Origin: Tachypleus tridentatus
Taxonomy: Eukaryota; Arthropoda; Merostomata; Xiphosura; Limulidae
Direction: 5' to 3'
Assembly (NCBI RefSeq): GCF_004210375.1
Contig: NC_134837.1
Coordinates: forward strand, 164,775,310 to 164,839,309
DNA length: 64,000 bases
Below, piece after piece: positions 1 to 64,000 of the stretch; positions within the stretch are counted from its first letter, which is position 1, and each line of letters opens with the position of its first letter. A program made the translations under genes and the position numbers. The notes beneath the pieces were generated by a model that saw nothing but the letters and a program-made list of their open reading frames with translations, did not search any database and was not told the origin of the DNA.

Positions 1-603
1 TAATATAATATACATAACACAAGTTTAATGTCAATATGGTATATCTGAATGGTTTAGTTACTATAACGAATACCGTCAAGAGTACAGCAAACAAATGAAC
101 AATTAGTAATAGTAGTAGAAGTGCTACGGCCTGAGGTTAAGCTTTATCACCTAACAGTCAGTAGTAAAAAAATAAATAAAATCGATTTCATTTTAGTTGA
201 CTATAAGAGGATTTGTATTTCAATAAAAATATTTAAAATTTGATTATTTTTAAAGTTTCACAAATTATGTTCAAAATATCCGTACCTACACTTCTTTTCG
301 TCTGTTACTCTTCTGTATGAAGTCTACGAGGCTACCCATGTGGTTACTTAGTGCTTGCTGATATAAACGTAGAAAACAAATGGGAGCGATGAAGTGATAA
401 GTTAACAATAAAAAGTTATAATAGCTTTTGAGAGTAAACTTGAGTGTTTCAAATTGTTTAACCTAGACAAACAGATTTATACAAAAAATTTAACCACAAG
501 AAAAAATCTACATCTTTTTTCGTGGATTTTCAAATTTGTTCATTTTCCCCTAAACATCGACTAAGTTTTCCAAGTAACAAGTTGTGCTTTAGGCCTATAT
601 ATC
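1..603 (+). promoter_or_regulatory. Upstream region and 5'UTR of eIF4H
   Basis: AT-rich sequence before the start codon. I see no convincing TATA box at a fixed distance and no ORF. A slightly GC-richer part at 285-400 could hold the transcription start, but this is inference; an upstream non-coding exon cannot be excluded. Confidence 0.3.
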
Positions 604-638
604 ATGGCGAGCGGCTACTATAACAATTATGGATCGAG
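604..638 (+). CDS. EIF4H: eIF4H coding exon 1
   Basis: The ATG at 604 opens [11 protein letters not shown], and the exon ends with two bases (AG) before the donor GTTGTT. These join the first A of exon 2 to give Arg12, so the phase is consistent. The donor is weaker than the others, and no acceptor lies close upstream, so this is probably part of the first transcribed exon. Confidence 0.75.
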
Positions 639-3600
639 GTTGTTATTCATTTGGTATTTAAGTTTTTGTGTTATACTTTGATATTTTTTTTTATTCGTGC
701 AGTTCAGTTTCATTTCAATCACTGAACTGTTTCAAGAACTAATTTTTCTGGATAATTCCTTGTTTATGCACAGGAAACGATTTATTGAGCTCGTCTAGGC
801 TAAGTACTGAAGTAGTAAGTAGTAATAATATAGTAATATAGACTGTTAAGCCTACCTGAACACGTTTTACATTACAATTAGGCTTAATATGTGAAGTGTA
901 TGTTTGGGTTATTGATGTAGAAGACTGAACTCAATTCTATGCTATGTTTTTTATTACTAAATTAGTGGCCAATCGAAAAAAAATCCATTAATAAATGGTC
1001 GAATTTGACAAGAAAGAATTTTAAATTTGTATGGCTCAAAATTATTATTATATGGTAAGCAATTAAAACAGGAAAGTTGAGTTGAAGAATGTACAACTAT
1101 AATAGTATAACGGATATTGTCATATTATGTTTTATTATATTTTTGGTATAGTGATTTTGATATGAGTGAGGTTGTGCTGTTGCTGGCTGTTATGTAAAAA
1201 TAAGGTTAAAGTCTCAAAGGTTTGTGTAATGATTGTTTACATTTGAGGCATTTGTTAAGATCGGTGTATTGGTGATAAATTTAAAGCTGGTGAGCTTCAA
1301 GAGAATGTATTCTTAATTGTAATGAAGTGAACATAACATTTCGGAGAATTTTATATGCAAAAACGGCTCATTTGGGTTGAGAAAATATTTTACATAGAAG
1401 AGCGAACAACGTTTCGACCTTCTATGTAAAATATTTTCTCAATCCAAACGAGCTGTTTTTGCATATAAATTTCTCAACAAGTGGGTTTCTCGACATCACT
1501 GATTATTTCAGAGAATTAGAAAAAGAAGTAATGAAGACTTGTAAGTTTTAACTTTTTTAAAATAGTCTGAATGGGAAAAAAGAATTGTAATACAGGAATT
1601 ACAGGCCACTGAGACTGAGTGTTACGATTGGAAAGGTACTAGAATTCACATGTATTAATAGAGATAATTTAAAAATGGAGTTCTGATTTCAGGAGTGGGT
1701 GTAGCTATTTTACTTATTTGTTATAGTATATACATTTGCTTGAGTTATGTATTTCACAGATGATTGATTAATTAAATAAGTTGTGATATTAGTTACATAA
1801 TTCAAAACTGAATGTATAAATGTTTTTATATTAGTAAAGGACATTTTCAAATTCATTAAAGATAAGCAATGTTGTTGGTCAGGAATTTGTCATCAAGCCA
1901 TGGCAGTGACATTAACATAAGAACATATAAAGCAAGATCTAGAATGTTGTCTAGCTCTTCAAGTCATTACTTAATCACAAAATCAAAGGCAATGAAAGTA
2001 ACAAATTTAAATTCAGTCTCCTTGGCATCTGTATACTTAATTAAGAAAGTTTTTTTAATAAAGAACTAGTAACAAATTATAACTGTCAGTAAAGGACCAT
2101 ATGTCCTATAAAGCTGCCCTTGCTCAACCACCTTTTAAGAAAAATTGAAATTTAACCAATTTACAGATTTCCATTTGAAATTCTTGTATATGGGCCATTT
2201 TATGCTAACTCACCCATAAAAAATAACTTTTTTCCAGTTTGTATCATATATTTTCTTGAAAAAAAATTCAAACAAAAACTTCCTTTTGATTTATTCAGCC
2301 ATGCAAAATCCTAAAGCTGTACTGCATGACTGAATAAATCAAAATGAAGTTTTTGCTTAAATTGTTTTTCAGAGAAATCTATGACATGAACTGGGAAGCC
2401 CAAGGTTAGTTGGCATGGAATAACCTATATTTCTGGCCTTCATTGCTCTCAGTAGCAATTTGTTTTATAAATCAGTTATTCTGTAATAAAGTAAAGACTT
2501 TCTTAACTGGAACCTAATATATCTGTATACAAATCTTTAATTTGTTTTTTCATGGCCCTACTTCAGAATATAGCACAGAGAAGTTGGAGGATTTTTCTGT
2601 ATAGATTCCTTGGATTCACTTGTCAAATTCGATAAGATCATCTGTTACCCTTCTTTTCTCAAAAGAAAATAAGTTAACAAAATCTTAACTTATCCTTATG
2701 AGATAATATATCCATCTTCAGAATCATCCTAATATCCCTTCTTTGAACACTATTCAATGAAGTAATATTTTTTTTCCAAAGGTAGAGACCAAAACTGTAT
2801 GTAGTATTCCAAGTGTTGCCTAGTTAATGATTTGTGTAGATATGTAATTACCTCTTTTGAACTGTCATTTAATGTTTTTAAAAAACTTTAAAAATGTAGA
2901 TAAGACTTTCATAACCCTACAGGTTTCTCTGACCTTGTTTGTTTGTAGTTAAGCACAAAGCTACACAGTGGGCTATCTGTGTTGTGTCCACCACAAGTAT
3001 CGAAACTCTCTTTCTAGCAGTGTAAGTTCACAGACATACTGCTGCACCATTGAAGGCCCTTTCCTTGTATAAATTTGCACTTACAAATTATTTAGTATAA
3101 AAACATGAAAGAAATTTTCTGTAAACAGTTGTTCACTAAAAATTTAAATATTAAGTTCATACTGATCTGTAAAAACTGTCTGTTGTAGTTGTAGAGGTAA
3201 GGTACATTAAGACAAGACAGTAACAAAATACACAAGTTGTATTGAGATTTACAGAGTGTATCTGATCTTTGCAATTTAATATTAAGCAGTTAATGAAGTA
3301 TGAGTTACAAGCAACAAAATTTATGGAAGGAGTAACCAAATTAATTTTCGTTGAAAATTCAGACAAAGTGATTGAAAGGCTTCAGTTGAAATGGTAAAAG
3401 AAAAAAAGTGACTGTAGAACTTAGAAATTATGAAGTATGCATAGTTCTCTGTGAACATATATAAAATGTATTTTAAATTTCCAAAACAATAAATAAACCT
3501 AATATGAACCTGAGCATCTAAACAAGTTTTCAGAATATTCCATTTCTAGAGTGACGTTACTAGAAACAGAACACTGTCTCACTGACTTGTTTCCCTTTGC

Positions 3601-6600
3601 ATGGCTTTTTTGCAACTGTGCAATGTTTTTTCTTTAGTCATATTATTGAGTTTGTTTTTCTCTTGTATAAGATAAGTGATCAAGATTATCATAATCTTTA
3701 CATGCACCATAATGATAAGTTATGAGATGTTTGTTGTACTTGTCAGTTGATGAAAGTTGTTCTGTAGTACCTCAATATCCTCAGTACAGTTAGAAATGTG
3801 CACTGGTTTGACTTATTAATGCTACAAAGATGATCAACTAATTAAAGTTAGTGTTAGCGATTATTTCAACTATTCAAGTCTTGTGAGACTTGATTAGTTG
3901 ATTGTAATCAGTTAATGAGGCAAATGGATGATTGTCAAATTCCACAAATAGTTCAGCTCTATTTCATTCACATATTTCAGAGTTAACTGAAAAAATTGTG
4001 TATATTCATGCATAGAAAGTTTGGTTCATGTTTGAGAAAAAGGTAAAACAATTCAGTAATTTTAATATTCTTATGCTGCTAGTGACTGTTATATGTCATA
4101 GTATACATTACAAATTGGATTACATGATTTTGGATCAACTGTTGAGCAGGTAACTTCTTAATTGATTACATTTTATCAGTGATTAGTATGACCTTTGTAC
4201 CTGAACAGTTTATAATAAAAAGAAACAAGATTTTCCAATATGCTACATTAACTCTTCATACACAATTGGCTAATCCCATTAAGTGCTGTCCTCTATATGC
4301 AATTTTATAATGCATGCTATAAGCCTTTTATCATACCTCATTTGGAATTGACTGATTCCAGTGTGTTTCTTATACAAATTTTCATGTTATAACCCTCTGC
4401 AATAGGACTCTTTCAGTTCAGTTGTACCAAACTACCACTTCTGGTTTAGTAATACTCATGTTGTAACATTTAGTTTGTGTTATCTTCAAGTGTTTTACTT
4501 TAGTATGCTTCCATGTCTTATTCTAAGGATATTATTACATTTGGGTTGGTTCTTGTCAGTTTAAATTTTGAGGAAGCTGATTTATATTATGTGGACACCT
4601 TTTTGATACCAGGTGTTGGGTTCCTGGATTGATATATCACTTTTAAATTATTAACAGTGCTTTGTTCAGGAGTTGGCGAGAAGGGGGTAAGATTCTCTCC
4701 AGTCTCTTGAACTTGAGTTGAAGACAGTATGATACCTTTTCCTTTCCCCTACAATGATGTTTGTTTTCCAGTTGCATGAGTTTTGGATTGTAGTTGACTT
4801 GCCATTTACAGTCTGTTGCTCCCTAGTCACTTTCATATGTAGGGGCATATCCATTTCTTTTACCCAATTTTGTGTTTTATGGGATTGAGTTTCATTAATA
4901 CTGTATGATTTGGACCATTATCTCACCATAATTCTCTTCCACTTGGATGTACTTTCTTGTTTTTCTGCCCATCTATGCAAAACCTTTCTTAGATAGATGA
5001 ACAGTATACCTTGTTCAGAAGTGGTATATCTCATGTCAGAACTTATTTTTTATATCTTATTTTAGGGAATGTCCTTTGGGTGATTTGAAAGATGCTTCTT
5101 TCTTTTCCTTGCACCAGTCCCTCTGACTATTCAGTCTAGAATTTTAGCTATTTATGTGAGTGGAGGTAACATACCATATCAGAAGTTGTAATTTTTTCAC
5201 ACTGAAAATGTATTTTTGATAGGTACTTACCTCTTTTTCAAACTCCCACCCTTACTTCCCATTGAAAACCAATGTTTCCATTTTTTGCATTGTGCATTAG
5301 AATTGAATAGAGGGAGTTACATGCATAATGAGAGAATGTTGCATGAGATACACATTGGAATCATTCAATTTCAGCTTAGTAAGGGTGATATGTTTTTGTT
5401 TTTTTTTGCATATAGAGGATTGTATTAAATACCTTGCAGAAATACATTTACAGTATAGGAAAATTATAACCAATTTATTAAGCAGCTTGATTGTAAGGAG
5501 TCAGTAACTGAGTTGTTACTTGTTGCACCTTTGAATGGCAGTGGGTCTAACTGTTATATGAAATTATGCCTAATATTACTCATAATTATTAAATAATTAT
5601 CATTTGCTCTTTTTCCAAGACTTCAAAACTTTGCTTTTGGAATTTGATATTCAGGGGTATTGTATCCCAATTCTAAAATCCTATGGAGAACAAGTTGTTA
5701 TTGGATATAAACATCAAAGACAAACAATGCCCTTGAGTCGTTCTGCTGTGAAAAAGATCCCAGTTATTTGTAATTGGATAGCATTGAAATTCTACGATTA
5801 GAATTTGCTTTTTCTGTATACAAGATATTATAAGAATGCAGTGGCATTTTTGTTGTTGGTATTGAGGACCATTATCTTTTTATTGTATGTGTAAAAGTGA
5901 ATGATGTAAATTGTAAATTAGGATAGCTTGTTAAAAGGTGTGAAGATAAATATGAACATTTGCTCATTTTTGGGGAATGTTTCCTTGGATTAAATGTGGG
6001 AATGAATTACTTAGCAGGATACAAAGCTTAAATAAAAGATTATTAAGGACATGCAAAAGGTGTGCTGATTGGATATGTAGGATAGGATAAGGGTGAAATA
6101 CATTTTAGAGGTGGGTTCATTTTTGGCAGACTAGATGTTTGAGAAAACCATTCTTTAGAGGTAAGTTGAAACTCAACTTACTCGGTGGTAAGGAAGTTTG
6201 GAAAAATGGGAATAAATAAATTGATTAGATAACCATGTAATCAGTGTGATTGGAAATATATTTATAGCATAAATGGTCAATAAGTAATTTAAATTTACAT
6301 ATGATATTTAGGTCTTGGATGTTGCTAGCTGTGAAGAGGATGCTGCTGATTTACAAAAGGATTTTGATCATTTAGTGAGTTTGGTAAATAAATGGTAGAT
6401 AGGTTTTGATTATAATAAGTGCAAGATAATGCATGTGGATTATCATAAGTTTAATTATATTTGTATGGGAATAACCTTAACAATGTTATGAAAGAGAGGG
6501 ATCTTGGTGTAATAGTCAATAAGTCTGTAAAGCCATTTAAGCAGTGTGCTGTTGCTAATGTTGCAAATAGGATTTTAGGTTGTATCTATAGAAATATCAA

Positions 6601-9600
6601 ATACAAGTCTAAAAAGGTTATAAAAACATATTATAAGTCTCTGGTTAGTCTACATTCAGAACATTGTATTCAGTCTTTTGACTCCATACCTTAGGAAAGA
6701 CACTGAATTGTTGGGAAGGGTTCAGAGAATGGTTATTAGAATGGTGCTTGGGATGGAGGGGTTGTCATACAAGGAGAAGCTGAAATTTCTGAAGCTGTTT
6801 TATCTATAAAAAAAAATGAAGAGTGAGGACATGATTGAGGTGTTTAAGAATGTAAAGGGAATTTGTAATGCCTGTAAATTATTATCATTTTTTTATTTAA
6901 CAGTGAGAATAGTAAGACTAGGTACACAAGTATAAATTTTGGCAAGGTAGGAGTTATCTCCAGCTAAGACAGTTTTATTTTTCCAATAGGATGGTGTACC
7001 TTTGGATGCTGTGGAGGCAGTAAATTTAAGTGAGTTTAAGATAAAGCTTGATAAGTGTATGATAGATGAGGGCTGGCTTTAATATATTTTTTCAATTTAT
7101 TTAATAATAATTTTAGTTTAGAGAATGTAACAGCCAAAATGGATAAACAGGTCCCATTTTGTCCCAAAACATTGTCATAAATTAAGTAATAGTTTAAAAG
7201 ATAAATATACTGTATTATTTTGAATTTAAGATGCACCTTTTTCACATTTTTTGAACTGAAAATCATGATGCACTTTAAATTTGAGGTATTATTTTTCACT
7301 CTTCAAAATTCTTGAAAACATTACTTTCCTCAAATAATAAAGATTTTTGAAAAATCCTGCTTTAACAAACAGATTGAATTGTATTTTAAAAAGAATGTTG
7401 CTTAGAAAAACTAAAAAAAATAAAAAAAACTTAATTTTTGCCAGTGTTAGCACCTCTAGCAGTATAGTTGGATATTACTGTCCTCAGTCTTTGTTTGACT
7501 TTCCTGTTGTCCAAATGTGTTTTATGTAAGATGCCGAGTTTAAAAGAAAAGCTGTTTTGTGCATCAAATAGATTGGGAATTGTGCAACTGGTAAAAAGTA
7601 TACAGTGAGTAAGGCAAATGTACATTGTTGGCTTGGTATGAAAACCAAGTTGTTTTCTTGCAAAAAAAGTACAAAGTCATTTTCTGGCCCAAGAAAAGGA
7701 AGACATCGTGTAATTGATGTTGCCATTTTAACATATTTCGGAGAGTTTCTAAATACAGGATTATGTAGTGAGAGAAGTCTTTAATGTTAAAAGCAAATGG
7801 ATGTGTTGGAAATAGTCATATTTCTTTCAAGGCTGGTCATGGCTGGTGTGAGAAATTTATGAAAAGAGAAGGTTTATCACTATAGCAAATGACAACAATT
7901 AGTCAAAAATTGCCATCAGATTTTGAAGATGTAGAAGATGGAATGCAAGATGACATTTTTTTGAGACAATAGTGAATCAAGCAGTGAAGATGCTTCAACT
8001 TCAGAATATAACAGTGAGTCAGAAGAAACATCAAAGTAGCATTCTTGTTAAATAAAGAAAGCAGGAAGAAACAGTAATGTAATGAAAATTTTAAATTTCC
8101 TGTATATTCCATTTATTATAATTCATTTTGAATATATTACTAACATTTTTTATTTGTTAATAATCTCTTTTTAAAGCATATTTACTCCTTTTTAATTATC
8201 ATCCACATCTTGTTTTCTCTGAAAATCGATTTTTTAAAAGTGGGGTAAGTCAAATTAGAGGGCGTCTTAAATTTGAAGTAATATGATATTATTTTTCAAG
8301 AATAAGCTTAGTTGCTGTTATTATAATGTTTGGAATATTAGGCACAAAAGAGATGATGTTGAGGGTGTGTTTGAAAAGATCTGAAAAATTCAGAAAGTGT
8401 TACTGGTTCTTCCACATGAGAAAAGAAAATCTAATTTATGATGAATCTTTGTTTCATAGCAATAAGCAAATTTTTCAGTCACATAAAATTTCTAGAAATA
8501 CCATAACTGTGAACTGGCTAATTAATTTATATCAGAATGGCTAGTATGGGTATTAACAATTTTACTGATAAGGAGAGAACAACATTTTGACCTTCCTAGG
8601 TCATCTTCAGTTAAGAAAGATTATTTGAATTTGACCGTTGATGGACACATGTCTAAGGGACTAAAGTATAAACGGGTATTAGACTGTAGGGGGCATTGCA
8701 GGTGGATGTTAGGTTATTAATTAGTATAGGTATATAGGTGCTCCTTTATTATTGGTTTAATTTTAGTTTTAGTTGCTGTATAAGTAGGGCTTCTTTGATC
8801 TTGCATTTGTTTATATTTGTTTCCCTACATAATACCTGGGTGTTTTGTATGGCTATGTTGTATTTTATGTGGTTTGCAGTGCTTAAAAACATGTGAAGGT
8901 GTTTTTTTGTGTTCTTTAAACCTAGTTTCCATTTTTCTGGATGTTTCTCTGTTATAGTAGTTGTGGCAGCTGTTGCATTGTATTTGATAAAGTTTGTTGG
9001 TGTTGTGTTTTTCAGTGTAATTTTTACATAGTATGGACTTTAATTTTGTACCTAGTATTTGAATAAATTTGGTGCTTACTGGAATGTTGTGTTTTGTTAA
9101 GTTTTTTCCAAATGTTGGTTATTTTTTTGCTGATGTCGGGAACATATGGTATGCAGTAGTATAAGGTTTTGTAGTTTGTTGTATCTTGGGAGGCACTCTA
9201 TCAGAAGCTTTCTGATAGTCATAACACGTGACAGTTATTTTTTGTTCCAGAAAAGTGGAAGTCATACCCAAAAGCTTTAGCACATTGGTAAGACAAAGTC
9301 TTAACAAAATCATGCTGAGATATATGAATGAAATACATGTTCAAAGGCTTTTCTCTGTGATGAACAGTAGTTTCTAATCTGGTTAACAGTAAGAGTCAGC
9401 CTAGTAGTCCTGGATCTTCACTCAGTTCTTATTTTGAAAATAGCTCTAGCAAACTTTAGGAATGTGAAACTTGAAACCATTAGTACTCAGTGAAAGTCCA
9501 TAATTAGAAAACTGAAGAAAAACTAGACATACATTTCACAAGTAATTAATTTATTCATGACTATGGTTCTCCAGCAAAAGGTTATCAGGTACATGGTGAA

Positions 9601-12600
9601 CTTTCCATTCATCTAGAGGAAAGTGGGGAGGAGCTTGGTTGTTTAGAACGTTTTTTGTATTTGTTATTAGACTTCTATTTATTTCTGAAATTTCCAGTCA
9701 ATCTAGTTTTTTTACCTTTTAACACCTATGTAAAGTTTTGCAGACTTTTTTTTTTCCAGATTAAATTAGTAAGGTGGGTTGCAAAGGCTGAATCCATTTT
9801 CCTTAATTTCCAGCTTCTAGAATATTCTTTAATTTTTGTTTGTGTGGGACACTGTTTTGATCTATGTGTACATTATTGCAGTTTTGAAATGTTAATTGAT
9901 AAACACCACTGTTTTACTTTCTGCTTCTGTTTTTGTTGTTACACAACAGTTTTCTTAGGTTGTTTTTGCAGTAGAAGGGCAGCCTGTAGATTTCTTTGTT
10001 CAGTGTATTATATATTTTGCAAGAGAGGTTTCCAGTGTGGCTCATCTTAAACCTTTTTTTTTTTTGTTTAGTATATTATGTGGGTATATGGATTTTAAAT
10101 TTATGGCTTTCGGTTTTTTAAACAACAGTGTGTGAACTAATTTGGCTGTATAACCATTATTTACAACAGTTTCTTTTCAATTCACTTTCATAATCTTCAG
10201 ATGACAAGGGCACAATGATAGTGTAACAAACTATGGAGTGTGAAAAGTTTGTGAGATATTGGGTGTCTTGAAGAAGTATGTATGATGGTGACACTATAAA
10301 TCAGTTTTTTGAATATTTTAAAAGAATGTATGTAATTTATGCCAATTAAGTCCAAAAAATTGTTTTCATTTTGACCTATTTTTGTGGTAAATTTAATTTT
10401 TTGTGTGAATTTAGAAAAGTTACAAAGTTGTGTTGAGGTTTGGATTCTGTCTAGAGACAAGCTACATCATCTACATATCTGTACCAGTATTTTCTGTGTT
10501 TTGTATTATTTTCATCACTAAGCAAATTCTTCTCAATTATCCATGACAACTTCTGCAAGAAAAGGAGATAGGAGGTAAACACAGTTTCCTATGAACTATC
10601 TTGATCAAAATTTTTAGTCACTTAAATTTTCCATACCAAAAAAGTTTTAGCAAGTTGGTATGACAAGAAGACTTCAAAATCATGCTAAGAGTTATGAATG
10701 AAACATAATGTCCAAATGATTTTTTTCAGTTTTCATCATAATACCGAGTTCATTAAACCTTGTAAAAGATAGCAAGTTATCAATGAAAAGTTTTATTATT
10801 TTTCAAAGGTTAATAAGTTAATGTTGAGAGATATGTGAAGTTTGTTTTAAGTTTGACTTGAAAGGATTTGCATTTAGAATAAATGCAAGACCTGACATTA
10901 GTCAGTGAGAGATTTTAAAAGGAACTTTATTATGGTCCTTAGTTTGGTATCTTTACTACAAGAAGAATATGTGGAGAGAACCTGAAGAAATTGAGGCTTA
11001 TTAGTTCAATTTCTGTTGCTAGTAAAGTGTTGAATGCATTATTATAAAAACATTGGAATGCTGGCATTTAATTAATGATCTTCAAAGTATCTGTGAATAG
11101 TAAGAGGATGACATGTTCCTGAGTTATGGGAATTTGGATAAAATGCACTTCTTGTCAGAGATAATCATTATTGTGATGGGGAGAAAAGTAATTAGTGAGA
11201 TTTTTTATAAAAGCCTTAAATATCTTATTTAATGATTAGAAAAAGAGCAGTTACTGATTGGTTTACAACAATGTTGAATTAACTGTTTCGCTATAGGCTT
11301 GGTATAATACACATATTTGTCTACACATTTGCACACATTATGATCGGTGATATAAAGTTAACCTATATTTTTCCTTGACTTGGCTGCTTTTTAGTGAACT
11401 GGTATTTTGTGATATAGTCACACTTCAGTTATACATTTTATATATATGTGTGTGTGTGTATATAGATTATTACTAGTTAGAAATAAATTGTTAAACTTAT
11501 TTTTTTTCTTAAAATATAGAACAATAAATCAAGAAATGAAGCAAATGGTTATCTCTAATTGCTACAACCTTTTGAAAGTGGAGGATATAAAACAATTTTT
11601 TTTTTAGGTTTTATATATACAGTTTAATAAACAAACAAAATCATAAATAACTATACCAATACCATAGAATTTCACTATAATTTATTAAGTTTAGTAACTG
11701 AGATTAAAAACAAAAAATGAAAGTTTGGGCAGACTAAAGACACAACCTTCCTCCTTGAAATCTTGGATAAAAAGAACTTTTTTGCCATTTCACAGATTAA
11801 AATGGCTGAGAAAATCACTCTTGGTGATATTCTGTGCTGCTGTTGGTTATTCACGTGGTATATATTGAAGTTAGTGTATATAAGTGACTGTTTCCAAAAA
11901 TGGAAAGAGGTGAATGGGGCCACTGTGTTTGATTCAGTACACAAGTCATATCTCAGCAAAATAAAAATATATCAGGTTCTCATTTTATATTTTAGCTTGA
12001 TAATATTAGAAATTTGGGTTTTTAATTTGTAAAACACTATAGACTTTGTATTTTGACATCATAGACATTTACTTTTAAACTGCTGCATTTAACATACCAT
12101 GTGACTCACTAAAATCTATTTTTAGATGTGTTTTTAAATTAAGAATTTCACTTGTATATAATATCAAAGCTTTAATTGGAATCTATAATTTGATTCCAAA
12201 CTTATTGACGTAAATTCATAAAGTAGTAATTCAATAAAATGTTTTAATGTAAGTCAAATGCATTAACATGGCTGTTAACCCTTGACCTGTCATGAAAGGG
12301 TTAAAGAATAAGAGGGTTATAATAGCCTTATACAAGACTTGGTGAGGTATTATTTGGACTGCTATATTTAGTTTTGGTCCCATTATAATAGAAAGGCTAT
12401 TAAGATGTTAGAAACACTATAGAAAGGCTAGTGTACACTGATACCTAGTTTAAACCATTTTAGTTTATAGTTTTGAATTTTTTTCCATCTGGATTGCAGA
12501 ATAATTAAACCATCATTGGAACATAATTTTGATATTCAGAAATATCAGGTATTATATAGTTTTCTTGGGGTTTGCTAAATTGTAGAATGAAAAGATTGGA

Positions 12601-15600
12601 TGTACACATTTAGATATTAGGTTCAACCTTGGAAGCCAAGATGCAAGTGTATTTTTCAACAGAATTTGTTTCTCTTTTATAATTATAAATTTGTGTAATG
12701 ATTGTTCATTTGCACTGGACATTTTATTTTATTTTTTACTAGAGTAGCATTGTTTGATATTAAGCACAAAGCTATACAAAGAACTATCTGTGTTTTGCTC
12801 ACCATGGGTATTAAAACCTGGTTTCTTAGTTGTATAAGTCTGAAGATAGCACTATGCCACTGGGGGACATTTGGTAAAGTAAGTATCTGCTGTCCAAATG
12901 ATCTGTTTGTGTCTTATCACCTTTGATTTTTTGATGAACATTGCTACTGTTTGATGGTATATAAATAAATGTATACAATATGTTATTCTTGAAGTTGCTA
13001 TGTATCAGTTTTATTTCCCATGTTATGACGTGTGTGTATAAATATTTCAAAGTTCTTTGTGTGCCAAACTTTGCTTTTGAGCCTCATTTATTCAGCTTTA
13101 ATTTAATCTAGCACTTGTTCTGGCATTTTGTTTTCTAATCAACTTTTAGTTTTTGCACAATACAATTATATTTTTAACCACCAAGAAGGAATTTTCAGAA
13201 CTCAGTTTTAACACTGGATTTTGAGTTCACAAAACTATTAATTCAGACTAAAGTCCAAGCTTAGTTATTTTCCTTCTGAGGAAAGCTAAGCATAAATTAA
13301 AACATTTTGCATTATAAACTTCCATGAAGTAGGACTTCATGCATAAATCATATATTCTGATACCTTGGACAACAAATTTTACCATTACATTTTATCCAGT
13401 CATAAAGGTATTTGGTTTTTACATTATTTGTCTATTACTGGAAAAAAACATAAGGTACTCTAAAAAGCCAGAAAAATTCCTGAAAATTCTGGAGTAAGGT
13501 AACCTAGCACGTAGAAATGTAGGCCCAGCATGGTCAGGTGGGTTAAGGAGTTTGACTCGTAATCTGAGGATCACTGGTTCAAATCTCGTTACATGAAACA
13601 TGCTCGCCCTTTCAGCCATGGGGGCTTTATAATGTGATGGCCAATCCTACTATTTGTTGGCAAAAGAGTAGCCCAAGAGTTGGCGGGGGTTGGTGATGAC
13701 TAGCTGTCTACCCTCTAGTCTTGCACTACTGAATTAGGGATGGCTAGGGCAGATAGTCCTCGTGTAGCTTTGCGTGAAATTAAAAAAAACCACATGGAAA
13801 CAGTTTAAATGTCTACCCAAACCACAATTTAAAATTATATACATCAGTATAGTTATTAACTATTTCCTCATAAAATTTATTTTAAAAGCTGTGTGTAATC
13901 AGTTTGGGTATGTATAAATGATTATTCCAGCATATCTTATAATCATGTATAAAATAAAAGTTGCCATTACATATAACAAGTTGTTCATTGTCAAAAAATT
14001 GTATAAATGGGCTAATATTATAAGAAACAAATAGTGAGGCAGTAGGTTAATTTACAAATCCTCAGCCACATCACATCACGAAACATATTGAAGTAATGCA
14101 ACAATATTATTACAGTGATTAGAATAAGAGCTTAGTAAAGTTAGACTGCCAGCTTTAGGAAAAATCAAAGTTAAGTTACATAAACCTTTAAGCCATAATT
14201 TATTAGTCCATCCATTCTTGTATAAATATAGTATTTGTTTTTTTTTTGTGTGTGTGTTAACATAAAATTATGATTTCTGTGAAAGCCTTTGTATGGAAGG
14301 TTTTCTGCGTGCTGTACTATAAAATTCTACTAATGAAATTCTAAAAAAACACAAAATAATAACTGTACTGTAGGAGGTTACAAGCAAGATGAACTATACA
14401 CACTTTTAAACAAAACATTTTAGGAGTATATTTGAACATTTTTAGCATTTATCACTTCAACAAAAAGTTTTCTCAAAATTTCACACTTGTACAGTGTATG
14501 GGAAGCATTTACTTCTGTAATTATTACACATTTCAACTTTCCTGATTAAGTTTCCCTTGTACAGCTGAAAATAGTCATTTTGAGATAACTTTGCACATAA
14601 TTATGTTTCTTAAATGTCTGCCTTAGAGATATACATGCCATTTAGTTTTGAGCTAACTCCTACTTAAGTTCAACTGTTTAATGAGAACTACACTTGTGCG
14701 TTATGACCACGAACATTAGGGCCACATAACCTCCAGGTACAGTATCTCCCCTTTTTTGTTGTTATTATTTTTGTACTTGCATATTATAACTTCTGTAGTG
14801 GTGGTCTACTTTCTCTCATGATAGCAGTGATATTTTGTAACACAAGAGATGAGTTTATAGTTTCTGCATCACAGTTTCTGTGGTGGATGCAATAGCTTTT
14901 GTTCCATCTGCTGTAGGTTCCTTCCTGCATACTGGGCCTCTTCTTCCCATTCATTAGGCCAGCCTTCCTTCCCCAAAGTTTTGACATTAAAGTTTACTCA
15001 AGGCTTGACTCTCTGTGTGGAGAAATATCATCATTCTTTTTTTATTTGTTTACATTATTTCACAGGTATGCTCTTTTATTTCCTGTTTTCACTTGATTTT
15101 TGGGTCCATACAGTCTTGTTTCTTGACCAACTGCAAACCTGTGTTACCACAGTGTTATTTCTATGATGCATACTTTTCATATTTATGCTATTTTGGTAGC
15201 TACTGGTGCAAAATAATTTTTTTCTTGGATAGTAGTTCACACAAAAAGTAGAAAGTATGAATACCCACAAAAGTGTATTATAAATAGATCATGATTGTAA
15301 CCAGAAAATTTTGGACAGTAATTATCTCTTTTTGGATATACAAAGGAATGTAATTGGCTGCGTTATGATCTCATGTGGTTTTTGTGGATTTCCTTGATAT
15401 TGTGGAAAATCTGTGATTAAAATTAGTGGGGGAAAAAAACCCATAAGGTATGAAGATGTTCAAGAAGAGGTTAATTTTAAAACAATTACTACACTTTTCC
15501 ATCAGAATGATGCAAAAATAGAAATAAAGGGAAAAGGTGCAAAGATGACTGTAATATAAGCTTTGTCAGTGAATGTGTAAACATTTTCTGTACATGCACA

Positions 15601-18600
15601 TGTGAAACAAATTGCAAGGATTCAACTTGTTTCTTCAAATAATAGTTACCTGATCATGTTATGCTTTTTTTATGGTATGAATTTTATATGTACCTTGTAA
15701 CATGAATGACTGACTTTCTGGAAGTTAGTGAGGGATTTGGCTTACTTGAAAAACATCCCAGAAGCAGCACTGCTGCCATGATTTGACCTTCTAGTCTTCT
15801 TGATGGCTTTATTCTGATTTGTGGCTGTTTTCATTCTGTACCTCAGTTCCCATTCTTTAAACTATATTCTCTGTTTGGGTGGATCCATTAACTTTTATTT
15901 TCATTTATGATGAATGCCTTTTTGTTTTTGTCTTTCTCTGACTGAGGCATTTCATGGTAATCCAGGGGAATATTTTCTGGAGAAGTTTGTTCTTTTAATG
16001 TTATGTTAACCCATAATTCTTCTTCTGTTCCATACTTCTTTATTGGTTCTTGCCCTCTAGTAGCACAGCTGTATGTATATGGACTTACAATGCTAGAAAC
16101 TGGGGTTCAGTACCTGTGGTAGAAAGAGCACAGATAGCCCATTGTGTAACTTTGTGCTTAACTTCAGAGAAATAAAAATATTTGGTTCTTCTGTTGCTGG
16201 ACTAGTTGGGATGGGTTGTTCTTCTATTTGGTATAGGTGCCCATTACACTGCTATCTGTAATTTTTGTCAGACTCCACTTTTTGTCCAGAGGTCTTTGGT
16301 GGTGTATCTAATTCTTTGAAGACCCAGACTGTTGTGGCCTGGCTTCAGTCCTCATTGTCTCCTATGGTTTTTACTCCTTTCTCATTTTTATCATTCTATT
16401 TCTGTTCATAGTCTTGCTAAATCTGTATCTCACCTATCCACCCATCTACTTTCTGCACTACCAAGTGTCAGAGTTTTCAGTGATTTCACTGCCAGCTATA
16501 ACCCTGTGGGAAGTCATTTTTCTTTCCTTGTCAGCCTTTGATTTTCGTTTTGAATATCATGTGATGTATTCAGGTACTCACCAGCAGATTATCTTGCCAC
16601 TAATTTTTTTTTTTCCCACTGTTCCCCTTTGTTTTTGATGTTGAAAAGATGGAACCTCAAATTACTTTGCTGAGAATACCATCACATGAGCATTTATCCT
16701 TATGCCTAATTTTATCCTAGGCTTTTTGTGTTTTCAAGAAGACTAAATTTGGAACTGTTGACATTGTACTGTTTTTTTTTTTTTTATCATTCCTTGGTTC
16801 TGTCTGGAGGGTATCTTCCCACCAGTAAAAACTGTGGATGACTATGACCTTTTTTTTTTTTTTTTACACCTGATTGTCTTGTCCTTCAGAATATTTTTCT
16901 TCATTTTTGTCAATTGAAATTGGATATTCTATTTCTGTATTCTTCATTTTAGCTCTGTGCCTACTCCTTTGTTCTTTCCTTGACTCATGGGGGCATTTGC
17001 TCATCTTGTTCTTGGGTTAAGACTGGAATTCATGTTTTACATGATTTAATTTGATCCTTTTTGCCCTTTCTTGGGGTCATTCCCTTTCCAATGTTGGCAT
17101 TCTCCTGCAGTGCAGGAGGACTGCTTGTCTGAACTAGCTTGTCACACCTTCCAAATCTTTTCTCATTTGTACCTGTGTTTGGTACATGTGGGCATGTTTT
17201 CTACTCTTATCTCACTTGGGTTAAACCTTCTTCACTTTGAAGGGACCATAAACTCCATTACTCATAAGCAGTTGATGTTTATTGTTTCCACATTGCATAC
17301 AAAGATCTTTTACTTTTGGAACATGTGTATTTCCTTCTACAATTCATTCTTTTTTGCTGTGTTTACACGTGCCTCTTCAGTTGATAGCTACTGAAGCTGT
17401 CGTGCCCTTCTTTGGACTTTTGTCCTTTATTTCCTCCTTTCAGTATTTTGTTTTGGCAACTTGACTGTGCCAATGTAGCATTTCCTTTCTGTCCCCTGAC
17501 TAGATATTCAATGCTTTTTTGATTCTGTATTGTCAAATTGTATGTGGGGACAAATTCTGAATGAATACTTGATGTATGTAGAGTGTTTTCCCTATTTCCT
17601 TTGTATTATTGTGGATCAGTTAGTTAGGATACACTATATATATTTCCTAATAACTTTTTTTTTTCCCCTCCAAGATTTGGATCTCCTTTTATTTTATTGG
17701 GTTTTTCACATGTCTAGTTATGCACATGGGGCTTCATACATTTAAGTTTGTTTCTCTTGCCCTAACAAGGTTCTATGTTTTACTCTCTACCCTGTGGTTA
17801 AGTTTATCTTCAGTTGGACATGCTTCTCATCATGACATTTGCTACTTCCTACTCCAAACTTTTCCTCTTCTCAATTTCATTTCCTTATCCTTTGGCCATA
17901 TTAGCTGATGTTTTTAACCAGGATAGGTCTTTATTTTTCTCTCTACTTATTCTCCTATATGTCAGGTCCTGTTGATGATGTTTTTTTGGCAGGCTTAACT
18001 TTTCCCTGCTCCTTCATTTGACATCCAGCCTTCTCTTTTTCTGCCCCATTCCTCCTCTCATGCTCCAACTGCATCTCTTTCTGTGTCCAAAGGATATGGT
18101 TTCTTCATTTTCATGTGTCAGGTGTGTCCAGTCCTTTTCCTGCAGGACTTTTAGATTCTCTGATTGTGTCCTTTTTCTGATCCATTTCTGTCATCCATCA
18201 GTTGTATTGAAGTGTTTACCTTAATTCAGCCATCTCTTTCTTTCTCTGGGTCATGTTAATATGGCCCATCTTTTTGGCCTTTTCCACTTGGTTGTTTGAA
18301 CATGATTTGCCAGTTTTACACTTGATGATTTTTGTGCAGCTTTATCTTTTGTATTTTGCATTACCAGTTGTGCTTTGGTTTTCTTTTCTTGTCTCTTCCA
18401 CTTTATTCTGATACTTCCTTTTTCACTGACTCTCTTGTCCTACTCCATGCACTACTGGGAATTTGTTAGTATCCATGCACTTCCCTTGATTCCATCGTAG
18501 CTGTTAACTTCATATTTATTGTTTAATCTTTCTTCTCTTTTGTGCCTGTTGTTGTTACTCAGATGCCTATGCACTGTCACCATGCTTTCTTCCTAATACA

Positions 18601-21600
18601 TCAGCTACTGGGTAAGTGGTCATTCTTTCACATTCCTGTATATTAAATTAATCAGCTGTATCATGTTCTTACATAACATTCCCATTGATCCTTTGAGAGA
18701 TAATTCAAACTGCCATGTTGCTGTTTTCACACATTTATCTCCTTTTGTTTTCATCTTGTTTCATATCCTGCAAGGTTTCTTTTCTCTCCATTGCTGTTTT
18801 TCACTTCACTTACATACTGTTTTCTTTTTTAAGGCATTTTCCCTTTCCTTAGATCTTGCCATTTGACTGGTGTTGCTTCCCAGGGTGTGTTTATTTCTGA
18901 AAATCTGCATCAGACCAAAGGTAATGGAACACACTCGGCTCTTAACTCTACTAGTGCCCACTATGAAATGGGATGTTCAGTAAGACTACTATAGTTATCC
19001 TTATAGTTTACAATTTTACTCATTTGTCTAGTCAAGACTATACCATTTTATTGGGCTATCATGGAAAACTCAGCATTGGGAAAGTGACTGTCCACTCCTT
19101 TAGCTCACACTTACCCACTTTAAAAATATTGTTTTGTGGTCACTCATTGCATTATTTCCACCCAGAGATTTTTTTCCAGTCAGTAGTTGATGGAAATCCA
19201 AGCACTTCCTCAAATCCTCCCAATGTGAGTTATTCCCTCTCATCTTCAAGTAGAGCAATGAAGGACCATGCCACTTATTTTTTCCCCATCAGTTTTGGCA
19301 GTAGACCTTGGAAATTCCTCACTGGTTGTACTGAGCTTGATATGGTGAGAAGTAGGGTAATGGTGATGCTGTCATTGTAGTGTAGGTCACTCATTACACA
19401 GCTAATGTGCCATTCTGCAGCCAGATCTTGCTTAGTAGAGTTGAGACAAGCACTTACTATACAGTTTATTTGCACCCTAACCACACCACATTTTGGCTGA
19501 CTGGTCACTTGTGTGCAGGTGCTTGGTTGGCCATGTTTGTATTTTGTTCATCTGTGTAACACTTTCAGCTGTTCTACCTTTTCCACCCCTTTCAACTTGG
19601 GCAAGTAGTGTACTCTGCTTGACACAAGATGTCATATCTCATGGACATGCCCCTGTGGTCTCCTGCTGTTGAGTGTCACACTCTGCTAGGCTTAAGTTTA
19701 GCACTAGTCCATCTACCACTTTAACTTGGGATTCTAGAGCATCACTCTGTGTGGAGGCAGTGTATCAATTTGAAAGTTAACATTTCCTGTACTTAAAATG
19801 TAATTTTGATAGATTCTTGCCTCTTCACATATTCTTATTTGATCATCCAACTCCTGGTGCATCTTTGTTTATTTTTACCTGGTCTAAGAATGAAGTTACT
19901 TCTAGCACAAGTGTGTAAGGGGATTTACTGTGTGTGAGGTTGTGTTGCCCTCCTGTTTGTCATTGTGCATTAGAGCAGTTCCCACAAAACATGAGTTTAT
20001 GTTGGAGTTAGCTCAAGGGAGATGTGCAAAGAATATGGCAATTCTATTTGTATGGGTGAACATCTGTTGGAAATATGTTTTCAGTATAGGAAAATACTAA
20101 CTTTTTTACTAGTTGCAGTGAAATTAAGGGTTGTTCATTGGTGTCAAAAGTGGAATTGAGACAGTACTTTAAAAATTTGAAAACAAGTTCAGATATACAA
20201 GTAAACTAGTTATTTTTTGTGTGCATAGAACTTGTATTCTTCTATTTTGTATACAGATACCTTATACTCTAAACCTGATTTCTGAATAAGTTAGTCTGCA
20301 TAATTTCATATTTCATCATTTTTAAAATTGTAGACAAAAGAAAAGTTACAAGCAATTTACACAAATGTGGTTTAGAAAATTGAATAGTTTGTGATGACAA
20401 GAAACCCACTTGAAGTAAAAATGTATTCTCAAGATGGCTGGTATGGGTATTTTAAACTTAAATTAAATGTTGTTCTATACTTTATTTTAATTAAAGTTTT
20501 AATACTCATACCAGCATTCTTGAGAATACAAAATTGAATAGTGTCAACTATTTGAATTTGCTGTAATATATTTCAAAATTATTAACTGTACTGAAGTTGC
20601 CATCTTTTTCAAAATCATTATGAAGAATTTGGTTCCAAAATTAGACCAAATTTGGTATTTTTGTTGCTATTCTCTTTTATTTAGTATGGGTGTTGTTGAA
20701 ATAAATGTTTATTATTATTCTTGTCTGCAGAATAAAAGGTTTTTGCCACTTGACTTATTGTCTTGTTGAAAACCCATTTTGGATATGATATTATTTGATG
20801 GTGCTTGTATTTGAAGAAATTGTAATAAAGGTTGAGAACATGGAGGAATACAATTTTGTGTGTTTATACATAAACAACAAATACAAATTGTTTAGGATGG
20901 TAGTTTTGATTTAACTGTTTAAATTGTGTAAAACATTTTGACACATTAAAGTAGTTTAAAAAGTAATTTTTTATCAACTTTTTTTTTCCCCTGCAGAGGA
21001 CCATCTCGACCCCTTCCAACAGAACCTCCATACACGGTTTTTCTTGGAAATCTCCCACAAGGCATAGTACAAGGTGATATTGATGAAATATTTAGCGGGT
21101 TAAAAGTAAGTAAATGTGTGTGAAATAAAATTTTGTTGTAAACTCTGGAATCCCAGTTTCTATTAACTTTACCAACACGAGTCTTCCTATAGTCACAGGT
21201 CTAAGGCTTTGTCATTACATTTGTAGGTTCACATTCAAAGTTTTATTGAACTATTATTTTATTAATGTATGCCAAAATGCTTAGTATCACACTGTAGATT
21301 ATAATTTAAATTTTAATATTATACGTTAGTTAATTTATTAATTTTAAAAGTAAATATTATAAACAATTCCAAATATGAATATTTGTGTCACACAGTATGT
21401 TGAATGCAGCATTACTTCGAAATAGATATTTGTGATGTTGAACTACAAAGACTGTACCTTATTATGAATACCTTGTCAAATTAGCAATACTGATATATTA
21501 GAATATAAGATAAGAACTTACTATATTTTCTAGTGTCTGATTCTGAGATATTAAGATATTTAATGAATCAAGCAAGATGGCTCCTTCCACCTTTTCCATT

Positions 21601-22058
21601 TTTTGTAAATACTTGCTTAAATATACTTGCTTCCCCCAGTGACATGTATAACTAATCAAAAGCTCAGAATGTTCTCCTAGTGGTTTTCTCAGCCTGCATG
21701 AAGTACTTGCAAAGAAAACTTTATGCTAGATTCCCAGTGGTAAAGTAAGACATTAGTGTGCTTGAAAAATATTTTAGACCCAAATACAGCTGGGTTATTA
21801 AGCTTGATAAATTATAATGGAATTCTATGACACTGATATAGTAATTTTTTATTTCAAAATGGATATATAAATCTTTAAAAAAATATTTTGTTTTACATCC
21901 TCCACTTGCAAAATTTTATAAAGTTTAGCAACTTGCAGCAAGCAGCAAATGAGTACAAAGTTCATAACTATAAGAGATAATATTCTCTATGTCATTCACT
22001 GTTCTGTGTTTTAAGAAAGAAAAAATAAAATTTAAAAATTTATTTGTGATTAGTAATA

Positions 22059-22101
<43 letters not shown>

Positions 22102-25100
22102 GCTTATAACTGAAAATGTGACACTTTTAAAAAATACTTCTCCACTACCCCTCGGTGTGGATTCCTGTTCGTGGTGAGGGGACCTCCTAGGGAATGTTCT
22201 GTTCTTTCATTTTACCTCCTCTGGGATCTAAACATCCACCCGCGTGTTTGCTGTGCTAGGCGACCCGTGAAGGGGAGGAGAGGATCCTGGTAGTTGAGGA
22301 GTCCAACCCTAACACACCACTTTGGCCTTGAAATCCTGTAGATGGGCGGCTTTTGGGTGGCTCCCCTTGGGTCATTCGGCTGGTCCACTTGGGCTAGAGT
22401 CAACAAGGCTAATCAAGTAACAGTGTTGGATGTTTTCAGTGGGTGTTGTGGACATTGTGTCTGATGCTGGTGTTTGGGTATAGTGCTCACGAAACTCTGG
22501 CATTGCTGCAATATCCTTGCATGACATTGTAGTGCATCCCCTCGTAGGGCTCCATGGTGGGTGGGGTCAGTGAAATTTTCCTTTTATCCTATGGATCCTC
22601 CAACAAAAAATGTAAATAAAATAGTGAAAAAACAGTCAATAGGTAAACAACCACATCTTGAAGACTCTGAGCAGCAATCTTCAACATCTGTAACACCTGT
22701 ACCCCATTTTCTTATATTACATTCTCTTTCAGAAAAACCTTTAGGGCAAATGTCCCTCTTTTTTATTCAGAAGAGACTAGAGGGACTTGCTGGCTCTCCA
22801 AAGTCAGTAAAGAAGCTTCAATCTGGAGACATATTGGTTGAAACATCCACATCCCAACACAGTGAACTCTTGAATTCAAAGGCAATTGGGGATGTACCAA
22901 TTGAGGTTACCCCTCATGCTACCTTGAATTCATCATGAGGAGTTATTGTTGAGAGGGACTTGAAGAATGTCCCCGAGTCAGAGATTCTTGCTGGTCTCTC
23001 CACTCAAGGAGTTTCTACAGTGAGGCGCATCTCCACTCGCAAAGATGGAGTTACACTGCCAACAAATACTCTCGTTTTGACATTTACTTCATCACGTGCA
23101 CCTGCCACCATAAAGGCAGGTTATCTCATTTGCAGGGTACGGCCGTACATTCCAAACCCTCTCAGATGTTTCCAATGTCAGAGATTTGGCCACTCAAAGA
23201 CATCATGTCGTGGTTCCCTGACATGTGCTTATTGTGGTGGCAAAGACAATGATGCCTATGAGTGTCACACGGACCCACATTGTGTCAACTGCAATGGTTC
23301 CCACCCTTCTTACTTTTGTTCTTGCCCAAAATGGTTGGAGGAAAAAGAGGTGCAGCATTTGAAAACGACCCATAACATTAGTTATCCTGAGGCTCGCCAC
23401 TCCATCTTGGACATATGCTGCTGCACTTCGTTCCACAACTACAGTGGGAGTGTAGACAGATCTCTCTGTACCTCTAAGAGAATCGTTTTCAAAACAAATG
23501 AAAAGCCTTTTGACCTCCATGATTAAAAAGGTTGATGAATCGACTTCTACACCCATCTCCGTTCCTCCCATACAGTCCAACAAATCTCAAGATCCACATC
23601 CTTCGGTTTCAAATACAGGCATTTCTTCTGATACATCCTTTGCTCCAACCCCACGATGCAAAACTATCATTTGTTCGCATCCTCAGTCACTGGAATCCCC
23701 TTCCAACAATATAGACCTGCCCAATCAACCCAGGGCAGGATCCATGGGGGTCGATAGACCTCCTCCGTATAAGGACAGTAAGTAAAAAAGACGTGGTCAT
23801 AAACAGAAGGGTTCTCCAGCCACTTTGCCTACCGGTCATTAAAAATGGCTACATTGATACAATGGAACTGTCGAGGTTTACGTTCTAATCTGGACGATAT
23901 CAAAACATTGAGTGCTTCCTACCATCCTGTATGTCTTTCCTTACAAGAAACATTTTTAAAACCTGCTGATACAGTCACCATTCAGCAGTTTTCTCTGTAC
24001 AAAAATGACAGGCTGTGTGATGGACAAGTACATGGAGGGGTGGCACTGTTGGTTGATCAGCATGTGCCCGCCCTGTCTTTGTCACTCAACACACCCTTGG
24101 AGGCTGTAGCCATCCGTGTTTCCTTGGGTCATACCATCACTGTTTGTTCTCTGTACCTGTTCCCTGGAGAGACATATGATCAATGAGACCTTGATGCTCT
24201 CGTTGAACAGTTGCCGTCTCCATATCTAATCTTGGGGGACTTTAATGGACATCATATCCTCTGGGGAAGTGCTGTTATTGATAGGAGAGGTCGCTCTGTA
24301 GAGCGTATGCTCTCTGATCACAATCTTTCTCTTTTCAATACTGGTTCTTCCACTTATTTTCATGCACCTAGTCAGTCCTTTACCGCTTTTGATCTTTCGG
24401 TTTGCTCCCCTTCATTATTTCCCCATTTTTCATGGAGGGTTGACAGTAATCCACTAGGTGGTGATCATTTTCCTGTACTTTTGAGAGAGACTGGCCGTGG
24501 TTGATGCCAACCTTCCCATGTGCCTTGGTGGAAACTGGACCAGGTAGACTGGTCCACTTTCACTGCTCTCGCAGAACTTGATCCTGCCATCATGAATCAA
24601 CTATCAATAGATGACTGTGTGGCGGCAGTAACTGACTGTATTATACAAGCAGCTGCTCAGTGTATTCCTAAAACCTCGACACGTTTTCCACGATATCCTC
24701 GTCCATGGTGGAATCTTGCTTGCCACTTGGCATGGAAGGCTCAAAAACAGGCCTGGGTTACTTTTGTAGATATCCCACACTTTCGAATCGCATCGCTTTC
24801 CAATGGGCTCGTGCAAATGCTAGGTGGGTAAGATATCAAAGCCAGAAGGAATCTTGGATTAAGTTCACAACTAGCATATCTTCTACCACCAGTTCCAAGG
24901 TCATATGGGACAGGATTCGAAAGGTTGGTGGGCACTACAATTCTGTCCCCCTCTCCATCTTGCTCTCTGATGGCCAAGAGGTAGCTGATGTCCAGAGCAT
25001 CGCCGATACTCTAGGTGAAAGCTTTTGCTGGGTATTTAGCACTTCTGCTTGTTCCTCCACCTTCTTGGCCATTTTGACTATAATTGTCCCTTTACACTAG

Positions 25101-28100
25101 TGGAACTGAAAATGGCCCTTCATCGGTCTGGCAGTACATCTGTTGGACCTGATGATGCACACTATGACATGCTGTGCTGTCTCTCTCCTGCTTCTCTTGA
25201 TATTCTTCTACTTGTTTTTAACTGGATCTGGCAGGAGAATGTTTTTCCTGATGCCTGGCACTAGGCTATTACCTTACCCTTCTCTAACCTTGGAAAGATC
25301 CCAAGATTCCTTCACACTACCGTCCAATTGCTTTGACGAGCTGTCTCTGTAAGACCTTAGAGAGGATGGTTAATGCTTGTCTTGTTTGGTTCCTCGAATC
25401 AAACAACTTTCTCTCGCCCACCCAGTGTGGGTTCCGACGACAGCACTCCACCACAGACCACCTAATTCGTCTGGAAACATCGATCAGAGAAGGCTTATGA
25501 CACAACATGGAGGTATGGCATTTTGCGAGACCTCCATACATATGGGTTATGTGGCCATTTACCTATGTTTATTAAAAATTTTTTAATGGACAGGAGATTC
25601 CAAGTTCGTGTGGTTTCGACACTTTCCCATTCTTTTGTACAGGAACTTGGGGCCACTCAGGGCTGTGTTTTGAGTGTCACATTTTTCATTATAAAGATAA
25701 ATGCCATCACTGAACAACTTTTTCTCACTCTAGCAAACGGGCTCTATGTTGACAACTTTCACATCTTGTGTCAGTCATCGAATATGAGATATCGTGAGCG
25801 GCAACTACAAACTGCCCTCAATCGTGTACTGAAGTGGACTATGGCGATTGGCTTTAATTTTTCTCTCTGTAAAACCGTTTGCATGCACTTTTGCCACCAA
25901 CAGGGTATCCACCCTTATCCTGAACTCCATATCAGTGAAGTTTCGCTGCCAATGGTCCCTGAGACCAAGTTCTTGGGGCTTATCTTTGACCGTAAGCTGA
26001 TCTTTATACCACACTTAAAGCAGCTATGGGTCAAGTGCACAAGAGCGCTGAACATTCTTTGTGTCCTCTTTACTGCCAGTTTGGGAGTAGATTGATGTTC
26101 TATGTTAAAGATATATCGTGCTCTTATTTGTTCAAAATTCGACTATGGACCAATGATCTATGGCTCTGCCAGATCCTCGGCCTTAAAGATGCTGGACCCC
26201 ATTCATCATCAAGATCTTCGACTCTGCACTGGGGCTTTCTGCACCTCATCAATTCAGAGCTTATATGTGGAATCTCACAAACCTTCTCTGCACCTTTGCC
26301 GTTTGCAACTGTCTTTGCTGTATTCTTCGAAACTTCGCTCCTTACCACAGCATCCCACTTGGGGATGTGTATTCCTTCCTCAGTGGGCCTTACTTTTTCA
26401 AAACAGACAATCTGCGATTACTCCTTTTGGTCTTTGCATCCATGCACAATTGGATGAATTAGGTCTGTCCTTGGAAAGAATTGCAGAATCCACTGGTCAG
26501 CCCATCCCCCCCCCCCCATGGCTTATTACAGTCCCCAAATGTGACCTTTCTTTAAGTCATCTGAAAAAGGCAGATACTCCCGATTGGAAGTACCGTCTTT
26601 TATTTAATGAACATCTTTCGAACACCCTTTCTATTCCAATTTATACGAATGGTTCAAAATCAGATGACTCTGTGGGCTCTGCCATGGTTTGTTGCAGTTC
26701 GGTGCTTGCGTGCAGAATCCCCTCTACAGCTTCTATGTTCACTGCTGAACTGTATGCCATATCTCTTGCCCTGGATCATATTGAAGCTGAGCAGTACTCC
26801 GACTGCACTATTTATACTGACTCCCTTGGAATCACTTCACCTTGGCTCACACCCTGTTCTCGCTGATATTCAAAACCGACTGGCCCATTTCTCATTAACA
26901 TCTACTTCTATCCAGTTTTTCTGGATACCAGGCCACGTTGGTATTCGTGGGAATGTGCTTGCAGACATGGCAGCTAAATCTATCTGCTCTGGCACTATCA
27001 TCACTGTGCCTCTTACGTACATGGACTATGGTCCTGTATTCTAGGCTCGGCTCCGTGTCAGCTGACAGTCCACTTGGAGTGAACAACATGACAACAAGCT
27101 TTTCTGAATAAAATCCTATATTGGGCTTTGGCCGTCTAGCTTCCGTAAGGTTCGGAAGGAGGAAGTTGTTCTAAATAGACTACGCATTGGTCACAGTTTT
27201 TTAATTCATCGTTTTGTTTTATCTGGAACTGATGCACCAGTCTGTAGTTTGTGTAACACTCAAATCACTGTAGGCCACATTTTACTTACCTGCCATCGTT
27301 ACGACTCTCAACGAAGGCACTATTTTAAACGTGTTCTGTCCCAGGGTTTGTCTTTGACATTGGACAGTGTTACTGGTGATGGTGACACTGTCCACCTTGA
27401 TAAAGTTTTTAGTTCTTTAATGGCCATTAATCTTTTTAACCTCATTTAAATGTTTGACATTTATTCATTACACCATTTTAATGGTGGTCCCTTTTCAGTC
27501 TCAATCTCTCTAGTTCAATTTGACATTGTAAAATGGCCAGAACATTAAATAACTCGACACCAGGACTGGAAAGGCCAACTTCAGGTGATTAATGCTGCTG
27601 TTTGAACTACCCATTAGTTGTCCTGGCGAGTTGTTATTACACTTTTGTTGCATGTCATTTAACACTTTTATTACTTTACCTTTTAGTACTGGCCATTATG
27701 ACACATAACCCGGAACCAGGACTGGAAAGACCAAGTTCAGGTGACTGACGGTGGTTCTTGTACTTACCTGTTAGTTTTCCTGGCGTGCTATGATCATTAA
27801 CATTCTGCTACAGGAAGTCCTTTACAACTTTGTAGACTGGATGTTAACATTGGTTTTATGCCATTTTATGTTTTGTTTATATCTTTGTTTCCTTTTACAA
27901 ATTTTACTACATTTACTTCACTTTTACCTTTTTTACAGGACATTCGGTTACTTTTTATTATGATTTTGTTATATGTCTTTTAACACTTTTCTTATTTTAC
28001 CTTTTGATAATGGCTGTTATGACAACATAACCCAGAACCAGGACTAGAAAGGCCAAGTTCAGGTGACTGATGGTGGTTCTTGTACTTACTTGTTAGTCTT

Positions 28101-31100
28101 CCTGGTGGGTTATGATCATTACCATTTTGCTAGAGAAAGTCCTTTACAACTTCTCTTACTCTGCTTTCTCTCTTCGTATTGTAGACTAGGTGTCAACATT
28201 GGTTTTATACTTTTTCTGTTTTTCAATGATGTTTTGTTTTACCTTTATTCCCTTTTTTACCTTTTTATTGGACGTTTGGCACAGATAGCTTAGCTGCGTT
28301 GTGCCATAAAACACTAAATCAATCAATCAACTTTTCCACTAGAACCCAGTCAAGATTCACTTTGCAGTAGCCAATTTTATATTCTTGGATGATGTAACAT
28401 GAGTGCACATGTGCCGTGTCATTGCAACTTCTGTAATGTTAGTCACTCATGACTGAAAGGTTAATAAAATAAAAGTAATAAAGGCATATGATTTACAATA
28501 TTATGAGAGTTTGAGGTATTTAGACTAAATATTTGTGCTTTTGTGTTATAATTTGTTGTCATTTTAAGAGGACAGAAGCATAATTTTTGTCTATTTCCTT
28601 ATTTTCTTCTGGTGGTCACAAAGTTGGTCAAATCGAATAAATCTGAACAGAGGAACAATACTGAAAATTACAGTATAAAGTTTTTCTAAAAGGACATTTG
28701 ATAATTGTTTACAGCCTATACAGATTATATTTCTGAAATATGAAAGTTTTCTGGTTCATAAAAGTATTTTTTATCTTAAAATCAAAATTACTCTGCATTT
28801 TGGGTAATTAGCATTCCAAAAAGAAAACAAAAATACATTATAAAAACATTACTTTAAAAAATCTTATCTTTTGCATATGGATGTCTTGTAATGCTTACTG
28901 TATTAAAAGTTATAGCATGAAAACTATAACAAGCATGAAATGGTTATGAGTTTGGTCTGTGGGATGTAGCCTGTGGTGAAAGAATTAAATAACTAAAATG
29001 TTAAATACTTGAATTCTACAATTCTCATGGTAATGTACTTTTATGGCTATGAATGTTAAAAAAATAAAATAAAAAACAGTTCACTGGTATGAGCAGAAAT
29101 ATAAGGTTTCTGTCCATATTCAGTGTCACTATCAGCATAGTTGGGAGATGCTTAACTGAAACTGTTTGTTTAATTAGCAAGTTAAGTATACTTTATTAAA
29201 GAAATAATTTATTATTGTTTCTCCATTATTTTTATATTAATCTTTATCCTTTTATATAACAAAGTGAGAGTGTTTTTCTGAGATTTGGAGTAAATATTGA
29301 AATACTGTGTAACATGCAAACTTTCATTTAATAATTGTAAACATTTTTGAGTACATAGAGGATTATGCAGAGATAACCAGTTTGCTTCATACATATTAAT
29401 ATTGCATCATGAATTTGGAAGGTGAAGTTGTAGTCTGCTAAGTCATTGTTAGGCAGTATTATTGATGGTAGAATTTTTTAACATCTGTGACATACATTAA
29501 CATAAACTTCAACCATTCTGGCAAGTATAAAAGTACATAACAAAAGCAAATATTTTGTGTAAATAGCAGGCTTAATTTAGACCAATCTTTTTACAAAATT
29601 TAGAGTTGCTATAACCACCTTACTATTCATTAAGCAGAAATAATAACCAGTTGAGGTGTTGGGCAAAAACAACAGGAGAATAACTAATTGATTGAACTTG
29701 CACAGTGCTTAGTATAAATTTTATTATATGATAAATTTTTATTTTAGTTTGGTATTATAGTTTATGGCAATTTCATTATTAGTTCATCATCACAAAAACA
29801 GATTGGCTTCCTAACATTTACTATTGCAATTTTGGAAATGTTGTATGTGAAAGTTTAGATAAGTTTATGCCAGTGCAAATATTTATAGGTATGACATTTA
29901 ATATTGGTTACATTCTCACTTTTGAGAGCTGAATTTCATATCCTGAATGTTAGAGAATTATACAAGACAGTGGTACTCATGTAAAGGACACTAAAAATTA
30001 AGTATCATTGAATTGCAGTAGTGAACAAATTTAATTTTTAATTGATGTTTGATTTTATAGTAATTGAAATACTTCATCCATAATATTCTCTATGGTTTTA
30101 GATAATTTGTAGACCCAGTGATTTTTATTTCAGACTCCACCTGCATGACATTGTATCACTGTTGATAGCAAATTTAAAATACACAATTTAAGTTGACCAT
30201 AATGGAAGAAATATTAAGACTAGGAAGGTAAGGTATGGGAATAATTTCCATATCTTTAAATGCATGATTTTTCATTTTATAGTAGTTAGGTTTATGTTTC
30301 ACATTCTTTTTTCCTTTTTTTATACTTGAACTGTCCAGGGTATCTGAATTAGAGAAATGCTTGCAGTTAATTTGTTTTTTTTTTATTTTAGTGTCATTTG
30401 AAAAGTTGAAAATGTGACTGCTTAAAGAGTTTTTAATCACTCATGTAAATAATGTGTAGCCTCACTACTCCTTTTTTGTAGCCACATAAAATGTCAATTT
30501 TTCATCATTGTGTTCTACATTCAATCATCCAGCTAATCTGTTATGTAATTTTTTAATTTTTCTGTCTTAACAAAGACTTTGTGATATTCTGTATATACAT
30601 AAGAAACAACAACAAAAAAACAGCTACTGCCAGGTTTTGAAGTTTTACTTGACTGTATGTTTGAATTTTATGTCCATTTCTTCAGTCTTTCAATTTAAAA
30701 TAAATTTTGCATTCTTTAAAATAAAATTACTATTTAATAGTTACCTTCACCTTTGAAATTTACTTAACTTCAATGTGTTTATATCTTCACAGAGTTGTGT
30801 GTTGTCTCATTTCAGTTGTTTATGATTTAATAAAGTATATTTTTTTAAAAAATGGAAGAAATAAACATTGCTTCTAAGTGCATATTTTTTCACTTAGATA
30901 AGAAATGCATGTATAATCACAAGAGGCTGTTTTTATTACCTCAGTTGACATTAATCTTATCTAGTGGTTTGCTCATCAAAGTCAACTCAGATTAATACAT
31001 AGATTGTTTTGAAGAATAATGCATATTGTAGTATATTTTTCTCTTTCATTGTGTAGGTGCGTAGTATTAGACTTGTCAGAGACAGAGAAACAGACAGATT

Positions 31101-34100
31101 CAAAGGTGAAAAGATTTGGAATACATTTCATTATATGGAGAAATTCTGCATACACTTATTAGCTATTGAAATTTTTACTGAGTTACTACTTTCTAACTTC
31201 TTTAACATTATATTTTGGTACAGTAATAATAATTATTGTTCAAATTGCCATCTAGTTGTTTTTATTACAAATTTGTTGAATAAGTAGTTGCTATAATGTC
31301 TGGTATGATCACTTGTAAATAATTTGGCTTTACAGTAAAGAAACTGACTAAATGCAAATGCCTTAAAACCAAAATTATCGACTGTATTGATCAAATGGAT
31401 GTACATATACTATAGATTTATTTTATATTTGTTACCACTATAAATGATGACCCAATAAAACTAAATGAAATTCAGTTTTTCAAATTTCTAACTGTTTAGA
31501 TGTTATTGCACAGTTGAGAGAATTATATCTAATGTTCATTTGTTTATTTCTTAGGTTATTGTTATGTTGAATTTGATGATCTTGAATCTTTGAAGTCAGC
31601 TTTAGAATTAAATGGAGCAGTAAGTATGTTTTCACAATTGGTAATTCTGATTGTTTTCTAAATTTATCAAATTAGGGACCAACAGATTATAGGCTTATCT
31701 TTTGCTAGTAGTTAATTTATGACTTGCAAACTCTTAATTAAAGTGAAATGTATTGTTTAGGCAAATCAGTAGATAGCAAGCTATTAACATTAAACTGCTT
31801 AGCTCAATAACATTACTTTATAGATAACTATAACTACAGTGTCATGGTATAACCTCATGACTAGGAGAATGCTTTATTGTTCTTTCATTAAAGCATTTTC
31901 AAGCTTATTTGGTGTATGTGTTGTGGCTGAATTAGACATAAAAACTAATCTTGAAGCCAGTTCTAACGATATTCTATATGATTAAGAATTTGTGAAAATG
32001 GTAACCATTTCATTCGCCAAATAGTTTTGTGTTTTACATTAATGATAAATGCTTGGTAGATGTGAGCATTATTGTTCATCAATAAAATTCAAGTTCAGTG
32101 ATACCAGCTTTTGATGGTTATATTTCAGTTCTGCGATACACACCATTTAAATCAGTATTTCTTGTGATGCACATATTCAGGGCCTAAGTTCAAATGTAAT
32201 ATATGAAAGGCTGAAATTATTGGTCATAATATTCATGTGATGTATTCAGGTTTCTAATACAGTAAATTCTGTAATATTATTTTTAACTACAAAGAAGATT
32301 AATTTATTCTTTTATCTTGGTCTGGCTTTATGTACAAGCCATGATCTTTTACTATGAAATTTATTATGAATGTGTGTCAATAAATTTTGAATGAAAAGTT
32401 AGTTTATAATTCAAATTCTAAACAAACTAAAAGATTCTTAGATTTCATTTTTTTTTAATGTCATGAGATTCACCTGAGCTCCAATTTCTGCCTTTCAGAA
32501 TTTTGTAACATCAAAAATGGAATGATGTAGCCAACAAGTTAGAGGCACAAATTTCATAATTACAGATAGGAACCTAAACTGTGATCTTTGTGATTTGCTG
32601 AGACAAATTTGTCAAACCCACCAGAAAAGTCTTTCTCTCTTCTTTCTGGCTTTTAAGATTTCACATCCTGTATTTCGGAAATTTCCATTTGTCATTCCAT
32701 GTCAACTCACCTGGAGAAAATAATTTTTCCCAGTTCATATCGTAGATTTTCTTGAAAAAAATTGTAGCAAAACCTTCATTTTGTTTTATTCAGCCATGCA
32801 AAATCCTAAAGCTCTACTGCATAACTGAATAAATCAAAATGAAGTTCTTGCTTAATTTTTAAAGGAAATCCAAGACATGAACTGCAAAGCCCTAGCTGAG
32901 TTTATTTATTGCTGATAGAGAAAACCTAGGTTTTAATGTTTAAGCTAATGTATCATATTACAGTAAAACTTGTCTAAAGTGGAATTGCACGGTACTGAGT
33001 AAAAGTTCTGGCTAAAGCAGATTTTCTGAATTAGACATAGTGAACATGCATTTCCTTAATGATATATAATTTTCGAGCAGGACATTGTACTTGCTTGACT
33101 CAAGGTAAGACGTTTGTGAATGAAGTTATTATTATGTTTATGCTATATTTATTAGAACAAGAACAAAAATAGACATTCAAAATATACACAGGTACACAAA
33201 ATCTTAACTTTATTTGAAGAAAGTGTTCAGTTTCAACTTTTTTTTTTTAACGAGCTTTCTCATGCACTTAAAAGAAAATGCCAATTTTATGGCTTTTTAA
33301 TGAAGTTCGTTTTCCCCCTTCATTTTTGCATACAATTTAATAGGATAAGTATAACAACACTTGTAATGAAGTAGGAATTTTTATTTCCTCACTTTTTTTT
33401 CCAATTTGTTTATCTTATGAACCTCTTGCACTGCAATTATATTATAGATTTTAAATCAGTTTCATCAATTTCTGTTAAAACATTCTTGTCAACATTCACA
33501 AAACTTTCCATGTTCACAGAATCATCTGCATCAATCTTTTCAATCAGAGTTTGGATTTCACTGGAATCATCATAACAAACAACTTCTCCACAATCTCTGC
33601 CATTATCAAGAATAAATCCACAGTTTTGAAAGTACTTTATTATACATTCATCTTTTATGCATTTGATTGAATGACTTAAAAATGCAATTCCATCTAACAC
33701 ATCAATTTTCATGGTCATTTTACATGCTTTTTTACCCATGTGTGCAATAATTTGCTGAAGCATCAATTTTCTGTATTTCCGTTTTATACACTGTATAATT
33801 CCATTATCTAGTGGCTGTAGAACCGATGTTGTACAGTTGTACATGGAGGTAGAAAGACTAAATGAACGTTTGAAAGTTAAATTTTGGGTGACAAGTTGCA
33901 TTATCTAGGAAAAGTAGAGTATTCCTATTTTCTTGTTTCATTTTTTTGTTTAATTTGTTAAAAAATTTCTTGAATATAGCACTTGAAATCAATGCTTTAT
34001 TATTCACTTTCCATTCCACAGGAAGTTGATTCTTCCTTAAATTTTTGAAATGGTGCAGATTTTCACTTTTACCTGTTACCCATGGTAAATTTTCCCTAAA

Positions 34101-37100
34101 TTTTAAAATTAGGGAAAATAGGGATTTATATTTTTTTGTGAGAATTATTTAAAGAATAGAATTTTGCACTTAAAAGACAAATATATTTCTAGAAATCATG
34201 AATCTAATTTAACTGCAAAAATAATGATGACAGAAAAAAGAACAACATATTTAACCAATACTTACTGTAACAAAATGTCAGAGAATTTATTAATATTTAT
34301 AGAAATTATTAATTAAATGAGAAATTAATATTTAATTAAAAACATTTATTCTGCCATACTCAGGTTCTAATTCTACTTGTTGATAGTTGAGGTAGGTGAA
34401 AGATAGTTTTCTGTCTGCATTATGCAGGTTTTGCCATATAGAGGTTCTTCTGTAAGAGAAATCTTAAAATAATGCTGATATTTCCACCTTGTACAGGTTT
34501 CCGCTCTATGCAGTTTTCGGCCTCGATAGGTTTTACTGTACACTGTTTTCTGTACTGAAGATCCTCAGTCATGTGTCCATTTCAAACTTTATTCTCTCAG
34601 GAAAGCCAGTGAAAAGCTTAGCTGAATTTTTAATGGCTCTTGTCGCATAGGTTAGATAGACAAAAATATTGTTATAAATATGGGACATATTCTACTTTTA
34701 TGCATGTGATTATCTGTTCTTTGATGCATTATTTCCTTAAATAAAAATTTATTTAGTACAAAACTACCGGTAGTATATAAAGTAGGGTTAAGCATCATGG
34801 ATACTTAAAGGCATAGAAAAGATAACCCAGGTACATACTTTATTTTAAAAGTAACTCAAATGTAAAAATTGGAAAAATTTTGGATCAGGTGAGGTCAAAT
34901 AAAAATGAGGATAATGTTTTGTGAGATATACTACAGTAGCTTGGGGATGGTCACTGTATTATGTTATTTGATTCCACACTGTGAGCTGTATGTTTGGAAT
35001 GCCATATACAACTTACATGGTGTGAATATTAATTCAACATGATTCAAGAGGCAATGAGTTTAAACTTGTTTTAGGATAAAAAATGTTTCATGTTGTCATT
35101 TGAAATCCTAGAGAAAAAAGGTTAATTTAGATTTCTTTCTTTTTTGTTGGTGGTTCCAAAGTCTGTCAGTTTGACCAACCTTGTATAGAGTTAGGGAAGA
35201 GAAAATAATGGATGAAGTACTTTGTGAGCTTGTCAGTTATTTAAAGGTGATAATGTGGTCATATCTTTTTACATACCACAAATGCTTGTGTGTGAAACTG
35301 AAAAGCATTAAGTAATGGAAAATAATCACAACTGCCTCACTGTTGATCAAGCTGCTGAACTTGTTTCTGTGCTCTGTAAAATATGGACTTGGAGGATGGA
35401 GGTATAAAGAAAAGGCAGCAGCACTGGTTGAGAGTGAAATATGAAATTTATAGTTTTGTAACTGTGAGAAGTAAGACTCGAACTAGCAAATATTAATAAG
35501 AAGAAAGTAGTGAAAATGATATATCAAATCAGTGAAGACAGTGACAGTATAATAGAGCAAGATGAAAGTAGTGACATTATTATAGTGACTGTTAGTGGTT
35601 TAAATCAATTTATTTTTATTAAGATTGTTCAGAAAAACTAGAATGTACAATGTGACAACCACAGAGTACTGTGGAACAGTATTTTTAAAAATCCATGGGT
35701 TATGACATGAAATTGAGTTCTCAGAATGTGTGAAAGGGTCAGAGATAGACTTTGAAAATAAATAATTATCCATTTACCTACTGTTTAGTGATCCAGTTGT
35801 TTTTTAAACACTGAGACTATTTACTGAGTTTAAACTAAAAAAATGTTGAGAAGTACTACTTTAGAAAAAAGGAATAAAGAAAATTTATCATAACTGTGTT
35901 TACACCTTAATTTTATGTAAAACACAGTTCCTCAACAAAAAGTTATTGGTTCTGAGTGTGTATTTAATGTTCAAATTATTTCATACTAGTAGAATTGTTT
36001 TGGTATTGTTCTGTTAAATATTCAATACAAGTTTCAAATTTTGAATAAAACAGTTGTGGAGAACATACTGAGAAATTAACGTATTTAACCAATTTGTAAT
36101 AGCTTAAATCCTGGTCTATGACTTTGAGGTTTCATTTGTTAACTCATTTCTTACCCAATCCAATGTCTAAATCTTAAAAGCATGAACCCTGATGGAAATA
36201 ATCATTTATAACAAAACAACTAAAATTGGAAGAAAATTTTTGTTATGACTGTAAGAGACTACTGACAATAGTTCTTGCCAGTTTAGTGAATTCAACAGAT
36301 CGTTTTTTTCCATAGTAGGAAAAACTTTATTCATAGTTGATACTCACTAGATAAAGGCTCCTATAATATCTGATAAGCTAGTATTATTGTAATTATAACT
36401 ATTCTCAACTGTCAAAGAGTTTTTTTCATGGTAAAACTAATTACATTACATTTAGAATATTTCTGTTTATTTGATATATTTGTTGTATTAAAATATTATT
36501 CTGATCAAAAGAAAGTGAACTATGTAGATTCAGAACTAATATAATTAAAAGTTAAAGAAGCCAATATTTGCAGGCATTTACAACATATCAATGCCACACA
36601 ATCTAAACAAGGCACATTTTGTCATCAGAAAAGTTATGAAAAGCACAGAACAAGTTCAAAAGTTTTGTTTATGAATGCTGTCTGTAGAAAGGTATCTTTA
36701 TACCAAATTCCATGCAAATTTGATCCAAACAAGGCTAAGTAGCTGACCAAAATTCCCTAAAGCTATGGGGTTATTTAACCATTTGATATCTGTACAATGA
36801 TAAAAAGTGGGTATAACCTATGCTTTGTATGTAAAGAGGTTAAAATACAACTGAGGAAGTGATGAAACTCCCTATAATATGTGTTTTTTTGGGACAAATC
36901 CACCATTCTTGTATGTCAAGGTTCTGGGCACATTAAAATTTATATTTTGCCTATTTTCTTCTTGATTTACTCCCCCATTCCACCACTGCAGAACTGCATT
37001 GTGTTAATTGTAATGGTCGACATCCTTCTTATTTTACTTCTTGCCCTAAATGGGTGGAAAAGAAAGACGTACAACATCTCAAGACAGTTCATAATATTAC

Positions 37101-40100
37101 TTACCCAGAGGCTTGAAAATTACTATTCCCAATTTCTCCGACTTATGCTGCTGTTATCCATTTCACAACTACAGTAGGAGTCCAGACAGATCTTTCTGTG
37201 CCTCTTACAGAATCCTTAACAGCGCATCTTAATCTAGTACCCAACTTCAACTTGTTTAAGCCCAGTTGTTTCCATAGGGTCTTTCTCTTTTAACACCCCA
37301 AAAATTAAACAACCCATTCGTTCACATTCTCAATCACTGGAACATATGTCTATGAACTCCGACCTGCCCACTTGATCCAGAACAGGATCACTAGAGAGTG
37401 ACTGACCCACATCCAGTAAAGAAAAAAGTGCAGTTGAGAGCAGACGGTCTCCATACCATATTCTCCTCCAAAATAAAGAAAAATGGCCATGCTAATCCAA
37501 TGGAACTGTCAAGGTTTTCAATCAGACGTGAATGACATCAAGGATTTGATTGGCTTCTATCATCCCAAATGTCTTTTTTTTACAGAAAACATTTTTAAAA
37601 CCTGCTAATACAGTCACAATTCAACAATACTCCTTATACCAAAATGACAGGTCATGTGTAGGACAAGGACATAGGTGAGTAGCACTGCTCATTGATCAAC
37701 ATGTGCCCACCTGGTCCTTGTCATTGAATATGTCATTGGAGGCTGTAGCCATCCTTATCTCCTTGGGTCGTACCATCACTGTTTGCTCTCTGTACTTTAC
37801 CCCAGGAAAAAGTTATCATCTCTCAGACTTTGATGCTCTCATTGAGCAACTGCCAACCCCCTTTTTAATTTTGGGGGATCTTAATGGGCATAATCCCCTC
37901 TGGGATTGTTCTAGTGTTGATTTGATAGGTCATGCTATAGAGCATATGCTCCTGAATCACAACCTGTCTTTATTCAATACTGGCTCTTACACTTATTTTC
38001 ATGCACCTAGTCAGTCATTTACTGCAATAGATCTTTCTATCTGCTCCCCTTTTCACTTTTTTTTCTTTTCTTTCGAAGTCAACATCAATCCATGGGGTAG
38101 TGATCATTTTCCTATCATATTAAGAGAGATTGGTTGTGGTCAGTGCCATCTTACTCATGTGCCTCAGTGGGAGTTGGACCAGGCCAACTGGCCCTCTTTC
38201 ACTGCTCTCTTGGAAATTGATCCTGCCATCTTATGTAAATCATCAACAGATGATCATGTAGCAGCAATAACTAACTGTATTGTCCAAGCAGCTTCTCAGT
38301 GGATCCCCAAAACCTCATCATCTTTCCCATAGCATCCCTGCCCTTGGTTGAACTCTGCTTGTTCTATAACAAGAAAAGCTCAGAAACATGCTTGGGATAA
38401 ATTTCATAGATATCCCACACTTACAAACTGCATTGGATTTCAGCAAGCCTGTGCACAGGCTTCGCAGAATTAGACGTCAAAGCCAGAAGGAATCTTGGAT
38501 TAAATATACCTCGAGCATTTTTTAACCACCAGTTCAAAAGTCATATTGGAAAAGATCCAGAAGGTGAGTGAATGGTATACTTCTGCTCCCCCTCTCTATC
38601 CTAATATTCAATGGTCATGAAGCTGCTGATGCTCAGAGCATTGCCAACACTTTTGGTGAATGTTTCTCTCATGTATATAGCTCTTCAAACTCATCCCCTT
38701 CCTCCTTAGCTATTAAAACATGAGTTGAACATCTGGCTCTTACCTTTTTGACTGATCATCCCTATGACTACAATTGCCCTCTTACACTGGTGGAACTCAA
38801 ACTTGTGCTTCATTGGTCTGGTAATACAGCAGTTGGACTTGATGATATACATTATGAGATGCTACACCACCTTTCTCCTGGCTATCTTTAACTGGATATG
38901 GCAGGAGAATGTCTTTCCTGATGCTTGGCACCAAGCTATTGTACTTCCTATTCTTAAACCTGGGAAGGATCCAAAGATTCCTTTGAATTACTGTCCCATT
39001 GCTTTGACGAGTTGTTTCAGTAAGACATTAGAGAGGATGATTAATGCTTGTCTTGTTTGGTTCCTTGAATCAAACAACCTTTTCTCACCCACTCAGTGTG
39101 GGTTCAGAAGACAACGCTCCAAGATAGACCACTTAATTTGCCTTGAAACATCAGTCAGAGAAGCCTTTTTTTGTTTCTATATTTTTTGATCTAAAGAAAG
39201 TTTATGATACAACATGAAGATATGGCATCTTGCGAGAGCTTCATTCATATGGATTGCATGGCAATTTGCCATTTTTTTTTTAGCATTTTTTAATGAACCA
39301 CCAATTCCAGGTTTGTGTGGGCTCAACACTTTCTTCTTTTCTTCCCACAGGTACTTGGAGTCCTTCAGGGCTGTGTTCTGAGTGTCACCTTTTTCATTAT
39401 AAAGATTAATGCCATCAGTGAACAGCTACCCCCCTCCAGTTGCAAATGGTCTTTTCATTGATGACTTTCACATCTCATGTCAATCATCAAACATAAGGTT
39501 TATTGAGCAACAGCTACAAACTGTAATCTATCGTATACTTGAGTGGGCCACAGCAAATGGCTTTCAACTTTTGCTCTCTCCAAAACTGTTTGTGTACATT
39601 TCTGCTGCCAACAGGGTATTCATCCTGATCCAGAACTTTGTATTCATGATGCTGTATTTTCTGTCATCCCTGAGGCAAAGTTCTTGGGTCTTATATTTGA
39701 CTGTAAATTAAACTTTATTTCCCATATATCAAGCAATATCGTGTCAAATGTATAAGAGAACTGAACATTCTCGTTGTCCTCTCTTCCACCTCTTGGAGAG
39801 CGGATCAAGGCTCCATGCATAAAATTTATTGTGCCCTTATCCTATCCAAACTTGACTATCGGTCTATGGTTTATGGTTCTGCCAGAACCTGAGCACTGAA
39901 AATGTTGGATACTATCCACCATCAGGGGCTTCGGATTTGCACTGGGACCTTTCGTACCTCTCCAGTCCAAAGTTTATATGTGGAGTCCCATGAACCCCCT
40001 CTGTATATTTGCCATTTGCAACTGTCTCTTATGCATGCTTTTAAACTTTGCTCTTTACCACAGCATCCTACTTGGGGTTGTGTTTTCCATCCTCAGTGGG

Positions 40101-43100
40101 CCACACTTTTCTATAATAGAAATTCTGCCATTGTTTCTTTTAGTCTTCATATTTGTGTACAATTATAAAGATTGGATATATCTTTGAATAGCATAGCAGT
40201 ATCAACAGTTTGGCCTCTTCCACAATGGCTAATTACTATCCCCAGCTGTGACCTGTCTTTGAGTCATCTGAGGAAGGCCCGGTACACTTGATTGGAAATA
40301 TTGCTCTTTATTTGCTGAACATCTTTCAAACAATCCATGTACAGATGGTCAAAATCAAGTGACTCTGTAGGTTCTGCCATGGCTTGTTACAGTTCGGTTG
40401 TAACACACGGAATTCTCTCTACAGTTTCTTTGTTCACTGCCAAATTGTATGCCATTTCTCTTGCCCTGAATCATATTGAAACTATGCAATATACGAATTG
40501 TACGATCTATACTGATTCACTAAGCTGGCTATTGGCCCTGACATCATTCCATGTTAGTTACCATCCTATTCTTATCAGTATCCAAAACAAACTGGTTCAT
40601 CTCTCTCTGTCATCTATCTTTATCCATTTTTTTGGATACCAGGTCATGTTGGTTTTTGCGGGAATGAGCTAGCTGAAAGAGCGGCAAAGTCCATCTGCTC
40701 TGGCTCTATCACCATCATTCCTGTTTCATACATGGACTATGGTCCAGTTATCAAAACCCAACTATACATCAGTTGGCAGTCAACCTAGAGTGAGCAACAA
40801 AATAATAAGCTTTTTCAAATCAAGCCTTCTTTAGCTCTTTGGCCATCTTGTTTCTGTAAAGATGTGAAGGGAGGAAGTTGTTTTGGTTATGCTATGCATT
40901 AGTCACAGTTTTTTAACTCACCTACCTCCTTTTATCTGGTACTGATGCACCAATGTATTGTCTGTGTAGCATTCAGGTCACAATCGTACATATTTTATTA
41001 TCAAGCCGTTGTTACAACCATAAATGAGGAAGCCATTTTGAACATATATTTAAAGTAGATTTGCCCTTGACATTAACCAATGTCATAGGTGAATACTGGC
41101 TGCCTCACTCATGTTTTTACATTTTTAAAAGTCATTGGTCTTTTTTTGAAATTAATATTTTTATTGGACTGTATACTGTTTTAGTATGATTTCTTTTACA
41201 CATTTTAATTTTATTTTGATTTGAACCCAGGACTGGAAAGGCCAACTTCAGGTGACTGACAGCAACTTTGAACTTAATGCTTCAGTCTTCCTGGCAGGTT
41301 TTAATTTTACATATTTTTATCTTTATTTCCATATACCATTATAGTGTACTACATCTTGTTTATCACAGATAGCCTAGTAGCTTTGTGCCAGTAAACATGA
41401 AATACCTACCTATCTACCTACCTGCTGAGAGAAGTGAAGGTATGGTTGTCAATAGAAAATTATTTGGAAAGAAAGAAGCAGCGACAGAGAAACAGTACAT
41501 CTTTCTACAGAGATATAATAACAAAACATTAATAAAGACACTTGGATCTCACAAACTGATTAGGAATGTATAATGTTATAAATTAGTACACCAGAAAGTT
41601 AATTCTACAATAATTAAACTGAATTGAATAACCACCAAACTATTATTGCTGTAAACAGTTTTAGGCCACAATTCCAAAGATATTTGAGGTTTGGCTGTCA
41701 GCTTAGGAAATTTAGGCTAGTTCTGAATTTGTTAACTAAAGCAATAGAGAAAAGTTTTGAAAGTTTAATTATGATTTAAAAATAACTTGCATATAACTAT
41801 AAAGATTATAGCATATCAGGTTCAGAAAATAAAAATGAATGAGCAATTTTATTGACTCTTAGTGATGTGTATTTTTTTATAGTAATAAATGGTCTTTCAG
41901 TGAATTTGTTGTTATTGTCACAGATCCAATTAAAATGTTCAGATATTCAAAGGGCTTTACAGTAAAGAATTGAGTTGTGTTCATTTATGTGTTTGCATTC
42001 CAAATCTATTGAAACAGATTGATCTTTATATTAAATATCAATATTGCTGAACCTTTACTTTTTTAAAACCATGGATATCAGAAATTATTACGCTAAGAAT
42101 ATTTGTAATTATGTACAAAAAATTTATTTTTTACTACTGTTAGTGGTAAGTTGTCACAATTTTGGAATTCATTCTTTCAGAAACCCTTGATTTGGAACAT
42201 TTGGTCAATTCAGGTACTTTTGAAAACTGGTTTTGATTTTTTAATTTACCAAATTTTACCAAGCCTTTTTTTTTTTTTTTTGTTTAAGGATTTCGTAGGT
42301 AACGTCATAAGAGTTGATGTTGCAGAAGGTCGACGCAATGACAGAAGTGGTGGTTTTACAAACAGAGGTAGAGGGGGTAGTGGCCCAGGTTAGTTCTATT
42401 ACTTGAAAGGTTTTCTTGTAAATGATGCAGTGATGAATCTTTACAATTGCAAGCAAGCAGAATATTTCTTACTTGTATGTGGTTTCATTGCTGATAATTG
42501 TTTTAATTTAAAATATAAGTACCAGTATAATATTTTACTGCACAAACAGCTTTTTTATTCTAAATATTTTATGAATAAAAATACATTATTTAATATAAGC
42601 TTCAATAAATTTTACAGTAGTTGAACTGTTTCTGTAATCCTTATGTTAAATAATCTTTAAAAAGTTAAGTTTCTTGAAAAAATTACGGTTGCTGATGACT
42701 GTTTAGTGAAATACTAATTAAAATGAATTCAGGCTGTTAAAGATTGAGATGATTTGCTTAGGAGACCAATTTCTTTCACTTTTCATAATACATTATAATG
42801 TATTTCAGTACATTTTCTTTTTATGGTATAAGGAAACAGGGTCATGTGCATTTTTTATATAATATCTACATCGCATAATTTATACATTACAAATATTACT
42901 GACGACTGATCTTGTTTGATGTTTTTGTGATCTTTACTGACAAAGAATTAAATTCATTGTTGTTATTATTCCATATTAATAAAGCTACTGAGTAAATGAC
43001 CTGTGTGTATGTTAGTTTGTTATTTACTATTAACTTACCATTTCCTAATGTCAGTAGTATGTTTTAAATTTTATTCTGTTTGGTAAATGACATGAAAATT

Positions 43101-46100
43101 TCAATGATATATCAATTATGTACTATTATCCAGTCAAACTAAGTGTCTAGCAAAACAATCAAATAGTCTGATACCAACATACTAACTATATTTAATATGA
43201 TGAACAAATGTGCCTCACCAGCAGACAACTACTTTAGTGCAAGGATTCAAAATAGTTATCACACGTGGAAAATTTGTACGTTAGAAAAAAAACAACACTT
43301 TTGAACATAAGGGAAAAACCTAATAGGCTTTAAATTTAAATTTGGAAGGAACTAGCAAATTATTCCATGTTACATTTTTTCTCCTTACTGATACATTTGT
43401 GTCTGCTACTAGCAACAACACCAACCTTCTTTAAAATTACTTGTATCTTTGTCATATTTTAAATATTTACAAGTAACCTATTTACGAGGTCTGTTTAAAA
43501 AATACGCGGACTGTTTGAATTGCGCGGCTCCAGTTGGTTCCAGGGGAATCTGCTTGGTGTCGCTAGGTTCGCACAGATCAGCTGATTACGACACCATTTC
43601 CCGATTGAAGATATCTTCATTTGTGTATTAGCTACGCGATTTTAAGTGAAGTGCAATTTTTTCGTTTGGCAGATTTCAGAATGAATGACCTGAAGAACAA
43701 CGACTTGCTGTGAAATTTTGTGTTAAACTTGGAAAATCTGCGACTGAAACTTTTGCTATGCTTAACACGTGCACGGTGATGTTGCTATGAAGCGTCGGCA
43801 TGTTTCAAGTGGCATGAATGTTTTAAGGATGGTCGACAGTCCATTGAAGATGATGGCGTTCTGGGCGTCCTTCCCGTCAACTGGCGACCTACACGTCGAC
43901 AAAATCAACACCCTGGTGCGGGCAAATCGACGTCTGACTGTCAGGGAGCTTGCTGAAGAGTGTGGGATATCAGTTGGATCTTGTTACGAGATTTTGACCG
44001 AAAAATTGAAGATGCACCTTGTTGCTGCGAAATTTGTGCCTCAGACTCAATCACTCAATCACTGTTCCCCACCCCCTACTCACCTGACCTTGCTCCTTGC
44101 GATGTTTTCTTGTTCCCCAAACTCAAAGACCCTTGAAAGGAAGAAGATTTGAGACGATTCCCGAGATTAAGGCAAATGCGACGAAGGAGCTGGAGGACAA
44201 TACAAAAGAAGCGTACCAGGACTGTTTTAACAAGTGGAAACACTGTTGGGATAAGTGTGTGCATTGGGGAGGAAAGTACTTTGAAGGGGTCCCAAACCTG
44301 TAACTTCTAAATAAAGTACATTTTGTTTTATGATGTCAGTCCACGTATTTTTTGAACAGCCCTCGTATATCTAAAATTTTCTTGTTTTTTTCTTATGTTT
44401 TTAGGTATTGAAACTGAACTATTTAATGATGAGTTTATTCTTTTTTAAAGAAGTTAACCTATTTAGCAAGGGTAGGTCAAAGAGCACTTTAAAACCTTTT
44501 GCATGTTTACATTCAAAATCTAAGTAAAATTACTTTATCAATTTATATCACTAATCTTGTAGCTTATAATTCAAATTTAAATATTCCAGGTTACAGTTTT
44601 CACTAGGTTATGTCACATGATGCTTGATTGTTCACTTCGATTTCCCAAGTTTATATTTTTAGTCCTTCTTGTGATGTTTTGATTTTGTCATAAATTACAT
44701 ATTTATAAGTATTGGTGCTTTTCACACTCATTTTAGTTTGTTGTTAATTACATTGTGTTAAAATCAGTTTATCAATGATGAATTTATTTTTTTTACTTTT
44801 ATATGTTATTTCATCTTTGTCAAGCTGCGTAAATATACTGTTCCCTAATGGCCAAGTCCCTTTGTATTATATTATTTGTTTTTATTATACCTTAGTGTAG
44901 ACAAGTAGAAAATAAGAAGTTCAGTAGACAATTATACTGATCTGTAATATAACAAATTACAAATTTCTTTCATTTAGCACTAGTGTACTAGTATTTTGTA
45001 AAATGCAACAGTACTTTGATTGCAGTACATTACATATGCATGTATAGTATTAGTTTCAAATAAATATTTGGATGGTTTTCTTAAAACAGAACAGTAAATA
45101 GAAAATATTTGGAAAACTATCTCTGTTATTTACAATGCCGTGAAGTCCTTGTTTGCATTTGTGAGTGGTACTTGCTAATCTTCATTGTAAGCTTTGTCTA
45201 AACTTGTATGTGGAGATGAAAAAAAAATTTTTTTTAGAGACTATATATATTGGAATACCAAAAAAATTATATATTATAATACTGATATTCCAAAATATTC
45301 ACTGTAATTTACTGTGATTCCTAACTAAATTGTATTTTTGGGGTAAAAATTAATTTTTATCTATGCTGCTGATGAAACTGCACTTGATATTTAGTCTGGG
45401 TATTCTATGAAATTCAAAATCGAGATTGCAAAACCAGCGTAATGACAGCAAGTGAAATACCTTAAATTGTCAGAATCTTACAGTGTAAATGAGTGAAATA
45501 CATGTATTACAGGTGAATTGAATTGTTTACTTGACATTAAGAATCTTCAATTCATTCTTCTGAAATGTGTATTGGCATTTTCTTTTTTTTTCTAGTTTCT
45601 TCTAAGTTTTATTGGAAAAATGCCCTACGAAGTATAAATTTGGTAGTTCCATAACACTAATTTCAAACCTTGTTTTATGATAAAACAGTGGTAGAAATAC
45701 ATGTTTTAGTAAATAATTGTTTTTTCGACCATGCCAACAATAAGTTCCATTCTAATCATGTAGACTTATCTCTTGTTTGCTTTCTCAGCAGTCATTTGAG
45801 GTCAGTTTTTGAATAACTTTGACATGGTATAGAGCATGCATTAACTTGCCAGTTTTTCTCTTTCCATGTAAATCAAAGTGTTGTGGAAATTGTATGATCT
45901 GTGGTTACTAAGTAAATGGTTTCACATACATGATCTCTGCTTAAATGTGATATATTGTACAGTTTTTAATAAAATACTATAATCTGTGGTTACTATTAAG
46001 CAGCCCAGTAGAGCTACAGCTATAAGTCTGTGGGTTTACAGTGTTTAAATTAGGGCTTCAATTTTCCTTGGTGGACACAGCAGATAGCACAACGTGACTT

Positions 46101-49100
46101 ACTATGAGGAACATGTACACTTTCCATGTAGTTTATTTTGTCAGAACATAAAACTGCCTTCTCATCATAATACATATTTTCCTGTTAACAGTTGTACTGT
46201 TAACATCCTTTACTGTGAATTCTGAAATCAGGTTAACTGCTGCTGTAATCTGGTTAATTTTTTTTTTCTCACAATAGATATACTTAGAATATCAACAACT
46301 TTCCCTAACTGGAAAGGGTTAAATGAAATGCTTTTTGTTATTGAAAATAACAGTCTCACTTGAAGAATGCACATACTTTCATAGAAGAAATATTTGTTTC
46401 AAAACAACTAAAATATTTTAAGAGTTGTTACAAAAAAGCCAATCATAAATATTGAACATGTATCATTGAATTTGGATATTAAGTTCATCATCATCTCTTC
46501 AGGGTATGACCGAGGTGGAAGGGGAGGAGAACGTGGTGGTAGGTACAATGACCGTGGAGACAGAGGAGGTGGTCGAGGATTCAGAGGTTTTACAGACCGT
46601 GAAAGAGAGAGAGATTTTGATAGAGGAGGTATGAGGCGAGGAACTGGAAGGAGTGGCCCTCCTTCATCTCGTTCTCGAGACTTTAAGTCACCATCTGAAG
46701 AATTCAGAGAACCTTCTGCAGGTATATCATGAAACTTTGATACTGAAGCAAAATTGTCTTCATGATCTTATTAAAAAAGTACACCGAGGGACTGTTTTTT
46801 ATGTTCAGTGCTATGCTTGCTTTGTTATTGGCTGAAAGAATTTGTTTCTTAAAGCACCAAAAAAATGTGGATAATGTTTTATAGTATTTTAACACTTTTA
46901 AATAGTAATCAAATTAATATTTTATGTATGAACAACATTGCCATCTTGAATGCATGTGTATTGTAAATAAACTTTGCATTAATAAGTTAGTGTTTTAACT
47001 ACTGTTTATAAGTGTATTTTTAATTTATTGTTTTTTTGACTATATATGGATGTTTTTCCAACTGTGTTTTATATCATCAGTCTTCAAGTTACTCTGGAGC
47101 ATATTTTTATGTCTTGGCATTTTTATACATTTTCATGTTTATATTAAATTAATTTGTAGTTGTTTGTAAGTTTCATTAACATTGTCAGTGTGTAAGAGTT
47201 TGATTTGGGCTTTCTTAATTTTTGTAATAATGAACAATAGAAGAGGCAGCACAAAGGCCACGTCTAAAACTCTTGCCTCGAAAAACAAAAGAACCAGTCA
47301 ATGCCCTAGCAGATACTGCTTCCAGGTCAAAGATTTTTGGTGATGCAAAACCACGAGATGAAAAAGTATTTGAAGAAAAACATAAAAAGGAATTGGAAGG
47401 CAATGGTAAGTGCACTGTAACAGCTTATGTGTATAAACATAGGGTAATTGTACCAATGAATGTACCTGCCAGAAGTATAAAATTTATTCATTTATATCAT
47501 GCTAGAGTTTTCACATGACAGGGTTTGATCAAATTGGAAAAGGAGGAGGCAATAGATACAATTTTTCTTAAGACAGAGAGACTCTAGTTGAGGATACAGA
47601 ACTGCTTGACTTTAATCACATATATAGCATTTCTCATGCACCTATACATAAGCAAAGCTACTTACCGCATTTTTGGTGTATAAGACGCACTTTTTCCCCA
47701 AAAAAAGGGTCTCAAAACCCCCTGTTTCCTATATACCAAAGTTAAAAAATGTTATACCTCTGCTACTTCTCAAGTATTCTAAAGAATAATAAAAGATTAT
47801 GCTGTTGTTGAATAAATAAATAACTGTGAAAAATATTTTTTCCCTGAATATAGCCTTGAAAATAGGAGTGCATCTTATACAAAGGTGCATTCAGTACATC
47901 GAAAAATATGGTATTCATCTTTATTTATATAAGTGTTATCACATCCTCATACCATTCAGTACTTAAGTTGAATTTTTTCATGACTATGTCAACCACATAT
48001 AAACACCAGCCTGAGTTATACAGACAAGATCCTACCTTGTAAGTGATTTTGTCCAAGTCTAGGCCTTTCACTATTTTTACATTATTTAATCTGCCGGAGT
48101 GTCACATCATAGCTTGATAAAGGTTTTTATTAATATACTGAGAAATATAAAAAAACAACAACAACAGTTCATCAAAATTCAAAAATTAAAGGTGATCACA
48201 ACATTCTAAAAGCACTGAAATACACATATATTTATGTGTGTGTGTGTTTGTGTGTAATCCAAAAATGTGCTAATTATTTAAAAAGGAAAAGATGTTTTGA
48301 ATCTTCTTTTGACTTAAAGTTGAAAGAGAATTCACAGGCCAAAATAATATTTAAAGTAACTTTGTTCATGATTATTTTTGTACTTGTCAAACTGTGGAAT
48401 TTTTCTCCATTTACAAAAAATAACTGTCATTTCTAGTGCTCACTTATCAATTGCAATTCACATTATGAGTCCACCTAGAATACTATAGAATTTTCTTTGT
48501 CTTTCTGTATTGCAGTTTACTCAGTACTTAGGCTTAGTATGTGACAGGATGCATTGTAAGTCAGAATGCTTTCACTGTAGCAGTTCAATATTTTGCATCT
48601 GCATATTTTATATCTGAACTAGAAATGGATAGAATGTCGCTTTTAGTAATTAAAAATCTATGAATGATAGAATGTTGTTCTGTTTTCATTCAACAGGCAG
48701 TTGTAGTCTTTAACTTCTCATACCTGTTACCTTATTATTGTACAGAAAAAAACAATGTACATAACTTTTGACTATTATTGTAATGGGGGGAGGTAACCTT
48801 TCCATGGATTATAAAGGATGAAAATAGTAAAATTTGGGTTTTCTGTAATAAATAAGTTCTATTATGAAGTGAATGTGTCTATATATTTCAGATATTAACT
48901 TAACAAACTAGAAATTATGGTATGATTAGAATTTATTGATTTTAATTTTATCATATCTTATTTTTAGTTTTACTCCAAATTAGCACTTATGTTCTGCATG
49001 CTAGCAATTCTAAAAATGTAGTACTGAATTTGATTTCTCTATTACCTTTTGCAGTGTTAAAAAATAAACAACTTCTATAATTTAACAAACATTTTCATGA

Positions 49101-52100
49101 ATTATGGTGATGTTTAGAAAGCAGGCTCCAAGTATTTTAATGTTTTCATTAAGACTTGGTTTAATATAACTTTATGATGAAAGTAGCAAAATTTTGAATG
49201 AATACTTTGAGCTTCTTCAGTGTCAAGATTACTGTTCGATATATTTACTTAGCATCTTAAATGGTAGTTACTGTAACATGATTGACATTATTTTATAAAG
49301 TTTGTGCTAGATGAAATATGCACATGTCCAGAAATCTTAAGGAACTGTAATTTCCAAATACAATAAAGTAATTTTAATCATCATATAAAATTTGTTTGAG
49401 AGGTAGGTGAGTTTTATATAACTTTGGACAAATAAAACATTACAGAATCTTAATGAATTTTTTTATATATATACTCTGGGTACATAGCAGAATAAGTTTT
49501 TAATTAGAAGTGACTATAACAGAATGTATGTATTTTTCTTTAATTGTGAAAAAAATATAAAATTTTATTTTCAAAATAACTAAGTGCTTTATAAATTTTG
49601 AACTATGTATCATTTTGTCTAACAAATTTTAAGGATTTATGTCACATAATCCTCTTCTAGATATGAAAAACAAGTCTTCTGCAGGATGTCCAGAGTACTT
49701 GTTATTTTTGGCATGTCTCAGATAGACAGTAGATTTAAATAAAATGTTTTTGGTCATAAAACATCAGATAGTATTATAACACAGTAGTTGAACAAGCACT
49801 ATTATTATAGGTACTTAGTTAAGTTTTATGATTTTGCTTGAGTATCATATAGGTTTTTAGTTTGGCTTGAGAAAGGTTTCAAATTCTGTTAACAGCAGTA
49901 TTTATTTTTTTCAATTTGAAACTGTTACATTTTTTTCCTTGTGAGTAATGTGTGTGTGTGTGTGTAATGAAGCAGTTTCATGAGCCTCAATTGAATAAAA
50001 GGATTTTTAAATATAAATCACCTTGGAGTTGCTGAGCATGAAAACTGAATTCATATTCCATTTTCATCACCAACATACATGTTTTGTTTTATTTCTCAAA
50101 ACTGCTATAACATTCATGCTGGCACAGCCTTAAATCTACTTTAGTATAAATTGTTTATTGTGAAAATCATTTTGATTTTATTAGCAGATGATTTCTTTTT
50201 GTTTCCATTGATAATGTTATGCATCCACTTTTAAAATATTATGTTTATTGGTGTTCCACAAGACAAGTGATTAATTTAGAATATATTACTGAAACAGTTG
50301 AAAAGATCAGAAAACGGGTACAATAAACAACTTTTTTATATTACTTACTAAATGACTTAATATTTGGATTAATATTGCAGTGCAAATTAGCCTAGACTAA
50401 AAGTGTCAAGTTTCCAGAATCTTGCATTTATATTGGTACTTTATTTTTGAATTTATTTGACATATATTTTTTTAACAATTTCTGTTGATCTCTCAGTTGA
50501 ATTACTGTAGAATATACCCAAAAGGATTTCATTGCACTGTTTTGTGACATATATCATAACATTCAGATGATAAACCCTTGGTGTGGATTCCTGTACATGG
50601 TGAGAGGGACCTCCCAGGGAAGGTTCTGTTCTTTCAGTTTACCTCCTCTGGGATCTAAACATCCACTCACGTGTTTGTTGTGCCTGGTGACCCTTGAAGG
50701 GGAGGAGAGGATCCTGGTGGTTGAGGGGTCCAACCCTAACATGCCACTTTGGCCATGAATTCCTGTAGACAGGCAGCCTTGGGGTTGGTCCCTTTTGGAT
50801 CAATCGGCTAGTCCACTTGGGCTAGGGTCAATCAAGTTCCAGTGTTGGAAGTTCTCATCAGGTGTTGTGGACATTGTATCTGATGCTGGTGTTTGGGTAT
50901 AGTGCTCACAAAACCCTGGGGTTGCAGCAGTGTTGTTGTTTCACATTGTAGTGTGTCCCCTCGTAGGGCTCCCTGGTGGGTGGGATCAGTGGGCACTGAA
51001 ATTTCCCTTTTTTATTATGGATTCTTCAAATAGAAATTTAGATAAAATAATGAAAAAACAGTCCATAGGTAAACGACCACGTCTTGAAGTTTCTGAGCAG
51101 CAATTTTCAACATCTGTAACACCTGTTGTACCTCATTTTCTTATCCTTCATTCTCTTTTAGACAAACCTTTAGTGCAAATGTCTCCCTTTTTCATTCAGA
51201 AGGAACTAGAGCAACTTGCTGGCTCTCCAGAGTCAGTAAAGAAGCTTTGATCTTGTGACATATTGGTGGAAACATCCTTATCTCAACATAGTGACTTTTC
51301 TTGAGTTGAAAGGCAATTGGGGATATACCTATTGAGGTTACACCTCATGCTACTTTGAATTCATCACAAGGAGTTATTGTTGAAAGGGATTTGAAGAACA
51401 TCCCCTAGTCAGAGATTCTCGCTGGTCTCGCCACTCAAGAAGTTTCTGCAGTGAGGCATATCTCCACTTGCAAAGATGGAATTACTATGCCGACCAATAT
51501 CCTTGTTCTGACATTTACATCGCCACGTCCACCTGCCACCATCAAGACAGGTTATCATAATTGCAGGGTACAATGTTTGCAGTGTCAGAGGTACGGTCAC
51601 TCAAAGACATCATGTCATGGTTCCCTGATGTGTGCTTGTTGTGGTGGCAAGGACCATGATGCCTATGAGCATGAAACGGACCCTCATTGCATCAATTGCA
51701 ATGGCTCTCACCCATCCTACTTTTGTTCATGCCTTAAATGGTTGGAAGAAAAGGAGGTGCAGCTTTTGAAAATAATTCATAATATTAATTATCCTGAGAC
51801 TCAAATTGCTATCCACAGCTTCATCTCAAATGTATGCTGCTGCACTTTGTTCCACAACTACAGTGGGGGTAGAAACAGATCTCTGTGCCTCCAAAAGAAT
51901 CGTTCTCAAAACAAATGAAAAGCCAACCCTGCCTTTGCCACTCGACGCACCCTTGTAGGCCATAGCCATCTGTGTTTCCTTGGGTCATACCATCACTGTT
52001 TGTTCTCTCTACCTGTTGCCTGGGGAGACAAATGATCAATCAGACCTTGATGCTTTTATTGAACAGTTACTGTCTCCCTTTTTAACCCTAGGGAACTTTA

Positions 52101-55100
52101 AAGAACATCATCCCCTTTGGGGAGTGCTGATATTGATGGGAGGGGTGCTCTGTAGAGTGTATGCTCTCTAATCACAACCCTTCTCTTCTCAATACTTGTT
52201 CTACATATTTCCAAACCCCTAGTCAGTCCTTTACAACTGTTGATCTCTCAATTTGCTCCCTTTTATTATTCTCCCATTTTTCATGGACGGTTGACAATAA
52301 TCCACGAGGTAGTGATCATTTCTCTATAATTTGGAGAAAGACTGGCCATGGTCGATGTCACCTGACCCACGTGCCACTGTGGAAACTAGGTCAAGCAAAC
52401 TGGCTCTCTTTCACTGTTCTTGCAGAACTTGATCCTGCCATTATCTGTGAGTCATCAGTAGACTGACTGTATTATACAATCAGCTGCTCAACACATTCCT
52501 AATACCTTGACATGTTTTCCATGATATTCTCGTCCATGGTGGAATCCTGCCTGCCACATGGCACAGAAGGCTCAAAAATGGGCCTGAGATATTTTTTGTA
52601 GGTATCCCACACTCACATTGCATCGCTTTCCAGCAGGCCCATGCATATGCTCGGTGGGTAAGATATCAAAGCCAGAGGAATCTTGGATTAAGTTCACAAC
52701 CAGCATATCTCCTACCACCAGTTCCAAAGTCATATGGAATAAGATTTGAAAGGTCAGTGGGCAGTATAATTCTGTCCTCCTTTTGTTCTTTCTCTCTGTT
52801 GGCCAGGAAGTAGCTGAAAGTAGGTGAAAGCTTTTATTGGGTATCTAACACTTCTGCTTCTTCCTCCACCTTTTTAGCCATCAAGACTTGGGCAGAGCGA
52901 TCACTTCTTTCCTTTTGAGCTGATTGTCTCTATGTTTATAATCATCCCTTTTACACTGGTGGAACTCAAACTGGCCCTTCATCTGTCTGGCAAACATCAG
53001 TTGGACCTAATGATACACACAAGGAAATGCTGCACCATCTATCTCCTGCTTCTCTTGTTCTTCTGATTGTTTTTAACTGGATCTGGCAGGAGAATGTTTT
53101 TCCTGATACCAGGTGCCAAGCTATTGTCCTACCTTTCCCAAAGCCTGGGAAGGATCCCAAGATTCTTTCAAACTACCATCCAGTTGCTTTGATGATTTGT
53201 TTCTGTAAGACCTTAGAGAGGATGGTTAATGCTTGTCTTGTTTGGTTACTTGAATCAAACAACCTCCTGTTGCCCACCCAGTGTGGGTTCCAATGAGGAT
53301 GCTCCACTGTGGACCACCTGATTTGATTTGAAACGTCAATCGGAGAAACCTTTCTCAAACAACAATATCTTGCATCAGTATTCTTTGACATTGGAAAGGC
53401 TTATGATACAACATGGAGGTATGGAATTTTGAGAGTCCTCCATATATATGGGTTACAGGGCCATTTGCCCATTTTTATTAATTTTTTTTAATGGACAGGA
53501 GATTCCAACTTCATGTGGGTTTGACACTTTCTCATTCTTTTCTACAGGAACTTGTAGCCCTCAGGGCTGTGTTTTTATGTTGCAAGGTGCAGTATCAAAA
53601 CAATGCCATCACTGAACAACTCCCTCTCACTGTTGCAAACAGGCTCTATGTTGACGACTTTCACTTCTCATGTCAATTGTCAAACATGAGGTATATCGAG
53701 CAGCAGTTACAGCCTGCCCCTCAATTGTTTACTGAAGTGGATCACAGCAAATGGCTTTAATTTTTCTCTCTCTAAAACTCTTTGCATGCACATTTGCCAC
53801 CAATGGGGTATTCACCCTGATACTGAACTCTGTATCGGTGAAGTTGTGATGTCTGTGGTTCTTGAGACAAAGTTCTTAGGGCTTATCTTTGACCATAAGC
53901 TGGCCTTCATATCACACATCAACTAGCTATGGGCCAAATGTATAAGAGCACTGAACATCCTCCATGCTGTTTCTTCCACCACTTGGGAAGCAGATCGATG
54001 TTCTGTGCTAAAGATATATCGTGTTCTTATTTGATCAAAACTTGACTATGGTTCACTGGTTTGTGGCTCTGCCAGGACCTTGGCCTTAATGATACTGACC
54101 CCATTCATCATCAAGGACTCCAGTTTTGCTCTGGGGCTTTCTGCACTTCCCCAGTTCAGAGCTTATACAGAGAGTCTCATGAATCTTCTTTGCACCTCTG
54201 CCATTTGCAACTGTCTTTACTATATGCTTTGAAACTTTGTTCCTTACCAGAGTATCCCACCTGGGGTTGTTATTTCCTTCCTCTGTGGGCCATATGTTTT
54301 CAGAACAGATGATCTGCCATTGCTCCTTTTGGTCTTTGTATCCAAATGCAGTTGGATGAATTGGGTCTGTCCTTGGATAACATTGCTGTTTCCACTGGTC
54401 AGCCCATCCCACCATGGCTTCTTGCAGTCCCCAAATATAACCTATCTCTAAGTCATCTGAGAAAAGCAGACACTCCTGATTGGAAATACTGTCTGCTATT
54501 TGCTGGACATCTTTCAAACCATCCTTCCATTCCTACTTATACAGATGGTTTGAAATCAGGTGACTGTGTGGGTTCTGCCATGGTTTGATGTGGTTCAGTG
54601 GTTGCATGCAGAATCCCCTCTACAACTTTTGTGTAAACTGCTGAACTGTACATCATTTCTTTTGCCCTGGATCACATAGGAGCTAAGCAGTACTCAAACT
54701 GCACTATTTATATTGACTTGCTTAGTTTTCTACTGGCCCTGGAATCTCTTCACGTTAGTTCACACCCTGTTCTTGCAGATACTTAAAACCAACTGGCCCA
54801 TTTCTCTTTAACATCTACTTCTATCCAGTTTTATTGGATACCGGGCACACGTTGGTATTCACGGGAATGAGCTCTCAACACTGCAGCTAAATCTATCTGT
54901 TTTGGCACTATCACTGCTGTGCCTGTTCCATACATGAACTATGGTTTTGTATTCAAGGCTCGACACCATGCTAGCTGGCAGTTGACTTGGAATGAGCAAT
55001 GCAAAAACCAGATTTTTAAATAAAACCCTATATTGGACATTGGCTATCTTGCTTCCGTAAGGATTGGAAAGAGGAAGTTGTTCTAATTAGACTACGCATT

Positions 55101-58100
55101 GGTCACAGTTTTTTTAACTCATTGTTTTCTTTTATCTGGAACTGATGCACCAATGTGTAGTCTGTGTAACACTCAGGTCACAATAAGCCACGTTTTACTG
55201 TCTTGCTGTCATTATGACTCTCATTGATGGAACCATTTTAAACATGTTTTGTCCCAATGTTTGTTCATAATGTTAGACAATGTTATTGGTGATGGTGACA
55301 CTGTTCACCTTGATAATGTTTTTGGTTTGTTAAAGGCCATTAATCTTTTTCATGTCATTTAAGTGTTTTAAATTTATACATTGAACCTTTTTTAATGTGA
55401 TTCCCTTTTAAGCATCAAAGTCCATCTAGTTCAATTTGAAATTAGAAAATGGCCGTAGCGTTAAATAACTCAAAACTAGGACTGGAAAGGCCAACTTCAG
55501 GTGATTTACAGTGGTTTTTTTACTTAGCTGTTTGTCTTCCTGGTGAATTATGATAATTACAATTATGCCACAGAAGTCCTTTACAACTTTTTTTTACTGT
55601 AGTTTTTCTTTTAATGTTATGGACTAGATGTAAACATTAGTTTTATGCTATTTATGTTTTATTTTACTTTAATTTCCTTTTATGAATTTTACTAAATTTA
55701 ATTTTAGAATTTTTATGGGATGTTTAATGCAGATAGCCCAGCTGCTTTGTGCAATAAAACACCAAACCAATCAACCAAACCTCTCTTCACCTCCATGTTT
55801 ACATCTTTTATTTGCAGTATCCCATTAAACTTCAATTTTTACCACATCATCCCACCTGGGGTTGTGTCCTCCTATCTCAGTGGGCCGTGCTCTTTTGGAA
55901 AAATGGTTTACTCTTCTTCCTTTTGGCTGAGTTAGATCTGTCATTGAATGATGTTACTGTCTACAGATCAGCCCATTCCACTATGGCTTATTACCACCCC
56001 TACCTGTGACCTTTCTTTAAGTCTTCTGAGGAATGCTGATACTCCCGATTGGAAGTACCATCTTTTCTTTCCCAGACATCTTTGATCTGTTCTTCTATTT
56101 CCATTTATACAGTTGTTTGAAAATCAAATGACTCTGTGGAATCTGCCATGGTTTGTTTTGACTTGGTGGTTGCTCACAGGAGATCCTCTACAGGTGTTTG
56201 CATTCACTGTCAAGTTATATACCAATTTTGTTGCACGGGATCATGTAGAAGCTATGCAGTACACAGATTATACAATTTGCACTGGCTCTCTCAGTTCTCT
56301 ACTGGCCCTGAAATTGCTTATCGTTATTTCTCGTTAATATTAAAAAATGACAGGCTGTTTTCTTTATCTTCTATTCATATCTATTTTTTATAGATTTCTT
56401 GGTTACTTTGGTATTTGCAGGAAAGAGCTTGGTGATGCTTTGCATTTAAGTCTGTCTGCTCTGGTGCCATCACAGGCTTTACCTGATGGAACCTTCTGTC
56501 ATTCTTTGGCTGTCTTGTTTCCATTAGGATTGGAAGAAGGAAGCTGTCTTAACTAGGCTACACATTGGTCATAATTTTTTTAACTCATTTTTTTTCTTTT
56601 ATGTGGGAATGACCCACCAATGTATGACCTTTTGTGACACGCCACAACAGCTCATGTTTTATTTTTGTTCGGTTGTCACAACCATAAGTGATGGCACTAT
56701 TTTAGGTGCATTTTTCCTATGAGTTTATCCCTGATGTTGGACAGTGTCATTGGCAATGGTAACACTGTTCAACTTACTTGTATTTTTTAACTTTATGTAA
56801 GTCATTGGGTTTTTTATTTCTGTTTAAACCTTTTATCCAAATTTTGGACATTATTTCATTTTAACTCTCTTTATTTTTATATTTTTTAATATTTTTACTT
56901 TTACGCGTTTACGATTTATTTGGCACAACCATGCCAAGTTGCTTTGTGCCAATAAAACACCAACCAACCTTGAATACGTGAACTGAATATTGTATGTAGA
57001 TATTTTTTGCACAAGAGTTTGTGTTAAATCTTTTGACCATGTGTGCAGGATTTATTATTACAATTCTCCCAGGAAGTTATTTATTTCAAGTTTTCAGTTG
57101 TTTTATTAATAAGATTGTGTACAATTAAGTTTTTTTTTCTTCATTATTTTAATTTTGATAGACATACAGTTTATCCATTACATATATTTTATAGCATACA
57201 ACTTAATTGAAATTTAAATGTAGTTTTTAATATTTTTCACTGGGTAACAAAATTTAATTTAAAATATTTTTATTATTTAGTATAAAAAGACTATAGACCA
57301 AAACTGTTTATAAGTATTCTTGTAAATTTATGCTAATGCCAGAAATATTCAGTTTGTCATATTGTGCTAATAATGTCTGGCAAATTTATTTTTCTTTGTT
57401 TTATTGTAATAAGAAGCATTTTGGATATTTTTTCAGCAGCCTGCAAAGAGGAATATTTCTCAAATTATTATCTGAATTACAGCTGCATATAACAATGAAG
57501 TGAAAATTTGGGTGATAAATTTCAGTACGTAATTTGTGTTGTGTATTTATTAGTGAATGATGGTGTGCTCGTCTAATTTCATCATAAGATACATTTCAGG
57601 TTTGCACTTCATATTTTACAGTATAGAACACACAGTTATTTTCCTAGAATGTGTGTTGTATTTAACAGTTATTATGAATAACATTTACAAGTGAAATCAT
57701 TTCTGGATCAAATTTTTGTCTTGCAGTTTTCCACTGATATGTCAGTTAAGAGATTTAACTGAAATAAGAATTACTATACATGTATGTAATTCATAAGTAT
57801 TTTAATGTAAATACTTTAGATATCAAATTTAATTTATTCTAGAGGCTAGTAATACAGTTGCACTCATGGAAGTTAATTTGAAAGACAATTTGATAATAAG
57901 CATGATTTATTGTAAATATTAGCACTCGGGCAGCTTGTCACATTGATGTCTTTTTTACTTTTTCGTTTTGTCATATAAGTGTGTATGTGATTGCACAAGC
58001 ATCTAATAAATTGTAGTGCTACTTATATAGTATACGAAGCTAAAATTAAGTTGTCTCTTTCCATAATGCAGGATTTGATCTTTGCTGTGTATAACACAGA

Positions 58101-59537
58101 TATCCAACTTATGCTAAAACAAAAAGTGGTATTTGAAATGAGAATAATAAGATTTACAAAATAAAACTTTGATTTTAATGTAAAAGAAAAACTATATTGC
58201 ATATAAGGCAACATGTAATGCTATTTAAAACAATCTTTGTTTTTCGTGAGTTTTCAGTATTTCATTAAAAAATCCCAAAACATTTCATTTGTTGGCTTTG
58301 TCTTTTAAAATCCTACAGAACCTTGAATGTAGATATAATAGAATCAATTTCAAAAGCAGTCAACCAGAACCTGTTAACCAACCAGTTATTTGAAATTAAC
58401 TGATTGTTAATTGGCTGATTTTCATAACTGTACATTACTAGCACAGTCATAAACATTAAGATATGTTCATGATGACATGTAATGTGACTACAACTTTATA
58501 TCATCTATGTAACATAACAAAGATAACTGATATGGACATTTCAAAAAGAACTAAGTAGATTATACAGGAGTGACTGCTATTTGATGATTGTAATTTATGA
58601 ATAGATGATGTCAGTAGATTCCTTGTTATGAAATTCACTGTGGAAATCTTAAGGAAAATCATCATTATTAGTAAATCGACACTTTTTGCAGGATCACAGG
58701 TTTAAAATTGTGTGTGTAAATATTAGTTTCTTGCATGAAATATAATGGTTTTGCCATAATTACTGTATTTTAGAATAACATTTTACTGTGTTAATAGAAC
58801 TTCTCTGTGTAATAGGAGTGATATAATTTGGTTTTTATATGCAAGTTTTTAACATGATTATCAAGTTTTGCTACAGAATTTTAGATTTCTTAAACACACA
58901 CACACACACACACACACACAGTTGAAATACATAAGGTAAGTGGTATTTAAGACAAGTAAAAATAAAACCAACCACGTTTTAGTGTTTTTTACAACAAGAC
59001 ATCGTACACATCTGTATGTGTAATTATTTTAAAGAAATTCTTTTTTATTTTAATGTTTAAAAACAATACCAAAGTTGAATGTGTGGTATCACAAATTGTC
59101 TTTTACTGAGTGTAATAAAATATGTAAAAAAATACTTTTAAGAGCTTGGTTCTTGCTTAACTTTAAATATATGAAATTGGTGTAAATGAAATGAAATGTA
59201 TACAAAAATTTGGATATCCACATAAACTTTTATTTGATCAAATAATTAATGCTATTTAACACAGTACCAAGAATCAAAATCAGTTGATAATGATAAAAAA
59301 TTTGTTAATCTGTGGTGACGGGTTACATCAAATCTTAGTCATTTATGTTTAAATACAAATAAGAACTAACACTTAAATTATGCTTATAATTTACAGTTTT
59401 TATTTTGTAGCAACACTTGTGTGCAAATACACTATTTTAACATAGATAATAGGAAAGGACATTCTTTTCAGTTCCTGCTACCAGTAAACTAATCTTTTTT
59501 TGTTGTTGTTTGTTTGTTTTCCCTCCCAGATGAATAA
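604..59537 (+). CDS. EIF4H: Eukaryotic translation initiation factor 4H (eIF4H), eight coding exons
   Basis: eIF4H is a cytoplasmic RRM protein that stimulates the helicase eIF4A during cap-dependent initiation (family knowledge). Exons: 604-638, 20997-21105, 31057-31105, 31555-31619, 42289-42388, 46503-46721, 47241-47405, 59530-59537, all with GT/AG junctions and compatible phases. They sum to 750 nt, or 249 residues plus TAA, close to human eIF4H. The N-terminus is short and Tyr/Asn/Gly-rich. The RRM (about 24-99) has RNP2 VFLGNL at 26-31 and RNP1 KGYCYVEF at 64-71. The family signature PTEPPYT lies just before RNP2 and RVDVAEGR follows the RRM. Residues 101-190 are an Arg/Gly/Asp-rich low-complexity tail. 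The C-terminus has [11 protein letters not shown] and [12 protein letters not shown], the eIF4H/eIF4B-like end motif. eIF4B is unlikely because the protein is too short. The start is the first in-frame ATG of an exon that joins exon 2 in phase; transcript support is lacking. Confidence 0.93.
1349..1470. repeat. Long hairpin repeat of the Penelope-associated type
   Basis: Two arms of about 52 bases (1349-1400 and 1419-1470) are inverted with about four mismatches, around a loop containing GCGAACAACGTTTCGAC. The loop matches, in reverse complement, the GGTCGAAACGTTGTTC module seen in decayed form at 8579-8592 beside a Penelope-like element. It looks like a non-autonomous palindromic derivative. 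Confidence 0.75.
2196..2421. repeat. Fold-back (palindromic) repeat, copy 1
   Basis: Left and right halves are imperfect inverted copies meeting near CCTAAAGCTGTACTGC. A second copy lies at 32692-32905. It has no coding capacity. It is probably a fold-back MITE of unknown parent. Confidence 0.65.
2936..3058 (-). mobile_element. tRNA-derived SINE (tRNA-Val-like type), minus strand
   Basis: In reverse complement it has a decayed tRNA-like head and the tail ACACAGATAGCCC followed by GTAGCTTTGTGCTTAAC. Related copies are at 12747-12868 and 16056-16170. Confidence 0.7.
3059..4400. other. Intronic sequence, nothing recognised
   Basis: AT-rich intron 1 sequence. I see no coding signal, splice-bounded exon or clear repeat. 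Confidence 0.5.
4500..5480 (+). mobile_element. DIRS-like retroelement 3' fragment (candidate)
   Basis: The 5150-5475 part is related to 19725-20110: both carry a TCTAG...GTGAGTGGAGG-like stretch, then CTGAAAATGTATTTTTGATAG or a variant, the shared CATTGTGCATTAGA, and an inverted partner ending CAGTATAGGAAAAT. The inverted terminal part would fit a DIRS element. The left limit is uncertain and no recombinase coding is preserved here. Confidence 0.45.
5491..6309. other. Intronic sequence, nothing firmly recognised
   Basis: No convincing exon or repeat. The right part (5950-6309) may belong to the CR1-like LINE that follows, but no conserved reverse transcriptase motif can be read. Confidence 0.4.
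6310..7190 (+). mobile_element. CR1-like LINE, 3' end of reverse transcriptase ORF (dead)
   Basis: Frames interrupted by stops read [15 protein letters not shown], then [31 protein letters not shown] and [19 protein letters not shown]. These match the thumb and C-terminal part of CR1/L2-type reverse transcriptases. The end at 6995-7080 reads [20 protein letters not shown], the usual CR1 C-terminus. The element is 5'-truncated with several frameshifts and stops. A short 3'UTR-like stretch precedes the pogo-like element. Confidence 0.75.
7208..8290 (+). mobile_element. pogo-like DNA transposon (decayed)
   Basis: Imperfect terminal inverted repeats: GAATTTAAGATGCACC near the left end pairs with the complement of GGGCGTCTTAAATTTGAAG near the right end (TTTAAGA-YG-C core). 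The interior carries a decayed pogo-family transposase reading on the plus strand (about 7530-7980). The family normally inserts at TA. Confidence 0.7.
7530..7980 (+). pseudogene. pogo-type transposase N-terminal domain, broken
   Basis: Interrupted plus-strand frames read [20 protein letters not shown], then [20 protein letters not shown], then [19 protein letters not shown] and [11 protein letters not shown]. This is the Psq/CENP-B-like helix-turn-helix order of pogo transposases, with the W-C-x-x-F-M-x-R-x-G-L-S-L signature of the second DNA-binding part. The catalytic DDE domain is absent before the right inverted repeat. Stops at several points show it is dead. Confidence 0.75.
8533..9255 (-). 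mobile_element. Penelope-like element A, GIY-YIG end and 3'UTR
   Basis: On the minus strand, about 9115 down to 8755 reads [60 protein letters not shown] and [16 protein letters not shown]. This is the GIY-YIG endonuclease of a Penelope-like element: Y-Q-I-x-C-x-x-C, then R-E-T-S-R in place of G-E-T-x-R, then a decayed C-terminus. A frameshift near 9110 separates the preceding [17 protein letters not shown] linker. The 3'UTR carries a CTGAAGA...GGTC-AAAA module. The reverse transcriptase is missing, so the element is 5'-truncated. Confidence 0.8.
9263..9350. repeat. Block shared with 10632-10720
   Basis: CATACCCAAAAGCTTTAGCA and the following 65 bases align with 10632-10720 at roughly three quarters identity (shared AAAATCATGCT and ATGAATGAAA). 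Each copy sits directly at the truncated upstream side of a Penelope-like fragment. Its nature is unknown. Confidence 0.55.
9820..10625 (-). mobile_element. Penelope-like element B, reverse transcriptase and GIY-YIG remnants
   Basis: On the minus strand (10610 to about 10460) it reads [11 protein letters not shown] and [13 protein letters not shown], with the YVDD catalytic box. Then [18 protein letters not shown] and [14 protein letters not shown] follow (10400-10210), the end of a Penelope-type reverse transcriptase palm. [20 protein letters not shown] follows as linker. At about 10050-9830 [18 protein letters not shown] and [18 protein letters not shown] give a second, different GIY-YIG start. 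The order RT-linker-endonuclease is complete but truncated at both ends and broken by stops. Confidence 0.75.
10632..10720. repeat. Block shared with 9263-9350
   Basis: Partner of the repeat at 9263-9350; it abuts the upstream end of Penelope-like element B. Confidence 0.55.
10740..12700. other. Intronic sequence, mostly unrecognised
   Basis: AT-rich, with a short TG run near 11448-11460. The stretch 12330-12660 reads as decayed coding-like sequence (for example [19 protein letters not shown]), which suggests an old retroelement; I cannot assign it. Confidence 0.35.
12747..12868 (-). mobile_element. tRNA-derived SINE (tRNA-Val-like type), minus strand
   Basis: In reverse complement it ends ACACAGATAG...GCTTTGTGCTTAA, like the copies at 2936 and 16056, and has a decayed tRNA-like head (TATAAGTCTGAAG region). 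Confidence 0.6.
13522..13790 (+). mobile_element. tRNA-Thr-derived SINE
   Basis: The head GGCCCAGCATGGTCAGGTGG leads into an anticodon-like loop CTCGTAA and a box B-like GGTTCAAATC, a tRNA-Thr(CGT)-like layout. The body continues ACATGCTCGCCCTTTCAGCC. The tail is GGCAGATAGTCCTCGTGTAG then CTTTGCGTGAAATT with an A-rich end. The copy at 62355 is the same family. Confidence 0.85.
13791..15699. other. Intronic sequence, nothing firmly recognised
   Basis: AT-rich, with a pyrimidine-rich part at 14740-15200 that may belong to the DIRS-like region to the right. There is no open frame with a recognisable motif. Confidence 0.35.
16056..16170 (+). mobile_element. tRNA-derived SINE (tRNA-Val-like type)
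   Basis: TAGCACAGCTGTATGTATAT then GGACTTACAATGCTAGAAAC and GGGGTTCAGTACC form a tRNA-like head with TAC in the anticodon position. The tail AGCACAGATAGCCC...CTTTGTGCTTAAC forms an AGCACA/TGTGCT stem. It is inserted in the DIRS-like region, so it is younger than it. Confidence 0.75.
19776..20102. repeat. Inverted repeat pair at the end of the DIRS-like region
   Basis: GTTAACATTTCCTGTACTTA and following bases (19776-19823) pair with the complement of 20055-20102 (GTTAGTATTTTCCTATACTG in reverse complement) at about 70 percent identity. The spacer of about 230 bases shares CATTGTGCATTAGA with 5284-5300. Confidence 0.5.
20423..20529. repeat. Hairpin repeat related to Penelope 3' ends
   Basis: GTATTCTCAAGATGGCTGGT and following bases are inverted at 20500-20529 (AATACTCATACCAGCATTCT, then TGAGAATAC). 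The loop contains TGTTGTTCT. The arm matches the GGCTAGTATGGGTATT at the end of Penelope-like element A (8538-8553), so this is a palindromic derivative of the same family. Confidence 0.65.
20997..21105 (+). CDS. EIF4H: eIF4H coding exon 2 (start of RRM)
   Basis: A strong polypyrimidine tract and CTGCAG acceptor precede it; the donor is GTAAGT. It encodes the [10 protein letters not shown] signature, RNP2 (VFLGNL) and the first RRM helix (GDIDEIF). It ends in phase 0 after Lys48. An alternative acceptor two bases further on would break the frame. Confidence 0.95.
21106..22061. other. Intron 2, 5' part, nothing recognised
   Basis: AT-rich sequence after the exon 2 donor. No exon or repeat could be supported. 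Confidence 0.5.
22062..22099. repeat. (TA)n microsatellite
   Basis: An uninterrupted run of 19 TA units. Confidence 0.98.
22591..23785 (+). pseudogene. LINE copy A ORF1 (gag-like, CCHC knuckles), broken
   Basis: The ATG at 22591 opens [14 protein letters not shown]. An in-frame TGA at 22936-22938 interrupts the frame, which then continues to 23524. A +1 shift near 23500 leads into a frame open to 23785. The region 22960-23160 is the usual domain before the knuckles ([30 protein letters not shown]). Then the CCHC knuckle [14 protein letters not shown] is followed by [14 protein letters not shown] and [18 protein letters not shown]1 proteins of this kind bind the element RNA in the cytoplasm and act as nucleic-acid chaperones (family knowledge). 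Full length would be about 400 residues. Confidence 0.88.
23845..27449 (+). pseudogene. LINE copy A ORF2 (endonuclease-RT-RNase H), broken
   Basis: The ATG at 23845 opens [20 protein letters not shown], with LQET at 23940-23951: the APE endonuclease N-terminus. GDFNGHH (24235) and GGDHFPV (24460-24480) are later catalytic blocks. Stops occur at 24184 and 24502. The reverse transcriptase covers about 25100-26100, with frameshifts; its catalytic box at 25743-25760 reads YVDNF, with Asn in place of the second Asp. RNase H follows ([16 protein letters not shown], 26642-26690, with Asn in place of the first catalytic Asp, then [20 protein letters not shown] and IYTDSLG). A C-terminal [17 protein letters not shown] gives a Cys/His motif at 27250-27300. 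Several lesions make it inactive. Confidence 0.9.
27535..28250 (+). repeat. Three tandem units in the LINE copy A 3'UTR
   Basis: The motif CAGGACTGGAAAGGCCAACT and following bases, ending near TTTTCCTGGCG, occurs at about 27561, 27717 and 28037 in the same orientation with about 90 percent identity over 80 bases. Units 2 and 3 share a longer repeat of about 320 bases. Copies B, C and D carry at most one such motif. Confidence 0.85.
28342..31056. other. Intron 2, 3' part, nothing recognised
   Basis: AT-rich sequence up to the exon 3 acceptor. I see no supported exon, RNA gene or repeat family. Confidence 0.5.
31057..31105 (+). CDS. EIF4H: eIF4H coding exon 3
   Basis: It encodes [16 protein letters not shown] plus the first base of Gly65. 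Reading continues open past 31105, but GT at 31106 gives a donor whose splice to 31555 restores the RNP1 motif, which unspliced reading destroys. It resembles vertebrate eIF4H in the same RRM segment. Confidence 0.93.
31106..31554. other. Intron 3 (449 bases)
   Basis: A short intron splitting the Gly65 codon of RNP1. The first 180 bases happen to be open in the exon 3 frame, but the reading is not RRM-like. Confidence 0.8.
31555..31619 (+). CDS. EIF4H: eIF4H coding exon 4 (RNP1)
   Basis: It follows a TTTCTTAG acceptor, completes Gly65 and encodes YCYVEF of RNP1, then the second RRM helix ([13 protein letters not shown]). The donor GTAAGT follows at 31620. It ends in phase 0. Confidence 0.94.
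31620..32690. other. Intron 4, 5' part, nothing recognised
   Basis: AT-rich; no supported feature. Confidence 0.45.
32692..32905. repeat. Fold-back repeat, copy 2
   Basis: Matches 2196-2421, including TTATTCAGCCATGCAAAATC and its inverted partner ACTGAATAAATCAAAATGAA. The right arm is more decayed than in copy 1. Confidence 0.65.
32961..34538 (-). mobile_element. Tigger/pogo-type DNA transposon, decayed
   Basis: Terminal inverted repeats CAGTAAAACTTGTCTAAAG at 32961 and, in reverse complement, CAGTAAAACCTATCGAGGC at 34520-34538, flanked by TA on both sides, the pogo target. The interior holds the 3' part of a Tigger-like transposase on the minus strand (34110-33437). The N-terminal DNA-binding part is missing or unreadable between 34110 and the right repeat. 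Confidence 0.85.
33437..34110 (-). pseudogene. Tigger/jerky-type transposase, DDE domain 3' part
   Basis: Read on the minus strand, it begins with interrupted frames ([18 protein letters not shown], then [18 protein letters not shown]), followed by [12 protein letters not shown] with the second catalytic Asp (D-N-A) and [20 protein letters not shown]. The downstream part, 33901-33437, is one open frame with [20 protein letters not shown] and an acidic end. A one-base frameshift near 33870 separates the catalytic block from this frame. The family cuts and pastes DNA in the nucleus through a DDE/D site; the broken frame and missing N-terminus make this copy inactive. Confidence 0.85.
34541..36984. 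other. Intron 4, middle part, nothing firmly recognised
   Basis: AT-rich. I see no exon with flanking splice sites. The stretch 35140-35860 is purine-rich and looks repeat-like but cannot be assigned. Confidence 0.4.
36985..41423 (+). mobile_element. I-like LINE copy B, 5'-truncated
   Basis: It begins within ORF1 at the last zinc knuckle (CIVLIVMVD in one frame; the coding frame reads [10 protein letters not shown] only after a shift, and nucleotide alignment to copy A 23271 is clear). It runs through ORF2 to a 3' end with CACAGATAGCCTAG and (CTAC)n repeats. ORF2 starts at the ATG at 37493. About 560 bases between the endonuclease and RT are more diverged. The 3'UTR has one copy of the CAGGACTGGAAAGG motif (about 41230). 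Confidence 0.88.
37493..41090 (+). pseudogene. LINE copy B ORF2, broken
   Basis: The start [12 protein letters not shown] is followed by frameshifts. The best-preserved part is the endonuclease frame 37703-38332 ([27 protein letters not shown]). RT motifs follow: [36 protein letters not shown] and TQCGFRR (38900-39115), then [13 protein letters not shown] (39454-39492), which keeps the two aspartates lost in copy A. The RNase H region (40430-40530) reads [16 protein letters not shown] and IYTDSLS. In-frame stops remain, so it is inactive. Confidence 0.85.
41424..42288. other. Intron 4, 3' end, nothing recognised
   Basis: AT-rich, ending in a long T tract and the exon 5 acceptor. Confidence 0.5.
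42289..42388 (+). CDS. EIF4H: eIF4H coding exon 5 (RRM end and RG region)
   Basis: It follows a long T tract and TTTAAG acceptor. It encodes the last RRM strand ([11 protein letters not shown]) and the first Arg/Gly-rich residues (GRGGSGP), ending with one base of Gly120. The donor is GTTAGT. Confidence 0.92.
42389..43482. other. Intron 5, 5' part, nothing recognised
   Basis: AT-rich, no supported feature. Confidence 0.5.
43485..44365 (+). mobile_element. mariner-family transposon with internal deletion
   Basis: Terminal inverted repeats CGAGGTCTGTTTAAAAAATA and the complement of TATTTTTTGAACAGCCCTCG, about 27-30 bases, with flanking TA. Its base composition is more CpG-rich than the intron around it, suggesting a younger insertion. 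It is about 880 bases where intact mariners are about 1.3 kb. Confidence 0.93.
43684..44303 (+). pseudogene. mariner transposase, internally deleted
   Basis: Frames read [11 protein letters not shown], then [20 protein letters not shown] (43909-43968), the second helix-turn-helix of mariner transposases, then a jump at about 44045 to [20 protein letters not shown] (about 44069-44130) containing the third catalytic Asp, and a C-terminus YFEGVPNL ending in TAA at 44301. The region with the first two catalytic Asp residues is missing and there are frameshifts, so no active enzyme is made. Confidence 0.88.
44370..46000. other. Intron 5, nothing recognised
   Basis: AT-rich, no supported feature. 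Confidence 0.45.
46001..46107 (+). mobile_element. tRNA-derived SINE (tRNA-Val-like type), decayed
   Basis: CAGTAGAGCTACAGCTATAAG then TGTGGGTTTACAGTG and TTGGTGGACACAGCAGATAG match the head and tail start of the copies at 60074 and 62973. The stem of the tail hairpin is lost. Confidence 0.6.
46503..46721 (+). CDS. EIF4H: eIF4H coding exon 6 (Arg/Gly/Asp-rich tail)
   Basis: The largest coding exon. It begins after CTCTTCAG and ends one base before GTATAT. It encodes a low-complexity tail of RGG, DRG and RER units (for example [13 protein letters not shown]), then a Ser/Pro-rich end ([13 protein letters not shown]). The family's tail has the same composition; it is probably disordered and RNA- or partner-binding. 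Confidence 0.92.
46722..47240. other. Intron 6 (519 bases)
   Basis: AT-rich intron between exons 6 and 7; nothing else seen. Confidence 0.8.
47241..47405 (+). CDS. EIF4H: eIF4H coding exon 7 (C-terminal motif)
   Basis: It begins after AACAATAG and encodes [19 protein letters not shown], then [20 protein letters not shown]. This is the Q-R-P-R-L-x-L and IFG-x-A-x-PR-(D/E)E pattern shared by eIF4H and eIF4B C-termini. It ends with one base (G) before GTAAGT. Confidence 0.92.
47663..47913. mobile_element. pogo/Tigger-type MITE
   Basis: It begins TACCGCATTTTTGGTGTATA then AGACGCAC and ends with the inverted partner (CATCGAAAAATATGGTA). It is 250 bases with no coding, and includes a TA target. 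The end sequence is distinct from the elements at 7208 and 32961. Confidence 0.8.
47914..50573. other. Intron 7, 5' part, mostly unrecognised
   Basis: AT-rich, with TG-rich runs at 48233-48256 and 49949-49965. There is no exon or coding repeat. Confidence 0.45.
51017..51918 (+). pseudogene. LINE copy C ORF1, broken
   Basis: It opens [23 protein letters not shown] stop follows KKL at 51248-51250, then frameshifts; the knuckle region 51451-51918 reads [28 protein letters not shown] and [15 protein letters not shown]. Where copy A has a TGA (22936), this copy has CAA, consistent with both deriving from CGA. Confidence 0.82.
51930..55360 (+). pseudogene. LINE copy C ORF2, broken and lacking its N-terminus
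   Basis: The N-terminal endonuclease block (QWNCRG and LQET) is removed by the deletion. Remaining motifs: [12 protein letters not shown] (52090-52125), GSDHFSI near 52305, [20 protein letters not shown] (53090-53150), [16 protein letters not shown] (53210-53258), [13 protein letters not shown] (53648-53686) and RNase [17 protein letters not shown] (54538-54586), which keeps the first catalytic Asp. Stops and frameshifts separate these pieces. Confidence 0.82.
55781..56966 (+). mobile_element. I-like LINE copy D, 5'-truncated, directly behind copy C
   Basis: It starts with CTCTCTTCACCTCCATGTTT, equivalent to about 26281 of copy A (between RT and RNase H), without any spacer after the tail of copy C. 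It covers the RNase H region and a short 3'UTR. It ends TTGGCACAACC...TTGCTTTGTGCCAATAAAAC and CCAACCAACC, with the best-preserved 3' stem-loop in the window (TTGGCACA/TGTGCCAA). Confidence 0.85.
56967..59529. other. Intron 7, 3' part, nothing recognised except a (CA)n run
   Basis: AT-rich sequence to the last exon acceptor; no coding or repeat family seen beyond the microsatellite at 58894. Confidence 0.5.
58894..58920. repeat. (CA)n microsatellite
   Basis: An uninterrupted run of about 13 CA units. Confidence 0.97.
59530..59537 (+). CDS. EIF4H: eIF4H terminal coding exon (8 coding bases)
   Basis: A strong pyrimidine tract ending CCCTCCCAG precedes it. With the G left from exon 7 it reads GAT GAA TAA, so the protein ends Glu-Gly-Asn-Asp-Glu. 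The acidic end and total length fit eIF4H. A 3'UTR with poly(A) signals follows. The call rests on phase, acceptor quality and length, as only two residues are encoded. Confidence 0.75.
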
Positions 59538-59940
59538 AGCCTTCCTTAGGAAACTTTCAGTTTAGTGCTGGGAGAAGATTCATATCTATGGACTGCCTTT
59601 TTTCAGAGGTAGACAGATGTTATCTTATGTGGTTAATTTTTGTTCAGTGTGGCTTTCATCTAAGGCTCGTGGGCCGACCTGTGTGCACAGCAGCTGTACA
59701 TAGCATAGCTCACCTCACATGCATCATGGTGTCAGATCAGCATTGATTGGAAAAAATTTGGTCTGAATCTATAATGCTGCATTCTTTGTTATAATAAGCT
59801 TTGTTTTTAAATGTCTTAGTTTACTGAGTGACGTCCATTGTAGTTTTGATGTAATAAATATTATTTTGTACTGTGATGTTTGAAATCAGCTACATCAAGT
59901 ACTTGTATATCTCATGGTCCAAATAAAAAATAAAATAAAA
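59538..59940 (+). promoter_or_regulatory. eIF4H 3'UTR with poly(A) signals
   Basis: Follows the stop codon. AATAAA hexamers occur at 59853-59858 and 59922-59927, the second followed by more A-rich AATAAA-like units to about 59940. The transcript probably ends shortly after one of them. Confidence 0.6.
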
Positions 59941-60073
59941 TCAGATATGTCTCTCAAGGTTTATCATGAGAGAAAAGTCTTTTTTGAAATAAGTTTTTAA
60001 ACTAACATGTCATCACAGATATAGTATTAATAATTTTAGTTTCATCTGTTTATTTTCACATATCAGAAGTATC

Positions 60074-60190
60074 TCCATCTGCTAATACAGCGGTAAGTCT
60101 ACGGATTTACATCGCTAAAATCAGCAGTTTGATTCCTCTTGGTGGGCTCAGCAGATAGCCCGATGTGGCTTTGCTATAAGAAAAACACAC
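60074..60190 (+). mobile_element. tRNA-derived SINE (tRNA-Val-like type)
   Basis: CAGCGGTAAGTCTACGGATT then TACATCGCTAAAATCAGCAG and TTTGATTCCTCTTGGTGGGC form the tRNA-like head, with box B near GTTTGATTCC. The tail CAGCAGATAGCCCGATGTGG then CTTTGCTATAAG has an AGCA/TGCT stem, followed by AAAAACACAC. Confidence 0.8.
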
Positions 60191-61921
60191 TCAAAAGTAT
60201 CAACTTTCTCTTAACACTTTGTTCTTGCCAGAACAGAACTTCTTGTTTGAATCTTTATACACTCTGTATTAACTTATTATAAAGCATCATCTTTGCCATT
60301 GACTTTAAGAGATTTCTTCTTAACATTATGTGCATAGGAAAACAGTTTTGGAAAGCTAATTTCTATACATTGTAATTTATTAATGAAAATATAACAAACC
60401 AGAACATTACCAGTTTGCAGATGAGGTTATTTGTAAGGAGGTGTTTACAGTTCAGATAAATTGAGGAATTTTGAACAGTAATTTGTAGATGATGATATCA
60501 TTAGAAATATTATAAACATAAACACTGGTTTCAAATTGAAACCAAAGTATGAAGTATGAGTGAGGAGATAGCATCTCTGAATATTAAGTAATGGTTTGGA
60601 CATGAAATGTAATATGCACAGAGGAGTAAGTGCACATTATAAGAATGATTTTCAAATGTTATTGCAGTGTGACACTAGGGTGACTCGTTTTGCACTTTTT
60701 TACATCGGTAAATTACTGATCATTTGATAGTTCAGTGCCATTAAAGTCTACTTTTCTGACTAGAGAAGTATTACACTCTTAAGAACTATTTTTATAATGA
60801 AATTTTAAAGTATACAAAGTCAAAGGACACAACATTTTAAAATCTTCTATGTGCATTTTTTTCTTCTTCCGTTACAGTGCATTTAGAACAGAATAGTGCT
60901 ATAAAACCATAATACAAATCAATCCAAAGAAAAGTCTGGATTGCTTTCTTTCCACTGCCTTGAACCGACCAGACTTTTTCTGTTGCTTTTTTCTGAAACT
61001 ACCTTCACTGTGTCAATCTTTACGATCACCCAATATGAAACAAAAACTAGGAAAATCTAATTTTTCAATGCATACATCAAAATTCTATCATGAGCATGGC
61101 AAAGGGGGATATAAATATCCCTGAACACCCCAGTTGGGAAGTTCATCTTCCTTTAAAACTAAATACCTGACACAAAATTTTCTTTTTCCTTCAAAGAAAA
61201 GTCCTTATTTGGATAGTCTAGGCTGTGGTTACAAAGGAAAAACTTTTCCAACCAAAAACAAATCATTGTGGTGAAGCTGAGCTTATTTTATGGTACAATA
61301 AAAAATAAGTTTTCTAAGCATTTGCCAAGAACTTCTGTCCATACCTGTAGAACAATGACCATTTTCATAAAAAAGATGTCTGAATTTTAAATCACTACAA
61401 ATATGCTTAACCACATACCTGCCAAGTTACTTAATGCAGGTCCTGTGACTTTATGAATTTTGTTTCGCATGCGTGAACTTCACTATCTGTAGTGTAACTT
61501 ACTTAATCGGACCAAAGAATTTTCCTTGTTTGATCATTGTACAAAGAGATGGTTCAGGTTTTCTATGCACTGATAGTTATAGTGCATCACAGATTTGTTA
61601 ATGATGTGAGAATTCTCTCTCATCAGGTAGCATCATCATACGTAGATAAATAATTTATTGGTGAAAGTTTTGAGGTGACTAATCACACACGAAGTGATGT
61701 CGTTGACACTAGTGGTTAAATCATTTGAACATGTGTGCCACACATGCGCTGTTTTCTGTTGATCGAACCAATTTCAACCTTACTTACCTTGTTAACTTGG
61801 AACACGAACAGAAAACGTGCCTCGTGCTTCCTACTAACCGCCTTTTAAAACAAGTGTAGGCTTGGAGGACTAGACACACTGGCCCTCTGGCATCTTATGA
61901 TAAGGTTATGGAGTGCTTGAT
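60191..61921. other. Downstream of eIF4H, nothing firmly recognised
   Basis: AT-rich to about 61400, then moderately richer in CpG to 61990. That change may mark the promoter side of the candidate exon at 61922. No ORF of note. Confidence 0.4.
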
Positions 61922-61993
61922 ATGATGAATGATCCTTTGCCGAAAGTGAAGAATGTGAAACCGGTTGTATGCCGCTCGTCCTGTTCAATGGCG
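61922..61993 (+). CDS. Candidate first coding exon of an unknown downstream gene
   Basis: Tandem ATGs at 61922 and 61925 open a frame of 24 codons (MMNDPLPKVKNVKPVVCRSS and four more residues) ending exactly at a strong donor, GCG then GTAAGTA. The flanking 500 bases are CpG-richer than the intergenic background. I do not recognise the peptide and no following exon can be placed before the window ends. The short length means chance is a real alternative. Confidence 0.3.
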
Positions 61994-62354
61994 GTAAGTA
62001 AAATAATGTATGGCTACCATTTGGGGTTTCGGGCTGTTGGTAACAGATTGTACTTATTAAAATATACATATAATTCGAATTGCTTGCATGTGTAAATAGA
62101 TGATAGATAACAGTGTTAACTCATTTTTTTTGTGTTTTAAATTAATAATGAGGTAAAAAAAATTGACGATGTTGTGATTCCATTGCTAGCTTACTTGCGA
62201 AATATATACAGGCACGGTTAGCACATTTCTTTGTTAACTAATCGTTCACACTGAATCATGCCGAAGCTTACAAACATTAATATTAACCTTTCACCAATAA
62301 AGTTCAAACAATTAAATACAGTATTCATAAGTACAGATGTAACATTTTAGGTGT
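61994..62354. other. Intergenic or intronic sequence, nothing recognised
   Basis: AT-rich; would be the first intron of the candidate gene if the exon at 61922 is real. Confidence 0.4.
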
Positions 62355-62608
62355 GGGCCTGGCATGGCCAAGCGTGTTAAGGCGTTCGATTCCTAAACTG
62401 AGGGTCGCGGATTCGAATCCCGGTCGCACCAAAACATGCTCGCCCTTTCAGCCGTGGGGGCGTTATAATGTGACGGTCAATCCCACTATTCGTTGGCTGA
62501 GGGTGGTGATGACTAGATGTCTTCCCTCAAGTCTTACACTGCTAAATTAGGGACGGCTAGCGCAGATAGCCCTCGAGTAGCTTTGCGCGAAATTCAAAAC
62601 AAACAAAC
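62355..62608 (+). mobile_element. tRNA-Thr-derived SINE, well preserved
   Basis: GGCCTGGCATGGCCAAGCGT then GTTAAGGCGTTCGATTCC and box B GGATTCGAATCCC form the head. ACATGCTCGCCCTTTCAGCC begins the body. The tail GCGCAGATAGCCCTCGAGTA then GCTTTGCGCGAAATTC has a GCGCA/TGCGC stem, followed by (CAAA)n. CpG sites are retained, so it is younger than the copy at 13522. Confidence 0.9.
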
Positions 62609-62972
62609 GTTTTAGATCTTAACAGTTAATAAGATATAGCAATATTTAAGTGTATGGCACACTTGAAGCTGTAACACTCTTCCAGTTAAAACCTTTTTGC
62701 CATCCTTGTATTAGAGAACTAGTTACAAAAACGTTTTGAATATTAACATAATTTACATATATGAAAACTTGGTAATATTTGCCAATCTAACGTGATTGTA
62801 AATTAAAATAATTTGGTGTATGTGATATACAGAATTTAGTTTTGAATTAATACAATTCGCGCGTTAAGTGTGGTTTGTTGTGTAGCTTTAAAATATTAGT
62901 AGGGGTTACGATTAGAACAGCAGATACAAATATCCTAAAATATACGCTTTACAACCTAGATCACATGCACCA
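62609..62972. other. Sequence between SINEs, nothing recognised
   Basis: AT-rich; no supported feature. Confidence 0.4.
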
Positions 62973-63090
62973 AGTCCTCCGATGGTACTGCGGTAAGCAT
63001 ACGGATTTACAACGTTAAAGTCAGGGGCTCAATTCCCTTGGTTGACTCAGCAGATAGCCCAATGTGGCTTTGGTATAAGAAAAACACTCA
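62973..63090 (+). mobile_element. tRNA-derived SINE (tRNA-Val-like type)
   Basis: GGTACTGCGGTAAGCATACG then GATTTACAACGTTAAAGTCA and GGGGCTCAATTCCC form the head, with TAC in the anticodon position (loop TTTACAA). The tail CAGCAGATAGCCCAATGTGG then CTTTGGTATAAG leads into AAAAACAC. One stem position is lost compared with 60074. Confidence 0.8.
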
Positions 63091-63312
63091 TACACATATG
63101 CACCAAACACCTCCATAGTATGTAGGAAACTAAGAATATGTACACGAAATTCACAAGCCAACAAATAACAATACTCTGAAACACTAATGAGATGAAATAT
63201 TTGTTGAGATCACTGGGATTATTTCTGCTTTAGGATTGAGAAACTCACCCAAAGATTATTAGAAGTACCAAAAATAGTTTATAAATACTCTAACGCATAA
63301 AACACAAACATA

Positions 63313-63913
63313 CACTGCTGGCCAATATCTTAAAGCCAATGAACATAAAGAAAAAATATGCATTTTTGTTATTAGACTCAACCTCTTCTTTGAGTGGAGC
63401 TTCGAAAGATGAAAATAAAAATAAAAACTTTTTTAGTATTTAATAGGGAAAATGTGAACATTATGAAATTAGGCTAAATACTAGCTGGTCAAAAGTTTAA
63501 GACCATACTGAAACGAAGCGTTAATCGGTAAACACGTAACGAAATTCAGTCATTTGTGTTCAAGCATTAGCGTTGTCAACATCTCCCACTGATATCTCCT
63601 GTGTTACATTGGGTAAAAATATGGCAAAGGCTAAAAAGTTGACAGAGTTTGAACGTGACAGAACTGTCGAGCTGCAAAAGCAAGGTCTCTCTCAACGTGC
63701 CATCGCTGATGAGATTGAGCAAATTTCTTAAAAGACCCTGAGGGATACGGAACGAGAATTTCAAGTAGCTGGCCCAAGAAAATTTCGCCAGCGTTGAGCA
63801 GAAGGATTTGACGGGTTGTCCGGCAAGACACCAGCCGGAGTGGTTGAGTCTAACAACGCAAAATGCATATATTTTCTTTATGTTCATTGGCCTTACGATT
63901 TTGGTCAGCAGTG
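63313..63913 (+). mobile_element. Tc1-like transposon with internal deletion
   Basis: Terminal inverted repeats of nearly 60 bases: CACTGCTGGCCAATATCTTA and following bases pair with the complement of 63856-63913, both flanked by TA. It is 601 bases where intact Tc1-like elements are 1.3-1.7 kb. CpG-rich and well-matched arms point to recent activity. Confidence 0.93.
63621..63850 (+). pseudogene. Tc1-like transposase, N-terminal DNA-binding part only
   Basis: The ATG at 63621 opens MAKAKKLTEFERDRTVELQK, then GLSQRAIADEI, the first helix-turn-helix of Tc1/Minos-type transposases. A shift at about 63720 moves to the frame NFLKDPEGYGTRISSSWPKK, then ISPALSRRI and VRQDTSRSG, the start of the second DNA-binding helix. 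The sequence then stops abruptly at about 63850, just before the right repeat, so the whole DDE catalytic domain is deleted. Confidence 0.88.
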
Positions 63914-64000
63914 TACACTACTAAACAAAAGGCAAACATTCAGATCACGTCTTCAATAACTTTTAAAACTCAAGATAAAACACAGTTGCACGTTCTTCTT

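Follow-up and report, generated by a model that had tools for sequence, protein, structure and literature searches.

In the 64,000 nucleotides of Tachypleus tridentatus DNA analysed here (the window), one common hairpin is found at the end of three abundant families of SINEs and of an I-like LINE, and a pairing 3′ hairpin common to the SINE and LINE consensuses is supported. We consider it probable, at roughly 70%, that this tail is a recognition and start signal for LINE reverse transcriptase. On this reading, an I-group LINE lineage would bear an RNA hairpin at its 3′ end with a short tandem repeat, rich in A, behind it, and SINE RNAs having acquired the hairpin tail would serve as templates for the enzyme of that lineage, which would bind the hairpin. 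Insertion at staggered nicks would create duplications of about 8–14 bases, and the letters of the stem would be free to drift as long as it can still pair.

The common hairpin and the SINE families that carry it

The hairpin is composed of an outer stem (about six pairs in the LINE), a GAU that is unpaired or bulged, an inner AGC/GCU helix, a loop, and a U that precedes the 3′ arm. Its position and layout are constant in the LINE and the three SINE families, and GAUAGCC and GCUUUG are constant across the family consensuses. The tails pair in consensuses of 47 SINE1, 122 SINE2 and 27 SINE3 copies, as does a LINE A tail based on 20 retrieved ends; a first-pass annotation of this DNA, which described the hairpin, is mostly right. 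When the isolated hairpins of SINE1, SINE3 and the two forms of SINE2 are folded, the minimum-energy layout is identical. The best fold of a longer SINE2 G-C tail differs from the hairpin, RNAalifold predicted no structure for a set of 75 tails, and a search for unusual stability in SINE tails gave z values of only −0.7 to −1.3. The copies in the window are:

2925..3065, minus strand: SINE1 copy, hairpin AACACA/TGTGCT at 2983-2952 with one pair broken
12736..12877, minus strand: SINE1 copy, hairpin AACACA/TGTGCT at 12794-12763 with one pair broken
13518..13792, plus strand: SINE2 copy, decayed hairpin GGGCA/TGCGT at 13747-13775
16052..16178, plus strand: SINE1 copy, hairpin at 16127-16158, duplication TTGGTTCTT at 16043 and 16182
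46002..46118, plus strand: decayed SINE3 copy, tail CAGATAGCACAACGTGACTTACTATG
60072..60194, plus strand: SINE3 copy, hairpin at 60150-60175
62352..62605, plus strand: SINE2 copy with tRNA-like head, hairpin at 62560-62588
62972..63093, plus strand: SINE3 copy, hairpin AGCA/TGGT at 63049-63074, duplication ATGCACCAA

The stems previously placed at 16127-16132 and 16153-16158 (SINE1, AGCACA/TGTGCT), at 62560-62564 and 62584-62588 (SINE2, GCGCA/TGCGC), and at 60150-60153 and 60172-60175 (SINE3, AGCA/TGCT) have correct coordinates. SINE1, SINE2 and SINE3 together occupy about 6.8% of 200 kb of sampled sequence. SINE1 and SINE3 are related by common heads, and hence are not independent witnesses. 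The SINE2 consensus contains GGTTCGAATCCC, with similar sequences in the SINE1 and SINE3 consensuses, which we take to resemble the Pol III B box; ARAGORN found no tRNA genes in the SINE consensuses or in the window.

The likeness between SINE and LINE tails spans some 30–45 bases. A tail model built from the four LINE ends in the window detects SINE2 tails elsewhere in the genome, with E values down to 2e-6, and the pattern CAGATAGC-N13-TTGTGC, allowing at most three mismatches, has 10 matches compared with 4.34 expected, a number equalled in none of 100 shuffles. Target-site duplications accompany part of the copies: counting each copy once, under its best family, shared stretches of at least 8 bases lie on both sides of 22 of 62 SINE2 copies (5 in a shifted control), 6 of 30 SINE1 copies (0) and 3 of 16 SINE3 copies (0). 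It is quite unlikely that the SINEs instead use a relaxed L1-like enzyme that reads the A-rich repeat alone, with the hairpin a relic passed between SINEs. Such repeats do terminate all three SINE tails, and the heads held in common by SINE1 and SINE3 indicate that tails can descend with SINEs, but this reading must also account for a LINE and three SINE families having the hairpin at the same place and with the same layout.

LINE copies in the window

The LINE copies and their 3′ ends, all on the plus strand, are:

22148..28330, plus strand: LINE copy A, decayed, full-length as judged by its ends, RVT_1 (PF00078) in 25466-26095
28278..28305, plus strand: LINE A 3′ hairpin, GGCACA-GATAGCTTAGCTGCGT-TGTGCC, then ATAAAACACTAAATCAATCAATCAA; 21 relatives in the genome
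36997..41425, plus strand: LINE copy C, about 71-72% identity to A in aligned parts, endonuclease domain (PF14529) in 37679-38332
41362..41389, plus strand: LINE C 3′ hairpin, ATCACA-GATAGCCTAGTAGCTT-TGTGCC, two outer pairs decayed
50575..55780, plus strand: LINE copy D1, 75-82% identity to A in aligned parts
55726..55753, plus strand: decayed LINE D1 3′ hairpin, AATGCA-GATAGCCCAGCTGCTT-TGTGCA
55776..56975, plus strand: older LINE copy D2, 68-69% identity to A, seen as its 3′ part alone, directly after D1
56920..56952, plus strand: LINE D2 3′ hairpin, TTGGCACA-ACCATGCCAAGTTGCTT-TGTGCCAA, GATAGC missing from the loop

Copy C was absent from the first-pass list, which also overlooked the 3′ ends at 41362-41389 and 55726-55753, both with decayed stems. 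Its coordinates for the LINE A stem (GGCACA at 28278-28283, TGTGCC at 28300-28305) are correct. The extended stem that it described in LINE D has both arms (TTGGCACA at 56920-56927 and TGTGCCAA at 56945-56952), with the start having been placed 10 bases off. GATAGC does not open every loop as had been claimed, because the loop of this copy, ACCATGCCAAGTTGCTT, begins otherwise. This odd loop is probably private to D2, since three of six fetched relatives (L071-L076) have GATAGC at the corresponding site.

LINE A is flanked flush by a target-site duplication, CTTCTCCACTA (22137-22147) and CTTTTCCACTA (28331-28341), in which 10 of 11 bases are alike by eye and the longest exact match found by script is TCCACTA; none was found at D1 or D2. 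Pieces of the LINE in the window carry PF14529 endonuclease and PF00078 reverse transcriptase domains, and RNase H (PF00075) is present in all three close relatives that were re-scanned. Scanning of the window piece 26096-26866 for RNase H returned no families, as did a domain scan of 22939-23526, where CCHC-like knuckles are seen by eye. By domain content (apurinic-type endonuclease, reverse transcriptase and RNase H, with the knuckles judged by eye), the LINE probably belongs to the I group, which it also resembles in its short 3′ repeats. The I element ends in TAA repeats according to a review (PMC3747384), whereas the LINEs here end in AATC, AACC or AAAC.

CpG decay and paired change in the stem

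The first-pass annotation held that the stems change in pairs, and chose as its example GGCACA to GCGCA accompanied by TGTGCC to TGCGC. This step is mostly CpG decay. Among 22 LINE-A-type ends (copy A of the window, L041 and L051-L070), the CpG position in the 5′ arm is CG in eight ends, CA in eight, TG in four and something else in two (L061, and L067, which is without the arm); for the 3′ arm, 21 ends have TGTGCC and one has TGTGCT. Because the 5′ arm varies among CG, CA and TG while the 3′ arm is nearly constant, GGCACA in copy A appears to be GGCGCA after CpG decay. The LINE source stem would most simply be GGCGCA/TGTGCC with one G.U pair, and from such a source the GCGCA/TGCGC of SINE2 is one change away (G.U to G-C), so that no paired change is needed.

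A two-sided stem change did occur within SINE2, the largest SINE family, and the claim of change in pairs stands only in part. In counts of exact 35-mers genome-wide, pair 3 is G-C in 14,304 of 58,028 cases, A-U in 37,599, G.U in 3,621 (by subtraction) and broken A.C in 2,504. Broken forms are few, and pairing seems to have been kept when G-C was replaced by A-U. Across the 75 tails, 81.4% of cells are paired compared with 75.2% after shuffling, 54 cells are changed on both sides compared with 25.0, and the covariation score is 0.258 compared with 0.172, values reached in none of 500 shuffles; the best slid version pairs 51.4%. The numbers of pairs with change on both sides (6 versus 5.2 shuffled, 210 of 500 as high) and of further pair types (16 versus 17.3, 431 of 500) are unremarkable. 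Between families the evidence for stem covariation is thin: when the 3′ arms of the five family sources are permuted, 12 of 120 arrangements pair equally well over four or five pairs, and 2 of 120 over six. SINE1 stems are often broken, with G-C at pair 5 kept in 18 of 38 copies having both arms.

These patterns could be an artefact of CpG decay, differences in copy age and one double change that passed to a large subfamily, without any selection to keep the stem paired, an explanation that we regard as rather unlikely. In both arms, SINE2 pair 3 falls on a CpG, and decay of this kind is what the LINE arms display. Moreover, the A-U form is found mostly in the CGAG subfamily (10 of 13 sampled copies), so the double change may be one inherited event, and the association is weak in SINE2 copies not retrieved by similarity (7 A-U, p = 0.056) and in random loci (p = 0.079), as is the permutation at family level. 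However, among 757 CpG column pairs in the sampled copies this stem pair has the second smallest p (3.4e-4), although it is 29th by odds ratio, and the 6,125 discordant forms genome-wide are a quarter of the approximately 24,300 expected under independence, a deficit that subfamily descent alone could give. Pair 4 (C-G, versus A-U in SINE3) and pair 6 (G-C in the LINE, A-U in SINE1) differ on both sides at non-CpG sites. We infer that the stem stayed paired through selection and not through a single fortunate change passed on by descent, although the switch at pair 3 may be one inherited event.

LINE lineages and known SINE/LINE pairs

LINE A itself was not taken as the SINE partner because its terminal repeat differs: AATC follows the stem in LINE A, AAAC in SINE1 and SINE2, and AC in SINE3. 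The older lineage (L071-L076), its tail assembled by eye from the six fetched copies, fits better, with local scores of 33 for SINE1 and 30 for SINE2 compared with 21 and 27 for LINE A; none of 2000 shuffles scored as high for either SINE. For SINE3 the resemblance to the two LINE tails is weak, with 8 and 25 of 2000 shuffles scoring as high. With these scores, the differing repeats and the heads common to SINE1 and SINE3, it is doubtful that this single LINE family mobilises the three SINEs.

There is a somewhat less than even chance that the SINEs owe their mobility not to the A/D1 family but to related LINE lineages, some of them extinct and either D2-like or unsampled, the hairpin being a common inheritance and each SINE tracking its own LINE; this competes solely with the one-LINE-family part of our explanation. 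In addition to the higher scores, one of the six older copies (L072) ends in SINE-like AAAC repeats, and at five places a LINE-like TTTGGC flank is joined to a SINE2-type loop. However, the exact AAAC form of the older tail that was searched for occurs once in the genome, versus 1,217 places for the exact LINE A tail, and GGACG immediately upstream of the hairpin is common to LINE A and SINE2, which could be chance. The exact combination of LINE loop and SINE2 post-stem sequence was found at no place. Each assignment of a LINE lineage to a SINE is provisional, and most likely the SINEs were served by several related, partly older LINE lineages rather than by LINE A alone.

The review cited above (PMC3747384) describes SINE/LINE pairs with a common 3′ tail, such as eel SINEs with UnaL2 and the tobacco TS with an RTE LINE, in which the tail is thought to let the SINE recruit the LINE enzyme. 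The elements described here are like these pairs in their LINE-like SINE 3′ ends, stem-loop and short terminal repeats. The tobacco tails, however, are near-identical over about 100 bases and both carry TTG repeats, whereas here the likeness spans 30–45 bases and the repeats differ. According to the same review (PMC3747384), tails of plant L1-lineage LINEs and their SINEs, including sorghum SINEs, form a hairpin with compensatory stem changes; in both systems the stem letters vary and some letters within the loop and next to the stem are conserved, but the LINE here is of another clade and the conserved letters are GAUAGCC and GCUUUG.

Speculatively, and with the odds against it, the enzyme may read shape and a few loop letters but not the letters of the stem, so that a single LINE lineage could act on three SINE families whose stems differ and whose arms lie 16 to 20 bases apart, and the A-U subfamily of SINE2, the most successful recent client, rose after a compensated stem change. 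If so, the three SINEs would amount to about 7% of a genome for which few SINEs have been reported in the published annotation. Our results also point to under-annotation of SINEs in horseshoe crabs. The common tail adds a chelicerate case, with what is probably an I-group LINE, to the known SINEs that share a LINE 3′ hairpin, and a single genome here provides natural stem variants by the tens of thousands, on which the pairing rule can be tested.

The shared tail and the LINEs that carry it

The 3' tail shared by SINEs and LINEs in this window is real, and it pairs; as a relationship, such sharing is of a kind already known. The window lies at C13:164775310-164839309 of the 2.17 Gb genome. 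The I-like LINE sequences in it are as follows.

22148-28330: LINE copy A, with an 11-base target-site duplication (one difference) at its ends
36997-41425: LINE copy C, 71-82% identical to A in aligned parts (range covering C and D1)
50575-55780: LINE copy D1, within the same range of identity to A
55776-56975: LINE copy D2, older, 68-69% identical to A
41362-41389 and 55726-55753: two additional LINE 3' ends

A Pfam scan found Exo_endo_phos_2 and RVT_1 in pieces of these LINEs. The piece 3' of the reverse transcriptase (26096-26866) itself gave no Pfam match, but it has 19 protein relatives, the top ones being T. tridentatus and scorpion proteins (a Centruroides protein is among the relatives), and RNase H was present in all three relatives that were re-scanned. 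Judged from these domains, an architecture of endonuclease, reverse transcriptase and, in relatives, RNase H would fit the I group. Within its 3' untranslated region, LINE A contains a duplication (27631-27830 and 27952-28152, 86% identical), and double matches to it were seen in several genome copies.

The stems pair in the consensus tails of all three SINE families, of LINE A and of an older, D2-like LINE lineage.

Consensus 3' tails
SINE1: AGCACA-GATAGCCCATTGTGTAGCTT-TGTGCT-TAACTACAAACAAACAA
SINE2: GCGCA-GATAGCCCTCG(T/A)GTAGCTT-TGCGC-GAAATTCAAAACAAAC
SINE3: AGCA-GATAGCCCGATGTGGCTT-TGCT-ATAAGAAAAACACAC
LINE A (by eye, 20 fetched ends): GGC(G/A)CA-GATAGCCTAGCTGCTT-TGTGCC-ATAAAACACTAAATCAATCAATC
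Older LINE (six fetched ends; example L072): GGCACA-GATAGCCTAGTTGCGT-TGTGCC-AATAAACACCAAACAAACAAACAACC

The fetched LINE A ends are 20 of 39 other copies among 40 scored, and the older LINE ends 6 of 39. The LINE-tail model search of the genome excluded only L001, a locus overlapping the window; the hairpin scan, consensus, coverage and per-copy duplication counts excluded both L001 and L021, which overlaps L046.

Every stem named in the first-pass annotation is present, with two details of its LINE D hairpin, that of D2, corrected: the hairpin starts at 56920 rather than 56930, and GATAGC, said to open every loop, is absent from the start of this one. What had been described as a loop also contains another short helix, in which AGC pairs with GCT (in SINE3, AGCC with GGCT). 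Folded in isolation, the SINE1 and SINE3 hairpins and both SINE2 forms described below adopt a single minimum-energy layout consisting of the outer stem plus a G.U pair, a two-base bulge and the inner helix. Longer folds are possible for the LINE hairpins folded alone, and a different fold is preferred for the SINE2 G-C tail in a longer stretch. Minimum free energy of longer tails was rejected as proof of the hairpin: two LINE A forms gave z-scores of -3.3 and -3.4 and the older LINE -2.4, but the SINEs only -0.7 to -1.3. An Rfam search at gathering scores and a pattern scan of viral contigs each gave no match. In a scan for GATAGC..GCTT hairpins, 23 of 70 had a stem of at least five pairs, against a mean of 11.2 and a maximum of 20 over 1000 permutations, which supports the shared hairpin, although SINE2 dominates these counts.

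CpG decay and covariation of the stem

The first-pass annotation had held that the stem co-varies, its main example being the change from GGCACA/TGTGCC to GCGCA/TGCGC. Among 22 LINE-A-type ends, the 5'-arm CpG position reads CG in eight, CA in eight, TG in four and otherwise in two; of their 3' arms, 21 read TGTGCC and one TGTGCT. The simplest reading is that the LINE source was GGCGCA/TGTGCC, with G.U at the third stem pair (pair 3), and that copy A has decayed. With such a source the example would reduce to one change, and it was rejected as a clean paired change on account of CpG decay.

Since the SINE2 G-C form has CpG on both arms at pair 3, decay could be tested directly. The SINE2 copies fetched for analysis comprise 53 G-C, 9 G.U, 11 A.C and 13 A-U (p = 3.4e-4), and among 757 CpG column pairs this one ranks second by smallest p and 29th by odds ratio. 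The association is weaker (34 G-C, 7 G.U, 10 A.C and 7 A-U; p = 0.056) without the similarity-retrieved copies, which are biased because they were chosen by likeness to one copy. Genome-wide, 58,028 exact SINE2 35-mers divide into 14,304 G-C, 37,599 A-U, 2,504 A.C and, as the remainder, 3,621 G.U; discordant forms thus number 6,125, against about 24,300 expected if the arms were independent. The A-U form lies mostly within the CGAG subfamily of SINE2 (10 of 13 fetched copies); since it accounts for so many of the exact matches, it may be young. A SINE2 source altered both arms with pairing retained, possibly in a single event, which may reflect either selection or chance passage through G.U.

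Covariation across families was assessed in an alignment of 75 tails, made up of ungapped complete SINE tails (16 of 20 SINE1 and 16 of 84 SINE2, both random picks, and 14 of 14 SINE3) and 29 LINE ends (excluding L041 and L067, the latter without a 5' arm). Its nine-pair structure is held in 81.4% of 656 cells, cells changed on both sides number 54 (25.0 shuffled), and the covariation score is 0.258 (0.172 shuffled), each above all 500 shuffles, although the tool itself warns that relatedness of the tails inflates this test. Sliding the 3' arm gave a best pairing of only 51.4%. Two further measures were unremarkable: pairs with change on both sides (6 versus 5.2 shuffled, 210 of 500 as high) and further pair types (16 versus 17.3, 431 of 500 as high). 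RNAalifold, rejected as proof of the hairpin, predicted no structure from the 75 tails. For five family sources (LINE, SINE1, old and young SINE2, SINE3), all 20 inner cells are paired, a result matched by 12 of the 120 ways of permuting the 3' arms; over six pairs the figure is 26 of 30, equalled in 2 of 120. Covariation, once corrected for the lost example, is only moderately supported.

Candidate partner LINEs and target sites

That one LINE drives all three SINEs, as had been proposed, is not established, and the older LINE tail scores above LINE A for SINE1 and SINE2. In local alignments, the older LINE tail, assembled by eye, scores 33 with SINE1 and 30 with SINE2 (0 of 2000 shuffles each), and LINE A scores 21 (23 of 2000) and 27 (1 of 2000), respectively; for SINE3 the scores are 22 (8 of 2000) against the older LINE and 20 (25 of 2000) against LINE A. 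The exact LINE A end occurs 1,217 times in the genome, and the exact AAAC form of the older tail once. An exact genome search for a LINE loop joined to SINE2 post-stem sequence found no place, and a LINE-like TTTGGC flank before a SINE2-type loop was found at five; these may be the termini of a more fitting partner LINE.

C5:27442897, minus strand
C6:23475560, minus strand
C8:32858443, minus strand
C9:135354506, minus strand
C9:135431942, minus strand

With every copy entered once, common stretches of at least eight bases were found at both ends of 22 of 62 SINE2, 6 of 30 SINE1 and 3 of 16 SINE3 copies, against 5, 0 and 0 in shifted controls. Duplications at the ends of both indicate that LINE A and the SINEs share one kind, although this agreement singles out no partner; no target-site duplication was found at LINE D1 or D2.

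SINE families and other repeats

Other repeats in the window include the following.

33437-33904, minus strand: 155-aa open frame matching DDE_1 (PF03184, E 3.8e-7), on this match a putative DNA transposon remnant
2196-2411 and 32693-32902: repeat pair, 82% identical, with a self-match in inverted order at 75%
63311-63386 and 63839-63915: inverted repeat, 77 bases, 88%

Both repeat pairs are possibly non-autonomous DNA transposons.

The SINE consensus lengths are about 120 (SINE1), 270 (SINE2) and 115 bases (SINE3). The heads of SINE1 and SINE3 are related, because each model matches the other's window copies over most of its length (E 1e-7 to 3e-12). Some SINE2 copies consist of little beyond the tail hairpin and repeats (L006 231-282, L048 9123-9171, L046 3254-3321); these are either strongly 5'-truncated insertions or the ends of another element.

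Twenty random 10-kb stretches from nine contigs contain 52 SINE2, 21 SINE1 and 11 SINE3 copies at E <= 0.001, covering 13,662 bases, or 6.8%, of the 200 kb (13,847 bases with weaker matches included). Extrapolated from this small sample to 2.17 Gb, the genome would hold roughly 560,000 SINE2, 230,000 SINE1 and 120,000 SINE3 copies. Among the titles listed by our literature search, which did not extend to Repbase, none was on horseshoe crab SINE families, which does not imply absence of publication. The main text, at least, of one T. tridentatus genome paper is without the words SINE, SINEs and LINEs (PMC6390705). SINEs are given as a minor share of T. tridentatus repeats in a comparison that measured them on its own assembly (PMC7815833). 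Set against that share, the coverage in our sample indicates that SINEs are probably under-annotated in T. tridentatus.
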